The notes beneath the pieces are model-generated. The model made no database searches. It was not told the DNA's origin and was given only the letters and a program-made list of their open reading frames with translations. From Aromatoleum anaerobium (GTDB taxonomy: Bacteria; Pseudomonadota; Gammaproteobacteria; Burkholderiales; Rhodocyclaceae), in assembly GCF_012910705.2 (NCBI RefSeq), contig NZ_WTVG02000039.1, positions 496,001-560,000 on the forward strand: a stretch of DNA of 64,000 nucleotides, in the 5' to 3' direction. Shown piece after piece: positions 1 to 64,000 of this stretch; the stretch's first letter is position 1, and each line of letters starts with the position of its first letter. Both the position numbers and the translations under genes were made by a program.

Positions 1-1
1 A

Positions 2-73
2 CGTCAGGGCCGCGTCATCGACCACGATTCGGCCGCCTCCATGGAACGCAAGAAGCAGGAAGGATATTTCTGA
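2..73 (+). CDS. cysD: Sulfate adenylyltransferase subunit 2, C-terminal end (partial)
   Basis: Only the last 23 codons are in the window; the gene starts to the left. The readable tail, [19 protein letters not shown] followed by EGYF and a stop, matches the end of the complete CysD at 44906-45805 almost residue for residue. CysD is the PP-loop ATP pyrophosphatase subunit of ATP sulfurylase and makes adenylylsulfate (APS) with the GTPase CysN. The stop at 71-73 lies one base before the ATG of cysNC, so the two are translationally coupled, as in the second copy. The N-terminal part cannot be judged, so I cannot say whether this copy also carries the helix-turn-helix extension seen at 43817. Confidence 0.9.
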
Positions 74-74
74 C

Positions 75-1982
75 ATGGCACATATCTCCGACCTCATCGC
101 CACCGACATCGAGCAGTACCTGAAGGCGCACGAAACGAAGAGCCTGCTGCGCTTCATCACCTGCGGCAGCGTCGACGACGGCAAGAGCACGCTGATCGGG
201 CGCCTCCTCTACGAATCGAAGATGCTCTTCGAGGACCAGCTCGCCGCCGTCGAAGCCGACTCCAAGAAGTACGGCACGCAGGGCGATGCAATCGACTTCG
301 CGCTGCTCGTGGACGGCCTCGCCGCCGAGCGCGAGCAGGGCATCACGATCGACGTCGCCTATCGCTTCTTCTCGACGGACAAGCGCAAGTTCATCGTCGC
401 CGACACGCCGGGCCACGAGCAATACACGCGCAACATGGTCACCGGCGCCTCGACCGCCGACGCCGCCATCCTGATGGTCGACGCGCGCAAGGGCATCCTC
501 ACCCAGACCCGGCGCCACAGCTACCTGATCAGTCTGCTGGGCATCCGCCACGTCGTGGTGGCCGTCAACAAGATGGATCTGGTCGATTATTCGGAGAAGG
601 TCTACCGCCAGATCGTCCAGGACTACCGCGTGTTCGCCGCCCAGCTCGGGCTCGCCGACGTGACCTTCATCCCGATGTCGGCGTTCAAGGGCGACAACAT
701 CACGGGCCCGAGCGAGGCGATGCCTTGGTATCGCGGCACCACGCTGATGGGCTACCTCGAAACGGTGGAGGTGGACGACACCCGCATGCAGCGCACTCCC
801 TTCCGCCTGCCGGTGCAGTGGGTGAACCGCCCGAACCTCGACTTCCGCGGCTTTGCCGGCACGGTCGCCAGCGGCGTCATCGCGGCGGGAGATCGCATCC
901 GCATACAGCCCTCCGGCAAGGAGAGCACCGTCGCGCGCATCGTCACCCGTGACGGCGACCTGGAGCGCGCGGTTGCGGGGCAGTCGGTCACGCTGACCCT
1001 CGCCGACGAGGTCGACATTTCGCGCGGCGACGTGATCTCCACGGTGGAGGCGCCGGCCGAGGTGGCCGACCAGTTCGAATGCACGATCACCTGGATGCAC
1101 GACGAGCCCATGCTCGCCGGTCGCCCCTACCTGCTGAAGATCGGCGCAAAGACGGTCACCGCGACCGTCACAGACATCAAGTATCAGGTGAACGTGAATA
1201 CGCTCGAACACGTCGCAGCGAAGACGCTCGAGCTCAACGCGATCGGCGTGTGCAACCTCAGCCTCGACCGTCCCGTCGCCTTCGACCCCCATCGAGACAA
1301 CCGCGACACCGGCGGCTTCATCCTGATCGACCGGCTGTCGAACAGCACCGTCGGCGCGGGCCTGCTGCACTTCGCGCTGCGCCGCGCGCACAACATCCAC
1401 CTGCAGCACATCGACGTGGACAAGGCTGCGCGCGCGGCGCTCAAGCATCAGAAGAGCTGCATGCTGTGGTTCACCGGTCTGTCCGGCGCGGGCAAGTCCT
1501 CGATCGCCAACCTGGTCGAAAAGAAGTTGCACGCGCTCGGCCACCATACCTACCTGCTCGACGGCGACAACGTGCGCCACGGCCTGAACAAGGACCTGGG
1601 TTTCACCGATGCCGACCGCGTCGAGAACATCCGCCGCGTGGCCGAAGTCGCCAAACTGATGGTCGATGCCGGACTGGTCGTGCTGACGGCCTTCATCTCC
1701 CCGTTCCGCTCCGAGCGGCAGATGGCACGCGCCTTGGTCGACGAAGGCGAATTCGTCGAGATCTTCGTCGACACGCCGCTGGAGGTCGCCGAGCAGCGCG
1801 ACGTCAAGGGCCTGTACAAGAAAGCCCGGCGCGGCGAGCTGAAGAACTTCACCGGCATCGACTCGCCTTACGAGGCCCCCGAGAACGCCGAGATCCGACT
1901 TGAAACGACGCGCCTGTCGCTGGAGGCGGCCGCCGAGGCCGTGATCGCCGCGCTGCGCCAGCGCGGAATCATCTCCAACTGA
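75..1982 (+). CDS. cysNC: Bifunctional sulfate adenylyltransferase GTPase subunit / APS kinase (CysNC), copy 1
   Basis: 635 aa, cytoplasmic. The N-terminal three quarters is the CysN GTPase: P-loop GSVDDGKST at residues 31-39, DTPGH at 110-114 and NKMD at 165-168, then EF-Tu-like barrel domains. The C-terminal quarter is an APS kinase with its own P-loop GLSGAGKSS at 468-476 and the motif DGDNVRHGL. With CysD it converts sulfate and ATP to APS and then phosphorylates APS to PAPS, the sulfuryl donor. It starts at 75, one base after cysD. cysQ follows, and the nearby sulfotransferase at 4730 is a likely consumer of PAPS. It is clearly diverged from the second CysNC at 45805, so the two are old paralogues rather than a recent duplication. 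Confidence 0.96.
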
Positions 1983-1988
1983 CATCCC

Positions 1989-2010
1989 GCCGGCCCCGCG
2001 CGGGGCCGGC
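1989..2010. repeat. Perfect 22-bp GC palindrome between cysNC and cysQ
   Basis: The 22 bases are fully self-complementary, with arms of 11 bp and no spacer. They lie seven bases after the cysNC stop. There is no T-tract, so this is not a classical terminator. In RNA it could form a hairpin that protects the 3' end or lowers cysQ expression; as DNA it could be a protein-binding site. Confidence 0.5.
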
Positions 2011-2039
2011 CACCCCGTACCTCAACGGAAGGAAGAATC

Positions 2040-2828
2040 ATGAACGCGACATCCGATCACCGCAGCCTGCTCGACGCCCTGCTCCCGGTCGCACGCAGCG
2101 CGGGCGCTGCCATCATGCAGATCTACGCGACCGACTTTGCCGTGCGCGGCAAGACCGACGCCTCGCCCGTCACCGAAGCGGACGAACGGGCCGAGGCCCT
2201 GATCCTGCCCGAGCTCGCCCGGCTCACCCCCGACATCCCGGTGGTGTCGGAGGAAGAAGCCTCCGCCGGGCACATTCCGGCCGTGGGCGAGCGCTTCTGG
2301 CTCGTCGACCCGCTGGACGGCACGAAGGAGTTCATCAACCGCAACGGCGAGTTCACCGTAAACATTGCCCTCGTCGAACACGGCGCGCCGGTGCTGGGCG
2401 TCGTGTTCGCGCCGGCCCTCGACCGCCTGTTCGCCGGCGCGGCCGGACTGGGGGCCTTCACCGAGGACAGCGGCGCACGGCGCAGCATCGCCGCCCGCAC
2501 GCCGCCCGCCGAAGGGCTGACTGTGGTCGCCAGCCGCTCGCACGGCGACGTCGAGGCGCTCGCCGCCTTCCTCGCCGGGCGCAAGGTCGCCCGCCAGACC
2601 AACGCCGGCTCCTCGCTCAAGCTGTGCCTCGTGGCCGCGGGCGAGGCGGACGTCTATCCGCGCCTGGGGCGCACGATGGAATGGGACATTGCAGCCGGCG
2701 ATGCGGTGCTGCGCGCGGCCGGCGGCATCGTTCGCATGCTGGACGGCCCGGCCCTGCACTACGGCAAGCCCGATTTCGCGAACCCGCACTTCGCCGCCTG
2801 GGGCGCGAGTTCGGCAAGCGGAGCGTAA
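2040..2828 (+). CDS. cysQ: 3'(2'),5'-bisphosphate nucleotidase CysQ, copy 1
   Basis: 262 aa, inositol-monophosphatase fold. The Mg2+-binding residues are visible: EE at 71-72, DPLDGT at 90-95 and the late Asp at 216 in WDIAAGD. CysQ hydrolyses PAP, the by-product of every sulfotransferase turnover, to AMP and phosphate, and so relieves product inhibition. It is downstream of cysNC with a good ribosome site (GGAAGGA just before the ATG). It is related to the second CysQ at 42995 (for example both have DPLDGTKEFI and NGEFTVNIAL) but clearly diverged. Pairing with PAPS synthesis and a sulfotransferase argues that PAP is produced in quantity here. Confidence 0.94.
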   Translation: MNATSDHRSLLDALLPVARSAGAAIMQIYATDFAVRGKTDASPVTEADERAEALILPELARLTPDIPVVSEEEASAGHIPAVGERFWLVDPLDGTKEFINRNGEFTVNIALVEHGAPVLGVVFAPALDRLFAGAAGLGAFTEDSGARRSIAARTPPAEGLTVVASRSHGDVEALAAFLAGRKVARQTNAGSSLKLCLVAAGEADVYPRLGRTMEWDIAAGDAVLRAAGGIVRMLDGPALHYGKPDFANPHFAAWGASSASGA

Positions 2829-2903
2829 AAACCGAGCTTTCTTCAGTTTATGTCATACGGAAAGTCGAGCGCATCGCATGTGGTTGTTTTGATGAATTTT
2901 CCA

Positions 2904-2916
2904 TCTGTACGACAGA
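2904..2916. promoter_or_regulatory. Candidate operator palindrome upstream of the TetR gene
   Basis: TCTGT-ACG-ACAGA is a perfect inverted repeat with 5-bp arms and a 3-base centre in the 168-bp gap between cysQ and the tetR gene. TetR-family proteins often bind such repeats in their own upstream region. A second small repeat, AGCCC-GTT-GGGCT, lies at 2953-2965. Neither can be assigned without binding data. Confidence 0.3.
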
Positions 2917-2996
2917 CGCGCATGCGGCACCGAATGCGAGTAGGCAGACCCCAGCCCGTTGGGCTCCAATGAACCCGTCACCGGCACGAGAAGCGC

Positions 2997-3659
2997 ATGG
3001 CTACCAGTCACTCCCCTCTTCGTCGCAGCCCCACCCAGTCGCGCGCAGCAGCCACGCTGAAAGCCATTCGCGAGGCCACCCTGCGCATCCTGAAGGAGGA
3101 AGGCCATGCGCGCCTGACCACCAACCGGATCGCCGAAGTCGCGGGCATCAGCATCGGCAGCCTGTATCAGTACTACGCCGACAAGCACGCGATCGCGGCC
3201 GACATCTGCAACGAGCTGCTGATGTCCGAGCTCGACGAGATCAAGCGCCTCGACCGCCAGACCATCGCCCTCGCCAAGGATTCCCTGGATTCGACGCTGG
3301 CCTTCTTCGTCGAGGAGCACGTCGCACGGCACCGCCGGCTGTACCAGCAGCTACAGGACTTCTATCTCGAGATCCACTGGAAATACGACTTCGAGTCCTA
3401 CTCGCGGAAACGCTATCCGGACAAGCCGACCACGACCGACTGGCTGCCTTCGGCGTTGCGACGCCACCAGCAGGTGCTTCGCGTCACCGATTACGCGCTC
3501 GCCGCCCAGATGGTCGTGCATGCCCTGGAAGGCACGATCCACACCACCCTTGACCGCAACCCGGACCTGATCATGACGCAGGCCTTCATCGACGAACTGC
3601 ACGCGATGCTCGTCCGCTACCTCACGAAAGTGCCCGCCGAAGGCACCTCGAACGAATAG
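2997..3659 (+). CDS. TetR/AcrR-family transcriptional regulator
   Basis: 220 aa. The N-terminal helix-turn-helix is at about residues 40-65 (LTTNRIAEVAGISIGSLYQY), followed by an alpha-helical ligand-binding domain of the usual length. The ligand cannot be read from sequence; the neighbours suggest a substrate or CoA thioester of this cluster. Before the insertion sequence arrived, the gene ended immediately upstream of the sulfotransferase ribosome site, so it probably led or belonged to that operon. Its present TAG stop borrows the first G of the insertion sequence; the pre-insertion stop would have been TAA, so the protein is unchanged. It is the only conventional regulator in the window. 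Confidence 0.9.
   Translation: MATSHSPLRRSPTQSRAAATLKAIREATLRILKEEGHARLTTNRIAEVAGISIGSLYQYYADKHAIAADICNELLMSELDEIKRLDRQTIALAKDSLDSTLAFFVEEHVARHRRLYQQLQDFYLEIHWKYDFESYSRKRYPDKPTTTDWLPSALRRHQQVLRVTDYALAAQMVVHALEGTIHTTLDRNPDLIMTQAFIDELHAMLVRYLTKVPAEGTSNE
3651..3658. repeat. Left target-site duplication of the IS1595-type element
   Basis: The octamer AACGAATA directly precedes the left inverted repeat and is repeated at 4711-4718 directly after the right one. An 8-bp duplication is typical of the IS1595 family. It covers the last codons of the tetR gene. Confidence 0.93.
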
Positions 3660-3673
3660 GCTATGTCACCGTT
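3659..3673 (+). repeat. Left terminal inverted repeat of the IS1595-type element
   Basis: 15 bp, exact complement of 4696-4710. Confidence 0.93.
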
Positions 3674-3739
3674 AGCTGTGGAACCCTCCCGTGGCGGTCG
3701 GGCTCTTACCTCTGAGAGCGAAACCGCGCGGGGTGCCCC

Positions 3740-4708
3740 ATGAAAGCTCATGAATTTGAACGGTGGATCGAGCAGCTGCGGGCGTTGACCCGGCGGCAGC
3801 GCGAACAGGTGAAAGCGTTGCTGGCAAAAGACGATGACGGGGCGCGGTGCAGCACGCTGATCGAATCCCGCCTGGGTGGGGACGGGGGCTGTCCCCACTG
3901 TGGGGCGAAGAGTTTGTATCGGCACGGCCTCGCGGGCGGGCTGCAACGTTACCGGTGCAGAAGTTGCCACAAGACGTTCAACGCTCTCACCGGCACGCCA
4001 TTGGCGAGGTTGCGTAAAAGGGAGAAATGGTTGGCTTACGGCCAGGCGATGCTCGATTCGCTGACGGTGCGCAAAGCGGCAGCGGTGCTTGGCGTGCACC
4101 GGAACACGACTTTTCGTTGGCGCCATCGCTTCCTCACGTGGGCGAAGAACGACCGCCCGGCACATCTGCAAGGTATTACCGAAGCGGACGAAACGTATCT
4201 CCTCGAGTCGGACAAAGGCAGTCGCCGACTGGCTCGCAAGCCGCGCAAACGCGGCGGCGCTGCAACCCAGCGCGGCCTCTCCAACGAGCAGGTCTGCGTT
4301 CTCGTCGCCCGCGATCGCACGGGGCAGACCCTCGATTTCGTCACCGGCAAGGGGCAGATCACCAAGGCTCAACTCAAGACGGTTCTGCCGCCCGTTCTTG
4401 ATCCGGATGCGCTGTTGGTGAGTGACGGGAATCCGACCTATCGCTACTTCGCGCTCGATACCGGACTCTCCCATGAGGCGGTCAATTTGAGCGCCGGCAT
4501 CCGGGTCCGGGGCGCCTACCACGTCCAGAACGTCAATGCTTACCACAGCCGTCTCCACGCCTGGCTCGGCATCTTCCATGGTGTCGCCACAAAGTACCTC
4601 CCAAACTACTTGGGCTGGCGCCGCGCCTTGGATGCTCAGCGTATTCGCTCCCCGGATACCCTGCTGGCAGCCGCATTGGGGCAATTTCAACAGCGAACGG
4701 TGACATAG
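3740..4708 (+). CDS. IS1595-family transposase
   Basis: 322 aa. The N-terminus carries a zinc ribbon (CPHCG near residue 50 and CRSCH near 75), followed by a helix-turn-helix region (RKAAAVLGVHRNTTFRWRH) and an RNase-H-like catalytic domain. Two acidic residues stand out, in EADETYL and LVSDGNPTY; the third position falls in HVQNVNAYHSRLHAWL, where Asn/His replaces the usual Glu, a variation I recall in this family. The stop codon lies inside the right inverted repeat. It acts on the element's own ends and has no link to the surrounding metabolism. Confidence 0.93.
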   Translation: MKAHEFERWIEQLRALTRRQREQVKALLAKDDDGARCSTLIESRLGGDGGCPHCGAKSLYRHGLAGGLQRYRCRSCHKTFNALTGTPLARLRKREKWLAYGQAMLDSLTVRKAAAVLGVHRNTTFRWRHRFLTWAKNDRPAHLQGITEADETYLLESDKGSRRLARKPRKRGGAATQRGLSNEQVCVLVARDRTGQTLDFVTGKGQITKAQLKTVLPPVLDPDALLVSDGNPTYRYFALDTGLSHEAVNLSAGIRVRGAYHVQNVNAYHSRLHAWLGIFHGVATKYLPNYLGWRRALDAQRIRSPDTLLAAALGQFQQRTVT

Positions 4709-4710
4709 CC
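4696..4710 (-). repeat. Right terminal inverted repeat of the IS1595-type element
   Basis: 15 bp, exact complement of 3659-3673. It contains the transposase stop codon. Confidence 0.93.
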
Positions 4711-4718
4711 AACGAATA
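4711..4718. repeat. Right target-site duplication of the IS1595-type element
   Basis: AACGAATA, identical to 3651-3658. It runs directly into AAGGAG (4718-4723), the ribosome site of the sulfotransferase. Confidence 0.93.
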
Positions 4719-4729
4719 AGGAGACAGAC

Positions 4730-5914
4730 TTGTTCTACTACTTCGATTTCACTGTCTGGTTCAAGCTGCTGCGCCTGGTGGGTCAGGAGTCGAACCGGCG
4801 CCAGCGGCGCGGGCTCTACAAGCTGCTGCTGCTGCACATTCCCCTGCGCGCGACGATCACCGTGGTGTGCTTCTTCCTCGACGGCATCCTCTTCCCCAGG
4901 CTGTGGCTCACGCGGGTGAAGACACCGGTCTTCATCATCGGCCATGCCCGTAGCGGCACCACGCTGGCGCACCGCCTGATGACCGCCGACAAGCGCTTCT
5001 CGGCCTTCAGGTATTACGAACTGCTGCTGCCCTCGCTCGTGCAGAAGAAGCTCGTGCGCCTGATCGCGTGGGTCGACGCGCATCTCCTCGGCCGCACGCT
5101 CGAACGCAGGCTGCAGGCCTGGGAGAAGCGCAAATTCGGCCCCACCCAGCACATCCACAAGATGGGCCTGACGATCCCGGAAGAAGACGACCTGATGTAC
5201 TTCAACTCGTGCGCGTCGGGCTTCTGGCTGACCAAGCTGCCCTACATGAGCGAGCTGGACTTCTTCCACATCGACCGCCGCCCGGCCGCGAGCCGCCGGC
5301 GGATGATGAAGTTCTACCGCGAGTGCGTGCGCCGCCAGCTCTATCTCAACGGCAGCGATAGCATCCACCTCAGCAAGAACCCGACCTACTGCGGCCGCGT
5401 CGAGTCGCTGATCGAGACCTTCCCGGATGCACGCTTCGTCGTCCTTTACCGCAATCCGTACGAGACCATCCCCAGCCTGCTCAAACTGCTGAACGTGGGA
5501 TGGAAGCTGCAGGGCAACCTGTCGCAGGAGCGCATCCGCGAGTCCAACGAGGTCATGACCGGGCTGTCATACGAGACCTACCTCTACCCCCTCGAAGTGC
5601 TCCGCCGCCATCCCGAAACCCCCTGCGCAGTCATCGACTACCGGCGGCTCACCGCCGACCCCAAGGGCACGATTGAGGACGTGTATCGCGAGCTTGGCCT
5701 CGACATCACGCCGGACTATGCCGCTTTCCTCGATGCCGAGTCCGCCCGCAACAAGCGCCACGAGACCGAACACCGCTACAGCCTCGCCGAGTTCGGCCTC
5801 GACGACCGCGAGATCCGGCAGCGCCTCGCGCCCCTGTTCGAAAAATTCCGCTGGGACGAGGACGTCCCCGCCACCCACAACGACGACAAGAAGAAGGAGC
5901 CGGCCCATGCATGA
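4730..5914 (+). CDS. PAPS-dependent sulfotransferase 1 (Sulfotransfer_3 type)
   Basis: 394 aa. A 5'-phosphosulfate loop GHARSGTT is at residues 71-78 and a 3'-phosphate-binding segment, LYRNPYETIPSLL, begins near 239. Both are hallmarks of enzymes moving the sulfuryl group of PAPS onto an acceptor. A hydrophobic stretch at about 35-60 suggests membrane association, fitting a lipophilic acceptor. The start is TTG at 4730, chosen because AAGGAG lies 6 bases upstream and no ATG fits. The stop overlaps the next gene by 8 bp. Co-location with cysD-cysNC-cysQ supports PAPS use; the acceptor is unknown, with an alcohol on a sterol or terpenoid as an inference from the neighbourhood. Confidence 0.87.
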   Translation: MFYYFDFTVWFKLLRLVGQESNRRQRRGLYKLLLLHIPLRATITVVCFFLDGILFPRLWLTRVKTPVFIIGHARSGTTLAHRLMTADKRFSAFRYYELLLPSLVQKKLVRLIAWVDAHLLGRTLERRLQAWEKRKFGPTQHIHKMGLTIPEEDDLMYFNSCASGFWLTKLPYMSELDFFHIDRRPAASRRRMMKFYRECVRRQLYLNGSDSIHLSKNPTYCGRVESLIETFPDARFVVLYRNPYETIPSLLKLLNVGWKLQGNLSQERIRESNEVMTGLSYETYLYPLEVLRRHPETPCAVIDYRRLTADPKGTIEDVYRELGLDITPDYAAFLDAESARNKRHETEHRYSLAEFGLDDREIRQRLAPLFEKFRWDEDVPATHNDDKKKEPAHA

Positions 5915-7358
5915 ACCCAACCCCCTGCACGACGAAGTGTTCGCCGCAGTGAAGGCGCACGTCGAACCGCGCGACGCCGCCACCCGCGACGCCGCCTCCC
6001 TGCTACGCGAGGCCTGGGATGGCATGATCGCGCAGCTCGAGGACGCGCGTAACGCGATCGACGACCCCAAGCTGTGGCCCCCGCCAGCCACCCCGCGCAA
6101 CCTCGCCGAGGGCTACCGCTACGTGCTCGGCTTCCTGTACGGCTCGATCTCACGCTGCCTCGGCCCGACGCCCGAGTTCCCCTACTTCGTGCGCGCGATC
6201 CAGCCGCTCAACCGCTCGACCATCGACAACTGCGACGCGATCTACCTGATGGCGCCGATCGACGGCAACCACAGCTACACGATCCGCGGGCGCGCCGGCG
6301 ACACCAGCGCTTGGCGCGGCGAGCAGGCGCCGGCCGGCGTGCGCAAGGCGCCGCACTACGTGATCTTCGAGGCGCCCAGCGGCTACTCCGGCGAAAGCGG
6401 CAGCCTCAAGGAGCTCAAGCCCGGTTCGCGCATCAACTGCGCCGAGCTCGACAGCACCGAACTGAAGGTCGAGCCCGACGGCAGCTTCGAGATCCTGCTC
6501 GCCCCCGAAAAGCCGCCCGGTTACGAAGGGAACTTCATGCTCCCGCGCGCCAGCCGCACCCGCACCCACAAGGACGGCAGCAGCGAGACGCGCGAATACG
6601 TCAGCCAGCTCGTGATGCTGCGCGAGCTCTTCAGCGACTGGGAAAACGAGGATCTCCTCGAACTCTTCATCTACCGCAACGACCTGCTCGGCAAGCCGAT
6701 GCCGCCCTACACGCCGGAAGTCGCGGCGAAGCAGATCGCCGACGTCGGCCGCTTCACGCGCAACCAGGTGCACTTCTGGAACGAGTTCTACGCCGTCGTG
6801 TGCGAGTGCTACGGCGACATGAACGGCGACGACCGCTGCTTCATGCCACGCAACGCGTTCAACACGCCCAATGCGGCCTCGCTCGCGACCGCGGGTGGGA
6901 TGGCCACCAACGTGTATTGCGGCGGCATGTTCGAACTTGCGCCCGACGAGGCCCTGGTGGTCGAGCTCCACCAGCCGGTGGATCCGGTGTATATCGGCTT
7001 CAGCCTCGGCAACATGTGGGGCGAGTCGCTCGACTTCGCCAACTACCAGAGCAGCCTCGGCGGCCTGCAGGCCCACCGCGACGCCGACAACGTGTACCGC
7101 TTCGTGATCGCGCACAGCGATCCCGGCATCGCCAACTGGCTCGACACCACCGGCCAGCCCGAGGGCTACATGGCCGTGCGCTGGGCGTATCCCGTCAAAC
7201 CCAAGGACAACCTCCCCTGGGCGACGGGGAAGAAAGTACCTCTCGCCGACGTGCGCCAGCACCTGCCGGCGGACACCCGCCTGATCACCGCCGAGGAACG
7301 CCGGCATCAGATCGCAATCCGGCAGGAGCACGTCCAGCGCCGTTACCGCCAGCACTGA
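5907..7358 (+). CDS. DUF1214-family protein 1
   Basis: 483 aa, no known reaction. The start at 5907 follows AAGGAG (5894-5899) and overlaps the sulfotransferase end, so the two are translationally coupled. The C-terminal part has the DUF1214-type fold signature (acidic DEALVVELHQP, then GFSLGNMWGESLDF and SDPGIANWLDTTG). A shorter relative at 48741 shares the same blocks and again lies beside a sulfotransferase. I see no signal peptide or membrane segment. The repeated pairing suggests it handles the sulfated or to-be-sulfated compound, but that is inference from gene order. Confidence 0.8.
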   Translation: MHEPNPLHDEVFAAVKAHVEPRDAATRDAASLLREAWDGMIAQLEDARNAIDDPKLWPPPATPRNLAEGYRYVLGFLYGSISRCLGPTPEFPYFVRAIQPLNRSTIDNCDAIYLMAPIDGNHSYTIRGRAGDTSAWRGEQAPAGVRKAPHYVIFEAPSGYSGESGSLKELKPGSRINCAELDSTELKVEPDGSFEILLAPEKPPGYEGNFMLPRASRTRTHKDGSSETREYVSQLVMLRELFSDWENEDLLELFIYRNDLLGKPMPPYTPEVAAKQIADVGRFTRNQVHFWNEFYAVVCECYGDMNGDDRCFMPRNAFNTPNAASLATAGGMATNVYCGGMFELAPDEALVVELHQPVDPVYIGFSLGNMWGESLDFANYQSSLGGLQAHRDADNVYRFVIAHSDPGIANWLDTTGQPEGYMAVRWAYPVKPKDNLPWATGKKVPLADVRQHLPADTRLITAEERRHQIAIRQEHVQRRYRQH

Positions 7359-7371
7359 GGACGACGCAGCC

Positions 7372-8661
7372 ATGCCCGATACCCTGAAGGACAAGGTGGC
7401 GATCGTCACCGGTGCGAGCCGCGGCATCGGTGCGGCCATTGCCGAGCGCTTCGCGGCCGAGGGCGCGAAGGTCGTCCTCGTCGCCCGCACGATTGAACCC
7501 GGCGGCAAGCTGCCCGGCTCGCTCGACGAGACCGCGGCACGCATCCGCACCCGAGGTGGCGACTGCCTGTGCGTGCAGGCCGATCTCGCCAGCGAGGCGG
7601 ACCGGGAGCGCATCGTCGCCGACACCATCGCCCGCTACGGCGGCGTCGACATCCTCGTGAACAACGCCGCCTGGGCACGTTTCGGCGCCGGCTACACCCA
7701 GCCGCCCCAGCGCGTGCAGCTCGCCTATGCGGTCAACCTCTTTGCGCCCCATCATCTGGCGCAGCTCGTCATCGCATCGATGAAGGCGCGCGGCGGCGGC
7801 TGGATCCTGAACCTGTCGAGCGCCACCAGCGAGGTTCCCGGCCCCGCGCCCTACACGCCGGACGACCGCGCCTTCCGCTTCCACACCACGCACTCGCCCA
7901 CGCTCTACGGCTCGACCAAGGCGGCTCTCGAACGTCTCAGCGCCGGCATGGCAATGGAACTCGCCGCCGACAACATCGCGGTGAATACGCTCGCCCCGGT
8001 CGAAGCGGTCGCCAGCGACGGGGCACTGAAGAGCGGCTCGATCGACGAGCTCGCCCAGATGGAGCCGATCGAGGCGATGGCCGAAGCCGCGCTCGCGCTG
8101 TGCTCCCGCCCGCAGTCCACCCTGTCCGGTCGCATCGTGCTAAGCCTGCCACTGCTGCGTGAACTCGCGGTCGAGGTGATGCGCCTCGACGGCACCGCGC
8201 CGCTGCCCGATTTCACCCTTGACCCCGCCCGTCCCGGAGCCCCCAATGTTCGAAATCTTCGCCTCCACGCCGGAACACCTCAACCTCGCCGACATCGGCC
8301 GCTTCGCGCAGCGCGTCGAAGCGATGGGTTACGACGGCCTGTTCGTGTCCGACGCGATCCACGACGGTCTGCTGCTCGCCTGCCAGGCGCTGTCCGCCAC
8401 CACCCGCCTGAAGGTCGGCACCTCGGTCCTGATCGTCTTCCCGCGCAGCCCGATGAACGTCGCGCTCGCGAGCTGGGATCTGCAGAAGATGTCCGGCGGG
8501 CGCTTCGAGCTCGGCATGGGCACCCAGATCAAGCAGAACATCGAGGATCGCTACTCTGCACGCTGGCTGCCCCCGGCGGCCGGCATGCGCGAATACGTCG
8601 GCGCCCTGCGCGCGATCTTTCACGCGTTCCGCACCGGCGAGCCGCTCGATTATGTCGGTGA
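7372..8661 (+). CDS. SDR-family dehydrogenase, reading frame open far into the next gene
   Basis: A classical short-chain dehydrogenase: TGASRGIG at residues 13-20, NNAA at 97-100, Ser149/150, and Tyr179 with Lys183 (YGSTK). It would oxidise or reduce a hydroxyl/ketone with NAD(P)(H). The recognisable domain ends near residue 280-285 (about 8220). Beyond that the frame stays open to 8661 and reads as Arg/Pro-rich sequence that is the out-of-frame image of the flavoprotein gene starting at 8246. A TGA in another frame at 8220-8222 sits just where a normal SDR would stop, so a one-base indel or sequencing error is likely. The functional part is probably 7372 to about 8222. Confidence 0.8.
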   Translation: MPDTLKDKVAIVTGASRGIGAAIAERFAAEGAKVVLVARTIEPGGKLPGSLDETAARIRTRGGDCLCVQADLASEADRERIVADTIARYGGVDILVNNAAWARFGAGYTQPPQRVQLAYAVNLFAPHHLAQLVIASMKARGGGWILNLSSATSEVPGPAPYTPDDRAFRFHTTHSPTLYGSTKAALERLSAGMAMELAADNIAVNTLAPVEAVASDGALKSGSIDELAQMEPIEAMAEAALALCSRPQSTLSGRIVLSLPLLRELAVEVMRLDGTAPLPDFTLDPARPGAPNVRNLRLHAGTPQPRRHRPLRAARRSDGLRRPVRVRRDPRRSAARLPGAVRHHPPEGRHLGPDRLPAQPDERRARELGSAEDVRRALRARHGHPDQAEHRGSLLCTLAAPGGRHARIRRRPARDLSRVPHRRAARLCR

Positions 8662-9283
8662 GCACTATCACTTCACCCGCCTGCAACCCTTCTTCAATCC
8701 CGGCCCGATCGACGCCCCCGACGTGCCGCTCATGCTCGGTGCGGTCGGCCCCAAGATGCTGGAGCTGGTCGGCCAGACCGCGGACGGCATCCACACGCAC
8801 CCGACTAATACCTCGGTACGCTACCTGAAGGAAGTGATCCTGCCGCAGATCGCGGTCGGCACGGCAAACCGCGACGCGGGGCGTGCCAAGCCGGTGGTCA
8901 GCGCCAGCCAGTTCGTCGCCACTGGCCCGGACGACGCGACTGTCGCGTCCGAACGCGAGCGCTTCCGCGACATGCTCGCCTTCCTCTTCTCGACCCCCGC
9001 TTACTGGCCGAGCCTGGAGCTGTTCGGCTGGCAGCACGTCGGCGAACGCCTGCTCGAACTCACGCGCCAGAAACGGTGGAAGGACATGCCTTCGATCTTC
9101 ACCGACGAGGTGCTCGACACCTTCCTCGTGTACGGGCGCTACGACGAACTCCCCGAGCGGTTGGTTTCGCGCTTCGGGGGCCTCGCCGACCGGATCACGC
9201 TGACCGTGCCGGAAAATCCCGCCCACGACGCGGCCGCCGCCGAGGCCGTCAAGGCCATCCGGGGCGCCTCGGCACGCTCCTGA
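8246..9283 (+). CDS. Luciferase-like (LLM class) flavin-dependent oxidoreductase 1
   Basis: 345 aa. It is recognised by the bacterial-luciferase-like barrel pattern: FEIFASTPEHL at the N-terminus, GTSVLIVFPRSP, GGRFELGMGTQ and VPLMLGAVGPKML. Family members use FMN or F420 for oxygenase, reductase or dehydrogenase reactions, and the reaction here cannot be told. The ATG at 8246 is preferred because GGAG (8236-8239) lies 6 bases upstream. It is the last gene of the rightward block and is followed by a strong terminator. A second, distinct LLM protein is at 34960. Confidence 0.85.
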   Translation: MFEIFASTPEHLNLADIGRFAQRVEAMGYDGLFVSDAIHDGLLLACQALSATTRLKVGTSVLIVFPRSPMNVALASWDLQKMSGGRFELGMGTQIKQNIEDRYSARWLPPAAGMREYVGALRAIFHAFRTGEPLDYVGEHYHFTRLQPFFNPGPIDAPDVPLMLGAVGPKMLELVGQTADGIHTHPTNTSVRYLKEVILPQIAVGTANRDAGRAKPVVSASQFVATGPDDATVASERERFRDMLAFLFSTPAYWPSLELFGWQHVGERLLELTRQKRWKDMPSIFTDEVLDTFLVYGRYDELPERLVSRFGGLADRITLTVPENPAHDAAAAEAVKAIRGASARS

Positions 9284-9317
9284 TCCCGCTCCGGTACCAC
9301 GTACGCTGCATCGCTAA

Positions 9318-9359
9318 AAAACACGGGGGCGTCGGTCTGAACCGACGCCCCCGTGTTTT
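9318..9359. terminator. Bidirectional rho-independent terminator
   Basis: A perfect 19-bp stem (9318-9336 with 9341-9359) around the loop CTGA. The GC-rich core is flanked by A's on the left and T's on the right, so it works on either strand. It sits between the converging genes ending at 9283 (+) and 9376 (-). Confidence 0.95.
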
Positions 9360-9375
9360 ACTTGGCGAAGCGCCG

Positions 9376-10527
9376 TCACTGCGCCTCGACGAACTCCCCG
9401 TAGCGATCGCAGTGGAAGTCCGCATCCCCCAGTTCAGCCTGAGCGACGCGGATGCGCTTCAGGAACAGGCCGACGTCGAGCTCGTCCGTGACGCCCATCC
9501 CACCGTGCATCTGCACCGCCTCGCGGCTGATGCGGTGGGCGGCGTCGCCGGCCTTCCACTTCGCGAGGCTCGCGAGGCGGGCACGGCCGGCGGCATCGAG
9601 CTTCGGATCGTCCATCGCGGCCAGCCCGGCCATCACCGCGCTGCGCGCGAGATGCAGATGCGCGTAGCACCACGCCGCGCGATGCTGCAGCGCCTGGAAG
9701 GAGCCGATCGGCACGTCGAACTGCACGCGCGTCTTGAGGTATTCGACCGTCGTGTCGAAGAGGTTCTGCGTCATGCCAAGCAGCTCCGCCGCGAGGCACG
9801 CGCGGCTGCGGTCGAGTGCGGCGTCGAGCGGGCCCCACGCACCGCCTTCCTCGCCGATCAAGGCGCAAGCATCGACACGCACACCGTCCAGGCGCAGCTG
9901 CGCATGGTTGCGCGAATCGATCATCTGCATCGGCGACACCTGCAGACCGGGGGCGTCCGCCGGCACGAGAAAGAGGCTCAGTCCGTCGCGCTCGCCCGGC
10001 GCACCCGCGCTACGGGCGACGACGATGAAGGCATCCGCGCCCACGCCATCCGCCACGAAGCGCTTGTCGCCTTGCAGCAGCCAGCCGTTACCGTGGCGTT
10101 CCGCACGCAGCGCGGTGGCCGCCGGATCGTGACGCGGCTTCTCGTCGAGGGCCAGCGCCATGCGCTTGTCGCCCGCAATGAGCTGCGGCATCCATTCGGC
10201 CTGCTGCGCTTCGGAACCCGCCAGCTCGATCAGCGTGCCGCCGAGCACGATGCTCGACAGCAGCGGCGAGGCCGAGAGGTTGCGGCCCATGGACTCGAAC
10301 ACCGCGCCCAGTCCCATGCAGCCGAAGGCGAGTCCGCCCAGCGCCTCGGGGAAGGGAATCGCGCTCCAGCCCATGTCGACCATCTCTTTCCACAGGGCGT
10401 CGCCGAAGCCCTCCGCCTTGCCCTCGTCGCGCAAGCGGCGCTGCGCGGCGACCGGGCTGCGGGCGAGCAGGAACTCGGCCGCGGTATCGGCCAGCAGGCG
10501 CTGCTCCTCGGAATACACCAGACTCAT
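9376..10527 (-). CDS. Acyl-CoA dehydrogenase, beta-type (non-catalytic) subunit 1
   Basis: 383 aa, complete acyl-CoA dehydrogenase fold. It lacks the Glu of the x-E-R helix that is the catalytic base in isovaleryl/long-chain-type enzymes (the segment reads ALDRSRACLA), and it lacks the C-terminal GG(T/S)xE motif. Its upstream neighbour at 10541 has both. This matches the alpha2-beta2 acyl-CoA dehydrogenases of steroid catabolism, where one subunit supplies the base and the partner completes the FAD site. The two genes are 13 bp apart. The expected role is alpha,beta-desaturation of a bulky CoA ester; the substrate is inferred only. Confidence 0.88.
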   Translation of the reverse strand: MSLVYSEEQRLLADTAAEFLLARSPVAAQRRLRDEGKAEGFGDALWKEMVDMGWSAIPFPEALGGLAFGCMGLGAVFESMGRNLSASPLLSSIVLGGTLIELAGSEAQQAEWMPQLIAGDKRMALALDEKPRHDPAATALRAERHGNGWLLQGDKRFVADGVGADAFIVVARSAGAPGERDGLSLFLVPADAPGLQVSPMQMIDSRNHAQLRLDGVRVDACALIGEEGGAWGPLDAALDRSRACLAAELLGMTQNLFDTTVEYLKTRVQFDVPIGSFQALQHRAAWCYAHLHLARSAVMAGLAAMDDPKLDAAGRARLASLAKWKAGDAAHRISREAVQMHGGMGVTDELDVGLFLKRIRVAQAELGDADFHCDRYGEFVEAQ

Positions 10528-10540
10528 GGCAGCCGACTCC

Positions 10541-11746
10541 TCACTTTCCCTGTTTGCCTTCGGGCAGACCCAGCACCCGCTTGGCGATGACGTTCAGTTG
10601 CACCTCGGATGAGCCGCCGGCGATGGTCTGCGCGAAGCTCCCGAGCCACGCGCGGGTCAGCGCCAGTTCGCTGCTGTCGAACGCGTCGCCCTCCCAGCCG
10701 AGCGCGCGGTGACCCATCACGTCGAGCAGCACTTCGAGCTTGTCCTTCTCCTGTTCCGAATGGACGAGCTTCATGATCGCCATCAGCCCCGACACGTCCT
10801 GCCGGGCGCGCATCTCTTCGCCCATGCGCTGGGCCGTGAGCGTGTAGGCATGCTCGTCCATCGCCATCGCTAGCGCGCGGGCACGCAGCGCGACCTCGGC
10901 GCTCGTTCCCGCATCGGCGGGCGGCAGGTAGCGCGCGGCGACCGACAGCAGGTCGACATGGTTCGGCAGGCTGAACTCGCCGAACTTGGACATCGCGCGG
11001 CGTTCGTGCTGCAGCAGCGCCTTGGCCAGCGTCCAGCCGCCGTTGAGGGGGCCGACGAGCTGGCGCTTGGGCACCTTCACGTTGTCGAAGAAGACCTGGC
11101 AGAAGGAGGATTTGCCGCTGATGAGATCGATCGGCCGCGCCTCGATGCCCGGCGATTTCATGTCGACGACCAGCAGGCTGATGCCCTGCTGCTTCGACGC
11201 GTCCGGGTCGGTGCGCACCAGCATGTACATCCAGTCCGACTTGTCGCCGTAGGACGTCCATATCTTGGTGCCATTGACGACGAAGTGGTCGCCCGCATCG
11301 ACGGCCGAGGTCTTCAGGCTCGCCAGGTCGGAGCCCGCGTTGGGTTCCGAAAAACCCTGGCACCAGCGGATCTCGCCGCGCGCCATCGGCGGCAGCAGCG
11401 CGCGCTTCTGCGCTTCGCTGCCGAATTCGAGGATCACCGGACCGAGCATCCAGATGCCGAGGTTGATCTGCGGCGGGCGGCATTTCAGGCGCCGCATCTC
11501 GGCCTCGAGCACCGCGTTCTGTTCCGGCGACAGCCCGCCGCCGCCGTATTCCTTCGGCCAGTCGGGGCAGAACCAGCCCTTGTCGCGCATGCGCTCGAAC
11601 CACAGGCGCTGGTCTTCCGACTTGAATTCGACTTCGCTTCCGCCCCACACCAGCTCGCCGTCGGGCATTGGCCCGCGCATCGAGGCAGGACAGTTCGCTC
11701 CCAGCCAGGCCCGCGTTTCCTTCCGGAAATCGTCGATTCCGCTCAT
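10541..11746 (-). CDS. Acyl-CoA dehydrogenase, alpha-type (catalytic) subunit 1
   Basis: 401 aa. The signature GFSEPNAGSDLASL lies near residues 131-144, the probable catalytic Glu248 is in LLQHERR, and the C-terminal loop GGSSEVQ is present. The start at 11746 is preceded by GAGGA. It probably pairs with the beta-type subunit at 9376. Electrons would pass to ETF; the only ETF gene in the window is the lone alpha subunit at 25524. Confidence 0.9.
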   Translation of the reverse strand: MSGIDDFRKETRAWLGANCPASMRGPMPDGELVWGGSEVEFKSEDQRLWFERMRDKGWFCPDWPKEYGGGGLSPEQNAVLEAEMRRLKCRPPQINLGIWMLGPVILEFGSEAQKRALLPPMARGEIRWCQGFSEPNAGSDLASLKTSAVDAGDHFVVNGTKIWTSYGDKSDWMYMLVRTDPDASKQQGISLLVVDMKSPGIEARPIDLISGKSSFCQVFFDNVKVPKRQLVGPLNGGWTLAKALLQHERRAMSKFGEFSLPNHVDLLSVAARYLPPADAGTSAEVALRARALAMAMDEHAYTLTAQRMGEEMRARQDVSGLMAIMKLVHSEQEKDKLEVLLDVMGHRALGWEGDAFDSSELALTRAWLGSFAQTIAGGSSEVQLNVIAKRVLGLPEGKQGK

Positions 11747-11766
11747 TGCCGCATCCTCATCTGTGC

Positions 11767-12936
11767 TCAGCGGACCGTCTTCGGCATGCCGAGTCCGAAC
11801 TGCGCGATCAGCTCGCGCTGGATTTCGTTCGTGCCGCCGCCGAAGGTCAGCGTGACGGACGCGCGCACTTCGTATTCCAGTTCGCCGAGCAACTGCGCCG
11901 CGGCGGAGCCCGCACGCACCAGGCCGCTTGCGCCGACGATCTCGGAGAGCTTGCGCAGGATCTCGATCGCCGACTCCGATCCATACACCTTGGTCGTCGA
12001 CGCCAGCGCGACATCCATGCGCCCGTGCTCCAGGTCGGCCGCGATGCGGAAGTTGATCAGCCGCATCGCCTCCAGCCGCGCGTAGCATTCGGCCAGCAGC
12101 GCGCGCACCCACGGCAGGTCGGCGGCGCGGCGTCCGTTCTCGTCGGTGCGCCTCGCCCACAGATACACGCGGCGGAACAGCCCGGCGACCTTGTCCGACC
12201 ACGAGCCGAGTCCCAGGCGTTCGTGGTTTAGCTGGGCGGTGATCAGCTTCCAGCCGCCGTGCAGCTCGCCGACCAGCATGTCCGCGGGCACCTGCACATT
12301 ATCGTAATAGGTCGCGGCGGTCGGATTGCTGCAGGTCGGGATCACGGTGTGCGAAAAGCCGGCGAGCGTCGTGTCGAGGATCAGGATCGACACGCCCTTG
12401 TGGCGCGGCCTTTCCGGATCGGTGCGGGCGGCGAGCCAGATGAAGTCGGCGGCCTCGGCCCCCGAGGTCCACAGCTTGTTGCCATTGACGACGAAATGAT
12501 CGCCTTCGGGGCGGGCCGTCGTCTTCAGCGCGGCGAGGTCGCTGCCGGCTCCGGGTTCGGAATAGCCGATCGCGAACAGGATCTCGCCCGCGGCGATGCC
12601 GGGCAGGAACTTCGCCTTCTGCGCCGCGTTGCCGTGCGCCATCAGCGCCGGTCCGACGGTGCTGATCGTGACGAAAGGCAGCGGCGCGCCCGCGATGTTG
12701 GCTTCCTCGAAAAAGATCAGCTGCTCAGTTGCGGCGTAGCCCTGCCCGCCGTGCTCCTTCGGCCAGCCCACCGCCAGCCAGCCGTCGCGGCCCATCTTGC
12801 GGACGATGTTGCGGTAGTCCTCGCCGCCTTCCTTGCCGCGCAGGCTCGCGCGCAGCTCGGGCGTCATCAGGTCCTGGAAATAGTCGCGCACCCTGCGGCG
12901 CAGGGCGTGCTGGTCGGGCGTGAGATCGACGAACAT
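11767..12936 (-). CDS. Acyl-CoA dehydrogenase, alpha-type (catalytic) subunit 2
   Basis: 389 aa. GYSEPGAGSDLAAL lies near residues 124-137, the probable catalytic Glu239 is in QLNHERL, and GGGTNEIQ is near the C-terminus. It belongs to the FadE group found in steroid side-chain clusters. Its likely partner is the beta-type subunit at 14547, with the thiolase-like and MaoC genes between them. This resembles the actinobacterial ChsE1-ChsE2/ChsH1-ChsH2/Ltp2 set that desaturates, hydrates and cleaves the last three-carbon side-chain unit. Confidence 0.9.
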   Translation of the reverse strand: MFVDLTPDQHALRRRVRDYFQDLMTPELRASLRGKEGGEDYRNIVRKMGRDGWLAVGWPKEHGGQGYAATEQLIFFEEANIAGAPLPFVTISTVGPALMAHGNAAQKAKFLPGIAAGEILFAIGYSEPGAGSDLAALKTTARPEGDHFVVNGNKLWTSGAEAADFIWLAARTDPERPRHKGVSILILDTTLAGFSHTVIPTCSNPTAATYYDNVQVPADMLVGELHGGWKLITAQLNHERLGLGSWSDKVAGLFRRVYLWARRTDENGRRAADLPWVRALLAECYARLEAMRLINFRIAADLEHGRMDVALASTTKVYGSESAIEILRKLSEIVGASGLVRAGSAAAQLLGELEYEVRASVTLTFGGGTNEIQRELIAQFGLGMPKTVR

Positions 12937-12957
12937 GGTTTGTCTCCTGCCGGCCGC

Positions 12958-14136
12958 TCAGGCGGTGCCGAGGATGAGGCCGCTGGTCGGCACGCCGGTG
13001 CCGGCCGTGACGAGCACGTTCTCGACGTCGGCGACCTGGTTCGCCGCGGTGCCGCGCACCTGGCGCACCGCTTCGGCCACGCCGTTCATGCCGTGGATGT
13101 AGGCTTCGCCGAGCTGGCCACCGTGCGTGTTGATCGGCAGCTTGCCGCCGCGAGCGTGATGGCCGGCGCGGATGAAATCCTTCGCTTCGCCGCGCTTCGC
13201 GAAACCGAACTCTTCCAGTTGAGGCAACACGAAAGGCGTGAAGTGGTCGTAGATCACCGCGGTCTGGAACGCGTCGGGGCCGAGGCCGGACTGGGCGTAC
13301 AGCTCCTTCGCGACGACGCCCATCTCGGGCAGGCCGGTGATGTCCTCGCGGTAGAACGACGTCATGCTCTGCTGGCCGCCGCTGATGCCCTGCGCGCCGG
13401 CCTTGATGATCACCGGCTTCTGCCGCAGGTCGCGCGCGCGCTCGGCGGACGTGATGACCATCGCGACCGCGCCGTCGGACTCCTGGCAGCAGTCGAGCAG
13501 ATGCAACGGTTCGGCGATCCAGCGCGAAGCCTGGTGGTCCGCGAGCGTGATCGGCTTGCCGTAGAAGAACGCGGCGGGGTTGGTCGCGGCGAAGTCGCGC
13601 ACCGCGACTGCGACGCGGCCGAAGTCCTCGGAGGTCGCGCCGTAGGTGTGCATGTAGCGCTGCGCGAACATGCCGACCCACGCCGCCGGCGTGTGCAGCC
13701 CGTGCGGCATGTACCAGCCGTAATTGACGTTCTCGAAGATCGGCGTCGAGCCGAAACCATAGGTGCCGGTGCCGAAGCGATACCACGAGCGCTCGTTCAT
13801 CGCGCGAAACACGACGACGACTTTCGCGACGCCGGTCGCCACCGCCATCGCCGCGTGCATCACCGGCGCGCAGGCCGCGCCGCCGCCGTGCGGGATCTGC
13901 GAGAAGAACTTGACGTTGTTGCAGCCGAGCAGGCGCGCGATCTCGTATTCGGGCACCTTGTCCATCGTGTAGCTGCTGAAGCCTTCGACTTCGGACGGGT
14001 CGATGCCCGCATCCTTGAGTGCGGCGAGCGTCGCCTCCATCGCCAGGCGCAGCTCGGTGCGGCCGGAGTTCTTCGAGAATTCGGTCGCGCCGAGGCCGAC
14101 GATGGCGGCGCGGCCGGAAAGGGTCTGGTGGGTCAT
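12958..14136 (-). CDS. Ltp2-like thiolase-superfamily protein (probable retro-aldolase)
   Basis: 392 aa, lipid-transfer/SCP-x-type thiolase fold without the sterol-carrier domain. A Cys is present in GGAACAPV (about residue 89). In characterised steroid pathways such proteins (Ltp2) do not perform thiolysis but cleave a tertiary beta-hydroxyacyl-CoA by retro-aldol reaction, and need a DUF35 partner. Here the MaoC-DUF35 fusion at 15693 is an obvious partner, with MaoC (14156) supplying the second hydratase subunit. The assignment rests on this context as much as on the fold; an ordinary thiolase cannot be excluded. Confidence 0.82.
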   Translation of the reverse strand: MTHQTLSGRAAIVGLGATEFSKNSGRTELRLAMEATLAALKDAGIDPSEVEGFSSYTMDKVPEYEIARLLGCNNVKFFSQIPHGGGAACAPVMHAAMAVATGVAKVVVVFRAMNERSWYRFGTGTYGFGSTPIFENVNYGWYMPHGLHTPAAWVGMFAQRYMHTYGATSEDFGRVAVAVRDFAATNPAAFFYGKPITLADHQASRWIAEPLHLLDCCQESDGAVAMVITSAERARDLRQKPVIIKAGAQGISGGQQSMTSFYREDITGLPEMGVVAKELYAQSGLGPDAFQTAVIYDHFTPFVLPQLEEFGFAKRGEAKDFIRAGHHARGGKLPINTHGGQLGEAYIHGMNGVAEAVRQVRGTAANQVADVENVLVTAGTGVPTSGLILGTA

Positions 14137-14155
14137 AAGTGGCGTGCTCCGCGTA

Positions 14156-14575
14156 TCAGGGCAGCACCAGCGCGACCGTTCCGGTCACGTGGTTTCCCAT
14201 CGAGTTCTTGCCCTTCAACGTGATTTCGACGCTGCGCCTGTCGGCATCGCAGACGCTCACCTCGCCGCTGAAGGTCATCGTGTCGCCGGGATAGTTCGGC
14301 GCGCCGAGCTTGATCTTCAGCGCGCCGAAGCGCGCCCCGGGTCCGGCCCAGCTTTCGGCGTAGCGCTGCACGAGGCCGCTGGTCGTGAGGATGTTCATGA
14401 AGATGTGCGGCGAGCCGAGCGCGCGTGCGGCCTCGGCATCGTGATGGCCGGGGAAGTAGTCGCGCGTCGCGATCGCGCCGCCGGCAATCAGCGGGACGGT
14501 GATCGGGATCGCCAGTTCCGGCAGCGCTTCGCCGGGGCGCACGTCTTCAAAGCGTCTGGTTTTCTTCGAGGTCAT
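14156..14575 (-). CDS. MaoC-like enoyl-CoA hydratase subunit (ChsH1-like)
   Basis: 139 aa, single hot-dog fold of MaoC type (acidic ARDYFPGHHDAEAAR segment, then PHIFMN). The start at 14575 lies 29 bp inside the end of the acyl-CoA dehydrogenase at 14547-15680, a translational-coupling arrangement. In the steroid paradigm a small MaoC protein pairs with a MaoC-DUF35 protein to form the hydratase, and both are present in this run of genes. It probably hydrates a hindered 2-enoyl-CoA ahead of the retro-aldol step. Confidence 0.84.
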   Translation of the reverse strand: MTSKKTRRFEDVRPGEALPELAIPITVPLIAGGAIATRDYFPGHHDAEAARALGSPHIFMNILTTSGLVQRYAESWAGPGARFGALKIKLGAPNYPGDTMTFSGEVSVCDADRRSVEITLKGKNSMGNHVTGTVALVLP

Positions 14576-15680
14576 ATTTCCATCCCAGCTTGTCGTTGTT
14601 CGCGAGCCAGTCGCCGAGGCGCTCGAGCGTCGCAGCGGCCCCGCCGAGCGTGATGCCCAGCGCGCGGCTCCAGTAGAGGTAGCGGTGGATCGGATAGGTG
14701 AGATCGACGCCGATGCCGCCATGCACGTGTTGCGCCTTGTGGCCGACGATGTGTCCCGTCTCGCACGCGAGGTATTTCGTCGCCAGCGCCTCGGGACGCG
14801 CGGGCAGGCCCGCGTCGAGGCGATAGCACAGCTGCCACAGCGCCGAACGCAGGGCCTCGACGGCGATGTGCGCGTCGGCCATGCTCATCTGCACCGCCTG
14901 GAAGCTGCCGATCGAGCGGTCGAACTGGACGCGCTCGGAGACGTAGGCCACGGTGCGCCGGATCTGCTCGCGGCTGACGCCGAGCTGCAGCGCCGCGAGG
15001 GCCGCAATGGAACGCGTCTCAAGCCATTCGCCGGCCTGTTCGGGCAGCACCGCGCCTGCTGCGACGCTCACGCCATCGAGGAACAGGTCTGCGACCGCCT
15101 CGCCATGCGTAAGAACGCCGGCGGTCTTTTCGATGCCGTTCGCGCGCAGGTCGACCAGGACCAGGCGCGTGCCGTCGGGCGTGTTCGCCAGCAACAGCGC
15201 CTGGCATACGTCCGCCCCCAGCGGGACGGCCGCGACCTTGCCGGCGAGACGCCAGCCGCCATCGGTGCGTTGGGCGTCGAGCATCACGCCTGCCGGTGCT
15301 GCCACGGCATCGAGCGACAGCGTCAGCAGCATGCGGCTGTCGGCCGCTGCGCCGACGACGTCGGCGCACGCATCCCCGCCGAATCGCGCCAGCGTCGCCG
15401 CCGCGAGCTGATGGCGCCACAGCGGCACCTGGCCGAGCGCGCGCCCCTGCGCTTCGAGCACCCCCATCAGTTCGGTCATCCCCAGCCCGCTGCCGCCGCA
15501 TTCCTCGGGAATCGCCAGCGCGTGCAGTCCGGTTTCAACGCACTTGCCCCACAGGTCCTGCATGAACGGCTTGCCCGCGCCATCGAACGCGCGCAGGCGC
15601 TCGTCGGTGCAGTGGTCCGCGAACAGGCTGCCCGCCATTTCGGCGATGGCGCGCTGATCGTCGCTGAATTCAAAGTCCAT
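14547..15680 (-). CDS. Acyl-CoA dehydrogenase, beta-type (non-catalytic) subunit 2
   Basis: 377 aa. The acyl-CoA dehydrogenase fold is intact at the N-terminus (MDFEFSDDQRAIAEM) and has the QHVHGGIGVD motif. The Glu of the catalytic helix is replaced (LETRSIAAL) and the C-terminal GGxxE motif reads GGAAATLERL. It is therefore the likely non-catalytic partner of the alpha subunit at 11767. Its 3' end overlaps the MaoC gene by 29 bp. Confidence 0.88.
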   Translation of the reverse strand: MDFEFSDDQRAIAEMAGSLFADHCTDERLRAFDGAGKPFMQDLWGKCVETGLHALAIPEECGGSGLGMTELMGVLEAQGRALGQVPLWRHQLAAATLARFGGDACADVVGAAADSRMLLTLSLDAVAAPAGVMLDAQRTDGGWRLAGKVAAVPLGADVCQALLLANTPDGTRLVLVDLRANGIEKTAGVLTHGEAVADLFLDGVSVAAGAVLPEQAGEWLETRSIAALAALQLGVSREQIRRTVAYVSERVQFDRSIGSFQAVQMSMADAHIAVEALRSALWQLCYRLDAGLPARPEALATKYLACETGHIVGHKAQHVHGGIGVDLTYPIHRYLYWSRALGITLGGAAATLERLGDWLANNDKLGWKYDLEENQTL

Positions 15681-15692
15681 GAGACCGCTCCC

Positions 15693-16667
15693 TTACGGTG
15701 CCACCGGCCGGAACAGCGGCAGCGTGAGTTCGCCGTCGTCGAAGGACTGGAACTCGACCTGCACGCGCTGACCGATCGCGATTTCGTTGCGCTTGGCGCC
15801 GACGAGGCCGGCGACGAGGCGCACGCCCTCGTCGAGCTCGATCAGGCCGACGGGGTTGGGGTGGTCGAAGGGCGGCACTTCGGGGTAATGCATCACGACG
15901 AAGGAATGGATGCTCCCTGCCCCGCTCGCTTCGACGGTGTCCCACTCGAAGGAATGGCACTTGACGCACACCGGGCCGGGCGGATGGCGCAGGGTGCCGC
16001 AGCTTTTGCAGCGCTGGATCAGGAGCTTGCCGGCGGCGACGCCGTCCCAGAAGAAGCGCGTGTCGTCGCTGACGCCGGGCTTCGGGCGCTTGATCTTCTG
16101 CACCATCTCGACCTTGGGCGCTTCCGCCGCCTGGACATTCGCGGGGCGGAACTTGAAGACGCGGAACAGCAGTTCCCCGACTTTCTCGTCGCCGGTCGGC
16201 TTCTCCGAGAAGAAGCTCATGATCAGCGTGACGAAGAAGCCCGTGCCGAGCGCCGTGGTCTTTTCCTCGCCGACCGCGTCGAGCCGCGTCGTGTAGTACA
16301 GGCGCTCGCCGACCTTCACGTAGCGCTCGAAGCTCAGGTCCGAATTCACCGCGACGACCGACTTGAATCCGTGCGACTCGAGCAGCCGCAGCACCTCGTA
16401 CGGGTTCTCCGTCGTCGAGCCCGGCGGGTAGTTGTTCGGGTGCAGGCCTTCCAGGCACCACGCCTGCAGCATCGCCGGCGGCGACACGATCGCGCCGTAC
16501 TCGGTGCTCGCGGCATACGCGGCATCGGTGTAGAGCGGGTTATCGACGCCCATCATCTCGCACCACTGGCGGATCATCGGCGCATTCACTTCGTCCCACG
16601 CGCAGACGCGACCGTACTCGCGCCCCACCATCGCACGCACTTCGGACATCCAATCCTGTTCGGCCAA
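15693..16667 (-). CDS. MaoC-DUF35 fusion (ChsH2-like hydratase/aldolase partner)
   Basis: 324 aa in two parts. Residues about 1-170 form a MaoC/FAS1-like hot-dog hydratase domain. Residues about 195-324 are a DUF35 unit with a zinc ribbon (CKSCG ... CVKC) and an OB-fold. This architecture is that of ChsH2, whose DUF35 domain binds the Ltp2 aldolase so that hydration and C-C cleavage are coupled. Both partner types are encoded next to it (14156 and 12958). All four ribbon cysteines are present. This is one of the stronger indications of steroid-like side-chain shortening in the window. Confidence 0.88.
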   Translation of the reverse strand: MAEQDWMSEVRAMVGREYGRVCAWDEVNAPMIRQWCEMMGVDNPLYTDAAYAASTEYGAIVSPPAMLQAWCLEGLHPNNYPPGSTTENPYEVLRLLESHGFKSVVAVNSDLSFERYVKVGERLYYTTRLDAVGEEKTTALGTGFFVTLIMSFFSEKPTGDEKVGELLFRVFKFRPANVQAAEAPKVEMVQKIKRPKPGVSDDTRFFWDGVAAGKLLIQRCKSCGTLRHPPGPVCVKCHSFEWDTVEASGAGSIHSFVVMHYPEVPPFDHPNPVGLIELDEGVRLVAGLVGAKRNEIAIGQRVQVEFQSFDDGELTLPLFRPVAP

Positions 16668-16703
16668 TTTCGTCTCCTGCTTGGTTTCGGTTGTTCGGTC
16701 GGC

Positions 16704-17486
16704 TCAGACCTGGGCTGCGCCCGCAGCCAGGAACGCGGGGCGTTCCCCGCCGCCGTGCAGCAACAGGTTGCAGCCGCTCGCATAGGCGGCGAGCGGCGAG
16801 GCGATAAAGACGCAGGCAGTGCCGATCTCCTCGGGCTGGGCGAGGCGCCCCGCCGGAATCGTCGCGCCGACCGCGGCAACGCCGGCCTCGTCGCCGTAGT
16901 GGAGGTGCGACTGCTCGGTATTCACGAGGCCGGGACTCACCGCGACCACGCGCACCTTCGGCGCCCACTCGACCGCGAGCGACTGCGCCAGCGCCAGCAC
17001 CCCGGCCTTCGCGGCGCCGTACGCGGCCGTTCCAGGCGAGGCGCGCAATGCGCTGATGCTGCCGATGAAGACGATGACGCCGCCCCCGTCCTGCTCCTGC
17101 ATCATCGCGTTGGCCTGCTGCGCGACATTCAGCGGTGCGATCAGGTTGAGCCGCAGGATGCCTTCATGAAAGCGCGGCGATGCGGTTGCGGCCAGTGCGA
17201 ACGGCGCACCCCCGGCATTGTTCACCACCACGTCGAGCCGGCCGTGGCGCTCGCTGATCGTCGCGAACAGCGCCTGCAGCGATTCGGTATCGCGCACGTC
17301 GGCGGCAACGAATTCCGCCCGTCTACTGCCCGCCTCGGGCACGGTTTCCGGCGCATTGCGCCCGCACACGATGACGCGCGCACCGGCCGCGAGAAAGCTG
17401 CGGGTAATCCCCAGACCGACTCCCTTCGCCCCGCCGGTGACGAGCACCACCTTTCCCTCGTAATCGAGGCCTGACTGAATTTCCAC
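16704..17486 (-). CDS. SDR-family dehydrogenase
   Basis: 260 aa. Cofactor motif TGGAKGVG at residues 17-24, NNAG near 89, Ser143/145 and catalytic Tyr156-Lys160 (YGAAK), so the active site is complete. It is the first gene of the leftward block 17486-9376 and is divergent from the hydratase at 17634, with a 147-bp gap that should hold both promoters. A hydroxysteroid or 3-hydroxyacyl-CoA dehydrogenase role would fit. Confidence 0.88.
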   Translation of the reverse strand: MEIQSGLDYEGKVVLVTGGAKGVGLGITRSFLAAGARVIVCGRNAPETVPEAGSRRAEFVAADVRDTESLQALFATISERHGRLDVVVNNAGGAPFALAATASPRFHEGILRLNLIAPLNVAQQANAMMQEQDGGGVIVFIGSISALRASPGTAAYGAAKAGVLALAQSLAVEWAPKVRVVAVSPGLVNTEQSHLHYGDEAGVAAVGATIPAGRLAQPEEIGTACVFIASPLAAYASGCNLLLHGGGERPAFLAAGAAQV

Positions 17487-17633
17487 CGCGCTCTCCTGAT
17501 TACCGCCTTGCTTGCACTTTAATCGGGGGGCGGAGGCCCTTCGTCGTCTGAACGGACGATGAGGCGCGCATTACCGCAGCGGAACATTCGTCTCCAATCC
17601 GGTATCCCGCCGCGCGCAGCCACGAGGAAACAC

Positions 17634-18431
17634 ATGCCTGAAGCCGTGTCTGAAAATAACGCCCCGCCAGTGCTGCTCGAGCGGCCAGAAGACGGCATCG
17701 TCGTGTTGCGCCTGAACCGGCCGCAGGCGACGAATGCGCTGAGTCTCGAACTGCAGGCGTTGCTGTCGCAGCACTTCACCGATCTGGCGGTCGACCCGAC
17801 AGTGCGCTGCATCGTGCTCACCGGCGGCGACAAGGTGTTCGCCGCGGGCGGCGACATCAACAGCATGGCCAGCGTCGGCCCGATCGACATCTACCGGCGC
17901 CACACCGAGCGGGTGTGGGCGCCGATCCAGCACTGCCCGAAACCGGTGATCGCCGCGGTGTGCGGCTATGCATATGGCGGCGGCTGCGAACTGGCGATGC
18001 TCGCCGACCTCATCGTCGCCGGCGAAAGCGCGCGCTTCTGCCAGCCCGAGATCCGCATCGGCATCATGCCCGGCATCGGCGGTACACAGCGTCTCGTGCG
18101 CGCCGTCGGCAAGGTCAAGGCGATGCGCATGGCGCTGACCGGCCAGCCGATCACTGCGCACGACGCCTGGGTCGCCGGCTTGGTGAGCGACCTCGTCGCT
18201 GACGACCGCGTGCTCGCCACCGCACTCGAACTCGCCCGCACGATCGCCGCGATGCCGCCGCTCGCCGCCGAACAGATCAAGGAAGTCATCATTGCCGGCA
18301 TCGACGCCTCGCTCGAAACAGCGCTCGCGCTCGAACGCAAGGCCAACGCCCTGCTGTTCGCCTCGCGCGACCAGCAGGAAGGCATGCAGGCGTTCATCGA
18401 GAAGCGTCCTCCGAGGTTCGAGGGACGCTGA
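17634..18431 (+). CDS. Enoyl-CoA hydratase/isomerase family protein 1
   Basis: 265 aa, crotonase fold. The oxyanion-hole region reads KVFAAGGDINSM and GYAYGGGCELAM, and an acidic residue is present in EIRIGIMPGIGGTQ, as in true hydratases. The ATG at 17634 is preferred over an upstream in-frame ATG because GAGGAAA lies just before it. It stands alone on the + strand between two leftward blocks and converges with the ligase gene 13 bp away. Confidence 0.9.
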   Translation: MPEAVSENNAPPVLLERPEDGIVVLRLNRPQATNALSLELQALLSQHFTDLAVDPTVRCIVLTGGDKVFAAGGDINSMASVGPIDIYRRHTERVWAPIQHCPKPVIAAVCGYAYGGGCELAMLADLIVAGESARFCQPEIRIGIMPGIGGTQRLVRAVGKVKAMRMALTGQPITAHDAWVAGLVSDLVADDRVLATALELARTIAAMPPLAAEQIKEVIIAGIDASLETALALERKANALLFASRDQQEGMQAFIEKRPPRFEGR

Positions 18432-18444
18432 TCCGGCGTGGCGC

Positions 18445-20025
18445 TCAGCCCACGCTCATCGCCCGCAGTTCGTTCTTCATTACCTTGTTCGACGCGTTGA
18501 CGGGCAGCGCGCCGAAGAAGCGGACGAAGCGCGGCACTTTGTAGTTCGCCATGCGCTCGCGCGACCACGCAATCAGGCCCGGTTCGTCGAGTCGCTGGCC
18601 AGGGCGCAGCACGACGCACGCGCAACCGACTTCGCCCATGCGTTCGTCGGGTACGCCGATGACGGCAACCTGGGCGATCGCCGGGTGCTCGGTCAGTGCG
18701 GCCTCGATTTCGGCGGGATAGCAGTTGAAGCCGCCGACGATGAACATGTCCTTGAGACGGTCGGTGATGCGCAGGTAGCCATGCGCGTCGAGCGTGCCGA
18801 CGTCGCCGGTGTGCAGCCAGCCGTCGGCGTCGATGGTTTCGGCGGTGGCTTTCGGGTCCTCGAAGTAGCCTTTCATGACGTGGAAGCCGCGCAGGCAGAT
18901 CTCGCCCGCCTCCCCCGCCGGCAGAGGCCGGTTGTCGGCATCGATGATGCGCACTTTGGTGCCGGGAATCGCGCGGCCGCTGGTGCTGGCGACGGTTTCG
19001 GCGTCGTCGGACGGGTCGCAGATCGTCGCGAGGCCGCCGCATTCGGTGAGACCGTAGGCGGTGGTGACGACCTCGAAGCCGAGTTCGCGACGCATGCGCT
19101 CGATCAGCACCGGCGGGATCGTCGCCGCGCCGGTGACGGCGATGCGCAGGCTGCTAAGATCGCTTTCGGCAAGCCGCGGATGCGCGAGCATCGACAGGTA
19201 CAGCGTCGGCGGGCCGGGCAGCACGGTGATGCGGTCGGCCTCGATGCGGCGGAACACCGCTTCGGCGTCGAATACCGGATGCGGCAGGATCGTCGCGCCG
19301 GCGATCAGGCAGGTGAGCCAGCCGGCCTTGTAACCGAAGGCGTGGAAAAAGGGATTGACGATCAGGTAGCGGTCGCCAGCGACGAGGCCGATGACGCGGA
19401 CGTATTCGCTGAACGCGCGCACGCATTGCCCGTGCGCGCTCATCACGCCCTTGGGCTTGCCGGTGGTGCCCGAGGTGAACATCAGGTCGGAGAGGTCGTC
19501 GGGGCGCACGGCGTTGGCGCGGGCGCGGGCTGCGGCTTCGGCCACCGCCGCACCGGTCGCGAGGAAGGTGTCCCAATCGAGGTCGCCCGCGCGCGGCGGC
19601 TTAGGGCCGGACAGCACGACGACCCGCTCCAGGGTAGCCGGGCGATGCGGGGCGAGCATCGCCAAGTAATCGACGCCCAGGAATTCGCCGACAACGAACA
19701 GTAGCCGCGTACGGCTGCGGGCGAGGATGTCGGCCGCCTCGGTGCCCTTCATACGGGTATTGATCGGCACCATCACCGCGCCGGCGCAATGCACTCCGAG
19801 CGCTGCGAGAATCCATTCGACGCCGTTCGGCGCCCAGATCGCAACGCGGTCCCCGGCTTCGATGCCGTGGGCGAGCAGCGCGCGCGACACCGCCAGCGCA
19901 AGCCCGGGCAGTTCCGCGTAGCCGATGCGCTGGCCGTCTTCCTCGATTGCGATGCGCCCGCTGTGGCGTTGCGCGGCGTCGAACACGAGTGCGGGGATCG
20001 TCACCGCGTTTTGCTGCACTTGCAT
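18445..20025 (-). CDS. Acyl-CoA ligase (AMP-forming, FadD3-like)
   Basis: 526 aa. Adenylate-forming motifs: [10 protein letters not shown] at residues 184-193, YGLTECGG near 325, TGDVG, and the late Lys517 (NKVMK) expected to catalyse adenylation. It activates a carboxylic acid to its CoA thioester with ATP. The closest recollection by pattern is the FadD3 type that activates steroid-derived propionate side chains, but the substrate cannot be read directly. It is 10 bp downstream of the KstD-like gene in the same orientation, so co-transcription is likely. Confidence 0.88.
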
Positions 20026-20035
20026 GCTTGCGTCC

Positions 20036-21745
20036 TTATTGGCCGGCGGCGATGTGGTTCGCCGCGATGTAGCCGAAAGTCATTGCCGGGCCGATTGTCG
20101 AGCCGGCACCGGGATAGCCAGTCCCCATCACTGCGGCCGAACAATTGCCGATTGCATACAACCCGGAAATCGGCTTGCCGTCCTCGCGCACCACCTGCGC
20201 GTGCTCGTTGGTCAGCAGGCCGCCCTTCGTGCCGATGTCGCCGGCATCGAGCCGCAGGGCGTAGAACGGCCCCTTCGCGATCGGTGCGAGGCAGGGATTG
20301 GGTTTGACGTTGGTGTCGCCGTAATAGCGGTCGAACACGTTGCCACCGCGGGCGAAATCGCTATCGACGCCAGTCCTGGCGTACTCATTGACCTTGTGCG
20401 CCGTGGCTTCAAGACCTTTGGCATCGACGCCGATCTGCCCCGCGAGTTCGGCAAGGGTTGATCCTTTCCAGTACACGGTATTGAGCCATTCCTTCTTCAG
20501 CCGGCTGTCGGGCATGATTTGCGCCGGCATCAGCGGTCCCATTGCGTAGTGGAAGCGGAAATGGGCGTCGAAGATCACCCAGGCCGGAATCGATTTGCCT
20601 CCGCTGGCCTGCTGATCCCGATACATCGCATCGACGAATTCGAGGTAGGGCGCGGCTTCGTTGACGAAGCGCTTGCCGAGGGCATTGACGACGATCGCCC
20701 CGGGGAACGCGCGCTCGGCAAATACGCCGCGCGGTTTTTCCTCTTTTGGGACGCGGATCGTCGGCGCCCACCAAGCGCGTTCGAGCAGATCGGTCGCGGC
20801 GCCGATCGCGACGCCGGCTTCCAGCGCAGCGCCGGTGTTGTTGCCCGGAGGCGTCGCACTCCAGTCAGCCCGTGTCGGTTTCGGCAGGTATTTGTCGCGC
20901 AGCGTTTGGTTCTGCTCGAAGCCACCGGAACCGAAGATCACCCCGCGGCGCGCAGTCAGCACCCTCTCCCGACCGTCGCAACGCACTCGCGCACCGCACA
21001 CTCGCCCGCCTTCGACGACCAGTTCGCGAAAGTCGGTGTTGAGCCACAGGGGCACCTTGCGGTCCTGCAGGGAGCGGCGCAGCGACGCGATCAGCGCCGT
21101 GCCCAGCGCTGCCCGACGGTCGTACCGCGACTTGCGACGCCATGAAAAATCCAGTTTGTAGCGCAGCATCAGGCCCATTACCATGAACCGCCAGCCGAAC
21201 TCCCGCGACATCGCCTTGTGCGCCTGGCGCGCGGTCCACGCAATCCTGCCCATCAGCAGGTTCGACGGCGCACCCTGGCGCAGCGTCGGCAATTCATCGC
21301 CGAGCACGCTGGTGTCGAACAGTTCGGGATCGAGCGTGCGCCCGCCGGAGAGCGAGCCGGGCAGATGCGGGTAATAGTCGGGGTATTTTTCGGCGACCGC
21401 GTAGCGCACGCGGCTTTTCGTTTCGAGGTGCTTGATCATCTTTGGCGCGTTGTCGAGATACGCCCGCAGGCGCACTTCCGAAACACAGCCGCCGGTCGCC
21501 ACTTTCAGGTATTGCAGGGCCTTGTCGTAGCTGTCCTTGCCACCCTTCGCAGCGAAATGGTGATTGTTCGGAATCCAGATGCCGCCGCCGGAAATCGCCG
21601 AGGTCCCGCCATACTTGTCGCTCTTCTCGACGACCAGGACCGACAGACCATGGTCCGCCGCGACCACCGCCGACGCGAGCGCTCCTGCTCCGGAACCCAC
21701 GACGATGACGTCGAATTCGGTCTGATTCTGAACATTTGCCGTCAC
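20036..21745 (-). CDS. 3-ketosteroid delta1-dehydrogenase-like FAD flavoprotein
   Basis: 569 aa of the KstD/fumarate-reductase flavoprotein superfamily. The FAD-binding motif GSGAG is at residues 17-21, followed by [16 protein letters not shown]. The C-terminal signature [14 protein letters not shown] contains Tyr544 and Gly548 with the Y-x3-G spacing of the catalytic Tyr/Gly pair of characterised KstD enzymes. KstD introduces the C1-C2 double bond into ring A of 3-ketosteroids and passes electrons to quinone or another acceptor. The next gene downstream is an acyl-CoA ligase and the next upstream a membrane Fe-S oxidoreductase. A related enone-forming dehydrogenase for a non-steroid ketone is the main alternative. 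Confidence 0.8.
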
Positions 21746-21865
21746 TCTTCACCTCTGGAATGGTCGATGGGGGCTGGCGCCAACAACCCGCTCCGCATGG
21801 CGCGCGTGCCCGGACTGATCCGGATCATCGCCGACCATGCAGGTGCAAATCATCGTCAATGCGGA

Positions 21866-23857
21866 CTATGAAAGGCGCGCGCCCTCACCCGGCAACGCGG
21901 CCACCACAAGTTCGGCGATGTCGAACACCCGGCGCTCCGGGCCATGCTTCGATTCACTGGAAGTCAGCATCAGCAGGCAGAACGAGCATGAGGTCGCGAT
22001 CTTGCCGGCGCCAGTATCGATAGCTTCCTGCAGGCGCACGTCATTGATCCGCGCGGTGCCGCCCTTCCCTCCCCAGTAGTTGCCGCCGCCCGCACCGCAG
22101 CAGAAGCTTTCCTTGCGGTTGCGAGGCATTTCGATCAGCTGGCCGACTGCGGACAGCGCCTTGCGCGGTTCGTCGACAATGTCGTTGTGGCGCGCGAGAT
22201 AACACGGATCGTGGAAGGTGATCTTCTCGGCCTCATCGCGCACGACGACGAGCCGACCGTCGGCGATCAACTGGTCGATCAAGACCGAATGCGGGATCGT
22301 CTGCCAGTCGGCGCCCAGTTCCGGGTAGTAACGGTCGAAGCTGTTGAAGCAGTGCGCGCACATCGTGATGACTTTCTGGATCTGCCGTTCCTTGAAATCC
22401 TCGATGTTGGCCTGCGCAATTTCGACGAACTGCATCTCGTTGCCGGCCATCTTCGCCGGGTCGCCGGTGCAGCGCGATTCTTCGAGGATGCCGTAGGAAA
22501 CGCCAGCGGTATCGAGAATCCTGAGCATCGCGCGGGCGACTTCCTGCGCGCGTTCCTCGTAGGCCACCGAACAGCCGATCCACAGCAGGTATTCGGTCTT
22601 GCCGGGCTCGAAGAATGGCACGTCCAGCCCTTCGCGCCAGTCGTCGGGGTTTGCCGCGGTGCCGACGAAGGGGTGGCCGCGCGACTCCAGGTTGCGGTTG
22701 GCCATCGCCAGTGTGTCCGGCATTTCGGAACGGTCCATGACGAAATGACGACGGAATTCCAGAATCGTTTCAGCCGGGCTGTTGCTGACCGGGCATTCCT
22801 CGACGCAGGCGCCGCAAGTAGTGCAGTCGAACACGGCCTCCATACCGACCGCATCGATCAGCGAGACATCGTCGAAGCGCTTTTCGCCCAGATAACCAGC
22901 GCAGGTCACCATCACCTGCTTCGGCGACAGGGCCTTGCCGGTCTGCGCCGCCGGGCAGACTTCGTGACAGCGGCCACACCACAGGCAGGCCGAGAAATCG
23001 AGCAGGTTTTTGCGGCTGAGGTCGGCGAGCTTCGCGGCGCCGAAGGTGAATTCCTTGCCGTCCTCGGGTTCGGCGTCGAAGTCGATCGCCGGGAGATTGA
23101 TACCGGAGCGGCGGTGGGCGAGTGCCGAATTCGCCGGCCCGATCAGCATGTGCGACAGCGGCGTGTGCGCGATCAGGCCGATGAAGGCGACGCCCAGCAG
23201 GCCGTGCAGCCACCAAACAGCCTGCGCGCCACCATCGTGCACGGCAGCATCGACATGGCGCAGCCCATCGGCGAGTGCGAGCCCGAGAAACTCGCCGCGG
23301 CTCGTCACGGCCGGGTCCACCAAGCGGAACGCTTCGGCGACGAAACCGGCGACGATGACCAGCAGGAACAGCAGCTCGACCGCCACGAAACCCGGACGCA
23401 TGCGTCCGACCGCGAGCCGCTCGAGCCGCATCAATCGCCGCACGAGGAAGAACAGCACGCCGGCGAACATCAGGATGCCGGCAAGCTCGCGCCCCAGTTC
23501 CATCACCAGGAAGCCGAAACGTCCCTGATACACCGGCACGCCGGCGAAGCTCAACGCGAACACGGCATGGCCGAAAATCGCGACCAGCGCACCGCCGAAC
23601 ATCAGGCCGTGCGCCAGCCCGGCGGCAAGCCGCTTTTTCAGGCGCGACGTGAGCAGGCCGCGCCAGAACAATGCCGGCAGGTTGAGCCGCTGTCGCCATC
23701 CCCTGGTCTCATCGGCGGTCGCGGCAGTACTGCCAGCCATCGGCTTGCCGACGGCGATGAGCGCCGCACGCCCTTTCAAGCCGAGGAACAGGCTGAACAG
23801 CGCGGCGCACAACAGCACTGTCAGGATTGCGTAGTCGGTCGCGGATATCGTGGACAT
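21866..23857 (-). CDS. Membrane-bound Fe-S oxidoreductase (HdrD/ETF:quinone-type)
   Basis: 663 aa. The N-terminal third is membrane-embedded, with several hydrophobic helices (for example AILTVLLCAALFSLFLGL). Two ferredoxin-type clusters follow (CLWCGRCHEVCP and CTTCGACVEECP). The C-terminus has two cysteine-rich CCG-type domains (second: FCCGAGGGNYWGG). This layout belongs to proteins linking ETF to the quinone pool during acyl-CoA oxidation. Its place among acyl-CoA dehydrogenase, KstD-like and etfA genes fits electron transfer to a respiratory chain. The exact donor is inferred. Confidence 0.85.
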   Translation of the reverse strand: MSTISATDYAILTVLLCAALFSLFLGLKGRAALIAVGKPMAGSTAATADETRGWRQRLNLPALFWRGLLTSRLKKRLAAGLAHGLMFGGALVAIFGHAVFALSFAGVPVYQGRFGFLVMELGRELAGILMFAGVLFFLVRRLMRLERLAVGRMRPGFVAVELLFLLVIVAGFVAEAFRLVDPAVTSRGEFLGLALADGLRHVDAAVHDGGAQAVWWLHGLLGVAFIGLIAHTPLSHMLIGPANSALAHRRSGINLPAIDFDAEPEDGKEFTFGAAKLADLSRKNLLDFSACLWCGRCHEVCPAAQTGKALSPKQVMVTCAGYLGEKRFDDVSLIDAVGMEAVFDCTTCGACVEECPVSNSPAETILEFRRHFVMDRSEMPDTLAMANRNLESRGHPFVGTAANPDDWREGLDVPFFEPGKTEYLLWIGCSVAYEERAQEVARAMLRILDTAGVSYGILEESRCTGDPAKMAGNEMQFVEIAQANIEDFKERQIQKVITMCAHCFNSFDRYYPELGADWQTIPHSVLIDQLIADGRLVVVRDEAEKITFHDPCYLARHNDIVDEPRKALSAVGQLIEMPRNRKESFCCGAGGGNYWGGKGGTARINDVRLQEAIDTGAGKIATSCSFCLLMLTSSESKHGPERRVFDIAELVVAALPGEGARLS

Positions 23858-23884
23858 GGGTCATCGCCCGGCAAGGGTTAAAAA

Positions 23885-25078
23885 CTAGCGCTTCAGGATC
23901 GCCGCGGTCGCGTTGCCTCCCAGACCGTTGGTCTGCGCGAGCCCCACTTTCGCCCCCGGCACCTGACGGCCGCCGCTCTGGCCGCGCAGTTGCCAGGTCA
24001 GTTCGGCAATCTGGAACACCCCCATCGCGGTCGTCGCCTCGCCGAAGGACACGAAGCCGCCTGACGGGTTGATCGGCATGCGGCCGGTCGGTGCGGTCTC
24101 GCCGGCTTCGAGCAGGCGCTCGGCTTCGCCCGGTTCGCACAGGCCCCATTCTTCGGGGAAGGCGAGTTCGTAGTAGCAGGTGTTGTCCTGCAATTCGGTA
24201 AAGCTGATGTCTCGCGGGCCGATGCTGGACATCTCGAAGGCCTTCATCACCGCGGCCTTCGCCTCGGTGTGGAAGCTCGCCCCGGACGGCACCGGGTTCG
24301 CGAGGCTGCGCGGCAGCGCATCGTCGAAGCGGATCGTCGCGACCGCACTCGACGCGACGGTGATCGGCTGCGAGGTGAAGCGCCGCGCCATCGCCTTCGA
24401 GCAGATCACCGCCGCTGCCGCGCCGTTCGACACCGGGCAGATCTCGAACAGGCGCAGCGGATTGCTGACATAGGGCGACGCGAGCACCTCGTCGAGCGAA
24501 ACCGCTTTCTGGAAGCGCGCGTACGGGTTGCTCTCGGAACACTTGCGCGCCTTGACGGTGACCTTGGCCATCTGTTCCTCGGTCGTGCCGTAATCGAACA
24601 TCCGCCGCCGCGCGAGCGTCGCCCAGAACGACGGCCCGGGCATGCCGACACAGCGCTGGCGCAGGAATTCGGGGTCGTTCGCGTCCTCGACACCGGAAGT
24701 CTGGATCATGCCCTTGGGCATCACTTCGCCGCCGACCACCAGCACCAGATCGTGGATGCCGCCGGCGACCAGCGAATAGCCGATGTTGAACGCATTGCCG
24801 CCGGCGGCGCAGCCGGCCGACAGGTTGTAGACCGGAATCCCGGTACAGCCGAGATCCTCGACAACGTCGTTGCCGTTCAAACCCCAGCCTTTACCGCCGG
24901 AAAAGCGCGAACTCGCCGCGGCCACAGCCTGTATCTGTTTCCACGACACCCCGGCATCCTTCAGCGCCCTGTCTACCGCGTGGCGGCACAGCTCGGTCAC
25001 CGATTTCTCGCCGACGACGCCATCCCCGGTCTTGCCGAAGCGGTGCAGGCCCACTCCCAAAACGACTACTTCTTGCAT
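23885..25078 (-). CDS. Ltp-like thiolase-superfamily protein 2
   Basis: 397 aa, thiolase/SCP-x fold: NLSAGCAAGGNAF with Cys90, SNGAAAAVICS, and NPSGGFVSFGEATTAMG near the C-terminus. The start at 25078 is chosen because the upstream in-frame extension is not thiolase-like. A free-standing DUF35 protein is encoded 16 bp upstream in the same operon, the usual arrangement for retro-aldolase/thiolase partners. It is only distantly related to the protein at 12958, so the window holds two separate cleavage modules. Confidence 0.85.
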   Translation of the reverse strand: MQEVVVLGVGLHRFGKTGDGVVGEKSVTELCRHAVDRALKDAGVSWKQIQAVAAASSRFSGGKGWGLNGNDVVEDLGCTGIPVYNLSAGCAAGGNAFNIGYSLVAGGIHDLVLVVGGEVMPKGMIQTSGVEDANDPEFLRQRCVGMPGPSFWATLARRRMFDYGTTEEQMAKVTVKARKCSESNPYARFQKAVSLDEVLASPYVSNPLRLFEICPVSNGAAAAVICSKAMARRFTSQPITVASSAVATIRFDDALPRSLANPVPSGASFHTEAKAAVMKAFEMSSIGPRDISFTELQDNTCYYELAFPEEWGLCEPGEAERLLEAGETAPTGRMPINPSGGFVSFGEATTAMGVFQIAELTWQLRGQSGGRQVPGAKVGLAQTNGLGGNATAAILKR

Positions 25079-25094
25079 GTTTTCCTCGCCGTCT

Positions 25095-25508
25095 TCAAAG
25101 CAGTTTGAATTTCCAGGACGTGAAGGCTTTCCCGGCTTCGTGATAGATGGATTCGATGGCCAGTTCGACCCGCGCGCCAATGCGCATCGCTTCGAGGCCG
25201 TCGGCCATCTGCCCGACCAGACGCAGGCCGTTGTCCATATCGACGACGCCGATCACATAGGGCACGAAGGGCTTGTCATACTTGTGTGGCGCGGGCGGCG
25301 GGAAGTCGGCGACCGAGTAGCTCCACAGCACGCCGCCGCCGCCGAAGCTGCACGGCTCGATCTTCGATTCGTCGCAGTCCGGATTGCGGCAATGCGCCGC
25401 CTTCGGGAAATAGGGCGTGTTGCAGGTGGTGCATTTCGCCCCGTGCAGGCGCACGCCGTCCTCTTCCGAGAACAGCCCGGCGACTGCGGGTTCGCGTTGT
25501 TGGCTCAT
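25095..25508 (-). CDS. DUF35 zinc-ribbon/OB-fold protein (thiolase partner)
   Basis: 137 aa. A zinc ribbon near residues 26-46 (CTTCN ... CRNPDCD) is followed by an OB-fold with VPYVIGVVDMDNGLRLVGQM. Such proteins bind acyl-CoA and form complexes with thiolase-fold lyases. It lies directly upstream of the thiolase-like gene 23885-25078. The MaoC-type partners of this second set would be the stand-alone proteins at 29349 and 29867. Confidence 0.87.
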   Translation of the reverse strand: MSQQREPAVAGLFSEEDGVRLHGAKCTTCNTPYFPKAAHCRNPDCDESKIEPCSFGGGGVLWSYSVADFPPPAPHKYDKPFVPYVIGVVDMDNGLRLVGQMADGLEAMRIGARVELAIESIYHEAGKAFTSWKFKLL

Positions 25509-25523
25509 CGTTTGCGTGCTCCT

Positions 25524-26492
25524 TCAGGCCCTTGCGGCCTTGATCAGTTCGGGCAGGATTTCCAGGCAATCGCCAACGACGCCGTAGCGGGCGTAGCGAA
25601 AGATTGACGCATCCGGATCCTTGTTGATCGCGATGATCGTTTTCGCCGCCGAGCAGCCCGCCATGTGCTGGCTGGCACCGGAAATGCCGACCGCGACATA
25701 CAGCGCCGGGCGCGTGATCTTGCCGGTGAGGCCTACCTGATGCGAGGACTCGATCCAGCCGTCATCAACGATGGCGCGCGAACCGCCCCACATGCCGCCT
25801 AGCGCTGACGCCACCTCCTTGACCAGTTCGAAATTCTGCTTGCTGCCAAGCCCACGCCCACCGGACACGATGATTTCTGCATCTTCCAGGCGCGACTCGC
25901 TGAGCTGCGGCGACGACAGCACCGCGAAGCGCTCCGCGACCGCCGCCCCTTTCAGCGCGATGCGGCGCCGTTCCGGCGTGCTCGGCACATCGGCGGGCAC
26001 CGCGAGGATCGAGGTCGTGGCGAGCGACATCACGCTGACCGGCGCCGCCACCTGATACACGACATGGGTGTCGCCGCCAAACGCGGTTGCGCTGACCTGC
26101 AGTCCGGCGCCGGCTGGTTCGAGATCGAACACGTTAGCGACCACCGGCACGCCGATCCGACCGGCCAAGCGGGCAGCGATCACGCGCGACTCGGCGCTCT
26201 GGTTGAACAGGATCGTGCGCGGCTGCGTCTGTTCGCAGTACTCCGCGAGCGCGGCGACCAGCGCATCGGGCCCCTTTGCGCCGATATTTTCGCCGGTATT
26301 GGCATCACCGAGCATATCGAGGGTGCTTACCCCGTACTTCGCGGCGATGGTGCCGGCGGCCTCTGCCGCCTTGCCGACGACCAGCCAGCGCAAGGCCGCA
26401 GCGCTCGCCGTCGCGAGCTTGCGCGCCAGCGTCAGCGCCTCTTCGGTTCCGCCGTCGATGGCATCACCCCATGAACACAGCACGATCGTCAT
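25524..26492 (-). CDS. etfA: Electron transfer flavoprotein alpha subunit (orphan)
   Basis: 322 aa, full length for ETF alpha. The C-terminal FAD-binding region is intact: SGGRGLGS, the [20 protein letters not shown] segment and [10 protein letters not shown]. It normally forms a heterodimer with EtfB to carry electrons from acyl-CoA dehydrogenases to a membrane oxidoreductase such as the one at 21866. No etfB gene is visible in the window, which is unusual because the pair is nearly always adjacent. The start at 26492 has AAGGAG just upstream. It is the first gene of the leftward block. Confidence 0.92.
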
Positions 26493-26956
26493 AGTGAGGA
26501 CTCCTTGATCAATGCAACGAATTGACAAAACCCTGTCCGGAATTGCGCGCCGAATTGGAATTCGATGATTTGCGCGCCGCGATGGCCTCGCAGTGTTCTT
26601 TATCGGGATAACCCGAATGCGAATCCGGTTCGGCCGGACGCTGATCCTTGAGAGGAGTCTAATTGAGCGTTTGCATTCCGGCCCCGCCAGCGGCGGCTCT
26701 GATCGGGCCTTTGCCAATTCATTTCCGGCCAGCCGCGAAGTCAGGGCTGACGCGCCGTTACGACCCGTGAATGATGTGCCGTCAGACACTGCGAATGCGC
26801 GTACTGGCCTTTTCTGACATTCCTCCGTCCACTTCCGAACTGCCGCCGGCCCGCACAGCCGAATACCCGCCGATAGAATCAATCCAACGAATCGGCCGCC
26901 GCCGGCAATGGCGGATTTGCATGCCGATTTCCTCAATACCTGAATCGGGGGCAGTA
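26493..26956. promoter_or_regulatory. 464-bp divergent intergenic region
   Basis: No convincing gene lies between etfA (-) and the acyl-CoA dehydrogenase (+). The region should contain the promoters of both large blocks. It holds a 10-bp direct repeat TTGCGCGCCG at 26543-26552 and 26570-26579, starts 27 bp apart, which could be paired regulator sites. A TTGACA hexamer lies at 26522-26527, but no matching -10 box is evident. It is the longest gene-free stretch in the window. Confidence 0.45.
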
Positions 26957-28138
26957 ATGGACTTTGAGTTTTCCGAAAAAGAACGCGAATTCCTGCGCGA
27001 AGTCGGCCAATTCCTCACGGAAAATCACGATCCGAACGTCATGGACGTGACGCGCGAAAACATGGCGCAGGTGTGCGACACCCCTGAGCGTCGCGCCTTC
27101 ATGAAAAAGGTCGCCGAAAAGGGTTGGCTAGGCATTACCTGGCCGAAGGAATATGGCGGCCAGGAGGGCGAAGGTTTTTACGAGTATCTGCTGAACGAGA
27201 AACTCTCCTCGGTCGGCGCGCCGCAGATCGGCAAGGGCGTCGGCATTATCGGCAAGACGCTGATCAACGTCGGCTCGGAAAAGCTCAAGCGGGAATTCCT
27301 GCCGCAAATCCTCGACGCGAAGATCGAATTCGCGGTCGGCTATTCGGAACCCTCCGCCGGCTCCGATGCCGCGGCGATGCGCCTGAAAGCCGAGCGCCAC
27401 GGCGACGGCTGGATGCTGAACGGCCAGAAGGTGTTCACCACTTCGGCGCACTTCGCCGACTGGTACTGGGTCGGCGCGCGCACCGATCCGAATGCGCCGA
27501 AGCATCACGGCATCACGCTGTTCCTGGTGCGCATGGACGACCCCGGCCTGACGATCCACCCGATGTACACGATGGGCAACGAGCGCACCAACGCGGTGTT
27601 CTTCGACAACGTCTTCGTGCATGACGACTACCGCGTCGGCGAGCTGAACAAGGGTTTCCAGTACATCGCCGAGGCGCTGGACATCGAGCGTTTCAGCATG
27701 TTCACCTTTGCGCCGATCCGCGGCCGCGTCGAACTGCTGTGCGATTACGTCAGGACGGCGACGCGCGACGGCAAGCCGCTGAAGGACGATCCGGTGATCC
27801 GCCAGAAAGTGGCCCAGCTCGCGACCGAATGCGAAGTCGCGCGCGTGCTCGGCGTGAAGTTCGTCGATGCGGCGCTGAACAGCAACAAGACGCCGACGAT
27901 CGAAGCTTCCGAATACAAGCTGTATGCGACCGAACTGTCGCGCCGGATCGCCGACGCGACGATGGACATCGTCGGCCCCGGCGCCCAGCTCGCGCTCGGC
28001 ACCGCGGACGCGCCGCTGAAAGGGCGCGCGGAAAGCTGCTACACGTACACGGTAATCGATACCATCGGCGGGGGCTCGTCCGAGGTTCAGAAGAACATCA
28101 TCGCGAAGCGCAAGCTCGATCTGCCGAAGAATTTCTGA
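26957..28138 (+). CDS. Acyl-CoA dehydrogenase, alpha-type (catalytic) subunit 3
   Basis: 393 aa. GYSEPSAGSDAAAM near residues 128-141, the probable catalytic Glu244 in ALDIERFSM, and the C-terminal GGGSSEVQ are all present. The start at 26957 is the natural family start (MDFEFSEKEREF); the ribosome site is weak. It opens the long rightward block and most likely pairs with the beta-type subunit at 30401, with racemase-like and MaoC genes between them. Confidence 0.9.
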   Translation: MDFEFSEKEREFLREVGQFLTENHDPNVMDVTRENMAQVCDTPERRAFMKKVAEKGWLGITWPKEYGGQEGEGFYEYLLNEKLSSVGAPQIGKGVGIIGKTLINVGSEKLKREFLPQILDAKIEFAVGYSEPSAGSDAAAMRLKAERHGDGWMLNGQKVFTTSAHFADWYWVGARTDPNAPKHHGITLFLVRMDDPGLTIHPMYTMGNERTNAVFFDNVFVHDDYRVGELNKGFQYIAEALDIERFSMFTFAPIRGRVELLCDYVRTATRDGKPLKDDPVIRQKVAQLATECEVARVLGVKFVDAALNSNKTPTIEASEYKLYATELSRRIADATMDIVGPGAQLALGTADAPLKGRAESCYTYTVIDTIGGGSSEVQKNIIAKRKLDLPKNF

Positions 28139-28152
28139 CGGCGGCCATCGCG

Positions 28153-29313
28153 ATGACGTTCCTCGAAGGTTTCTCCGTCCTCGATCTCGCCAGCGTCGGC
28201 CCGGCCGCGCGCGCCTCGCGCATCCTCGCCGACTTCGGCATGCAGATCATCAAGGTCGCGCCGGTGGCGGCGAAGGGCAGCAAACAGGTCGATCCGGTGT
28301 TCCATGCGTACGGCGCCGGCCGCGGCACGCGCCGGCTGCGCGTCGACCTGAAGTCCGACGCCGGGCGTGACGTGATCCAGCGCCTCGCGGCGAAGGTCGA
28401 CGTCGTCATCGAGAGCTACCGTCCGGGCGTCGCGGCGCGTCTGGGCGTTGGTTACGCGGAGCTCGCTGCGCGCAATCCGAAGCTCGTCTATTGCTCGACC
28501 AGCGGCTACGGCCAGGATGGCCCCGCGGCGCAGTGGGTCGGCCACGACATCAACTACCTCGCGATGTCGGGGTTTCTCGCCTGCAGCGGACGCGACGCCG
28601 CGGGCCGCCCCGCGATGCCCGGCGCGACCGTCGCCGATGGCGCAGGCGGCGGCATGCAGGCGGCGATGTCCATCCTCGCCGCGCTGCTGCGCCGCGACCG
28701 GAATGGCGAAGGGGCCTACCTCGACGTCGCGATCACCGACGGCATGCTCAATCTGATGTCGCTGTATCTCGACCAGTACCTGGCGACCGGCGAGGACACA
28801 CAGCCCGGCTCCGGCATTTTGACTGGCAAATACGCCTGGTACGGCGTGTATACGACCAGCGACGGCAAGCATCTGTCGGTCGGTGCGATCGAAGCACACT
28901 TTTTCCGCAACCTGTGCCGACTGCTCGATCTCGAGGCCTTTGCCGCGCATCAGTACGACGCCGACAAGCAGGACGACATGCGCACCGCGTTCGCGCAACG
29001 TTTCCTCACCCGCCGCCGCGACGAATGGGTCGCGCTGCTCGCCGGTGCGGACACCTGCGTCGCGCCGGTGCTGTCGATTCCGGAGGTGACGGCGCATCCG
29101 CAGCTGCGGGCACGCAATGCCTTCATGCAGGCCGACCACCCGCAGCACGGCACCTTCGAGCAGCTCGGCCCGATCCTCGCCGGCAGCGAGCGCCGCCAGC
29201 CGCCACATCGGGTGACGCCGTCCAGCACGACCGACACCGACGCGATCCTCGGCGAAGCCGGCTTTCCCGCACAGCAGATCGCGGAGCTACGTGCCGCAGG
29301 CTGCATCGAATGA
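28153..29313 (+). CDS. Alpha-methylacyl-CoA racemase-like protein (CaiB/BaiF family)
   Basis: 386 aa, family III CoA-transferase fold. Racemase features stand out: His131 in GHDINYLAMSG and Asp162 in VADGAGGGM, with the same spacing as the His/Asp pair that removes and returns the alpha proton in characterised alpha-methylacyl-CoA racemases. Such enzymes convert the wrong C2-methyl epimer of branched acyl-CoAs (sterol side chains, pristanoyl-CoA) so that stereospecific dehydrogenases can act. It starts 14 bp after the dehydrogenase. A true CoA-transferase is the less likely alternative. Confidence 0.8.
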   Translation: MTFLEGFSVLDLASVGPAARASRILADFGMQIIKVAPVAAKGSKQVDPVFHAYGAGRGTRRLRVDLKSDAGRDVIQRLAAKVDVVIESYRPGVAARLGVGYAELAARNPKLVYCSTSGYGQDGPAAQWVGHDINYLAMSGFLACSGRDAAGRPAMPGATVADGAGGGMQAAMSILAALLRRDRNGEGAYLDVAITDGMLNLMSLYLDQYLATGEDTQPGSGILTGKYAWYGVYTTSDGKHLSVGAIEAHFFRNLCRLLDLEAFAAHQYDADKQDDMRTAFAQRFLTRRRDEWVALLAGADTCVAPVLSIPEVTAHPQLRARNAFMQADHPQHGTFEQLGPILAGSERRQPPHRVTPSSTTDTDAILGEAGFPAQQIAELRAAGCIE

Positions 29314-29348
29314 GGCCCGCAACGATGCCTACCCCCGGAGACCAACCC

Positions 29349-29870
29349 ATGAGCGCAACGCAGGATTTGCCCGCCGCCGTGCAGCGGATGATCGGCACGC
29401 CGATGTACGAGGAACAGACGGAGTTTCCGATCGAGATCGGCTACGTCCACAACACCTGCGCCGCCGTGCAGAACGGCAATCCGGTGTTCTGGAACCCGGC
29501 CGTGGCCGATGCGATCACCGGCGGCCGGATTGCGCCGCCGACGATGCTGTCGGTGTGGTTCCGTCCGCATCACTGGGCGCCGGGCGCCCGCGCTGAACGC
29601 AAGGCCTTGCAGACTCACTTCGACCTCAAGGACCTGCTCGACCTGCCCGAAGCCGTCGCCGCCGGCAACGAGGCGGTATTCGGCGAGCCAGTGCGCCTCG
29701 GTGACCGGCTCACGACGCGCCAGATCGTGCGCTCCATCGGTCCACTCAAACAGACGAAGCTGGGCAACGGCCGTTTCTGGACAATCGACGTCGAGACTAC
29801 CAACCAGCACGGCGAGTGGGTCGGCACCGAGACATACAACATGCTGGGCTACAGGAGGCCGGAACAATGA
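29349..29870 (+). CDS. MaoC/FAS1-like dehydratase domain protein
   Basis: 173 aa, N-terminal-type MaoC hot-dog fold (IGYVHNTCAAVQNGNPVFWN, then GGRIAPPTMLSVW). The stop overlaps the start of the next gene (ATGA), and that neighbour is a second MaoC protein, so the two probably form a heteromeric enoyl-CoA hydratase. It corresponds to the MaoC half of the fusion at 15693, here without DUF35. ATG 29349 is preferred because the family domain begins soon after. Confidence 0.83.
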   Translation: MSATQDLPAAVQRMIGTPMYEEQTEFPIEIGYVHNTCAAVQNGNPVFWNPAVADAITGGRIAPPTMLSVWFRPHHWAPGARAERKALQTHFDLKDLLDLPEAVAAGNEAVFGEPVRLGDRLTTRQIVRSIGPLKQTKLGNGRFWTIDVETTNQHGEWVGTETYNMLGYRRPEQ

Positions 29871-30355
29871 GTGCAGCCGACGTCGCCAGCATCACCGCCG
29901 CGCAGATCGCCGAGGGGCAGCCACTGCCGTCACTGCTCCACCGCGTGAGCGCCACGACCATCGTACTCGGCGCGCTCGCCAGCCGCGACTGGCGCCCGAT
30001 GCACCACGACAAGGATTTCGCCGTCGAACGCAACGGCGTGCAGAACATCTTCCTCAACACGCCCAACAACGCGGCGTGGTTCGAACGCTTCATCACCGAC
30101 TGGACCGGCCCGAAGGGCCGCCTCGGGCGCCTGACTTTCGCAATGAAGAAACCGGTCTTCCCCGGCGACGAAATGTGCTTTTCCGGCGTCGTCCGGAAAC
30201 TCGGCACCGACGCCACCGGCTGCCACTGGGTCGACCTGGATCTCGCGATCTCGGTCGATGGCGAGCTGCGGACGACTGGCCGCGCACGCGTCGCCGTACC
30301 GGGCGACATCGAAGACAACCCATGGACCCGCAAGGGCGAGCGCTGGAAGCCCTGA
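29867..30355 (+). CDS. MaoC-like hydratase subunit
   Basis: 162 aa, MaoC hot-dog fold. The hydratase-type motif ASRDWRPMHHDKDFA supplies Asp/His residues at the expected active-site segment, followed by QNIFLNTP. It overlaps the previous gene by 4 bp and precedes an acyl-CoA dehydrogenase. Together with 29349, the DUF35 protein (25095) and the thiolase-like protein (23885) it completes a second hydratase/retro-aldolase set. Confidence 0.84.
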   Translation: MSAADVASITAAQIAEGQPLPSLLHRVSATTIVLGALASRDWRPMHHDKDFAVERNGVQNIFLNTPNNAAWFERFITDWTGPKGRLGRLTFAMKKPVFPGDEMCFSGVVRKLGTDATGCHWVDLDLAISVDGELRTTGRARVAVPGDIEDNPWTRKGERWKP

Positions 30356-30400
30356 GCGCCGGCCCCGCCATCCGAACCCCCATTTCTTGAGAGGCTGCCA

Positions 30401-31573
30401 ATGGATCTGCAGTTCACCGATGAGCAGAACATGCTCCGCGACATGACCCGAAACCTGTGCGCCGACTACAGCGGCGCTGACGTGGTGCGGAAAATGGAAA
30501 ACGACCCGCTGGGCGTGCCCGCCGAGCTCTGGCAGCAGATGCGCCAGACCGGGCTGCTCGGCATGGGGATCCCCGAAGAGCACGGGGGCATGGGGCTGAA
30601 CATGCTCGACTGCGCGGTGATCTACGAGGAGCTGGGCCGCAGCCTCGCCCCAGGACCGTATTTCGCGAGCACGGTGATGAGCGCCAGCGCGATCCGCCAT
30701 GCCGGCGACGCCAGCGCGCGCGCCGGGTTGCTGGCCGCGATCGGCAGCGGCGACGCGATCGTCGCCCCGGCTTGGCTGGAGCCGGACTGCGGCTTTGGTC
30801 CCGCAGGTGTGCAGCTGCGCGCCGCGCGCGACGGCGACGCCTACGTCCTCGACGGCATCAAGCGCCACGTATTCCATGCGGCGGCCGCGCAGCAGTTGCT
30901 GGTGCTCGCGCGCAGCGGCGGCCCGAACGAGGGGGGCGGCGCGGTCGACCTGTTTCTCGTCGACACCGATGCCCCCGGCGTCCGCCTCGAACAGCAGCGG
31001 TCGATGGCGTCCGACACCCAGTACAAAGTGAGTTTCGACGGCGTCCGCGTCCCCGCCGCAAACCGCGTCGGCGCCGCGGGCAGCGGCTGGAAGGCGTGGG
31101 AAGCGGCGATGTACGACGGACTCATCCTGCTCGCGGCCTTCGCCGCCGGCGGTGCCGAACGCGCGCTGGAGATCACCGTGCAATATTCAAAGGACCGCGA
31201 GCAGTTCGGCAAGCCGATCGGCGCGTTCCAGGCACTCGCGCACTACATGTCCGACGCCAGCGCGGTCGTCGACGGCGCCAGGATGCTGGTCCAGGAAGCC
31301 GCCTGGGCCCATGCCAACGGCAAAGACGTGACGCGCCTCGCGCCAATGGCCAAGCTTTTCGCCTGCAAGGCGTTCCGTGACGTCACGCACATGGCGCAGC
31401 AGGTGCACGGCGGCATCGGCTTCACCCTCGACTACGACATCCAGCTGTTCTACCGCCGCGCCAAGCAGCTGCAGATGAACTGGTGGGATTCGCGCTATCT
31501 GGAAGGGCTGATCGCCGCCGACATCCTCGATCGTGACGCGCCACGCACGATCCCCGACCCGTTCACCGCGTAA
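30401..31573 (+). CDS. Acyl-CoA dehydrogenase, beta-type (non-catalytic) subunit 3
   Basis: 390 aa. The fold is complete (MDLQFTDEQNMLRDM at the start, QVHGGIGFTLDYD near the end), but the catalytic-helix Glu is replaced (AAMYDGLILL) and the C-terminal GGxxE loop is absent (AKQLQMNWWDSRY). It is the probable partner of the alpha subunit at 26957. GAGAGG lies about 10 bases before the ATG. Confidence 0.88.
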   Translation: MDLQFTDEQNMLRDMTRNLCADYSGADVVRKMENDPLGVPAELWQQMRQTGLLGMGIPEEHGGMGLNMLDCAVIYEELGRSLAPGPYFASTVMSASAIRHAGDASARAGLLAAIGSGDAIVAPAWLEPDCGFGPAGVQLRAARDGDAYVLDGIKRHVFHAAAAQQLLVLARSGGPNEGGGAVDLFLVDTDAPGVRLEQQRSMASDTQYKVSFDGVRVPAANRVGAAGSGWKAWEAAMYDGLILLAAFAAGGAERALEITVQYSKDREQFGKPIGAFQALAHYMSDASAVVDGARMLVQEAAWAHANGKDVTRLAPMAKLFACKAFRDVTHMAQQVHGGIGFTLDYDIQLFYRRAKQLQMNWWDSRYLEGLIAADILDRDAPRTIPDPFTA

Positions 31574-31599
31574 GCACACCCGCCCGCACAGGAGCCGCC

Positions 31600-32391
31600 A
31601 TGGCAAGACCGAATCCGCTTTACGGCACCGGAATCTTCCGCCGCCGCATTCGCTTGCAGGCGGCGCAGGGGCAGGTCAGCGTCGACCTCGAAGACGGCAA
31701 CCACGGCTTCCGCCTGCGCCTGTGGCACGACGGCGAGCGCGTCACCACCGTCGAAGTCGACCCGCTACGCATCCCGTTCAACACCTGCGCCGAAGCGCAG
31801 CGGCCGCTGCAACGGGTGATCGGCCACCGGCTCGACGAGGACGACGCGACGCTGCGCAGCCGGCTCGTACCCGGCGACAACTGCACGCACCTCTACGACA
31901 TGGCGGTCCTTGCGGTTGCCCACGCCGCGGCGCACCTGAGCAAGCGTCGCGGTGATGGCATCACCGACGACGGCTGCACGACCTGCCTCTACGACATGGA
32001 AGTCGATGACGAACGCGACGGTGTGACGCGTGCGCGGATTGCGTGCAACGGACAGCCGGTGCATGACTGGGCGATCGCCCAGCACACGCTGCACGAACCG
32101 GCGGAGCACGCGGGGCGCCCGGTGATGCGCGGCTTCCATGCGTGGGCGTCGAAATCCTTTTCCGGCATGCCGCGGGAAGCGGCATTCGCACTGCAGCGCG
32201 CGTATTTCGTCGCGCAGGCCCGCCGCCACAGCTTCGAGCCGGCCGCAGAGCATCCCGGCGCATCCGACGGCATGCCGCAGGGCGCGTGCTACTCGTACAA
32301 CACCGGCGTCGTCGAGCGCGCCTTCCGCAGCAACGGCACCGTGCGCGATTTCACCGATTCGCCCGAACTATTGCTGAAGTTTCTGCCATGA
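31600..32391 (+). CDS. DUF2889 family protein
   Basis: 263 aa, no known reaction. It is recognised by the N-terminal GTGIFRRRIRL segment, the DPLRIPFNTC region and the invariant-looking GDNCTHLYDM motif typical of DUF2889. No signal peptide or membrane helices. Its stop overlaps an ATG of the following CoA-transferase frame, so it is in the same operon. A role in binding or processing an acyl-CoA intermediate is possible but unsupported beyond context. Confidence 0.78.
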   Translation: MARPNPLYGTGIFRRRIRLQAAQGQVSVDLEDGNHGFRLRLWHDGERVTTVEVDPLRIPFNTCAEAQRPLQRVIGHRLDEDDATLRSRLVPGDNCTHLYDMAVLAVAHAAAHLSKRRGDGITDDGCTTCLYDMEVDDERDGVTRARIACNGQPVHDWAIAQHTLHEPAEHAGRPVMRGFHAWASKSFSGMPREAAFALQRAYFVAQARRHSFEPAAEHPGASDGMPQGACYSYNTGVVERAFRSNGTVRDFTDSPELLLKFLP

Positions 32392-32408
32392 CCCACACCG
32401 GAGGCTTC

Positions 32409-33641
32409 ATGACTGCAAACACGCCAGCCGCCGGCCGCGGCGCGCTGGCCGGAATCCGTGTCATCGATTTCGGCCAGATGGTGTCCGCACCCTACTGCGC
32501 GAAACTCTTCAGCGACTATGGCGCCGACGTCATCAAGGTCGAACCGCGTGAAGGCGACGCCGCCCGAAGCGCCGGCCCCTTCCCCGGCGACCTGCCGCAC
32601 CCGGAAAAGAGCGGCCTGTACTTCATCAACAACACCAACAAGCGCGGCGTCACCTGCGATGTCGGCAGCGCCGAAGGCCGCGACCTGCTGCTGCGCCTGC
32701 TGCAGCAGACCGACGTGCTGATCGAGAACAACCTGCCGCAGCGCATGCGCGCGTGGGCGCTCGACTACGCGACGCTCGCGGCGACCAATCCCGACCTCGT
32801 CGTCATCTCGATCACCCCTTTCGGCCAGAGCGGCCCGTACAGCGGCTGGAACGGCTACGACCTGAACGCCTTTCACCTCTCGGGCGCCAGTTCGCGCTAC
32901 TGCGGCCGTCCGAACGAGACCCCGCTCGAACACGGCACCTTCGCCGCCGATTACTTCGGCGCCGTCACCGCCGCCGCGTGGGGCCTCGCCGCAGTGTATG
33001 GACGCGAACAGGCCGGCGGCGGCCAGCAGATCGACGTGTCCTGCGCCGAAGCGATCGCCGCCACCTTCGTGGGCGGCCAGAACATTGGCTGCTACGCGCA
33101 GGAAGGCCGTTTCGACAAGCGCACCGGCGTCGGCATGCCGCTCGGCGCGCCGGCAACGATCCTGCCGTGCCGCGACGGTCACGTATGGATGCTGGCGCTC
33201 GAACCCGGACAGTGGAACGGACTGCGCAAGGTCATGGGCGACCCCGAATGGGCCAGCCTGGAGATGTTCCAGGACATGTATTCGCGCGCGCAGAACGCCG
33301 ACGTCATCTACTCCTTCATCCGCGAGTGGACGATGGAGCACGGCAAAATGGAAATCATGGAAAAGTGCCAGGCCGCCGGCTGCCCGGTCACCGCGGTGTT
33401 CACGATCGCCGAGGCCGCCGAGCAGCCGCACCTCAAGGCCCGCGACTACTTCGTCGACATGGAACACCCGCAGCTCGGGCGGCTCAAGAACCTCGGCGCG
33501 CCGTTCAAGCTGCCGGCGAGCCCCGGCGGCCCGACACGCCCCGCCCCGCTGCTCGGCCAACACAACGCCGACGTGTATGGCGAACTCCTCGGCCTCAGTG
33601 CCGCAGACGTCCGCCAGCTCGCGCGCCGCGGCATTCTCTGA
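32409..33641 (+). CDS. Family III CoA-transferase (CaiB/BaiF) 1
   Basis: 410 aa. N-terminal GIRVIDFGQMVSAPYCAKLF and GADVIKVEPR are standard for the family. At the position of the Asp nucleophile of formyl-CoA transferase the protein reads IDVSCAEAIAA, with Glu instead of Asp. The ATG at 32409 is chosen for its GGAGG (32400-32404); an ATG at 32388 overlapping the previous stop is the alternative. The next gene is a second CoA-transferase, so the two may form a heteromer like the BbsEF type that activates benzylsuccinate. Confidence 0.85.
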   Translation: MTANTPAAGRGALAGIRVIDFGQMVSAPYCAKLFSDYGADVIKVEPREGDAARSAGPFPGDLPHPEKSGLYFINNTNKRGVTCDVGSAEGRDLLLRLLQQTDVLIENNLPQRMRAWALDYATLAATNPDLVVISITPFGQSGPYSGWNGYDLNAFHLSGASSRYCGRPNETPLEHGTFAADYFGAVTAAAWGLAAVYGREQAGGGQQIDVSCAEAIAATFVGGQNIGCYAQEGRFDKRTGVGMPLGAPATILPCRDGHVWMLALEPGQWNGLRKVMGDPEWASLEMFQDMYSRAQNADVIYSFIREWTMEHGKMEIMEKCQAAGCPVTAVFTIAEAAEQPHLKARDYFVDMEHPQLGRLKNLGAPFKLPASPGGPTRPAPLLGQHNADVYGELLGLSAADVRQLARRGIL

Positions 33642-33663
33642 GTTGATGACAGGAGCCTTCCGC

Positions 33664-34878
33664 ATGGCGAATTCTCTGCCCCTGAAGGGCATCCGCGTGG
33701 TGAATTTCGGCTGGGTGTGGGCCGGTCCCGTGGTCGGTCAGACGCTCGGCTTCCTCGGCGCCGAAGTGCTCAAGGTCGAATCCGCGGCGCGCGTCGACAT
33801 GACGCGCAACCTGCCGCCTTTCGCCGACGGCATACCCGGCCCCAACCGCAGCCTGTCGAACCATGCGTGCTGGGCCGGCAACGGTTCGGTGTCGCTGAAC
33901 CTGAAGGAACCGGAGGCTCTGCAGCTGGCGTGCCGGCTGATCGCGGCTTCCGACGTCGTCGTCGAGAACTTCGGCCCCGGCGTCATGGAACGCCTGGGCC
34001 TTGGCTACGAACGGCTGCGCGAAGTGAAACCCGACATCATCCTGTTTTCGATGCCGGCCGCCGGCCTCTACGGCCCGCTCGAACACGTGCGCACCTACGG
34101 CCTGAGCCTGACCTCGATCACCGGCCTCGACAGCCTGGTCGGCTACAAGGGCGGCGACCCGGTCCCGGTGGAGAACGCGTTCTCCGACCCCTATGCCGGC
34201 ATTTTCGGCGCCTTTGCCGTGCTCACCGCGCTGAACCACCGCCGCAACACCGGCCAGGGCCAGCACGTCGATTTCTCGCAGCAGGAAGCGGTGATGCAGA
34301 TGGTCGGCCCCGCCTACATGGACTATGTGCTCAACGGCCGCATCGGTGGACCGAAGAGCAACGCGCATCCGACCGCCGTCACGGCCCCGTATGCGGTCTT
34401 CCCATGCGCCGGCGACGACCGCTGGATCAGCATCGCGGTGTATACCGAAGACGAGTGGCAGGGCCTGATCGCCGCGATGGGCAGCCCTGCGTGGGCAGCC
34501 GAGTTCGCGACGCAGTCGGCGCGGCTCACGAACATCGATCCCCTGCACGAACGCATTGCTGCCTGGACATGCGCCTTCGACGACCGCGAACTCGCCGCGC
34601 GGCTGCAGGAGCATGGCGTCGCCGCCAGCCCGGTGCTCAACGTCGGCGATCTGCTCGACGACCCGCACTTCAGGGCGCGCGGCACCTTCGTCGAAGTCAC
34701 GCATCCGCTCGGCTTCCGCGAAACGATCTACGGCGCCTACGTGAAGACCAGCCGCAGCCACCCTGAAATTCACCCCGGCCCGATCATCGGCCAGGACAAC
34801 GAACGGGTATTCAAGCAGATCCTCGGCGTGTCCGCGGCCGAGTACGAGCGCCTGACGCGAGAAAAGATCATCTATTGA
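33664..34878 (+). CDS. Family III CoA-transferase (CaiB/BaiF) 2
   Basis: 404 aa. KGIRVVNFGWVWAGPVVGQTL and GAEVLKVES at the N-terminus, NFGPGVMERLGLGY further on. It also has Glu (VDFSQQEAVM) where Asp is usual. AGGAG lies upstream of the ATG. The gap to the previous transferase is only 22 bp, supporting a paired complex that moves CoA between an end product such as succinyl-CoA and a pathway acid. Confidence 0.85.
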   Translation: MANSLPLKGIRVVNFGWVWAGPVVGQTLGFLGAEVLKVESAARVDMTRNLPPFADGIPGPNRSLSNHACWAGNGSVSLNLKEPEALQLACRLIAASDVVVENFGPGVMERLGLGYERLREVKPDIILFSMPAAGLYGPLEHVRTYGLSLTSITGLDSLVGYKGGDPVPVENAFSDPYAGIFGAFAVLTALNHRRNTGQGQHVDFSQQEAVMQMVGPAYMDYVLNGRIGGPKSNAHPTAVTAPYAVFPCAGDDRWISIAVYTEDEWQGLIAAMGSPAWAAEFATQSARLTNIDPLHERIAAWTCAFDDRELAARLQEHGVAASPVLNVGDLLDDPHFRARGTFVEVTHPLGFRETIYGAYVKTSRSHPEIHPGPIIGQDNERVFKQILGVSAAEYERLTREKIIY

Positions 34879-34959
34879 CGATACACAGCCCGCCCGCAGA
34901 TGCCGCCTCATTTGATCCATGGGCGATCCACGGACGATCTGGACAACCGGAGACACGCC

Positions 34960-35883
34960 ATGAAGTTCGCACTCGCCACGCCTGCCCTGAACAACTACCC
35001 CGCCGCGATGGCGCCATGGGAGCCGCACGCCGGCGGACCCGAGATCCTGCGCTACGCGCGCAAGGCCGACGAACTGTCGTGGGACTGGCTCACCATCCCC
35101 GAGCACATCATCATGCCGACCGAGATGCTGGAGGTCATGGGCTCGCGCTTCGCCGAAGGCATCGCGGCGTCGGCGGTGCTGATGGGCGCGACCCGCCGCA
35201 TCCACATGCTGACCTACATCCTTGCGCTGCCCTATCGTCACCCGCTGGTGCTGGCCAAGCAAATCGGCACAATGGAATTCCTCGCCGGCGGCCGCTTCAC
35301 GCTCGGCACCGCGGTCGGCCACCTGGAGCGCGAATTCGAAGCGCTCGGCATCCCGTTCGAAAAGCGCGGCCCGATCACGGACGAATACCTGCAGGCACTG
35401 AAGGAAATCTGGACTTCGGACCGGCCGAAGTTCGACGGCGAATACATCAAGTTCGACAACGTCCTCGTCGACCCGAAGCCGGTGCAGAATCCGCATCCGC
35501 CGATCTTCATCGGCGGCAACTCGAAGCCGGCGATGCGCCGCGCGGCCGAGCATGGGGATGGCTGGATTCCGTGGCTCGTCACCAGCGAAGACCTGCCCGG
35601 CTGCATCGACTACATGAAAAGCCTGCCGGCCTACGAGGAAAAGGCCGACCGCTTCGAAATCCTCGTCACGACGACTGCCTACAAGGTCGAGGACTACTCA
35701 CACGCAGAAAAGGGCGAAACCCACGTTGCAGCCGACCGCGACAGCGTGCTGCGCGAGATCGAAGCGCTGCAGAAGGCCGGGGCGACCTCGGTGCAGGTGA
35801 TGCCGCCGAAGCTCTCGACCTTCGGCCAATGCCTCGAGTGGATCGAATGGTACGACCAGGAAATCATCCCTCAATTCCGCTGA
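34960..35883 (+). CDS. Luciferase-like (LLM class) flavin-dependent oxidoreductase 2
   Basis: 307 aa with typical LLM blocks: WDWLTIPEHIIMP, GGRFTLGTAVGHL, NPHPPIFIGGNSKPAMRRAAE. It is more similar to F420/FMN-dependent oxidoreductases than to true luciferases. The start at 34960 has GGAG upstream. It lies between the CoA-transferases and an enoyl-CoA hydratase. Substrate and cofactor are open. Confidence 0.85.
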   Translation: MKFALATPALNNYPAAMAPWEPHAGGPEILRYARKADELSWDWLTIPEHIIMPTEMLEVMGSRFAEGIAASAVLMGATRRIHMLTYILALPYRHPLVLAKQIGTMEFLAGGRFTLGTAVGHLEREFEALGIPFEKRGPITDEYLQALKEIWTSDRPKFDGEYIKFDNVLVDPKPVQNPHPPIFIGGNSKPAMRRAAEHGDGWIPWLVTSEDLPGCIDYMKSLPAYEEKADRFEILVTTTAYKVEDYSHAEKGETHVAADRDSVLREIEALQKAGATSVQVMPPKLSTFGQCLEWIEWYDQEIIPQFR

Positions 35884-35927
35884 GCGCCCAACGCCCATCG
35901 AGCACACCATAAAAACGGAGACTATCC

Positions 35928-36758
35928 ATGATGGATAATTACAGATTCCTCACCTTCCGCACCGAGGAAAATGTCGGAATCATTACGCTGAACCGTCCCG
36001 AAAAGCTCAACGCACTGAGTTGGGAACTTGCCGAAGAACTCGCGAGCCTGCTCTACAAACTGCGTTATCGCGATGAAGTGCGCGCAATCCTGCTCACCGG
36101 TGCCGGCCGCTCCTTCTGCGCGGGCGGCGATGTCGACTGGATCTCCGGCGACAGCGATCGCCCGATGCCCGGCACCTCCGACCCCTTGCGCCCGATTCCG
36201 CGCTCGCAGCGCAAAACGCCGGGCGGCCCGTTCATGGACGCGACGCGCCAGTTGATTGCCGTCGACAAACCGGTCATCGCCGCCCTCCATGGCCACGCGG
36301 TCGGCGCCGGCCTCGCCTATGCAATGGTTTGTGACCGGCGCTTCGCCGACACCACGACCAAGATGTCGGCAATATTCACTAACGTCGGCGTCGCCCCCGA
36401 TTGCGGCCTGTCGTGGTTCCTGCCACGCATCGTCGGCCTGCCGACCGCGCTGATGATGGTCGAAAGCGGCAAGACCTTCCGCGCCGAGGAATGCAAGGAA
36501 ATGGGCCTGATCGACGAACTGGTCCCCGAAGGCACAGCCTTCGCGGCTGCGTTCGACTACGCGAAAACAATCGCGCAGCGCGCCAGCGTCGCCGTCGACA
36601 TGGCGCGCCGCATGATCCACCTGGGCCAGATCAGCACGCTCGAACAGATGCTCGACTACGAAGGCATCGCGGGCGTCATCGTCGCGTCCTCGCTCGACGC
36701 CAGGGAAGGCACGCAAGCTTTCCTTGAAAAACGCAAGCCGGTGTATCGGGGTATTTAG
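35928..36758 (+). CDS. Enoyl-CoA hydratase/isomerase family protein 2
   Basis: 276 aa, crotonase fold: FRTEENVGIITLNRPEKLNAL, GRSFCAGGDVDW (oxyanion hole) and GHAVGAGLAYAM. At the usual catalytic-Glu segment it reads FTNVGVAPDCGLSWFLPR, with no clear Glu, so isomerase, hydrolase or ring-opening chemistry is possible as well as hydration. GGAGA precedes the ATG. Confidence 0.87.
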   Translation: MMDNYRFLTFRTEENVGIITLNRPEKLNALSWELAEELASLLYKLRYRDEVRAILLTGAGRSFCAGGDVDWISGDSDRPMPGTSDPLRPIPRSQRKTPGGPFMDATRQLIAVDKPVIAALHGHAVGAGLAYAMVCDRRFADTTTKMSAIFTNVGVAPDCGLSWFLPRIVGLPTALMMVESGKTFRAEECKEMGLIDELVPEGTAFAAAFDYAKTIAQRASVAVDMARRMIHLGQISTLEQMLDYEGIAGVIVASSLDAREGTQAFLEKRKPVYRGI

Positions 36759-36906
36759 CCCCCACCCCTGCAACCCGGCCGAGCGCAGCGCAGACTGACG
36801 CCGGCGCAATTCACACGACATGGCCAACCCCAGCCATTCCGGGCACCCGCTCGGCCATTTGGACCGTTACGGACCACGACGGCCCGCGACATGACATGGA
36901 GTTGAC

Positions 36907-37581
36907 ATGAGCAAACTGATCGCCGCAACGCTGGCGGCCCTGATCCTTTCTTCCGGCGCCATCGCCGCGGACAAGCCGAAAATGAACGCCCCGGACGCGG
37001 TGATGCAGCAAGTGAGAGCCTTGCAGGCCCAGGTGCAGGAACTGAGGGACATCGAGGAAATCCGCGAGCTCAAGCACGCCTATTTCCGTGGCATCGACAG
37101 CGCCGACCTTGACCTGCTGCGCGGGCTGATGCATCCCGCGGTCACCGTGCATTTCATCGGCGGCGACTACGAATGGAAACTCGCCGGACGCGATCAATAC
37201 CTCGAAGCGATCGGCAACAACTTCAACAGCGAAGTCATCGCCCAACACAACGGCCATCACCCGGAGATAAAAATTCTCAGCCCCACTCAGGCCGAAGGCA
37301 CGTGGTACCTGCACGACAACTTCTACAACCTGCGCGAGAAGCTCTACACCACCGGCACCGCCTTTTACCACGACCGCTACCTCAAGGTGGACGGCAAATG
37401 GCTGCTGCGCAGCACCGAATACAAGCGCCATTACGAGATCGTCGAAAAGCTCGACAAGCTGCCGAACATCACCGTCGATTACCTCGCACGCCACGGCCGC
37501 AAGGTCGCGCGCCACTGCCACGGCGACGGCCTGTGCCGCGACGACAAGGACACGGCAGCCGCCGTAACTCCGGTGCAATAA
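36907..37581 (+). CDS. Exported SnoaL-like (NTF2-fold) protein
   Basis: 224 aa. Residues 1-21 are a clear Sec signal peptide (hydrophobic LIAATLAALILSSGAIA, cleavage before ADK), so the mature protein is periplasmic. A short heptad-like helix (VRALQAQVQELRDIEEIREL) precedes an NTF2/SnoaL domain of about 130 residues. It is strikingly similar to the cytoplasmic protein at 49847 over about 160 residues (shared FRGIDSADL, YEWKLAGRDQYLEAIG, FNSEVIAQHNGHHPEI and more), which lacks a signal peptide and sits beside a sulfotransferase. The function is unknown; binding or isomerising the pathway substrate outside the cytoplasm is a guess. Confidence 0.85.
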   Translation: MSKLIAATLAALILSSGAIAADKPKMNAPDAVMQQVRALQAQVQELRDIEEIRELKHAYFRGIDSADLDLLRGLMHPAVTVHFIGGDYEWKLAGRDQYLEAIGNNFNSEVIAQHNGHHPEIKILSPTQAEGTWYLHDNFYNLREKLYTTGTAFYHDRYLKVDGKWLLRSTEYKRHYEIVEKLDKLPNITVDYLARHGRKVARHCHGDGLCRDDKDTAAAVTPVQ

Positions 37582-37664
37582 CCCGTATTGGTGATGCGGG
37601 TATCGCGCGGCCGGAATAGATTCCGTCACATACAGCACGCATTGCCAGGGAGCAGGAAAACGCA

Positions 37665-38540
37665 ATGAAACCGGCACCGTTCGATTACTACGCACCGGAA
37701 ACCCTACCGGAGGCCATTGCGCTGATGGCGCGGCTCGAAAATGAGGGCTGCGACGCGAAAATCCTCGCCGGCGGCCAGAGCCTGATGCCGATGCTGGCGA
37801 TGCGCGTCGCCCGGCCCGACGCCCTCATCGACCTGCGCCGGCTGACGGCGCTGAACCACATCGCCGAGCACGACGGCATCATCGCGATCGGTGCGATGGC
37901 AACGAAGCGAGCCGCCGAGGAATCCACGCTGATCCGCGAACGCCAGCCGCTATTCCACGCTGCCACCCAACTCGTCGGCCACCGCCAGATCCGCAACCGC
38001 GGCTCGGTCGGCGGCTCCTTCGCGCATGCCGATCCCGCGTCCGAATATCCGGCAGTCGCGCTGGTGCTCGACATGGAGATGCAGGCGGTCGGCGAAGGGG
38101 GCGAGCGTCTCATTCCGGCGTCCGAGTTCTTCGTCACCTACATGACCACCGCGCTAGAACCAGGCGAAATCCTCACCGAAGTGCGTATGCCGATGTTGCC
38201 CGCGGGCACCGGCTGGGCGATCCAGGAAATATCACGGCGCAACGGCGACCTCGCGCTGGCCGGCGTCGCGCTGACGCTGCGCTTTTCCGGCGGCCTGTGC
38301 GCCGACGCGCGCATCGCGGCCTTTGGCGTCGATGCGACCGCCGTGCGTCTGACCGCCGCTGAGGATGCGCTGGCCGGCCAAAAACCCGACGCTGCCACCT
38401 TTGCCCGCGTCGCCGCGATCGCCGCCGCATCGCTCGCCGAACCGATGAGCTGCATCCACGCGTCGGCCGACTACCGCCGGCATCTCATCGGTGTGCTCGT
38501 CGAACGCACGCTCGCCGAAGCCGCCGGCCGCGCCCGCTAA
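37665..38540 (+). CDS. Molybdenum hydroxylase FAD subunit (CoxM/XdhB type)
   Basis: 291 aa. FAD-binding domain of the xanthine-oxidase family: AGGQSLMPMLAMR, and RNRGSVGGSFAHADPASEYPA, where the second FAD motif lies. It passes electrons from the Fe-S subunit (38575) to its acceptor. Gene order FAD - 2Fe2S - Mo subunit is that of CoxMSL-like operons. It follows the SnoaL gene by 83 bp and may have its own promoter there. Confidence 0.92.
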   Translation: MKPAPFDYYAPETLPEAIALMARLENEGCDAKILAGGQSLMPMLAMRVARPDALIDLRRLTALNHIAEHDGIIAIGAMATKRAAEESTLIRERQPLFHAATQLVGHRQIRNRGSVGGSFAHADPASEYPAVALVLDMEMQAVGEGGERLIPASEFFVTYMTTALEPGEILTEVRMPMLPAGTGWAIQEISRRNGDLALAGVALTLRFSGGLCADARIAAFGVDATAVRLTAAEDALAGQKPDAATFARVAAIAAASLAEPMSCIHASADYRRHLIGVLVERTLAEAAGRAR

Positions 38541-38574
38541 AACCGGTCTTTACGAACAGATTGCGAGGTCCGCG

Positions 38575-39069
38575 ATGACGACAATGCAAAAAATCCATGT
38601 GACGGTCAACGGTAAATCCCATGCGCGCGAAGTCGAAGCGCGCCTGACGCTGGCCGACTTCCTGCGTCACGAACTGCACCTCGGCGGTACCCACGTCGGC
38701 TGCGAGCACGGCGTCTGCGGCGTGTGCACGGTGCTGATCAATGGCCAATCCGCCCGCTCCTGCCTGACCCTCGCGGTGCAGGCAGACGGCGCGAACGTCA
38801 CCACCGTCGAAGGCCTGCGCAACCGCGAAACCGGCCAGTTGCACCCGATCCAGCAGGCCTTTGTCGACGCTCACGGCCTGCAGTGCGGCTTCTGCACCCC
38901 CGGTTTCGTCATGACGACGCTCGAATTGCTCGGCGAGAACCCCGACCCTAGCGACGACGAGATCAAGGACGCGCTCGGCGGCAATCTGTGCCGCTGCACC
39001 GGCTACCAGAGCATCCTCGAGTCGGTACGCCTGGCCGCGAGCCGGCTGCAGACCACGCAAAGCGCCTGA
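38575..39069 (+). CDS. Molybdenum hydroxylase [2Fe-2S] subunit (CoxS type)
   Basis: 164 aa. The plant-type cluster ligands are Cys43, 48, 51 and 63, and the second cluster uses Cys104, 107, 139 and 141 (CGFC and CRC motifs). All eight are present. The ATG at 38575 is preferred; an upstream in-frame extension into the previous gene has no family support. It links the Mo and FAD subunits of the hydroxylase. Confidence 0.93.
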
Positions 39070-39101
39070 GCGCCCCCCGAACCGCACAGGCGAATTCACC
39101 C

Positions 39102-41516
39102 ATGGCGATCGAGATCCCCACCCTTCCCGAACAGTTGCCGACCAGCGCGCCGCGTTTCGTCGGCAAAGAGGTCAATCGCATCGAAGACCCGGCGCTGGTC
39201 TCCGGTACCGTCGAGTTCATCGACAACCTGTCGTTGCCCGGCATGCTGCACTGCGCGATCCTGCGCAGCCCGCATCCCCACGCGCGCGTCATCAAGGTCG
39301 ACACGCGGGCTGCCGCAGCGCTCGAAGGCGTCGAGGCGGTGCTCACCGGCGAGGACGTCGGCCGCTGGTGCGCGCCGGCCTTCACCGCCCCCGAAGGCTG
39401 GGGCAGCTACTGCATGGCCGTCGACAAGGTCCGCTTCGTCGGCGAACCGGTCGCAGCCGTCGCTGCGACGAGCCGCTACCTCGCCGAGGACGCCCTCGAA
39501 CTGATCCAGGTCGAATACGAACTGCTCACGCCGGTCGCGAACCCCGACGAGGCGATGGCGCCCGGCGCACCGCTGCTGTTCGAGGAGCGCGGCACCAACG
39601 TGATCCAGAGCCGCGAATACACCTGGGGCGAGATCGACCGCGTGTTCGCCGACGCCGACCGCGTCGTCAGCCGCAAATTCCGCTGGAACCGCGTCGGCGC
39701 GAATCCCACCGAAACTTTCGGCTGCATCTGCCAGTGGGATCTCGCCGACAACAGCCTCACCTGCCGCGGCGCGTACCAGACGCCGCGCTTCATGGGGCTC
39801 GGCCGCGCCGCCTCGCTGAAGCTGCCCGCCAACAAGGTCAGGATCATCACTCACGCGCAGGGCGGCGGCTTCGGTGGCAAGGGCGGCCCTCGCGGCACCG
39901 ACATCGCTGCGCTGCTGTCGCGCAAGGCCGACGGCCGGCCGGTCAAATACATCGAAGACCGCATGGAATACCTGCTCGCCGGCGGCGGGCAGTCGTGGGA
40001 CCGTTACTACGACGCCGCGCTCGCGCTGCAGGCCGACGGCACCGTCACCGGCTTCAAGGTCCGCCTCGTCGACGACCAGGGCGCCGGCGCCGAAGGCTAC
40101 GGCACGATCTCGGCGGCCAAGCCGCTCGCCGCCTTCACCGGCAATTACCGCATCGAAGCCGCGTCCTACGACCTGACGCTGGTCGCCACCAACCGCGCGC
40201 CGACCTACCCTTACCGCGGCTACGGCCCCCCGCCGCACAACCTCGTGCTCGAATCGCTGATGGACATCGCTGCGCGCGAACTCGCCGTCGATCCCGCCGA
40301 ACTGCGTCGCCGCAACTACATCCGGCCGGAACAGTTCCCCTACACAGTGCCGAGCGGCAACGAATACGACAGCGGCAACTACGCGGCAGTGCTCGACCGC
40401 GTGCTCGAAATGGCCGACTACAGGGCGCTGCGCGAGGCGCAGGCAAAGGCCCGCGCCGAAGGGCGGCTGGTCGGCATTGGCGTCGTCAGCACCGTCGAAC
40501 CCGGCGTGTTCGACTGGAACGCGTATGCGACCGTCGGCGTCCCCGGCGTCGGCGTGCCCGAAGGCGTCAAGGTCGCGGTCGACGTCCTCGGCAACGTCAC
40601 CGTCGCGGTCGGCTTCAACCTGCAGGGCCAGGGCCAATTCACCGTCGCCGCGCAGGTCGTCGCTGACTACCTCGGCGTCGACATGAACGCCGTCAAGGTG
40701 GCGACCGCCTCCACCGACGTCGCGATGCCGCATTTCGGCCAGGGCGGCAGCCGGCTCGGCGTTGCCGTCACCGGTGCGATCCTCGGCGCCTGCGAAAAAC
40801 TCAAGCAGACTTTCTGCCTCCTCGTCGCGCACCTGATGCACACCGGGCCGGAACAGGTCGAACTGATGAACGGCCGCCTGCAGCTCAAGGGCGCGCCCGA
40901 ACATGGCATGTCGATTGCCGAAGTCGCCGGCGTCATGCTCGCCCGCAGCGACCTGCTGCCGCCGGGCATGGAACCCTGCCCGGAAGCCACTTTCGTGTGG
41001 ACCGCACCGAACCGCAACCTGCCCGATGACCAAGGGCGCTGCCGCAGCTACCTCACCGCCGCCAACGCCACCCATATCGCGCAGATCGAAATCGACCGAC
41101 ACACCGGGCAGGTCAAGATCCTCGGCTACTTCATCGTCGACGACTGCGGCACGCGCCTCAACCCCGCCTCGGTCGAAGGCCAGCTGCAGGGCGGCGTCGC
41201 CCAAGGCGTCGGCGCAGCGCTGTTCGAGGAATACGTCTACGACCCACAGGCCCAGCCGCTGGTGACGACCTTCGTCGACTACCTGATCCCCACGATCCAC
41301 GAAGTGCCGATGACGACGAAGGATCACCTCGTTACGCCCTCGCCCTTCGCCCCTCTCGGCGCGAAAGGCTGTGGCGAAGGCGCGATCCACACCACGCCCG
41401 CAACACTGATGTGTGCGATCAACGACGCGCTGTCGCCGCTCGGCCTCGAAATCCTCGAAACCCCCGCCTCACCGCACCGGCTATGGAAGCTGCTGCACGG
41501 GCACGGTGCCGCATGA
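39102..41516 (+). CDS. Molybdenum hydroxylase large subunit (CoxL/XdhC superfamily)
   Basis: 804 aa, Mo-pterin (MCD-type) catalytic subunit. QGGGFGGKGG supports pterin binding and GAKGCGEGA carries the expected catalytic Glu759. The active-site loop normally read as YRGxGRPE is YRGYGPPPH at 371-379, an unusual substitution in the substrate pocket. Such enzymes hydroxylate a C-H bond, or reductively dehydroxylate, using water instead of O2. The role here could be oxygen-independent hydroxylation of the substrate or oxidation of an aldehyde; the sequence does not decide. Confidence 0.9.
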   Translation: MAIEIPTLPEQLPTSAPRFVGKEVNRIEDPALVSGTVEFIDNLSLPGMLHCAILRSPHPHARVIKVDTRAAAALEGVEAVLTGEDVGRWCAPAFTAPEGWGSYCMAVDKVRFVGEPVAAVAATSRYLAEDALELIQVEYELLTPVANPDEAMAPGAPLLFEERGTNVIQSREYTWGEIDRVFADADRVVSRKFRWNRVGANPTETFGCICQWDLADNSLTCRGAYQTPRFMGLGRAASLKLPANKVRIITHAQGGGFGGKGGPRGTDIAALLSRKADGRPVKYIEDRMEYLLAGGGQSWDRYYDAALALQADGTVTGFKVRLVDDQGAGAEGYGTISAAKPLAAFTGNYRIEAASYDLTLVATNRAPTYPYRGYGPPPHNLVLESLMDIAARELAVDPAELRRRNYIRPEQFPYTVPSGNEYDSGNYAAVLDRVLEMADYRALREAQAKARAEGRLVGIGVVSTVEPGVFDWNAYATVGVPGVGVPEGVKVAVDVLGNVTVAVGFNLQGQGQFTVAAQVVADYLGVDMNAVKVATASTDVAMPHFGQGGSRLGVAVTGAILGACEKLKQTFCLLVAHLMHTGPEQVELMNGRLQLKGAPEHGMSIAEVAGVMLARSDLLPPGMEPCPEATFVWTAPNRNLPDDQGRCRSYLTAANATHIAQIEIDRHTGQVKILGYFIVDDCGTRLNPASVEGQLQGGVAQGVGAALFEEYVYDPQAQPLVTTFVDYLIPTIHEVPMTTKDHLVTPSPFAPLGAKGCGEGAIHTTPATLMCAINDALSPLGLEILETPASPHRLWKLLHGHGAA

Positions 41517-41556
41517 ACGCAAACATCTATTGACGTGCTCTGACCGGAACCACTCC

Positions 41557-42813
41557 ATGCTCAAAACCGACCTCTCCGCCGGCCCGCTCGCCGGGCTGCG
41601 CGTCCTCGATCTCTCGACAATGCTCGCCGGCCCCTATGCCGCCACGCTGCTCGGGGACCTCGGCGCCGACGTCATCAAGATCGAATCACACTACGGCGAC
41701 GAAAGCCGCCACCTCGGCCCGAAACGCGGCGACGAACGCGGCCCCTACCTCAGCCTGAACCGCAGCAAGCGTGATCTGGTGCTCGACCTGCAGCGTGACG
41801 AAGCCCAGGCGATCTTCGCCCGCATCGCCGCCACCGCCGACATCCTCGTCACCAACATCCGCGAACCTGCGCTATCGAAACTCGGCCTCGATTACGAGCA
41901 AGTCAGGGCGCACAAACCGGACATCATCTGGATCCACGTCACCGCTTTCGGCGCCGACGGACCCTACGCCGGGCGCCCCGGTATCGACTTCCTCGCGCAG
42001 GGCTACACCGGCGTGCTCACGCTCAACGGCGACCCCGCCGGCGCCCCGGTGCGCACCGGTTTCCCCGCCGTCGACGTCATGACGTCGCTGCTCGTCAGCA
42101 ACGCCGCCCTCGCCGCATTACGCGCCCGCGATCTCACGGGAGAAGGCCAGCGCATCGAAGTCTCGCTGCTCGACGCGCTGATGCACGCGCAGGCGAGCTC
42201 GATCGGCACCTTCCTCGTGACCGGCGACCGCCCGAAGCGCACCGGCAACCGCAGCCTGTACTTCGCGCCGTCCGGTGTCTATCCGACGAAAGACGGCAAA
42301 CACGTCGTCATCACTACGCCGGGCGAAAAGTTCTTCGCGAAGGTCTGCCGCGCACTCGACGCCGACTGGGACACCGACCCGCGCTTCCACGACATCCAGG
42401 CGCGCCTCGCGAACGAGGACGAGCTCGACCGCGTCATGGCCGAACGCACCCGGCAGTACGAGCGCGACGAGCTCGTCGAAAAGCTTATCGCCGCCGACGT
42501 CCTGACCGCACCGATCAACGAAGTCGAAGACGTCATCGAGGACCCGCAGATCCGCCACAACAAGATGATCGTCCCCGTCGACCACCCCGAACTCGGCCGC
42601 CTCGACGTCACCGGCATCCCGATCCGCTTCCACGGCACGCCGTGCAGCGTGAGGAAACACCCACCGATGCAGGGCGAGCACACGCGCGAGGTGCTGGGGG
42701 AGCTGGGTTATGCGAACGGCGACATCGATGCGCTGATCGACGACGGGCTCGTCGCGGACGTCCCGGAAATGACGCGCAGGCGCGCGGAGCGGAAGGCGAA
42801 AAAGACGGCATGA
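41557..42813 (+). CDS. Family III CoA-transferase (CaiB/BaiF) 3
   Basis: 418 aa. LAGLRVLDLSTMLAGPYAATL and GADVIKIESH at the N-terminus, and IEVSLLDALMHA with the usual catalytic Asp, so unlike the pair at 32409/33664 it has the canonical nucleophile. It is the last gene of the rightward block and converges on cysQ (copy 2) with 181 bp between. It probably activates a pathway acid by CoA transfer. Confidence 0.88.
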   Translation: MLKTDLSAGPLAGLRVLDLSTMLAGPYAATLLGDLGADVIKIESHYGDESRHLGPKRGDERGPYLSLNRSKRDLVLDLQRDEAQAIFARIAATADILVTNIREPALSKLGLDYEQVRAHKPDIIWIHVTAFGADGPYAGRPGIDFLAQGYTGVLTLNGDPAGAPVRTGFPAVDVMTSLLVSNAALAALRARDLTGEGQRIEVSLLDALMHAQASSIGTFLVTGDRPKRTGNRSLYFAPSGVYPTKDGKHVVITTPGEKFFAKVCRALDADWDTDPRFHDIQARLANEDELDRVMAERTRQYERDELVEKLIAADVLTAPINEVEDVIEDPQIRHNKMIVPVDHPELGRLDVTGIPIRFHGTPCSVRKHPPMQGEHTREVLGELGYANGDIDALIDDGLVADVPEMTRRRAERKAKKTA

Positions 42814-42994
42814 CGCCGACGCGTCTTGCTGTCGACGTTTCTTACACCGACGCCCGATGGGCGCATTCTTCGGCGCGTCGGAGAGCATCCGATCAGTCCG
42901 AATTGCTGCGATCGTCATACTCGGCGAAGATGGAACAGGCGGCGACGCGTAGGCGCCTTCCCTTCGCACCTCACAGTTTCGCGCCAACAGACTG

Positions 42995-43768
42995 CTACGC
43001 GCCGGCCAGCCCGCTGGCGACGAAGTGCGGGTTGTCCAGGCCCGGCTTGCCGTAGCGCATCTCCCCTCCCCCGATAGCCTGCAGCGAACCTCCCGCGGCG
43101 GCCAGTACCGCGTGACCCGCCGCAATGTCCCATTCCATCGTGCGCCCCAGGCGCGGGTAGAGGTCAGCCTCGCCGCTGGCTACCAGACAGATCTTCAGCG
43201 ACGAGCCGGCGCTCTTGAGGGAGCGGATCTTGCGTGTACCGAGGAAAGCGTCGAGCGCGTGGGCATCGCCATGCGAGCGGCTGGCGACGACGTCGAGGCC
43301 GTCGCCGGGCGCGGCGCGGCAGACAATCGGGCGGCGCACACCGTTTTCCTCGACGAAGGCGCCGCAGCCGGCGGCACCGGCGAAGAGCCGGTTCAGCGCC
43401 GGAGCCAGGACTACGCCGAGCACCGGCATGCCGTTGTCAATCAGCGCGATATTGACGGTGAATTCGCCGTTGCGGCTGATGAATTCCTTCGTGCCGTCGA
43501 GCGGGTCGACCAGCCAGAAGCGTTTGGTCACCTGCGGAACGCGGCCGGCGGCGGCCGCTTCTTCCGAGATCACCGGGATCTGCGGCGCGAGCCGGGTGAG
43601 CCTCTCGATGATGAGCGTCTCGGCGCGCTCGTCGGCTTCGGTTACCGGGGAACTGTCGTCCTTGCCGCGTACCGTGAAGTCCGATCCGTACACCTCCAGA
43701 ACGACCTCGCCGGCCCGGCGGGTGATCGCGATGACCTCTTCGAGCAGCGTGGAAAGTTGCAGCGCCAT
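42995..43768 (-). CDS. cysQ: 3'(2'),5'-bisphosphate nucleotidase CysQ, copy 2
   Basis: 257 aa. Mg2+ ligands: EE at 69-70, DPLDGT at 88-93 and the late Asp in MEWDIAAGH. It dephosphorylates PAP formed by sulfotransfer. The start at 43768 has AGGAG upstream. In contrast to the first copy it is transcribed away from cysD, with a 48-bp gap to the transposase-derived reading frame at 43817, so a shared divergent promoter is likely. Confidence 0.94.
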   Translation of the reverse strand: MALQLSTLLEEVIAITRRAGEVVLEVYGSDFTVRGKDDSSPVTEADERAETLIIERLTRLAPQIPVISEEAAAAGRVPQVTKRFWLVDPLDGTKEFISRNGEFTVNIALIDNGMPVLGVVLAPALNRLFAGAAGCGAFVEENGVRRPIVCRAAPGDGLDVVASRSHGDAHALDAFLGTRKIRSLKSAGSSLKICLVASGEADLYPRLGRTMEWDIAAGHAVLAAAGGSLQAIGGGEMRYGKPGLDNPHFVASGLAGA

Positions 43769-43816
43769 GACTGAAAACTCCTGATCTTTATCGTTCAAAG
43801 GGACTATGCGGAGCAG
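43769..43816. promoter_or_regulatory. Short divergent control region between cysQ and the HTH-cysD frame
   Basis: Only 48 bp separate the two starts. It contains the cysQ ribosome site (AGGAG on the - strand) and GGAG at 43810-43813 for the + frame, leaving little room for promoters; the + promoter may lie inside the first codons (TTGACA at 43874-43879). If the downstream HTH protein is a regulator, this is its most likely binding site. Confidence 0.35.
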
Positions 43817-45805
43817 ATGACCTCCGTGCAACAGTACCGATGCGGCACCTGCAGTGAATGCGCAATTGAATGTTTGACAGGGGGCAGCGTGTCGGCAGGA
43901 AAGAAGTCGTCAGTCAGCGATCTCAACGCTCGTCGTCGCCGAGCCGTCGAGCTGCGTGTCGCGGGACACACCCTCAAGGCGATCGCGGCCGCGACCGGGC
44001 TGACCGCGCCGACCATCATCGCCGCGTACAAGGCCTGGCAGTCCGGAGGATGGGCCGCGGTTCCGGTCAAGGAGCGCGGGCGCAAGAGCGGCGAGGGACG
44101 CGTGTTGACGGCCGCGCAGGAGCGGGAAGTCTACCGCCTGCTGATCACGAGCAAACCCGACAGCCAGCGCCTGCCGTTTATGCTTTGGCAGCTCGAAGCG
44201 CTGCAGGCCCTGGTGCAGCAGCGCTACTCCCTTGGATTGCCCGCGCGCACCGCGGCGCATTACCTGCAGCGCTGGAGCCTGACGGCAGCGAGGCCGGCCG
44301 CGCGGGTCGCCGCTTCGCCGATTTCCGTGCAGCGCTGGTATCGCACCACCTATCGCAGCATCCACGCGCAGAGCCAAGCTGAGAATGGCGAGATCCACTG
44401 GATCGACGACACCAGCGTACCCGGTATCGACGGCGGCCTGCGGGCCGGTCTGCTGCGCTCGGTGACCAACCGCGGCAAGGTCCATTGGCTGCCCTACGAG
44501 GGCGGCCTGCGTGCGCCGCATCTCGTGGAGTTTTTCGATCGCCTGTCGCGCGGGTCGGAAAAAAAGATCTTCGCGATGCTCGCCGGCATGCAGTGGCAGC
44601 GCGCCGCGACCTTCAGCGCGTGGGTCAGCGAGCGGGCCGAGCGGATTCGCCTGTTTCATCTGCCGCAGGCGACGGAGATGCTCAGCGGGGCGCAGATGAT
44701 GGCAACGCAGATCCGCAATCGCCTCGACGAATCCGCCGCCGCAACCGGACTGTCGGGCGAGGCGCAGACGGTGTCCGCCAGCGCCTCGCCCGACAGTCCG
44801 ATGCTGACGATGTTGAAGGGGCTGTTAAAACATCAAATGGCGCAAAAGGCGGAAGAGAGACCGCATTACGCTAAATCACGGCAACACAATTCAAAGGACA
44901 GCCCGATGACTCTCTCTCACCTTCAGCGGCTCGAGGCGGAAAGCATCCACGCCATGCGCGAGGTTGTGGCCGAGGCCGACAACCCTGTAATGCTTTATTC
45001 GATCGGCAAGGACAGCGCCGTGATGCTGCACCTGGCGATGAAAGCCTTCTACCCGGCCAAGCCGCCTTTTCCGCTGCTGCATGTCGACACCACGTGGAAG
45101 TTTCACGACATGTACAACTTCCGCGACGAGATGGTGGCCAAGCTCGGCGTCGATCTGCTGACCTACACGAACCCCGAAGGGGTCGCGATGGGGATCAGCC
45201 CGTTCAAGCACGGCTCGCAGATCCACACCGACATCATGAAGACCGAGGGCCTCAAGCAGGCCCTTAACAAATACGGCTTCGACGCCGCGTTCGGCGGGGC
45301 GCGGCGCGACGAAGAGAAATCCCGCGCGAAGGAGCGCATCTTCTCGTTCCGCTCCGCGCAGCACCGCTGGGACCCGAAGAACCAGCGCCCGGAACTGTGG
45401 AAGCTGTACAACACCCGCAAGCTCAAGGGCGAGTCGATCCGCGTGTTCCCCCTGTCGAACTGGACCGAACTGGATATCTGGCAATACATCCACCTCGAGA
45501 ACATCCCGATCGTGCCGCTGTACTTCGCCGCCCGGCGCCCGGTTGTCGAGCGCGACGGCATGCTGATCATGGTCGATGACGAACGGATGCCGCTCAACCC
45601 GGGCGAGGTGCCGATGATGCGCAGCGTGCGCTTCCGCACCCTCGGTTGCTACCCGCTCACCGGAGCAATCGAATCCGAGGCCACCACGCTTCCGCAAATC
45701 ATCCAGGAAATGCTGCTGGCCAAGACCTCCGAGCGCCAGGGGCGGGTCATCGATCATGACTCGGCGGCATCGATGGAGAAGAAAAAACAAGAGGGGTATT
45801 TCTGA
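43817..45805 (+). CDS. Transposase-derived HTH protein fused in frame to CysD
   Basis: The frame is open for 662 codons. Residues 1-363 are not part of Cys[12 protein letters not shown] (a CX2CX2CX3C cluster) at 9-19, a helix-turn-helix near 50-75 ([19 protein letters not shown]), and a remnant IS630/DDE-type domain near 190-305. Asp197/198 (HWIDDTS) remains, but the other DDE acidic residues are not recognisable ([10 protein letters not shown] and [12 protein letters not shown] stand where DN and LNPIE are expected), so it should not transpose. CysD begins at residue 364. No stop separates them, although an internal ATG with its own ribosome site exists (44906). GTG 43889 is an alternative start. 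It could be a fusion enzyme, a readthrough product, or a domesticated regulator overlapping cysD. Confidence 0.6.
44906..45805 (+). CDS. cysD: Sulfate adenylyltransferase subunit 2 (CysD), copy 2
   Basis: 299 aa when started at the internal ATG 44906, the usual CysD length and N-terminus ([20 protein letters not shown]). The PP-loop SIGKDS is at residues 32-37; [15 protein letters not shown] and the [11 protein letters not shown] region follow. AAAGGAC about 8 bases upstream supports this start. With CysNC it makes APS from sulfate and ATP. Its stop overlaps the cysNC ATG (TGATG). The same frame continues upstream without a stop for 363 codons into a transposase-like protein (43817). Confidence 0.93.
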
Positions 45806-47718
45806 TGGGACACGTATCCGAGCTGATTGCCGAGGACATCGAGCAATACCTGAAGGTGCACGAGCACAAGAATCTGCTGCGCTTCATCACCTGCGGCAGC
45901 GTCGATGATGGCAAGAGCACGCTGATCGGTCGCCTGCTGTACGAGTCGAAGTTGCTCTTCGAGGACCAGATGGAAGCGCTGGAGATCGACTCGAAGAAGG
46001 TCGGTACCCAGGGCGGCGAACTGGACTTCGCGCTGCTCCTCGACGGCTTGGCCGCCGAGCGCGAGCAAGGCATCACGATCGATGTGGCCTACCGCTTCTT
46101 TTCGACCGAAAGGCGCAAGTTCATCGTTGCCGACACCCCCGGCCATGAGCAGTACACGCGCAACATGATTACCGGCGCCTCGACCGCGGATGTCGCCGTC
46201 GTGATGATCGACGCGCGTCGCGGCGTGCTCACGCAGTCGAAGCGGCACAGCTTCCTCGCGTCGCTGATCGGCATCCGCAAGGTGGTGCTGGCGGTCAACA
46301 AGATGGACCTGATGGATTATTCGGAGAAGGTGTTCAGGACGATTGTCGACGACTACCGCGCCTTCGCGCGGCAGATCGGCCTCGAGGACATCACTCCGAT
46401 TCCGATGTCGGCGCTGCGCGGCGACAACATCACGACCCAGAGCGAACGGATGCCCTGGTACCGCGGCACGACGCTGATGGGCTATCTCGAAACCGTCGAA
46501 GTTGACGAGACGCGCCAGCAAAAGCTGCCGTTCCGCCTGCCGGTGCAGTGGGTCAATCGACCGAACCTCGATTTCCGCGGCTTTACCGGCACCATTGCCA
46601 GCGGCGTGATTCGCCCCGGCGACCGCATCCGTGTGCTCCCTGCAGGACGCGAGAGCCATGTCGCACGCATCGTCACGCTCGACGGAGATCTGCAGCAGGC
46701 GGTGGCCGGGCAGTCGGTCACGCTGACGCTCACCGACGAGGTCGACATCAGTCGCGGCGACGTCCTCGCGACCTCGGAGAACCCGGCCGGCGTCGCCGAT
46801 CAGTTCCAGACCACGATCGTGTGGATGCACGAACAGCCGATGCTCGGCGGCCGCCCTTACCTGATGAAGATCGGCGGCAAGACCGTCACCGCGACGCCGT
46901 CGGCTCCCAAACACAAGATCAACGTCAACACGATGGAGCATCTGGCGGCCAAGGAGCTCGCGCTCAACGAAATCGGCGTCGTCAACCTCGCGACCGACCA
47001 GTCGATTGCGTTTGACGCCTACCAGGACAATCGCGACACCGGCAGCTTCATCCTCATCGACCGTCTCAGCAACGCCACGGTCGGCGCCGGGATGATCGAG
47101 TTCGCGCTGCGCCGCTCGCAGAACATCCACATGCAGCACGTGGACGTGAACAAGAAGGCGCGGGCCGAACAGATGGGGCAAAAGCCGGTGCTGCTGTGGT
47201 TTACCGGGCTGTCCGGCGCGGGCAAGTCGGCAATCGCGAACCTGCTGGAGACACGTCTGTATGCGCGCGGCCGGCACACCTATCTGCTCGACGGTGACAA
47301 CGTGCGGCACGGCCTCAATCGCGATCTCGGCTTCACCGACGCCGATCGCGTCGAGAACATCCGCCGCGTGGCCGAAGTCGCGAAGCTGATGGTGGACGCC
47401 GGCCTGATCATCATCACCGCCTTCATCTCGCCGTTCCGCGCCGAGCGCCAGATGGCGCGCAGCCTCGTGGCCGAAGGCGAGTTCATCGAGGTGTTCATCG
47501 ACACGCCGCTCGCGGTGGCCGAGGAACGTGATCCCAAGGGCCTGTACAAGAAGGTTCGTCGCGGCGAGCTGAAAAATTTCACCGGAATCGACTCGCCTTA
47601 CGAGGTGCCGACGAATCCTGACATCCACATCGAGACGACGAAGCTGACGGCCGAGGGAGCGGTCGATCGCATCCTCGACGTGCTGATCGAACGGGGCGTC
47701 ATCGGCAAGGACTTGTGA
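45805..47718 (+). CDS. cysNC: Bifunctional sulfate adenylyltransferase GTPase subunit / APS kinase (CysNC), copy 2
   Basis: 637 aa. Same architecture as copy 1: GTPase P-loop GSVDDGKST at 31-39, DTPGH, NKMD, and APS kinase P-loop GLSGAGKSA at 468-476. It makes PAPS. Many substitutions separate it from copy 1, especially in the linker and C-terminus. It is followed by a TauE-type permease and a sulfotransferase block, not by PAPS reductase or sulfite reductase genes. Confidence 0.96.
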
Positions 47719-47839
47719 CGTAACAGCCGCGCCCATGAGGTGACGGGCAATCGCGGGCAGCAAACCGCCGAACTGCACGGAGGTTCGCTGCTCCAGCGGA
47801 ATCTTTCGCTGCGCGCAAATTGGATTACCCGCTGTATCT

Positions 47840-47858
47840 CGCGCCCACGAAGGGCGCG
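47840..47858. repeat. Small hairpin upstream of the TauE-type gene
   Basis: CGCGCCC-ACGAA-GGGCGCG, a perfect 7-bp stem with 5-base loop, 13 bases before the GAGGAGG ribosome site of the permease gene. No T-tract follows. It could modulate translation or mark an RNA processing site. Confidence 0.35.
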
Positions 47859-47881
47859 TCCGATACATACGAGGAGGCAAG

Positions 47882-48667
47882 TTGGATATCGGATTGAACG
47901 CGTTGGCAGGGCTCGTGGTTGGCATCATGGTGGGTGCCACCGGCGTCGGAGGCGGCGCGGTGATGACGCCGTTGCTGGTCCTGCTGATGGGCGTCGCCCC
48001 GAACACTGCCGTCGGAACGGATCTGATCTTTGCATCGGTGACGAAGGCGTTCGGCGTCGGCGCCCATCACGCGAAAGGGCGGGTCGATTGGCAGGTCGTA
48101 CGCCGCCTCGCCGCGGGGAGTCTCCCTGCCGCGATTGCGACCCTGATCTGGCTGCAGTCGATGGAATCGGCCGGAGACCGGCACGGGCTCATCGTGGCCG
48201 CCCTCGGCGCCGTTCTCTTGTTCACTGCCGTTGCGATGGCGTCAAAGCCGTTCTTGGCAAAGCTCGGCAAACAGCGGCGGCTCGCGGACCCGACCCGCTT
48301 CAAGAAATATCAGCGGCCGCTCACGGTATTCGCAGGCATTGCCCTCGGCTTTCTCGTCACGCTGACATCGATCGGCGCCGGGGCGCTCGGGGCGGTCATG
48401 CTCCTGTTCCTTTACCCGCTGAGACTCACCCCCGCAAAGCTGGTCGCGACCGATCTGGCTCACGCGATACCCCTCGCGCTGGTCGCGGGCGCGGGCCATC
48501 TCCTCATCGGCAACGTCGACTTCGTGCTGCTCGGCCAACTCCTGCTCGGATCCCTCCCGGGCGTCTGGATCGGCTCTCACCTGGGCGGCAAGTTGCCCGA
48601 CAACGTCCTGCGGCTCTGCATTGCGCTCGTACTCGGCGGCGTTGGCATGAGGCTGGTCAGCACATGA
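47882..48667 (+). CDS. TauE/SafE-family sulfite/sulfate-type permease
   Basis: 261 aa, strongly hydrophobic with about eight membrane helices in two similar halves; the glycine-rich GLVVGIMVGATGVGGGAVMTPLL at the start is typical. Start TTG at 47882, supported by GAGGAGG four bases upstream; no ATG fits. Family members move sulfite, sulfate, sulfonates or related anions. Lying between PAPS synthesis and sulfotransferase genes, it may bring in sulfate for activation or release sulfate or sulfite set free from the sulfated intermediate. The direction cannot be inferred from sequence. Confidence 0.87.
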   Translation: MDIGLNALAGLVVGIMVGATGVGGGAVMTPLLVLLMGVAPNTAVGTDLIFASVTKAFGVGAHHAKGRVDWQVVRRLAAGSLPAAIATLIWLQSMESAGDRHGLIVAALGAVLLFTAVAMASKPFLAKLGKQRRLADPTRFKKYQRPLTVFAGIALGFLVTLTSIGAGALGAVMLLFLYPLRLTPAKLVATDLAHAIPLALVAGAGHLLIGNVDFVLLGQLLLGSLPGVWIGSHLGGKLPDNVLRLCIALVLGGVGMRLVST

Positions 48668-48740
48668 AAAAGCGCGCGCCATCGACCGACGCATATTCCG
48701 TTTGCGCGTAATTCCTTTCTCCCATCAGGAAAATAAAACA

Positions 48741-49850
48741 ATGACATCAGACCCGATCGACGAACACCTGCTGAGCGGCCGGACCTGGGCCGATTTCTGC
48801 GATCACTTGAAGCGCTGCGGCGAGCAGATCCTGCGTCCGGAGGCGCCGGCGGACCTGCAGACGCGCGCCGAAGGTTACCGCTACCTGACGCGCTTGCTGC
48901 GCATCGGCCTCGAGATGCACATCGAGTTCGCCGACCCGGCGCACCCGGGGTTCTTCAAGACGTCCCACGAAACCGCGAAGATCGGCGCCGACAACCCGGA
49001 CAATCTCTACGAGTATTCGCGTCTCGATGGACGGCACGAATACCGCATCAGCGGGCACCGGGGCTCGGTGGCGTATCTGAGCTTCGGCACGCAGAAAGGT
49101 GGTTATGAAACCGACGGCACGCTGATCCAGACCGGCTTCATCGACGCGAGCCGACTGCAGGTCGAAGCCGACGGCAGCTTCGAGATCTGGCTGAGTCGGA
49201 CGCCCCGGCCCAGCAACTGGTTGCCGATGGAAGAGGCGACGAACTCGGTGATCGTGCGCCAGACCTTCCTCGACCGCAAAAACGAACAGCCGGCCAAGCT
49301 GCATATCGAGCGCGTCGGCACCGTCGAGCCGCCGGCCGCGCTGGACCCTCATGTTCTGCACCGGGCCCTCGGACGGGTCGGCAGCTTCGTCGAGAACACG
49401 GCGCGCCTGTTCGCCGACTGGGCGGCCAGTTACCAGCCGAATACGAACCAGCTGCCGCCGGCCGATCAGGCGCTGTGCCAGGCGGTGGGCGGAGATCCGA
49501 ACATTTTCTATTACCACTCCAGCTGGGCGCTGAACGACGACGAGGCGCTGGTGATCGAGGTCGAGAAGGTGCCGGAGTGCGACTTCTGGAACCTGCAGAT
49601 CAACAACTACTGGATGGAATCGCTGGACTACCGCCATCACCGCATCTGCATCAACAAGCACGCCGCGCGTTACGACGAGCGCGGGGGCGTGACGCTGATC
49701 CTCAGCCGTCAGGACCCCGGCCATCCCAACTGGCTGCAAACCGCCGGACTCAGGCAAGGGACGATGTGCCTGCGCTGGGTCGGCGCCCGACAGTACTGCC
49801 ATCCCACCACCCGCGTAGTGAAAGTCACCGATCTCCAGGAGGCCCGATGA
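48741..49850 (+). CDS. DUF1214-family protein 2
   Basis: 369 aa, shorter relative of the protein at 5907 (shared pattern EGYRYL, VEADGSFEIWLS, DDEALVIEVEKVP, WNLQINNYWMESLDY, SRQDPGHPNWLQT). No signal peptide. Start at 48741 (MTSDPIDE). It overlaps the following SnoaL gene by 4 bp. In both sulfotransferase modules a DUF1214 protein is present, next to the sulfotransferase in one and one gene away in the other. Function unknown. Confidence 0.8.
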   Translation: MTSDPIDEHLLSGRTWADFCDHLKRCGEQILRPEAPADLQTRAEGYRYLTRLLRIGLEMHIEFADPAHPGFFKTSHETAKIGADNPDNLYEYSRLDGRHEYRISGHRGSVAYLSFGTQKGGYETDGTLIQTGFIDASRLQVEADGSFEIWLSRTPRPSNWLPMEEATNSVIVRQTFLDRKNEQPAKLHIERVGTVEPPAALDPHVLHRALGRVGSFVENTARLFADWAASYQPNTNQLPPADQALCQAVGGDPNIFYYHSSWALNDDEALVIEVEKVPECDFWNLQINNYWMESLDYRHHRICINKHAARYDERGGVTLILSRQDPGHPNWLQTAGLRQGTMCLRWVGARQYCHPTTRVVKVTDLQEAR

Positions 49851-50440
49851 ACACGCCCGCCCATACCCCCGTACTCGGTGTCGACAGCCCGCAAGCCGAC
49901 GATCTGGCGCAGCAGATCAGGGCGTTGCAGGCCGAGGTGCAGGCGCTGAAGGACATCGAGGAAATCCGCCGCCTCAAGTACGCGTACTTCCGTGGCATCG
50001 ACAGTGCGGATCTCGAGCTGCTGCGCGAGGTGATGCATCCCGACATCACCGCGCATCTCGTCGGCGGCGGCTACGAATGGAAGCTCGCCGGGCGCGACCA
50101 GTACCTCGAAGCCATCGGCAACGGCTTCAACAGCGAGGTCATCGCGCAGCACAACGGCCACCACCCCGAGATCCGTCTCGTCAGCCCGACCGAGGCCGAA
50201 GGCACGTGGTACCTGCACGACAACTTCTACAACCTGCGCGAAAAGCTCTTCACGACCGGCACCGCGTTCTATCACGACCGCTACGTCAGGGTGGACGGCA
50301 AGTGGCTGCTGCGCAGCACCGGATACAGGCGTCATTACGAGTTCGTCGAGAAAATCGACAGGATGCCGAACATCACCGCCCATTACCTCGCCCAGCACGG
50401 CCGCAAGGTGAAAACCACCGATCCTCAGGAGACCCGATGA
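49847..50440 (+). CDS. Cytoplasmic SnoaL-like (NTF2-fold) protein
   Basis: 197 aa. A short helix (IRALQAEVQALKDIEEIRRL) precedes an NTF2/SnoaL domain. It is close to identical in many blocks to the exported protein at 36907 but has no signal peptide. It overlaps both neighbours by 4 bp (ATGA), so it is translated together with DUF1214 and the sulfotransferase. NTF2-fold proteins often act as isomerases, dehydratases or binding proteins on cyclic substrates; no catalytic residue can be named here. Confidence 0.85.
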   Translation: MNTPAHTPVLGVDSPQADDLAQQIRALQAEVQALKDIEEIRRLKYAYFRGIDSADLELLREVMHPDITAHLVGGGYEWKLAGRDQYLEAIGNGFNSEVIAQHNGHHPEIRLVSPTEAEGTWYLHDNFYNLREKLFTTGTAFYHDRYVRVDGKWLLRSTGYRRHYEFVEKIDRMPNITAHYLAQHGRKVKTTDPQETR

Positions 50441-51627
50441 ACATGCCCGCCCCGACCCCCGCACTCAGCGTGGAGAACCTGCTCGAGTGCGCCAGCGCCG
50501 CCGCCGGCGGCTTGCGCAACTTCGGCTCGGACAACTACCGCGAAGCGCTCGGGGTGCTGCTCGCGGCCCTGGCCGAGGAGGCCTGCCTGTCGCCCCAGGG
50601 GCAGCAAATGCTGCACGACAAGCTGGTGTCCCAGTTGGTCAACCGCCTCGTGATGGAGGACTACCTCGCCCGCCATCCCGAAATCCTGCAGCAGCCGATC
50701 GAGGATCCGCTCGTGATCGTCGGCCTGCCGCGCACCGGCACGACGATGCTGCAGCGCACGCTGGCGGTCGACCCCCGGCTGTATTCGGCTGCTTGGTGGG
50801 AAACCCGCTATCCGGCGCCGCTCGAGGGCGAGAGCTTGGCCGAGCCGCGCCGACGCCTCGAGCTCGCGTGCGCCGAGGTCGAGATGATGCGGCAGGTCAT
50901 TCCGCAGATCCTCGCGATCCACCCGCTGGACGCGATGCTCGCCGACGAGGAATTCATGCTCATGGAGCACTCGTTCATGTGCGCGATGGATGCGTACGTC
51001 AATGTGCCAAGCTACACCCGCTGGCTCGACGGGCAGGACCAGCGTCCGGTGTACATGCAGCTCAAGAAGATGCTGCAGTTCCTGCAGTGGCAAAAGACCC
51101 GGCGAGGCGTTCCCGCCGCGCAGCGCTGGCTGCTCAAGGCCCCGCAGCATCTGCACACCCTGGAGCTGCTGCTCGAGGTGTTCCCGAAGGCGCAGATCAT
51201 CCTGACCCACCGCGACCCGGCCAAGACGATTCCGTCGATGGCCAGCATGGCCCACACGCTGTGGCAGATGTACAGCGACGAGCCCGATCCGAGGGTCGTC
51301 GGCGAGCAGTGGAACAGCCGCATGGCGCGGGCGATCCGGCATGCGATGCAGGTGCGCGATCAGACAGCGCCGGAGCGCTTTCTCGACATCCGTTTCGAGG
51401 ACACCGTGCGCAACCCGCTCGGCGTGCTGGAGGCGGTGTATGCGTTTGCCGGCATACCGTTCACCGAGGAGGTCCGCGGCGCGATGCAGCAGTGGCTCGC
51501 GAACAACACGCGGGAGACGCGCGCCGCGCACGATTACAGCCTCGAGCGCTTCGGCCTCAGCGAGCAGCAGATGGAGCGCGATTACGCCGACTACCGCCGG
51601 CGTCATATCGCCGAAGCCGCGGCCTGA
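50437..51627 (+). CDS. PAPS-dependent sulfotransferase 2
   Basis: 396 aa. 5'-phosphosulfate loop GLPRTGTT at residues 96-103 and 3'-phosphate segment LTHRDPAKTIPS at 256-267, with Arg259. It has no N-terminal hydrophobic segment and a different N-terminal domain from sulfotransferase 1, so it belongs to another subfamily and probably has another acceptor. It overlaps the SnoaL gene by 4 bp. The second cysD-cysNC pair lies upstream on the same strand, a direct PAPS supply. Confidence 0.88.
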   Translation: MNMPAPTPALSVENLLECASAAAGGLRNFGSDNYREALGVLLAALAEEACLSPQGQQMLHDKLVSQLVNRLVMEDYLARHPEILQQPIEDPLVIVGLPRTGTTMLQRTLAVDPRLYSAAWWETRYPAPLEGESLAEPRRRLELACAEVEMMRQVIPQILAIHPLDAMLADEEFMLMEHSFMCAMDAYVNVPSYTRWLDGQDQRPVYMQLKKMLQFLQWQKTRRGVPAAQRWLLKAPQHLHTLELLLEVFPKAQIILTHRDPAKTIPSMASMAHTLWQMYSDEPDPRVVGEQWNSRMARAIRHAMQVRDQTAPERFLDIRFEDTVRNPLGVLEAVYAFAGIPFTEEVRGAMQQWLANNTRETRAAHDYSLERFGLSEQQMERDYADYRRRHIAEAAA

Positions 51628-51685
51628 CGGCATGCCTCGGCACCCGAAGTCCCATAGCCAGAAGCCATAACAGGAGACAACAACC

Positions 51686-52141
51686 ATGCTGGACCTCGAA
51701 GCCATCGAGCGCATCAAGCAGCTCAAGGCCCGCTATCTACGGGCGATCGACACCTGCAACATCGAAATGCTGCGGGGCATCCTCACCGAGGACGTCGTGC
51801 TGTCGTTCAAGAGCCCGGCGTACGAGCACCGTGTCAGCGGTCTGGACGCGGCGCTCGACTTCTACCGCGCGTCCTTCACCCCTACCCGGCTCGCGATGCA
51901 CAACGGCCACACGCCGGAAATCGAGGTCCACGGCGACGAAGCCAGCGGCCTGTGGTACCTGAACTACGTGTTCATCAACCTCGAGGACAAGACCCACCTC
52001 AACGGCGCCGCGATCTACGAGGACCGCTACGTCAAGGTCGACGGCGAGTGGCGCATTGCCCGCACCGGCTACACCACGCTGCTCGAAACCATCGAACCGC
52101 TGCGCGAGAGCCTGCAGATCATCTCGAAGCCGATCAACTGA
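51686..52141 (+). CDS. SnoaL-like (NTF2-fold) protein
   Basis: 151 aa. Begins with IERIKQLKARYLRAIDTCN and contains HNGHTPEIEVHG and YEDRYVKVDGEWRIARTGY, typical for SnoaL_4-type domains. It is a more distant relative of 49847 and 36907. AGGAGA precedes the ATG. It is the third NTF2-fold protein associated with these blocks; role unknown. Confidence 0.83.
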   Translation: MLDLEAIERIKQLKARYLRAIDTCNIEMLRGILTEDVVLSFKSPAYEHRVSGLDAALDFYRASFTPTRLAMHNGHTPEIEVHGDEASGLWYLNYVFINLEDKTHLNGAAIYEDRYVKVDGEWRIARTGYTTLLETIEPLRESLQIISKPIN

Positions 52142-52170
52142 GCCACCACCGCGATTTCAGGGAGCCAGCT

Positions 52171-52656
52171 ATGGCGAAAGCAGAAAATATCGTGACCTCG
52201 ATCACCGTCGAGATCGATGTGCCGGCGGCGCTCGTCTGGGAAGTGCTCACCGACCTGCCCAACTACGCGACCTGGAACAGCTTCTGCCCCGGCATCGAGT
52301 CGACGCTGCGGATCGGCGATCCGGTGCGGATGCAGGTCCGGGTGCCGGGAACCGACAGGACGGAGCCGGTCCACGAGTACCTCGTGGCCTTCGAGCCCGA
52401 ACAGTTGCTTTCCTGGGAACAGTACCCGGTGCCGGAGAACAAGGATGCCGCGCGCCGTGACCAGTACATCCAGGCCCTGGGGCCGAACCGTTGCAGCTAC
52501 TTCACCACCGACATCTTCCTCGGCGTCAACGCCGACAAGATCATGGCCGAGCACGGCGCGTGGGTGAAGGAAGGTTTCGACAACGTCGCCCGCGACCTTA
52601 AACGCTATGCCGAGGCGCTCTACACCCGGCGGGCCCGAATCGAGCCCGCCCAATAA
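52171..52656 (+). CDS. SRPBCC (START-like) domain protein
   Basis: 161 aa. The polyketide-cyclase/START-like pattern is clear: ITVEIDVPAALVWEVLTDLPNYATWN at the N-terminus and WVKEGFDNVARDLKRYAE as the C-terminal helix. This fold makes a deep hydrophobic cavity and binds lipids or cyclic compounds. The preceding GGGAG supports the start. In this operon it may bind a hydrophobic substrate or sulfate ester. Confidence 0.82.
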   Translation: MAKAENIVTSITVEIDVPAALVWEVLTDLPNYATWNSFCPGIESTLRIGDPVRMQVRVPGTDRTEPVHEYLVAFEPEQLLSWEQYPVPENKDAARRDQYIQALGPNRCSYFTTDIFLGVNADKIMAEHGAWVKEGFDNVARDLKRYAEALYTRRARIEPAQ

Positions 52657-52677
52657 CCACAGGAAGGACAACAACAG

Positions 52678-53466
52678 ATGCTGCTCAAAGACAAAGTCGT
52701 GATCGTTTCCGGTATCGGTCCCGGACTCGGCGTGAAGATGGCCGTTCTGGCCGCCCAGGAGGGGGCCAAGGGCGTGGTCCTGGCCGCGCGCACCGCCGCC
52801 AAGCTGGACGACGCCGAACGCGCGATCCGCGAGGCCGACCTGGCGACCCCCGTGCTCAAGCTGCCGACCGACATCAGCCGCAAGGGCGATTGCGAACGCC
52901 TCGCGGCGCAAACGGTAGAGCGCTTCGGACAGATCGACGCGCTGATCAACTCGGCCTATCTGCACGATTTCGGACCGGTCGAAAGCTCCGATATGGACGA
53001 CTGGCGCCGGCTGATGGAGGTCAATCTCTACGGCAGCATGAACATGACCTATGCCGTGCTGCCGCAGATGAAGCGGCAGCGCAGCGGCAGCATCGTCATG
53101 GTCAACACGATGGCCACGCGCAAGCCCTATTCACCGGAAGCCGGCTATGCGGTTTCGAAGGGCGCGCTGAGCACGGCCGCGCAGTACCTCGCGGGGGATC
53201 TCGGCCAATACGGCATTCGCGTCAATTCCACCTATATGGGATGGATGTGGGGCGCCTCGCTCAAGGACTACTTCGAGCGCCAGGCCAGCCAGTCGGGAGT
53301 CAGCGTCGAGTCGCTGAAAGCCGAGTTGGCCAAGGACATTCCGCTGCGGGAAATCCCGGAAGACGGGGAATGCGCCAAGGCGGTCATCTTCCTCGCCTCC
53401 GATTACGCGAAGGTGATCACCGGCGCCCAGCTCGACGTCAACGGCGGCCACTTCCTGCCGTACTGA
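52678..53466 (+). CDS. SDR-family dehydrogenase
   Basis: 262 aa. Cofactor loop SGIGPGLG at 11-18, NSAY at 91-94 in place of the usual NNAG, and Tyr157-Lys161 (YAVSK). The catalytic Ser position appears to be Thr144 (VNTMA). It is the last gene of the second sulfotransferase block and the counterpart of the SDR at 7372 in the first. Oxidation of a hydroxyl before or after sulfation is plausible. Confidence 0.88.
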   Translation: MLLKDKVVIVSGIGPGLGVKMAVLAAQEGAKGVVLAARTAAKLDDAERAIREADLATPVLKLPTDISRKGDCERLAAQTVERFGQIDALINSAYLHDFGPVESSDMDDWRRLMEVNLYGSMNMTYAVLPQMKRQRSGSIVMVNTMATRKPYSPEAGYAVSKGALSTAAQYLAGDLGQYGIRVNSTYMGWMWGASLKDYFERQASQSGVSVESLKAELAKDIPLREIPEDGECAKAVIFLASDYAKVITGAQLDVNGGHFLPY

Positions 53467-53493
53467 GGCGGCGAAAGAGAGCTCGCGATGGCC

Positions 53494-53523
53494 GGCTCGG
53501 GAGGAGTCTCCCCGGGCCGAGCC
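53494..53523. terminator. Possible terminator hairpin after the sulfotransferase block
   Basis: GGCTCGG (53494-53500) pairs with CCGAGCC (53517-53523), and an inner GGAG/CTCC pairing extends the stem. There is no T-tract, so it is a weak or factor-dependent terminator at best. It lies between the converging genes ending at 53466 (+) and 53601 (-). Confidence 0.4.
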
Positions 53524-53600
53524 AGACCTCCGCATGACGCGCCGGCCGAGGCGCAGTATCGCGATGAATCGGTGTAGCGGCGCGAGGCGCCGCAATACGC

Positions 53601-54809
53601 TCAACGACGGGTGTCGGCGATCAACCGTCCGAGCGCGATCGCGATCAGCGACACCGCCGCGGCCACGTAGCCGACAGTGTCGAAGCCTTGCAGGCTGCCG
53701 TCGGCCGCGCGCTCGATGACGGAGCCGGTGAAGAGCGCGCCCGCCCCCATGCCGAGCTGCGTGACGACGCCGTTCCACATCATGAATGCGCCGCGCGACG
53801 CCGGTGCGGGCACTTCGGACAGCAGCGCGAGCGCCGGCACCCAGCGCGCATAGACGACGACGAAGAACACCCAGCCGAGCGCGAGCGCCGCACCGAGCGG
53901 CAGGCGCGGCGCGTCGGTGACGAGCAGGATCGCGGCGGCCGACAGCAGCATCGCGAGCGCGAACACCGTGCAGCGGCCGTGGCGGTCGGCGAGCCGGCCC
54001 GCGAGCGGCGACGTGAAGAAGCTCAGCGCGCCGGCGCCGAGATAGACGAGCGGCAACTCGCTTTCGGCGATGCCGACGTTGCCGACCCAGTACGGCGCGA
54101 CGTAGGCGACGACCGCATACGCCGAGAACGTCACCGCAAAGGTCAGCGCGAACGCGGTCGCGGAGCGGCGTGCCGTGAACGCGGCCGCCACGCTATCGGC
54201 ACGCGACGTCGCGAGCTCGCGGGCGTGCGGCAGCGCCGGCACGTGTCGCGCAACGCCGTACGCTGCGACGACCGACAGCAGCGCGAGCGCGGCGAAAACG
54301 CTGCGCCAGCCGAGCGCCGACGCGAGCGCGAGGCCGAGCGGCACGCCGAGCACCGCCGCGAGCGCGTGGCCGGTCATCACGCGACCGATCGCGGATGCGC
54401 GGCGTTCCGGCGGGACCGCATCGGCGACGATCGTCTGGATCATCGCCGACAGCACGCCGCCGCTGATGCCGGCGAGCAGCCGCGCGGCGAAGAGCGCGTC
54501 GGCGCTGCCTGCCGACGCCGTCAGCAGCAGCGACAGCAGGAAGCCGCAGTAGACGATACGCAGTAGCCTGCGGCGGTCGAAGCGGTCGATGACGCTGCCG
54601 ACGACGACACCGGCGATGCCGGCACTGACGGTATAAGCGAACACGAGCGCGCCGAGCCCGCTTGCGGGCATGCCGAAGGCGCGGATGAAGTGCGAGCCGA
54701 GCGGCATCATGATCATGAAGTCGATCAGATGCGTCATATGTACGACCCGCAGCACGGCGATCAGGCGGCGCGGGTCACCCCGCAAGCCGCCCGGTTCAGT
54801 GAGGGGCAT
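53601..54809 (-). CDS. Major facilitator superfamily transporter
   Basis: 402 aa, about twelve membrane helices. The loop motif GSVIDRFDRRRLL after helix 2 and its counterpart GRLADRHGRCTVF in the second half are MFS signatures. Related to drug/metabolite antiporters; the substrate may be the growth compound or a product. It overlaps the KSI-like gene by 14 bp, so it belongs to the leftward block with 54796 and 55217. Confidence 0.88.
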   Translation of the reverse strand: MPLTEPGGLRGDPRRLIAVLRVVHMTHLIDFMIMMPLGSHFIRAFGMPASGLGALVFAYTVSAGIAGVVVGSVIDRFDRRRLLRIVYCGFLLSLLLTASAGSADALFAARLLAGISGGVLSAMIQTIVADAVPPERRASAIGRVMTGHALAAVLGVPLGLALASALGWRSVFAALALLSVVAAYGVARHVPALPHARELATSRADSVAAAFTARRSATAFALTFAVTFSAYAVVAYVAPYWVGNVGIAESELPLVYLGAGALSFFTSPLAGRLADRHGRCTVFALAMLLSAAAILLVTDAPRLPLGAALALGWVFFVVVYARWVPALALLSEVPAPASRGAFMMWNGVVTQLGMGAGALFTGSVIERAADGSLQGFDTVGYVAAAVSLIAIALGRLIADTRR

Positions 54810-55194
54810 TCCCCGCGGCGGGCGAAACGTCGTCGGGCGCCCAGTAGGCCCTCATCGCACGGATCTTCAAGGCGTCATCCAACTCGATCACCTCGATCAC
54901 CGCGATTCGGATGCCGCCGTCGGGGGTGTCGGCGAGAACGTCGAACGCCATCGCGGCGGCATTGCCGTGCGAGGCACGGATCGGCGCCACGAGTTCGATG
55001 TGCGCCCGCATCGCTACCGCCTTGTCGTAGAACGCTGTAATCGCGTCGCGGCCGCGCACGACCATGCCGCCGCCGACAGGGTCTTCGATGGTGGCGTCAT
55101 CGGCGTAAAGCGCGACGACCTTCTGCACATCGCCGGCGTTGAGACCTTCGATCATGCGTTCGAGCACGCTGCGCATCTGCCGGAATCTCGTCAC
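54796..55194 (-). CDS. Ketosteroid-isomerase-like (SnoaL/NTF2-fold) protein
   Basis: 132 aa from a GTG at 55194, chosen because GGAGAG lies seven bases upstream and because it puts the core in register with Comamonas-type delta5-3-ketosteroid isomerase: ALNAGD-like GLNAGD at 18-22 and the catalytic-base Asp at exactly position 38 (DDATIEDPVG). The oxyanion-hole residues differ: position 14 is Met instead of Tyr, and the residue matching Asp99 appears to be Glu101. It may be a divergent isomerase for a steroid-like enone or have a new specificity. An ATG start at 55176 is the alternative. Confidence 0.78.
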   Translation of the reverse strand: MTRFRQMRSVLERMIEGLNAGDVQKVVALYADDATIEDPVGGGMVVRGRDAITAFYDKAVAMRAHIELVAPIRASHGNAAAMAFDVLADTPDGGIRIAVIEVIELDDALKIRAMRAYWAPDDVSPAAGNAPH

Positions 55195-55216
55195 CGGAAT
55201 TCTCTCCACGCTGTTT

Positions 55217-55939
55217 TCATGCGCCGACCCCGCCCTGCGCCATGACGACATACTGGCTGGTCTGTACCACGTCGAGCTTGTCGAAGTCGATGAAACGTGC
55301 ACAACTTTCGCGCATGATCGCCTCGTTGCGGCGGTATTTGTCCTCGTCGCCGGCTGCGTCATAGAACGCCTGCAGGTTGCCGAAGGCGGCAGGCGGAAAG
55401 CCTTCCTCGACGATGGCGTCATAGCGCGGCGCATCGAAGGTGAGCGCGCGGGTGACGACGTTCTGCACGTAGAGGAAGGTGTCCTGCGTGTCGATCGCGA
55501 CCTGCGTATGCGAGCCGAGCCAGATGTCCAGCCAGGCTTCACGATTGACGCGCGGCGGGCGCCGGAACATTGCGATCTGTGCAAAACCTTCGGTGCGCTC
55601 GCCGGGCTTCGGCGGGTAGCGACGGTTGACGATAGGATGCGACTCGGTGACGAGGTAGGCTGCGAAACGACTGACAAATGGTACGACCGCATCGTCGAAG
55701 GGCCGGCGCCGATCCTCGTTGGCCGAGTGCAGCCACACCGAAATCAACGCTTCCATTGGGGGGCGTGTCGACTGGAAGTTGGGCGCGGCATCGCGAACCG
55801 ACTCGTCAGCGATATTGAGCTGCAGACCAAGCGCCCCCCGTTCGACAAATTTTGGCGCAAGCTCGCGGCGCAAACGTTCGCCGAATTCGGCGAGCTCCAC
55901 ACGGGGATCGCGCCACAGCACGTAGATGACCTTTTCCAT
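55217..55939 (-). CDS. EthD-like (dimeric alpha-beta barrel) protein
   Basis: 240 aa, apparently a tandem of two ferredoxin-like alpha-beta units: first MEKVIYVLWRDPRVELAEFGE, second FAQIAMFRRPPRVNREAWLDIWLGSHT. Such proteins form small barrels that bind or modify cyclic compounds; the reaction is unknown. ATG 55939 is chosen because family similarity begins there; the upstream in-frame extension is compositional noise. Operonic with the KSI-like and MFS genes. Confidence 0.72.
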   Translation of the reverse strand: MEKVIYVLWRDPRVELAEFGERLRRELAPKFVERGALGLQLNIADESVRDAAPNFQSTRPPMEALISVWLHSANEDRRRPFDDAVVPFVSRFAAYLVTESHPIVNRRYPPKPGERTEGFAQIAMFRRPPRVNREAWLDIWLGSHTQVAIDTQDTFLYVQNVVTRALTFDAPRYDAIVEEGFPPAAFGNLQAFYDAAGDEDKYRRNEAIMRESCARFIDFDKLDVVQTSQYVVMAQGGVGA

Positions 55940-56103
55940 CACGACTCTCCAAGAAAACCCTGATCGGGGGGCGTTTCGGGCATGTTTGCCGAAAGAAGCC
56001 GGTTTATCCGCGGATGCTGCAGCATGGGACTGCCCGCGGAGTTGATTGACCCGCCGCTCACACGCGACGGGGATTGCTTGCCGCCGGAGGGGGGGCGCAC
56101 TGC

Positions 56104-57159
56104 TTACATCAAAGCATCGTTCAGCGCGTGGAGCGCCTTGCTGCCCGGGCAAAGATAGGCGTCGCCGAGCTGGTTCAGCGGCTTTTCGACCGTGTTGAGG
56201 TGGCTGTGCATGTCCTGCGCGCTGCTGTCGACATACAGCAGGCCGGTGACGATCTCGCCGAGCGCCTGGCGTTCCTGCAGGTGGTTGATCGCGCCGATGC
56301 GGTCCGACGGGTCGTAGTCGATGTCGAGCTTGCGCAGATGCAGGATCGAACCGTCGTGCTGCACGATGCGGCGCAGCGAACCCGGCGGATATGATGCCTC
56401 GATCGGATCACGTGGCAGGATCACTTCGACGCGGTTGACCGCTTCGTTGTGCTGGCGCACGTAGTCGTAGCTGCGCGTCGAGCCGCTGTGGTTGTTGAAG
56501 GTCACGCACGGGCTCAGCACGTCGATCAGCGCCGGGCCGTTGTGGCACAGCGCGCCCTTGATCAGCGGCACGAGCTGCTCCTTGTCGCCGGAGAAGCTGC
56601 GCGCGACGTAGGTGGCGCCGAGCTGCAGCGCGAGCGCCGCGAGGTCGATCGGGCTGTCGCTGTTGAGGACGCCTTTCTTGCTCTTCGAGCCCTTGTCGGC
56701 GGTCGCCGAGAACTGGCCTTTGGTCAGGCCATACACGCCGTTGTTCTCGACGATGTAGGTCATGTTCACGCCGCGGCGCATCGCGTGGGCGAACTGGCCG
56801 ATGCCGATCGACGCCGAGTCGCCGTCGCCCGACACGCCCAGGTAGATCAGGTTGCGGTTGGCGAGCGCAGCCCCGGTGAGCACCGACGGCATGCGCCCGT
56901 GCACCGAGTTGAAGCCGTGCGAGTTGCCGAGGAAGTAGTCGGGCGTCTTCGACGAGCAGCCGATGCCGGAGAGCTTGGCGACCTTGTGCGGCTCGATGTC
57001 GAGGTCGAAGCACGCCTGCACGATCGCGGCGCTGATCGAGTCGTGGCCGCAGCCGGCACACAGCGTCGAGATCGCCCCTTCGTAGTCGCGGCGCGTGTAG
57101 CCGAGCGCGTTACGCGGCGCGTCGGCGCTGAGGAGTTTCGGTTTGGCGAGATAGGTCAT
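56104..57159 (-). CDS. korB: 2-oxoacid:acceptor oxidoreductase beta subunit (KorB-like)
   Basis: 351 aa. The thiamine-diphosphate half: LCAGCGHDSISAA near residue 34 and the GDGDSASIGIG motif for TPP/Mg2+. CoA-dependent oxidative decarboxylation of 2-oxoglutarate (or a related 2-oxoacid) with an Fe-S/flavin electron acceptor is expected. Its start overlaps the korA stop. A three-subunit enzyme of this composition, KorABC, is known from Azoarcus evansii (from memory), where it feeds low-potential electrons to aromatic ring reduction. Confidence 0.86.
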   Translation of the reverse strand: MTYLAKPKLLSADAPRNALGYTRRDYEGAISTLCAGCGHDSISAAIVQACFDLDIEPHKVAKLSGIGCSSKTPDYFLGNSHGFNSVHGRMPSVLTGAALANRNLIYLGVSGDGDSASIGIGQFAHAMRRGVNMTYIVENNGVYGLTKGQFSATADKGSKSKKGVLNSDSPIDLAALALQLGATYVARSFSGDKEQLVPLIKGALCHNGPALIDVLSPCVTFNNHSGSTRSYDYVRQHNEAVNRVEVILPRDPIEASYPPGSLRRIVQHDGSILHLRKLDIDYDPSDRIGAINHLQERQALGEIVTGLLYVDSSAQDMHSHLNTVEKPLNQLGDAYLCPGSKALHALNDALM

Positions 57160-59003
57160 GAGGCCACCTTGCGGATCGGACTGATTTTGCGCTCGGACAG
57201 GGCATCGGCGATCCGGCCGCTGATGAAGCGCGCGGTGATCGGCGAGCCGTCGTAATGCAGCACGCGCACGAGCTTCTTCGGGTCGATCTCGCCTTCGTTG
57301 ATCAAGAGCGAACGCAGCTGCCCGCTCTCGTTCTGCTCGACGACGAACACCTGCTCGTGCTCGGCGATGAACTGCATGATCTCGTCGCAGAACGGGAAGC
57401 CGCATACGCGCAAGGTGTCGACGTGGATGCCGTCGGCTTCGAGCAGCGCGCTCGCCTCGGCCATCGCGGGACTCGTCGAGCCGAAGTGGATCGCACCGAA
57501 GCGCGTCGGCTGCGAGGCCGCGTGCAGCACCGGGGCCGGCACGAGGTTTTTTGCGGTGTCGAATTTCCTCCGCAGCCGCTCCATGTTGTAGACGTAGTCG
57601 GCGCCCGACTCGCTGTACTTCGCGTACGCGTTGCGCGTCGTGCCGCGCGTGAAGTACGCGCCTTTGGTCGGATGGGTGCCGGGAATCGTCCGGTACGGGA
57701 TGCCGTCGCCATCGACGTCTAGATAGCGGCCGAAGTCCTTGCCCGCTTCGAGCTCTTCGTAGGTCATCAGCTTGCCGCGGTCGTAGCGGCGGCTGTCGTC
57801 CCAGTCGAACGGCTTGCACAGCGATTCGTTCATGCCCATGTCGAGGTCGGACAGCACGAACACCGGCGTCTGCAGGCGGTCGGCGAGATCGAAGGCGAGC
57901 GCGCCGAACGTGAAGCATTCGTACGGGTTTTCCGGGAACAGCAGCACGTGGCGCGTGTCGCCGTGCGACGCGTACGCGCAGGCCAGGAGATCGGACTGCT
58001 GCGTCTTCGTCGGCATGCCGGTCGACGGGCTGCCGCGCTGCACGTCGAAGATCACCGCCGGAATCTCGGCGAAATACGCCAGGCCGAAGAATTCCTGCAT
58101 CAGCGAGATGCCGGGGCCGGAGGTCGCGGTGAAAGCGCGCGCGCCGTTCCACGCCGCACCGATGACCATGCCGATCGACGCGAGCTCGTCTTCGGCCTGC
58201 ACCGCGGCGTAGCGCGCGTGGCCGCTGTCGGGGTCGGTGCGGTACTTGCGGCAGTAGCTCGTGAAGGATTCGATGACCGACGTCGAGGGCGTGATCGGGT
58301 ACCAGCCCGCCACGGTCGCGCCGCCATACACCGCGCCCAGGCCGCACGCGCTGTTGCCGTCGATGAAGATGCGCTCGCCTACGGCGTCGGCGCGCCGGAT
58401 CGTCAGGCCGATCGGGTGCGGCAGGTGCTCGCGCACATAGTCGTAGCCGAGGCGCAGCGCATGGATGTTGGCCTGGATCAGCGGATCCTTGCCGCGGTAG
58501 CGATCGACGATGAGCGCTTCGGCGACGGCGAACTCCATGTCGAGCAGCGCGATCAGGGCGCCGACGTACATGACGTTCTTGAACAGCTGGCGCTGGCGCG
58601 GATCGGTGTATTCGCGGTTGCAGATCGCCGTCAGCGGCACGCCGAGCACGGTGATGTCGTCGCGGAACTTCGACGCGGGAAGCGGCTTCGTCGAGTCGTA
58701 GAAGAGGTAACCGCCGGCATCGAGGCTCGCGACGTCGCGGTCCCAGGTCTGCGGGTTCATCGCGATCATCATGTCGCAGCCGCCGCGTGCGCCGAGCCAG
58801 CCGGCTTCGGACACGCGCACCTCGTACCAGGTCGGCAACCCCTGGATGTTCGACGGGAAGATGTTGCGCGGCGCGACCGGCACGCCCATGCGCATCACCG
58901 CCCGCGCGAACAGTTCGTTGGCCGAGGCCGAACCCGAACCGTTGACGTTCGCGAACTTGATGACGAAGTCGTTGATGCTGGCGATCGATTGTGCGCTTGT
59001 CAT
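57156..59003 (-). CDS. korA: 2-oxoacid:acceptor oxidoreductase alpha subunit (KorA-like, gamma-alpha fusion)
   Basis: 615 aa. The N-terminal ~190 residues are the gamma domain (NGSGSASANELFARAVMRMG). The rest is the pyrimidine-binding alpha part (GWYPITPSTSVIESF, then TSGPGISLMQEF). Fusion and length match KorA-type enzymes. It overlaps both neighbours by 4 bp (ATGA junctions), so korC-korA-korB is one tightly coupled operon. Confidence 0.87.
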   Translation of the reverse strand: MTSAQSIASINDFVIKFANVNGSGSASANELFARAVMRMGVPVAPRNIFPSNIQGLPTWYEVRVSEAGWLGARGGCDMMIAMNPQTWDRDVASLDAGGYLFYDSTKPLPASKFRDDITVLGVPLTAICNREYTDPRQRQLFKNVMYVGALIALLDMEFAVAEALIVDRYRGKDPLIQANIHALRLGYDYVREHLPHPIGLTIRRADAVGERIFIDGNSACGLGAVYGGATVAGWYPITPSTSVIESFTSYCRKYRTDPDSGHARYAAVQAEDELASIGMVIGAAWNGARAFTATSGPGISLMQEFFGLAYFAEIPAVIFDVQRGSPSTGMPTKTQQSDLLACAYASHGDTRHVLLFPENPYECFTFGALAFDLADRLQTPVFVLSDLDMGMNESLCKPFDWDDSRRYDRGKLMTYEELEAGKDFGRYLDVDGDGIPYRTIPGTHPTKGAYFTRGTTRNAYAKYSESGADYVYNMERLRRKFDTAKNLVPAPVLHAASQPTRFGAIHFGSTSPAMAEASALLEADGIHVDTLRVCGFPFCDEIMQFIAEHEQVFVVEQNESGQLRSLLINEGEIDPKKLVRVLHYDGSPITARFISGRIADALSERKISPIRKVAS

Positions 59004-60787
59004 GACCTGGGCGCCTCCGCTCCGGCTTGTGCTACGTCGATAGTGAATTTCTGCATGTCCCACGCCCCGGTCGGGCAGCGCTCGGCGCACATGCCGCAGT
59101 GCAGGCAGACGTTCTCGTCCTTGACCATCACCCGCCCGGTCTTGAGCCCTTCGGCGAGATACAGCGCCTGCTCCCGGTTCTTCGCCGGCGCCTTGAGCCG
59201 TCCGCGCAGCTCGTCCTCTTCGCCGTTGGCAGTGAACGTGATGCATTCGGTCGGGCAGATGTCGACACAGGCGTCGCACTCGATGCACAGCTTCGGCGTG
59301 AACACCGTCGCGACGTCGCAGTTGAGGCAGCGCTCGGTCTCGCCGCATGCGAGCTTCAAGTCGTAGCCGAGTTCGAATTCGAGCTTGATGTCCTTCAACG
59401 CCTCCTCGAGCGTCTTCACCGGCACCTTGCGCCGCGCTTCCTCGGACACGTGGTTGTCGTAGCTCCACTCGTGGATGCCCATTTTCTGGCTGACGAGGTT
59501 CACCAGCGGCCCGGGGCGCTGGGTCAGCGGTTCGTTGCGGCAGAAGAGGTCGATCGAGATCGCCGCTTCGTGGCCCTGCGCAACCGCGGTGATGATGTTC
59601 TTCGGTCCCAGCGCCGCGTCGCCGCCGAAGAACACGCGCGGCAGCGTCGATTGCAGCGTCTTCGCATCGAGCACCGGCATGCCATGGCGGTCGAACTCGA
59701 CGCCGATGTCGCGCTCGATCCACGTGAAGGCGTTTTCCTGGCCGATCGCGAGCAGCACCTCGTCGCATTCCCTATGCACGTCGGGCTCGCCGGTCGGCAC
59801 CAGCGAACGGCGCCCGGCGGCGTCGTATTCGGCCTGCACCTTCTCGAACAGCACCCCCGTGAGGCGCCCGTTGTCGTGCGTGAAGGCCTTCTGCACGAGG
59901 TAGTTGTGGATCGGGATGCCTTCGTGGATCGCGTCCTCCTTCTCCCACGGCGAGGCTTTCATCTCGTCGAAACCGCTGCGGACGACGACATGCACGTCCT
60001 CGCCGCCGAGGCGCCGCGCCGAACGGCAGCAGTCCATCGCAGTGTTGCCGCCGCCGAGCACGATGACGCGCCGGGCGATCTTCGTCACGTGGCCGAACGC
60101 GACGTTGGCGAGCCAGTCGATGCCGACATGGATGTGTGCTGCGGCCTCCTTGCGGCCCGGCAGGTCGGCGTCGCGCCCGCGCGGCGCGCCGGTGCCGACG
60201 AACACCGCGTCCCAGTTGCCGGCGAGGAGTTCACGCAGGCTGCCGATCCATTCATTCTGGCGCAGCTCGACGTCGAGCCCGGCGACATAGCCGCACTCCT
60301 CGTCGATGACGCTGTCGGGCAGGCGGAATTTCGGGATCTGGCTGCGCATCATGCCGCCGGCCGACTGGCCGCTGTCGAACACGGTGACGCTGTAGCCCTG
60401 CACCGCCAGATCGCGCGCGACCGTCAGCGAAGCGGGACCGGCGCCGACGCAGGCGATGCGCTTGCCGTTCTTCACCGTCGGCGCTTTCGGCAGCAGTTCG
60501 TGGATGTCTTCCTTGAAATCGGCCGCGACGCGCTTCAGGCGGCAGATCGCCACCGGTTCCTTGTCGACGCGCCCGCGCCGGCACGCCGGCTCACAGGGGC
60601 GGTCGCAGACGCGGCCGAGAATGCCGGGGAACACGTTCGAGCGCCAGTTGAGCAGGTACGCGGCGGCGAAATCGCCTGCTGCGATCTGGCGAATGTATTC
60701 GGGGACGGGGGTATGGGCCGGACAGGCCCACTGGCAGTCGACGACCTTGTGCAGGTAGTCGGGCGCGCTGATGTCGGTCGGTTTCAA
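59000..60787 (-). CDS. korC: FAD/NAD(P)-binding Fe-S flavoprotein (KorC-like, GltD family)
   Basis: 595 aa. The N-terminal Cys-rich region (CQWACPAHTP and CDRPCEPACRRG) is as in glutamate-synthase small subunits. The FAD loop CVGAGPASLTVARDL is near residue 112, the NAD(P) loop VLGGGNTAMDC near 243, and two [4Fe-4S] ferredoxin motifs lie near the C-terminus (CIECDACVDICP and CLHCGMCAERCP). It should shuttle electrons between NAD(P)H and ferredoxin or the Kor core. Overlap with korA marks it as a dedicated subunit. Confidence 0.87.
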   Translation of the reverse strand: MKPTDISAPDYLHKVVDCQWACPAHTPVPEYIRQIAAGDFAAAYLLNWRSNVFPGILGRVCDRPCEPACRRGRVDKEPVAICRLKRVAADFKEDIHELLPKAPTVKNGKRIACVGAGPASLTVARDLAVQGYSVTVFDSGQSAGGMMRSQIPKFRLPDSVIDEECGYVAGLDVELRQNEWIGSLRELLAGNWDAVFVGTGAPRGRDADLPGRKEAAAHIHVGIDWLANVAFGHVTKIARRVIVLGGGNTAMDCCRSARRLGGEDVHVVVRSGFDEMKASPWEKEDAIHEGIPIHNYLVQKAFTHDNGRLTGVLFEKVQAEYDAAGRRSLVPTGEPDVHRECDEVLLAIGQENAFTWIERDIGVEFDRHGMPVLDAKTLQSTLPRVFFGGDAALGPKNIITAVAQGHEAAISIDLFCRNEPLTQRPGPLVNLVSQKMGIHEWSYDNHVSEEARRKVPVKTLEEALKDIKLEFELGYDLKLACGETERCLNCDVATVFTPKLCIECDACVDICPTECITFTANGEEDELRGRLKAPAKNREQALYLAEGLKTGRVMVKDENVCLHCGMCAERCPTGAWDMQKFTIDVAQAGAEAPRS

Positions 60788-60805
60788 GGGCGGCCTTCAC
60801 TACCT

Positions 60806-61780
60806 TCAGGTTTTCGGCGCGCGCTTAGTCGGTTCAATACCGGTCAGGCGGGCGAGGTTCAGGCCGAGGATGTTGGCCTTGTCCTGCTCGGTGACCTGCG
60901 CGTAGCCCCATTTCTCCTGCAGTTCCTCGGGCATGTGCAGATTCTTGATGTAATTGACGACACGGCCCAGATCGTCGAACGGCAGGTCGAAGCCGAGCAC
61001 GATCTTTTCCGACGTCATCCACTGCAGCGCCGTGCCGATGGTGTGGTAGCCGCGATACGGCGCGCGCTGGAACCAGCCGATGATGCCGGAGAGGCTCAGG
61101 TACAGGTTCTTGTGCTTGCCGCAGAGGCCAATAAGTTCCTCGGAATGCGGCCAGCCGGCGTGGTAGGCAATGATCTTGAGGTCCGGGAAGTCGAGCAGCA
61201 CATCGTCGAGCTGGCCGACTTGGCAGTTGCGGCTGGGCTGCGGGCAGACATAGCTCATTCCGGTATGCACGGTCAGCGGCACGCCCAGTTCGACGGCCTT
61301 CTCGTAGAACGGCCACAACCGCTTGTCGTTGAGCGGGCCGTCGTCTTCCGGCGTGTACAGCTTGCACAGGCGCGCGCCGCGTTCCTTGACAAGGTATTCG
61401 AGTTCCCAGTTCGCATGCTTTATGCCGCGCTTGATGACCGGTCCGACGTTGGCTTCGAGGTACATGCGCTCCGGATAGGGTTCGATCTGCTGCAGCATGA
61501 AGCCGTTCGTCGACATCGACACCGTGCCGCCGGTGATGTCCATCATCGGCTCGCGCAGGCAGAAGGCGACGTCCACGCTGGTCTGGTCCATGTATTTGAT
61601 CAGCTCGCTGGCGATCGGCTGCGGCCATTCGCTGTCGAGATCGCGGCCCGCCCAAGCGCGGAGCACGCCGTTGACGCTGTCGTGGAACTGCTGCATTCCG
61701 GGGTAGTAGCCGATTTCGCTCATGGTCTGCAGGTTCATGAAGTGAAATTCGGTCAGTGCGACGAAGTAATCCTTGGCCAT
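60806..61780 (-). CDS. Amidohydrolase-family (ACMSD-like) protein
   Basis: 324 aa, TIM-barrel of amidohydrolase_2 type: LTVHTGMS, IIAYHAGWPHSEEL and LGFDLPFDDLG hold the later metal and catalytic residues. The usual N-terminal HxH is not seen; the segment reads ALTEFHFMN, with Glu11 and His13. Family members hydrolyse C-C or C-N bonds or decarboxylate cyclic acids. AGGAGG precedes the ATG at 61780. It lies between korC and an enoyl-CoA hydratase. Confidence 0.82.
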   Translation of the reverse strand: MAKDYFVALTEFHFMNLQTMSEIGYYPGMQQFHDSVNGVLRAWAGRDLDSEWPQPIASELIKYMDQTSVDVAFCLREPMMDITGGTVSMSTNGFMLQQIEPYPERMYLEANVGPVIKRGIKHANWELEYLVKERGARLCKLYTPEDDGPLNDKRLWPFYEKAVELGVPLTVHTGMSYVCPQPSRNCQVGQLDDVLLDFPDLKIIAYHAGWPHSEELIGLCGKHKNLYLSLSGIIGWFQRAPYRGYHTIGTALQWMTSEKIVLGFDLPFDDLGRVVNYIKNLHMPEELQEKWGYAQVTEQDKANILGLNLARLTGIEPTKRAPKT

Positions 61781-61838
61781 GCTCTTTCCTCCTTCGTGGA
61801 ATTCGTTGCGGCGCGCGTCTCGCAAGCCGGTCGGTGTC

Positions 61839-62630
61839 TCAGCGCCCCGTGTACTCGGGTTTCGTTTTCGCAGCGAACGCGCGCGGGCCTTCGCGGGCGT
61901 CGTCGGACGCGAACACCCGCGCCGACATCGTCTTTTCCAGCACGAACTTCGGCTCGTTGTTCAATGCGCGCAGCGCGATTTCCTTCGCCGTGCGCACCGC
62001 CAGTGGGCCGTTCTCGCAAATCCGCTGGGCGTACGCCAGCGCCTCGTCCATCAGGCGTTCCGCGGGCACGACCTTGTTGATCAGACCGACCTCGTAGGCA
62101 CGCTGTGCGTCGATGGTGTTTCCGGTCAGCAGCAGTTCCATCGCGATCGCCCACGGGATCTGCTGCGGCAGGCGGATGTGCGAGCCACCGGCCGGCACCA
62201 CTGCCCAGCGCACTTCGGCGAGGCCGAATTTCGCGTGCGCGGCTGCGATGCGGATGTCAGTGCCGAGCAGGAATTCGAGCCCGCCGGCGACGCACATGCC
62301 GTTCACGGCGGTGATGATCGGCTTGTACACGTTCTGGAACGGGCGCTTCGCCGGATCTTCATAGCCCAGCGCGTCGCCGTCGTTGAGCGCCGGCAGCGCG
62401 ACCTTGAGGTCGAGGCCGGTGCAAAACGCGCGCTCGCCCGCGCCGGTGAAGATCGCGCAGCGTAGCTCCGGGTCGTTGTTGAAATCGTCGAACGCGGCCT
62501 CGAGGCCGATCAGCATTTCCTTCGTCAGCGAGTTCATCGCGTCCGGGCGGTTCATCGTGATAACCGCGACGCGGCCGCGTTTTTCGTAGCTCAGGCTCTC
62601 GGGCAGGTTCAGGCCCCTTGCGCTATTCAT
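61839..62630 (-). CDS. Enoyl-CoA hydratase/isomerase family protein 3
   Basis: 263 aa, crotonase fold: GRVAVITMNRPDAMNSL, GERAFCTGLDLKV and GMCVAGGLEFLLGTD. At the catalytic Glu segment it has FGLAEVRWAVVPAGGS with a Glu. Probable hydratase acting on a CoA ester of the pathway; it sits in the same leftward operon as the DUF35 protein and amidohydrolase. Confidence 0.88.
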   Translation of the reverse strand: MNSARGLNLPESLSYEKRGRVAVITMNRPDAMNSLTKEMLIGLEAAFDDFNNDPELRCAIFTGAGERAFCTGLDLKVALPALNDGDALGYEDPAKRPFQNVYKPIITAVNGMCVAGGLEFLLGTDIRIAAAHAKFGLAEVRWAVVPAGGSHIRLPQQIPWAIAMELLLTGNTIDAQRAYEVGLINKVVPAERLMDEALAYAQRICENGPLAVRTAKEIALRALNNEPKFVLEKTMSARVFASDDAREGPRAFAAKTKPEYTGR

Positions 62631-62701
62631 TTGTACGATCCCCTTTCATGTCGTTTGCATTCAATTGTTCGTGCCAACCGTTCGTACTGACCGCATTTCC
62701 A

Positions 62702-63127
62702 CTAACCCTGCGCACAGCGGAAGAAGGGCAGCGTCACGTCGTCGCTGACTGGAACGAATTCGACTTCCACCGGCATGCCGATCGCGAGTTCGTCCGGCGC
62801 GCAGTCGATGACGCGGCTCAGCATGCGCACGCCCTCCTCCATTTCGACGACGACTGGCGCGTACGGCGTCGCGTCGGCGAAGGCGGGGTGGAGCGCGCGC
62901 GCCACTTCGGTCCAGGTGTAGATCGTGCCGCGCCCGCTGGAGCGCACCCATTCCCATTCGATCGAACTGCAGTGCGCGCAGATCTCGCGCGGCACGTGGC
63001 GGAAGCGACCGCAGCCGCTGCAGCGCTGGAAGCGCAGCTCGCGGTCGCGGCACCACGCGTAGAACGCGCCGTGGAGGCCTTCGTGTGATGGAAGCGGCTT
63101 GTCGTAGGGCTTCCTCTGTTCGCTCAT
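62702..63127 (-). CDS. DUF35 zinc-ribbon/OB-fold protein
   Basis: 141 aa. Zinc ribbon CSGCGRFRHVP ... CAHC near residues 37-53, then an OB-fold (APVVVEMEEGVRMLSRVI). The third DUF35 unit of the window; a thiolase-like partner is not encoded next to it within the window. It is the first gene of the leftward block next to the IS630-type element. Confidence 0.86.
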   Translation of the reverse strand: MSEQRKPYDKPLPSHEGLHGAFYAWCRDRELRFQRCSGCGRFRHVPREICAHCSSIEWEWVRSSGRGTIYTWTEVARALHPAFADATPYAPVVVEMEEGVRMLSRVIDCAPDELAIGMPVEVEFVPVSDDVTLPFFRCAQG

Positions 63128-64000
63128 TGCACGTCTCCAATCGTTGGTTCGCTAGTGTTTAATTGCGTTAATACAAGATAGTATTATGATGCCCACTTCG
63201 CTTGGCACAAGGGGGTCTCATGGCGCGAGTGGCGGTTGAGTTGTCGTGTCCGGCAGAAGTGATGTCGGAGCTTGAGCGTCTGTCTCGAAGTCGGAGCGGC
63301 GAGGTTCGCCTGGTCGAGCGTGCGCGCATCGTTCTGGCGTGCCTGCATGGCAAGCGCAATGACGAGGTTGCCAGCGAGCTCGGTGTTCGACCGAATACGG
63401 TTGGGTTGTGGCGCCGACGCTTTGCCGAGCAAGGTATCGCAGGGCTTCGCGACGCGCCCCGGCCCGGCAAGCCCGCCAAGTACGGTGTCGAGTTGCGCGA
63501 CCGAATCTTGGCGCAGCTCGAATTGCTGCCACCGGCCGGCATGGCGAGCTGGGACGGGGGCTCGCTGGCCAAGGCGCTGAGCGTGTCCGATCACGCGGTG
63601 TGGCGCATCCTGCGCAAGGAAGGCATCCAGTTGCAGCGCCACCGTTCGTGGTGCGTCAGCACGGACCCGGAGTTTGCCGCCAAAGCGGCCGACATAATCG
63701 GGCTGTACTTGAACCCACCTGAGAACGCCCTGGTGATCAGCGTCGACGAGAAGCCCTCGATTCAAGCACTCGAGCGGGCGCGCGGCTACGTGCAGACCAG
63801 CAGTGGCAAGGTCGTCCAGGAAATGAAGAGCACCTACAAGCGGCACGGCACCGTCAACTTGTTCGCCGCATTGGAGGTCGCCACCGGCGTCATCCGAGGC
63901 AAGACGACGCAGACTAAAAAGCGCGCCGACTTCCGGGCCTTCATGGACGAGGTCGTTGCCGACCAGCCCGCCGACCGGCAGATCCACGTCATCCTGGACA
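63128..64000 (+). mobile_element. IS630-type insertion sequence, left part
   Basis: Called from the transposase at 63220. The gap 63128-63219 should hold the left inverted repeat and the TA target duplication; a small inverted repeat TAATAC/GTATTA at 63169-63186 is present but may be unrelated. The start coordinate is therefore approximate. Confidence 0.55.
63220..64000 (+). CDS. IS630-family transposase, 5' part (runs off the window)
   Basis: 260 codons are present and the frame is still open at the edge. An N-terminal helix-turn-helix (NDEVASELGVRPNTVGLWRR) and a winged-helix region (SLAKALSVSDHAVWRILRKE) precede the DDE domain, with the first catalytic Asp in ISVDEKPSIQ and the second expected just at the edge (HVILD). 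Unlike the transposase-like frame at 43817 this copy keeps canonical motifs. The left end of the element lies somewhere in 63128-63219; I cannot fix its inverted repeat without the right end. Confidence 0.9.
   Translation, partial: MARVAVELSCPAEVMSELERLSRSRSGEVRLVERARIVLACLHGKRNDEVASELGVRPNTVGLWRRRFAEQGIAGLRDAPRPGKPAKYGVELRDRILAQLELLPPAGMASWDGGSLAKALSVSDHAVWRILRKEGIQLQRHRSWCVSTDPEFAAKAADIIGLYLNPPENALVISVDEKPSIQALERARGYVQTSSGKVVQEMKSTYKRHGTVNLFAALEVATGVIRGKTTQTKKRADFRAFMDEVVADQPADRQIHVILD

Follow-up and report, generated by a model that had tools for sequence, protein, structure and literature searches.

Two PAPS-sulfotransferase modules and their surroundings

The window analysed here is a stretch of 64,000 nucleotides on contig NZ_WTVG02000039.1 (C13) of Aromatoleum anaerobium. 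Two modules of PAPS-synthesis and sulfotransferase genes flank a steroid-catabolic region (Table 1). Judged by their families, CysD and CysNC are predicted to form PAPS, the sulfotransferases to transfer its sulfo group, and CysQ to remove the PAP left behind. CysD, CysNC and CysQ1 scored above NCBIfam equivalog or subfamily cut-offs; CysQ2 is supported by Pfam alone. The sulfotransferases ST1 and ST2 are 23% identical and contain PRTGTT or ARSGTT, which we take to be P-loop-like motifs.

Table 1. Genes and features of the window, with the evidence for their assignment.
Feature	Position	Strand	Evidence or remark
cysD1 3' end, plain CysD	1-73	+	gene start C13:495174, 827 bases left of window
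cysNC1, fusion of the large ATP sulfurylase subunit with APS kinase	75-1982	+	NF004035 1073.9 bits, cut-off 715
cysQ1, PAP phosphatase	2040-2828	+	TIGR01331 293 bits, cut-off 228.8
TetR-type regulator	2997-3659	+	TetR_N and TetR_C_15, both above cut-off
IS1595-type insertion	3659-4710	.	25-bp inverted repeats, 8-bp target duplication
ST1, sulfotransferase	4730-5914	+	Sulfotransfer_3 93.9 bits, cut-off 27
DUF1214-like protein a	5907-7358	+	22.8 bits, under Pfam cut-off 25
SDR1	7372-8661	+	family similarity stops at about residue 270; ORF tail overlaps LLM oxidoreductase gene
F420-dependent-type LLM oxidoreductase	8246-9283	+	TIGR03617 343 bits, cut-off 278
Steroid side-chain type genes: acyl-CoA dehydrogenases, Ltp2-like aldolase, MaoC, ChsH2-like	9376-16649	-	Pfam; ChsE-type acyl-CoA dehydrogenases match PDB 6WY9/4X28
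Ltp2-like aldolase	12958-14136	-	PDB 6OK1 (Ltp2) 549 bits
FadD3-family acyl-CoA ligase	18445-20025	-	NF005801 750 bits, cut-off 657
3-ketosteroid 1-dehydrogenase-like protein	20036-21745	-	PDB 7P18 718 bits; NCBIfam KstD models matched below cut-offs
SnoaL_4 protein	36907-37581	+	close likeness to SnoaLa
cysQ2, PAP phosphatase	42995-43768	-	Inositol_P 186.5 bits (Pfam only); cysQ cluster in 26 relatives
cysD2, CysD fusion	43889-45805	+	IS630-transposase-derived N-terminal domain, linker, CysD
cysNC2	45805-47718	+	NF004035 1060.9 bits
TauE/SafE family permease	47927-48667	+	155 bits
DUF1214b	48741-49850	+	43.3 bits, above cut-off 25; PDB 6ANS (uncharacterised) 575 bits
SnoaLa (SnoaL_4), BaiE-like	49847-50440	+	BaiE best PDB match, 3.9e-25
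ST2, sulfotransferase	50437-51627	+	Sulfotransfer_3 146.8 bits, cut-off 27; best PDB 2z6v, 2zq5
SnoaLb (SnoaL_4), BaiE-like	51686-52141	+	BaiE best PDB match, 5.2e-19
SRPBCC (polyketide cyclase/dehydrase) protein	52171-52656	+	Polyketide_cyc2 42.7 bits
SDR2	52678-53466	+	profile scan; SDR in 79/80 relatives
MFS protein	53601-54809		beside module 2
EthD-like protein (the dehydratase Hsh3 is of this fold family)	55217-55939	-	EthD 21.3 bits, just below cut-off 22

Profile scans confirmed the content of module 1 given in a preliminary description of this DNA (cysD-cysNC-cysQ, sulfotransferase, DUF1214, SDR). Unmentioned there was the IS1595-type insertion, which sits between tetR and ST1, leaves both frames intact and has further identical copies elsewhere in the genome. 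The DUF1214-like protein a can be aligned with DUF1214b and with the sulfotransferase-linked relatives. For module 2 the gene content was likewise confirmed, except that its CysD is not a plain one: CysD2 is a 638-residue in-frame fusion of an IS630-like N-terminal domain, a linker and CysD. A second likely start with a Shine-Dalgarno sequence at position 44906 would yield plain CysD.

The N-terminal domain of CysD2 resembles the transposases of IS630/IS1471 (31% identity to IS1471 over 296 aligned positions). It differs from them in that it is fused in frame to CysD and does not conform to the DDE triad, the second and third of the three catalytic acids of IS1471 being replaced. All 26 relatives that have this domain keep it in frame, and its dN/dS values lie between 0.06 and 0.33 in 12 of 13 pairs (one is undefined), compared to 0.01-0.07 in the CysD part and 0.22-0.87 in the linker. 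The domain is under purifying selection; because of the retained frame and these dN/dS values, its interpretation as a decaying IS remnant was dropped.

Conservation of the cassette and its distinction from sulfate assimilation

The search for the same gene block in other genomes, proposed in the preliminary description, yielded 104 relatives of ST2, of which 80 loci entered the counts and 24 were left out. At all 80 loci, a DUF1214 gene is adjacent to the sulfotransferase gene and co-directional with it, the gap ranging from -30 to +60 nt. CysD and CysNC were each found in the fetched flanks of 78 relatives, an SDR in 79 and an SRPBCC protein in 72, and an EthD-like homologue follows directly 3' of the sulfotransferase in 22 of the 80. 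F420 genes were absent from the flanks of all 80. The carriers are environmental Pseudomonas, Comamonas, Cupriavidus, Paraburkholderia and Burkholderia genomes. In a comparison with 10 carrier genomes, the 16S sequence of the present genome came closest to beta-proteobacteria (pieces from Cupriavidus, Collimonas and Comamonas, 85-91%).

Two lineages of the cassette can be distinguished. CysQ is encoded at 26/26 loci of lineage A and at 0/52 of lineage B, whereas a DHH-like protein is found at 51/52 loci of lineage B and at none of the 26 of lineage A. This protein matches DHH (0.022-0.034) and DHHA1 (0.0021) below the cut-offs, with the domains in the right order, and its FDHH motif is invariant in 8 sequences; a search of its profile against the PDB gave no match. 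An exchange of the presumed PAP-removing enzyme between lineages is what one would expect from a real consumption of PAPS. Dedicated PAPS supply together with presumed PAP removal occurs in 77/80 relatives (26 of lineage A and, with the DHH-like protein, 51 of lineage B), which suggests stoichiometric use. The lineages differ further in BaiE-like or other SnoaL neighbours (25/26 loci in A, 19/52 in B) and in EthD-like proteins (21 of 26 versus 3 of 52). Measured against the EthD cut-off of 22 bits, the proteins of three carriers scored 18.8 (L006), 19.3 (L020) and 37.3 bits (L021), next to the 21.3 bits of the window copy.

Judged from gene content, neither module looks assimilatory. Pfam scans of 59 window proteins revealed no CysH-type or sulfite reductase, as the preliminary description had stated for the window, and in the window and next to it PF01507 is matched by the two CysD proteins only. 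That description had also named cysH/cysI genes directly left of the window, in one assimilation operon, as a finding that would refute a catabolic sulfation system. This objection does not apply, since the genes found there are F420-biosynthesis genes and not cysH or cysI. The assimilatory operon lies on a separate contig (C24) in the order TauE-cysI-DUF934-cysH-cysD-cysN. Its CysN lacks an APS-kinase domain, and its CysH contains two Cys pairs that we take to be those of APS reductases, so that it is presumably of the APS-reductase type; such a CysH requires no APS kinase. The proposal that PAPS is made here for sulfation and not for cysteine is supported by this operon. A single assimilation operon comprising both modules was rejected in view of the left flank, the operon on C24 and the flanks of the relatives, 80/80 of which are free of CysH or CysI homologues. 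It is also extremely improbable that the modules are duplicate sulfate-assimilation genes that came to rest beside sulfotransferases. CysD and CysN are indeed homologous to assimilatory proteins, but the CysNC copies share 73-82% identity among themselves and only 51-55% with the assimilatory CysN; the CysH-free and CysI-free flanks and the presumed APS-type CysH, which has no need of an APS kinase, argue in the same direction.

Association with aerobic steroid degradation

The cassette tracks aerobic steroid degradation. The ring-opening oxygenase KshA is encoded on the window's own contig (KshA_C 207 bits, C13:408766) and was found in 49/49 carrier genomes searched (of 50 chosen from the 80 loci), versus 5/399 genomes in the order. 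Among 298 Pseudomonas genomes, 51 are KshA-positive, and 13/13 cassette carriers belong to this set (hypergeometric 2.6e-11; 1.5e-10 without the chosen centre). The other 38 of the 51 have no cassette, which is thus an accessory element among KshA-positive Pseudomonas. Within the 10-kb flanks, 33/80 loci contain a steroid-cluster gene and 47/80 contain none of the chosen markers. The steroid-type surroundings noted in the preliminary description find support in the co-occurrence with KshA and in window proteins that resemble KstD, Ltp2, ChsE and FadD3. The oxygen-independent route suggested there is not supported, because this genome and all carriers searched possess KshA; an oxygen-independent steroid pathway was therefore rejected.

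It is quite likely that sulfation serves the steroid pathway. A different reading is that the cassette yields a sulfated end product (a lipid, signal or secondary metabolite) and that the proximity to steroid genes is regulatory or historical. Sulfotransferase, SnoaL, SRPBCC and SDR are biosynthetic families too, and distant homologues occur on cyanobacterial and Streptomyces plasmids, some of them annotated as polyketide synthase. Such an end product is nevertheless improbable given the KshA-positive state of all 13 Pseudomonas carriers. Moreover, the cassette lineage follows the KshA score class (20/21 for A, 3/28 for B, with a post hoc cut and no correction for relatedness).

Possible roles of a predicted sulfate ester

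Among solved structures, the bile-acid dehydratase BaiE is the best match of both SnoaLa and SnoaLb. In the alignment, both keep what we take to be Tyr30, Asp35 and His83 of BaiE. The presumed Tyr54 is replaced by Leu or Phe, and the residue assumed to be Arg146 is kept in SnoaLa and is Thr in SnoaLb. BaiE, Hsh2 and SteC are described as SnoaL/NTF2 dehydratases and Hsh3 as an EthD protein, as far as the available texts go (PMC13101464, PMC12175502). In contrast to the role proposed here for the SnoaL proteins, BaiE, Hsh2 and SteC are reported in these texts to eliminate water from unsulfated substrates (PMC12175502, PMC13101464). A pathway with removal of the C7 and C12 hydroxyls has been published for strain TA441, whose species includes the cassette carriers L020, L026 and L030; the available text contains no word beginning with 'sulf' (PMC13101464).

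The frequent position of this gene set beside relatives of steroid hydroxyl-removing enzymes suggests an undescribed step in steroid dismantling. Our best, still tentative, explanation is that the attachment of sulfate makes a steroid-derived hydroxyl ready to be eliminated. CysD and CysNC would convert sulfate and ATP to PAPS, from which the sulfotransferase would transfer the sulfo group to a hydroxyl of a steroid or steroid-derived intermediate. CysQ, or the DHH-type protein in lineage B, would clear PAP, and the SDRs would fix the oxidation state. The sulfate ester may then act as leaving group and be eliminated by SnoaL, EthD-like, SRPBCC or DUF1214 proteins to give an alkene, which F420-dependent or OYE-type reductases could reduce; the released sulfate would return to CysD. 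A leaving-group role of the ester is possible rather than probable; whether elimination occurs, by which enzyme and at which hydroxyl, is conjecture. For the activation of a hydroxyl for elimination, already considered in the preliminary description, the BaiE-like SnoaL proteins beside the sulfotransferase are circumstantial support; SnoaL proteins accompany 46/80 relatives and are absent from 34/80, which counts against it. The explanation is further weakened by the accessory nature of the cassette, the scarcity of SnoaL and EthD-like neighbours in lineage B, the TA441 pathway, the BaiE residues that SnoaLa and SnoaLb lack, the 47 loci with no steroid marker nearby and the F420-free flanks of the relatives. 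Somewhat doubtful is the more extensive proposal of sulfation-dependent dehydroxylation in aerobic steroid catabolism, by which hydroxyls incapable of direct loss would be sulfated with dedicated PAPS and eliminated as sulfate by the SnoaL, EthD or DUF1214 proteins of the cassette; a reduction would follow, using F420 in module 1, and a domesticated transposase domain on CysD would tie the PAPS supply to cassette control.

In bacteria, the sulfation of small molecules is generally regarded as conjugation or biosynthesis. Sulfation could here be a bacterial phase-II conjugation that solubilises, detoxifies or exports steroid intermediates. The SnoaL and EthD proteins would then act on their own as dehydratases of unsulfated substrates, and the conjugate would be moved by TauE or the MFS protein. 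The genes of both transporters lie beside module 2, and a Bacteroides PAPS-sulfotransferase cluster is reported to make and release cholesterol sulfate (PMC9417993, available text). However, conjugation appears rather unlikely, as TauE occurs in the flanks of only 2/80 relatives, the widespread PAPS supply and presumed PAP removal suggest stoichiometric use, and the sulfotransferase gene lies among dehydratase-type genes.

Priming for elimination has precedents in chemical logic. In CurM-type sulfotransferase activation, sulfation is followed by elimination. ST2 is a weak match to the CurM sulfotransferase (5.6e-4); CurM works on a carrier-bound polyketide, whereas no polyketide synthase domain was found among the window proteins scanned. 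Activation of a steroid alcohol for dehydration by way of an ester is known: as far as the available text describes it, the 25-hydroxysteroid kinase of Sterolibacterium denitrificans activates a steroid hydroxyl for elimination by group transfer, but with phosphate instead of sulfate and in an anaerobic setting (PMC8449060). The Bacteroides cluster BT_0411-BT_0416 likewise combines PAPS-synthesis genes with a sulfotransferase acting on a steroid, the presumptive substrate class of the cassette as well; unlike the cassette, it belongs to a non-catabolic gut bacterium and has cholesterol sulfate as end product (PMC9417993). The available text names no DUF1214, SDR, SnoaL or PAP phosphatase for this cluster, which is likened here by its description (PMC9417993).

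A literature search, for which subscription papers were mostly out of reach, found no paper linking a sulfotransferase to bacterial steroid breakdown, and a search for DUF1214 found no relevant paper. If the cassette is catabolic, it would represent a new activation chemistry for steroid breakdown and offer the first testable role for DUF1214, the constant partner of the sulfotransferase here. Its occurrence in Pseudomonas, Comamonas, Cupriavidus, Paraburkholderia and Burkholderia makes it testable in tractable laboratory strains. CysD2, in addition, presents a transposase-derived domain that is fused to a core enzyme of sulfur metabolism and has been retained by selection.

Gene content of the modules and their relation to sulfate assimilation

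The preliminary description had proposed two PAPS/sulfotransferase modules without sulfate-reduction genes, serving catabolic sulfation. Both are present in the window, which spans C13:496001-560000 of the 4.56-Mb genome (40 contigs), and their gene content was confirmed. When matched against 10 carrier genomes, the 16S of this genome came closest to those of beta-proteobacteria. Module 1 reads cysD1 (its start lies outside the window, to the left), cysNC1, cysQ1, tetR, the sulfotransferase gene ST1, DUF1214a, SDR1 and an F420-type LLM gene. Module 2 consists of a divergent cysQ2, cysD2, cysNC2, TauE, DUF1214b, SnoaLa, the sulfotransferase gene ST2, SnoaLb, SRPBCC and SDR2. The IS1595-type element in module 1 occurs at four places with 100% identity in the genome, its own site included and one being partial. 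Since it left both frames uncut, module 1 was previously one co-directional run. The tail of the SDR1 ORF possibly results from a frame change or a lost stop. Two F420-type LLM enzymes are encoded in the window.

Genome-wide, PF01507 matches five proteins: CysD1, CysD2, a third CysD on contig C2, and CysH and CysD on contig C24. The latter two belong to an operon of the order TauE-cysI-DUF934-cysH-cysD-cysN. Its CysN lacks the APS-kinase domain and its CysH contains the two Cys pairs characteristic of APS reductases; PAPS is therefore unneeded for cysteine there. The three CysNC copies are 73-82% identical among themselves, compared to 51-55% to the C24 CysN. Left of cysD1, where cysH and cysI would have pointed to a single assimilation operon, F420 biosynthesis genes were found instead, and also a SnoaL gene and one for a BaiCD-like old yellow enzyme (457 bits against a cut-off of 825). 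Neither CysH nor CysI was detected in the flanks of 80 related loci (1e-10). The modules are thus distinct from assimilation.

Features with coordinates (window positions unless a contig, C, or locus, L, is named)
Feature	Position	Remark
IS1595-type element	3659-4710	between tetR and ST1; 25-bp inverted repeats, 8-bp target duplication
SDR1 ORF	7372-8661	~140 codons beyond family match; overlaps LLM gene
Interval with conserved block	43769-43888	between cysQ2 and cysD2 fusion
cysD2 fusion	43889-45805	
EthD-like copy	55217-55939	other strand; score just under Pfam cut-off
2-oxoacid:acceptor oxidoreductase-type genes, NAD(P)-type reductase	56104-60787	within steroid region
KshA_C	C13:408766	
CofE, CofD, CofC, FbiC-type genes	L091 13993-19080 (C13)	directly upstream of cysD1
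Sulfatase-family gene	C13:460442-461320 (L114)	35 kb left of window; disrupted by frame changes
Third cysD-cysNC	C2:996000-1012000 (L093)	divergent cysQ; transporter matching CitMHS/Na_sulph_symp; 845-aa neighbour without Pfam match
DHH-like protein	L045:12012-12992	in place of CysQ; likewise in 50 more lineage-B loci
Ecdysteroid 22-kinase family gene	L097 1360-2499	near Paraburkholderia sprentiae sulfotransferase cassette

Conservation of the cassette and its two lineages

The same gene block recurs in other genomes. Of 104 ST2 relatives found, 80 were kept (63-75% identity); they stem from Pseudomonas, Halopseudomonas, Comamonas, Pandoraea, Collimonas, Cupriavidus, Paraburkholderia and Burkholderia. 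Their flanks, some cut off by contig ends, contain DUF1214 (80), sulfotransferase (80), SDR (79), CysNC (78), CysD (78) and SRPBCC (72). DUF1214 adjoins the sulfotransferase gene co-directionally in every locus. Homologues of three sulfatase-family proteins of the A. anaerobium genome were absent from all 80 flanks (1e-10).

Lineage A (n=26), the kind to which module 2 belongs, has a CysD fusion, CysQ (26), SnoaLb (25) and an EthD-like protein (21). Lineage B (n=52) has plain CysD, no CysQ, a LuxR-type regulator (52) and a DHH-like protein (51; the one locus lacking it, L051, is a contig of 8 kb); SnoaL of either kind (19) and EthD-like proteins (3) are rarer. CysQ and the DHH-like protein are mutually exclusive across the 78 loci with CysD. 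The latter, a candidate PAP-removing enzyme replacing CysQ in lineage B, was assigned to the DHH type by domain matches that fall below the cut-offs but come in the correct order, and by an FDHH motif that does not vary. The exchange of one such candidate for another, unrelated one speaks for genuine consumption of PAPS.

Over 296 aligned positions, residues 1-330 of CysD2 share 31% identity with the IS1471 transposase. This IS630-derived domain is fused in frame, as in the relatives L006-L035, and the fusion is open in 26/26 relatives. The first catalytic acid is retained, the second and third are lost; no acid occupies the second site in any of 17 aligned members. A simple counting method yielded dN/dS values of 0.06-0.33 for the domain, 0.22-0.87 for the linker and 0.01-0.07 for CysD (13 pairs; in one of them the domain value was undefined). 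Any function of the domain in DNA binding or regulation is conjectural. The fusion gene has two likely translation starts: by eye, one Shine-Dalgarno-like sequence lies ahead of the long start and another ahead of an internal ATG or GTG, so that one gene may give two proteins. In the cysQ2-cysD2 interval and in relatives, a conserved block lies near GGCCTATGCG, a possible operator.

Homologues also occur on plasmids beyond these genera. A DUF1214b homologue occurs in 29 records; 26 of these, among them several near-identical Sphingobium strains, also appear in the list of ST2 homologues, which shows 40 of 55 records. Judged by coordinates and by the stretches opened, at least nine records have both genes no more than ~10 kb apart. 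PAPS genes are present in four of ten opened stretches and were not seen in six, plasmid annotation being incomplete. The Paraburkholderia sprentiae plasmid has DUF1214-ST-VOC-CysQ-CysD-CysN, and that of Tsukamurella CysC and CysD as well as DUF1214-like, SDR and sulfotransferase genes. PAPS genes were located by tblastn in the unannotated Novosphingobium KACC 22771 record. In Sphingomonas paeninsulae they accompany a second sulfotransferase, with no DUF1214 annotated there. The Prescottella plasmid has DUF1214 without an annotated sulfotransferase. Like module 1, pSA2 of Novosphingobium resinovorum combines sulfotransferase, DUF1214 and SDR with F420 genes.

Link to steroid degradation

The proposed steroid context of the modules was borne out by window genes and by co-occurrence with the oxygenase KshA, used as marker. 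Among the window's products are a KstD-like protein (718 bits to 7P18; the KstD models of NCBIfam scored below their cut-offs), an aldolase resembling Ltp2 at 549 bits, dehydrogenases of ChsE type and a ligase of the FadD3 family. KshA was found in 49/49 carrier genomes searched (49 of the 50 chosen from the 80 loci). In the order, it occurs in 5/399 genomes and ST2 in two, A. anaerobium and G295, both KshA-positive. Among 298 Pseudomonas genomes, 51 have KshA and 13 ST2, all 13 being KshA-positive (hypergeometric 2.6e-11; 1.5e-10 without the centre genome, which was chosen as a known carrier). ST2 is missing from 38 of these 51, so the cassette is accessory. KshA falls into a weak score class in 20/21 genomes of lineage A and a strong one in 25/28 of lineage B, with a cut set after the data were seen and relatedness ignored. 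Flanks contain a steroid marker in 33/80 loci (15 A, 18 B).

Proposed function of sulfation

Among solved structures, SnoaLa and SnoaLb best match BaiE (3.9e-25 and 5.2e-19). Both proteins keep the equivalents of BaiE Tyr30, Asp35 and His83 and lack that of Tyr54; the BaiE arginine is not kept in SnoaLb. An EthD-like protein directly follows the sulfotransferase in 22/80 loci. DUF1214 is the most constant sulfotransferase partner. Nine distantly related members linked to a sulfotransferase all share N85, D87, Y90, R173, E182, D296, N330, W331 and R345; the solved relative of DUF1214, 6ANS, is an uncharacterised protein.

PMC12175502 and PMC13101464 place BaiE, Hsh2 and SteC among the NTF2/SnoaL dehydratases and Hsh3 among the EthD proteins. 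Lineage A thus tends to combine a sulfotransferase with two steroid dehydratase families. Steroid hydroxyl loss via ester activation has a precedent (PMC8449060), with a phosphate ester and a lyase described as unknown, whereas sulfate is proposed here. By analogy, the sulfate ester might act as leaving group for hydroxyl loss, a suggestion we advance tentatively. Sulfation could instead serve solubilisation; the dehydratase-type neighbours and the phosphate precedent favour the leaving-group role over it. For the TA441 pathway, the accessible text of PMC13101464 describes removal of the C7 and C12 hydroxyls and reports no sulfotransferase, so that the target of sulfation is probably another hydroxyl.

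Our searches found no description of the cassette in the papers they covered. Its mechanism is at the stage of a proposal; the cassette itself is real, conserved and steroid-linked.
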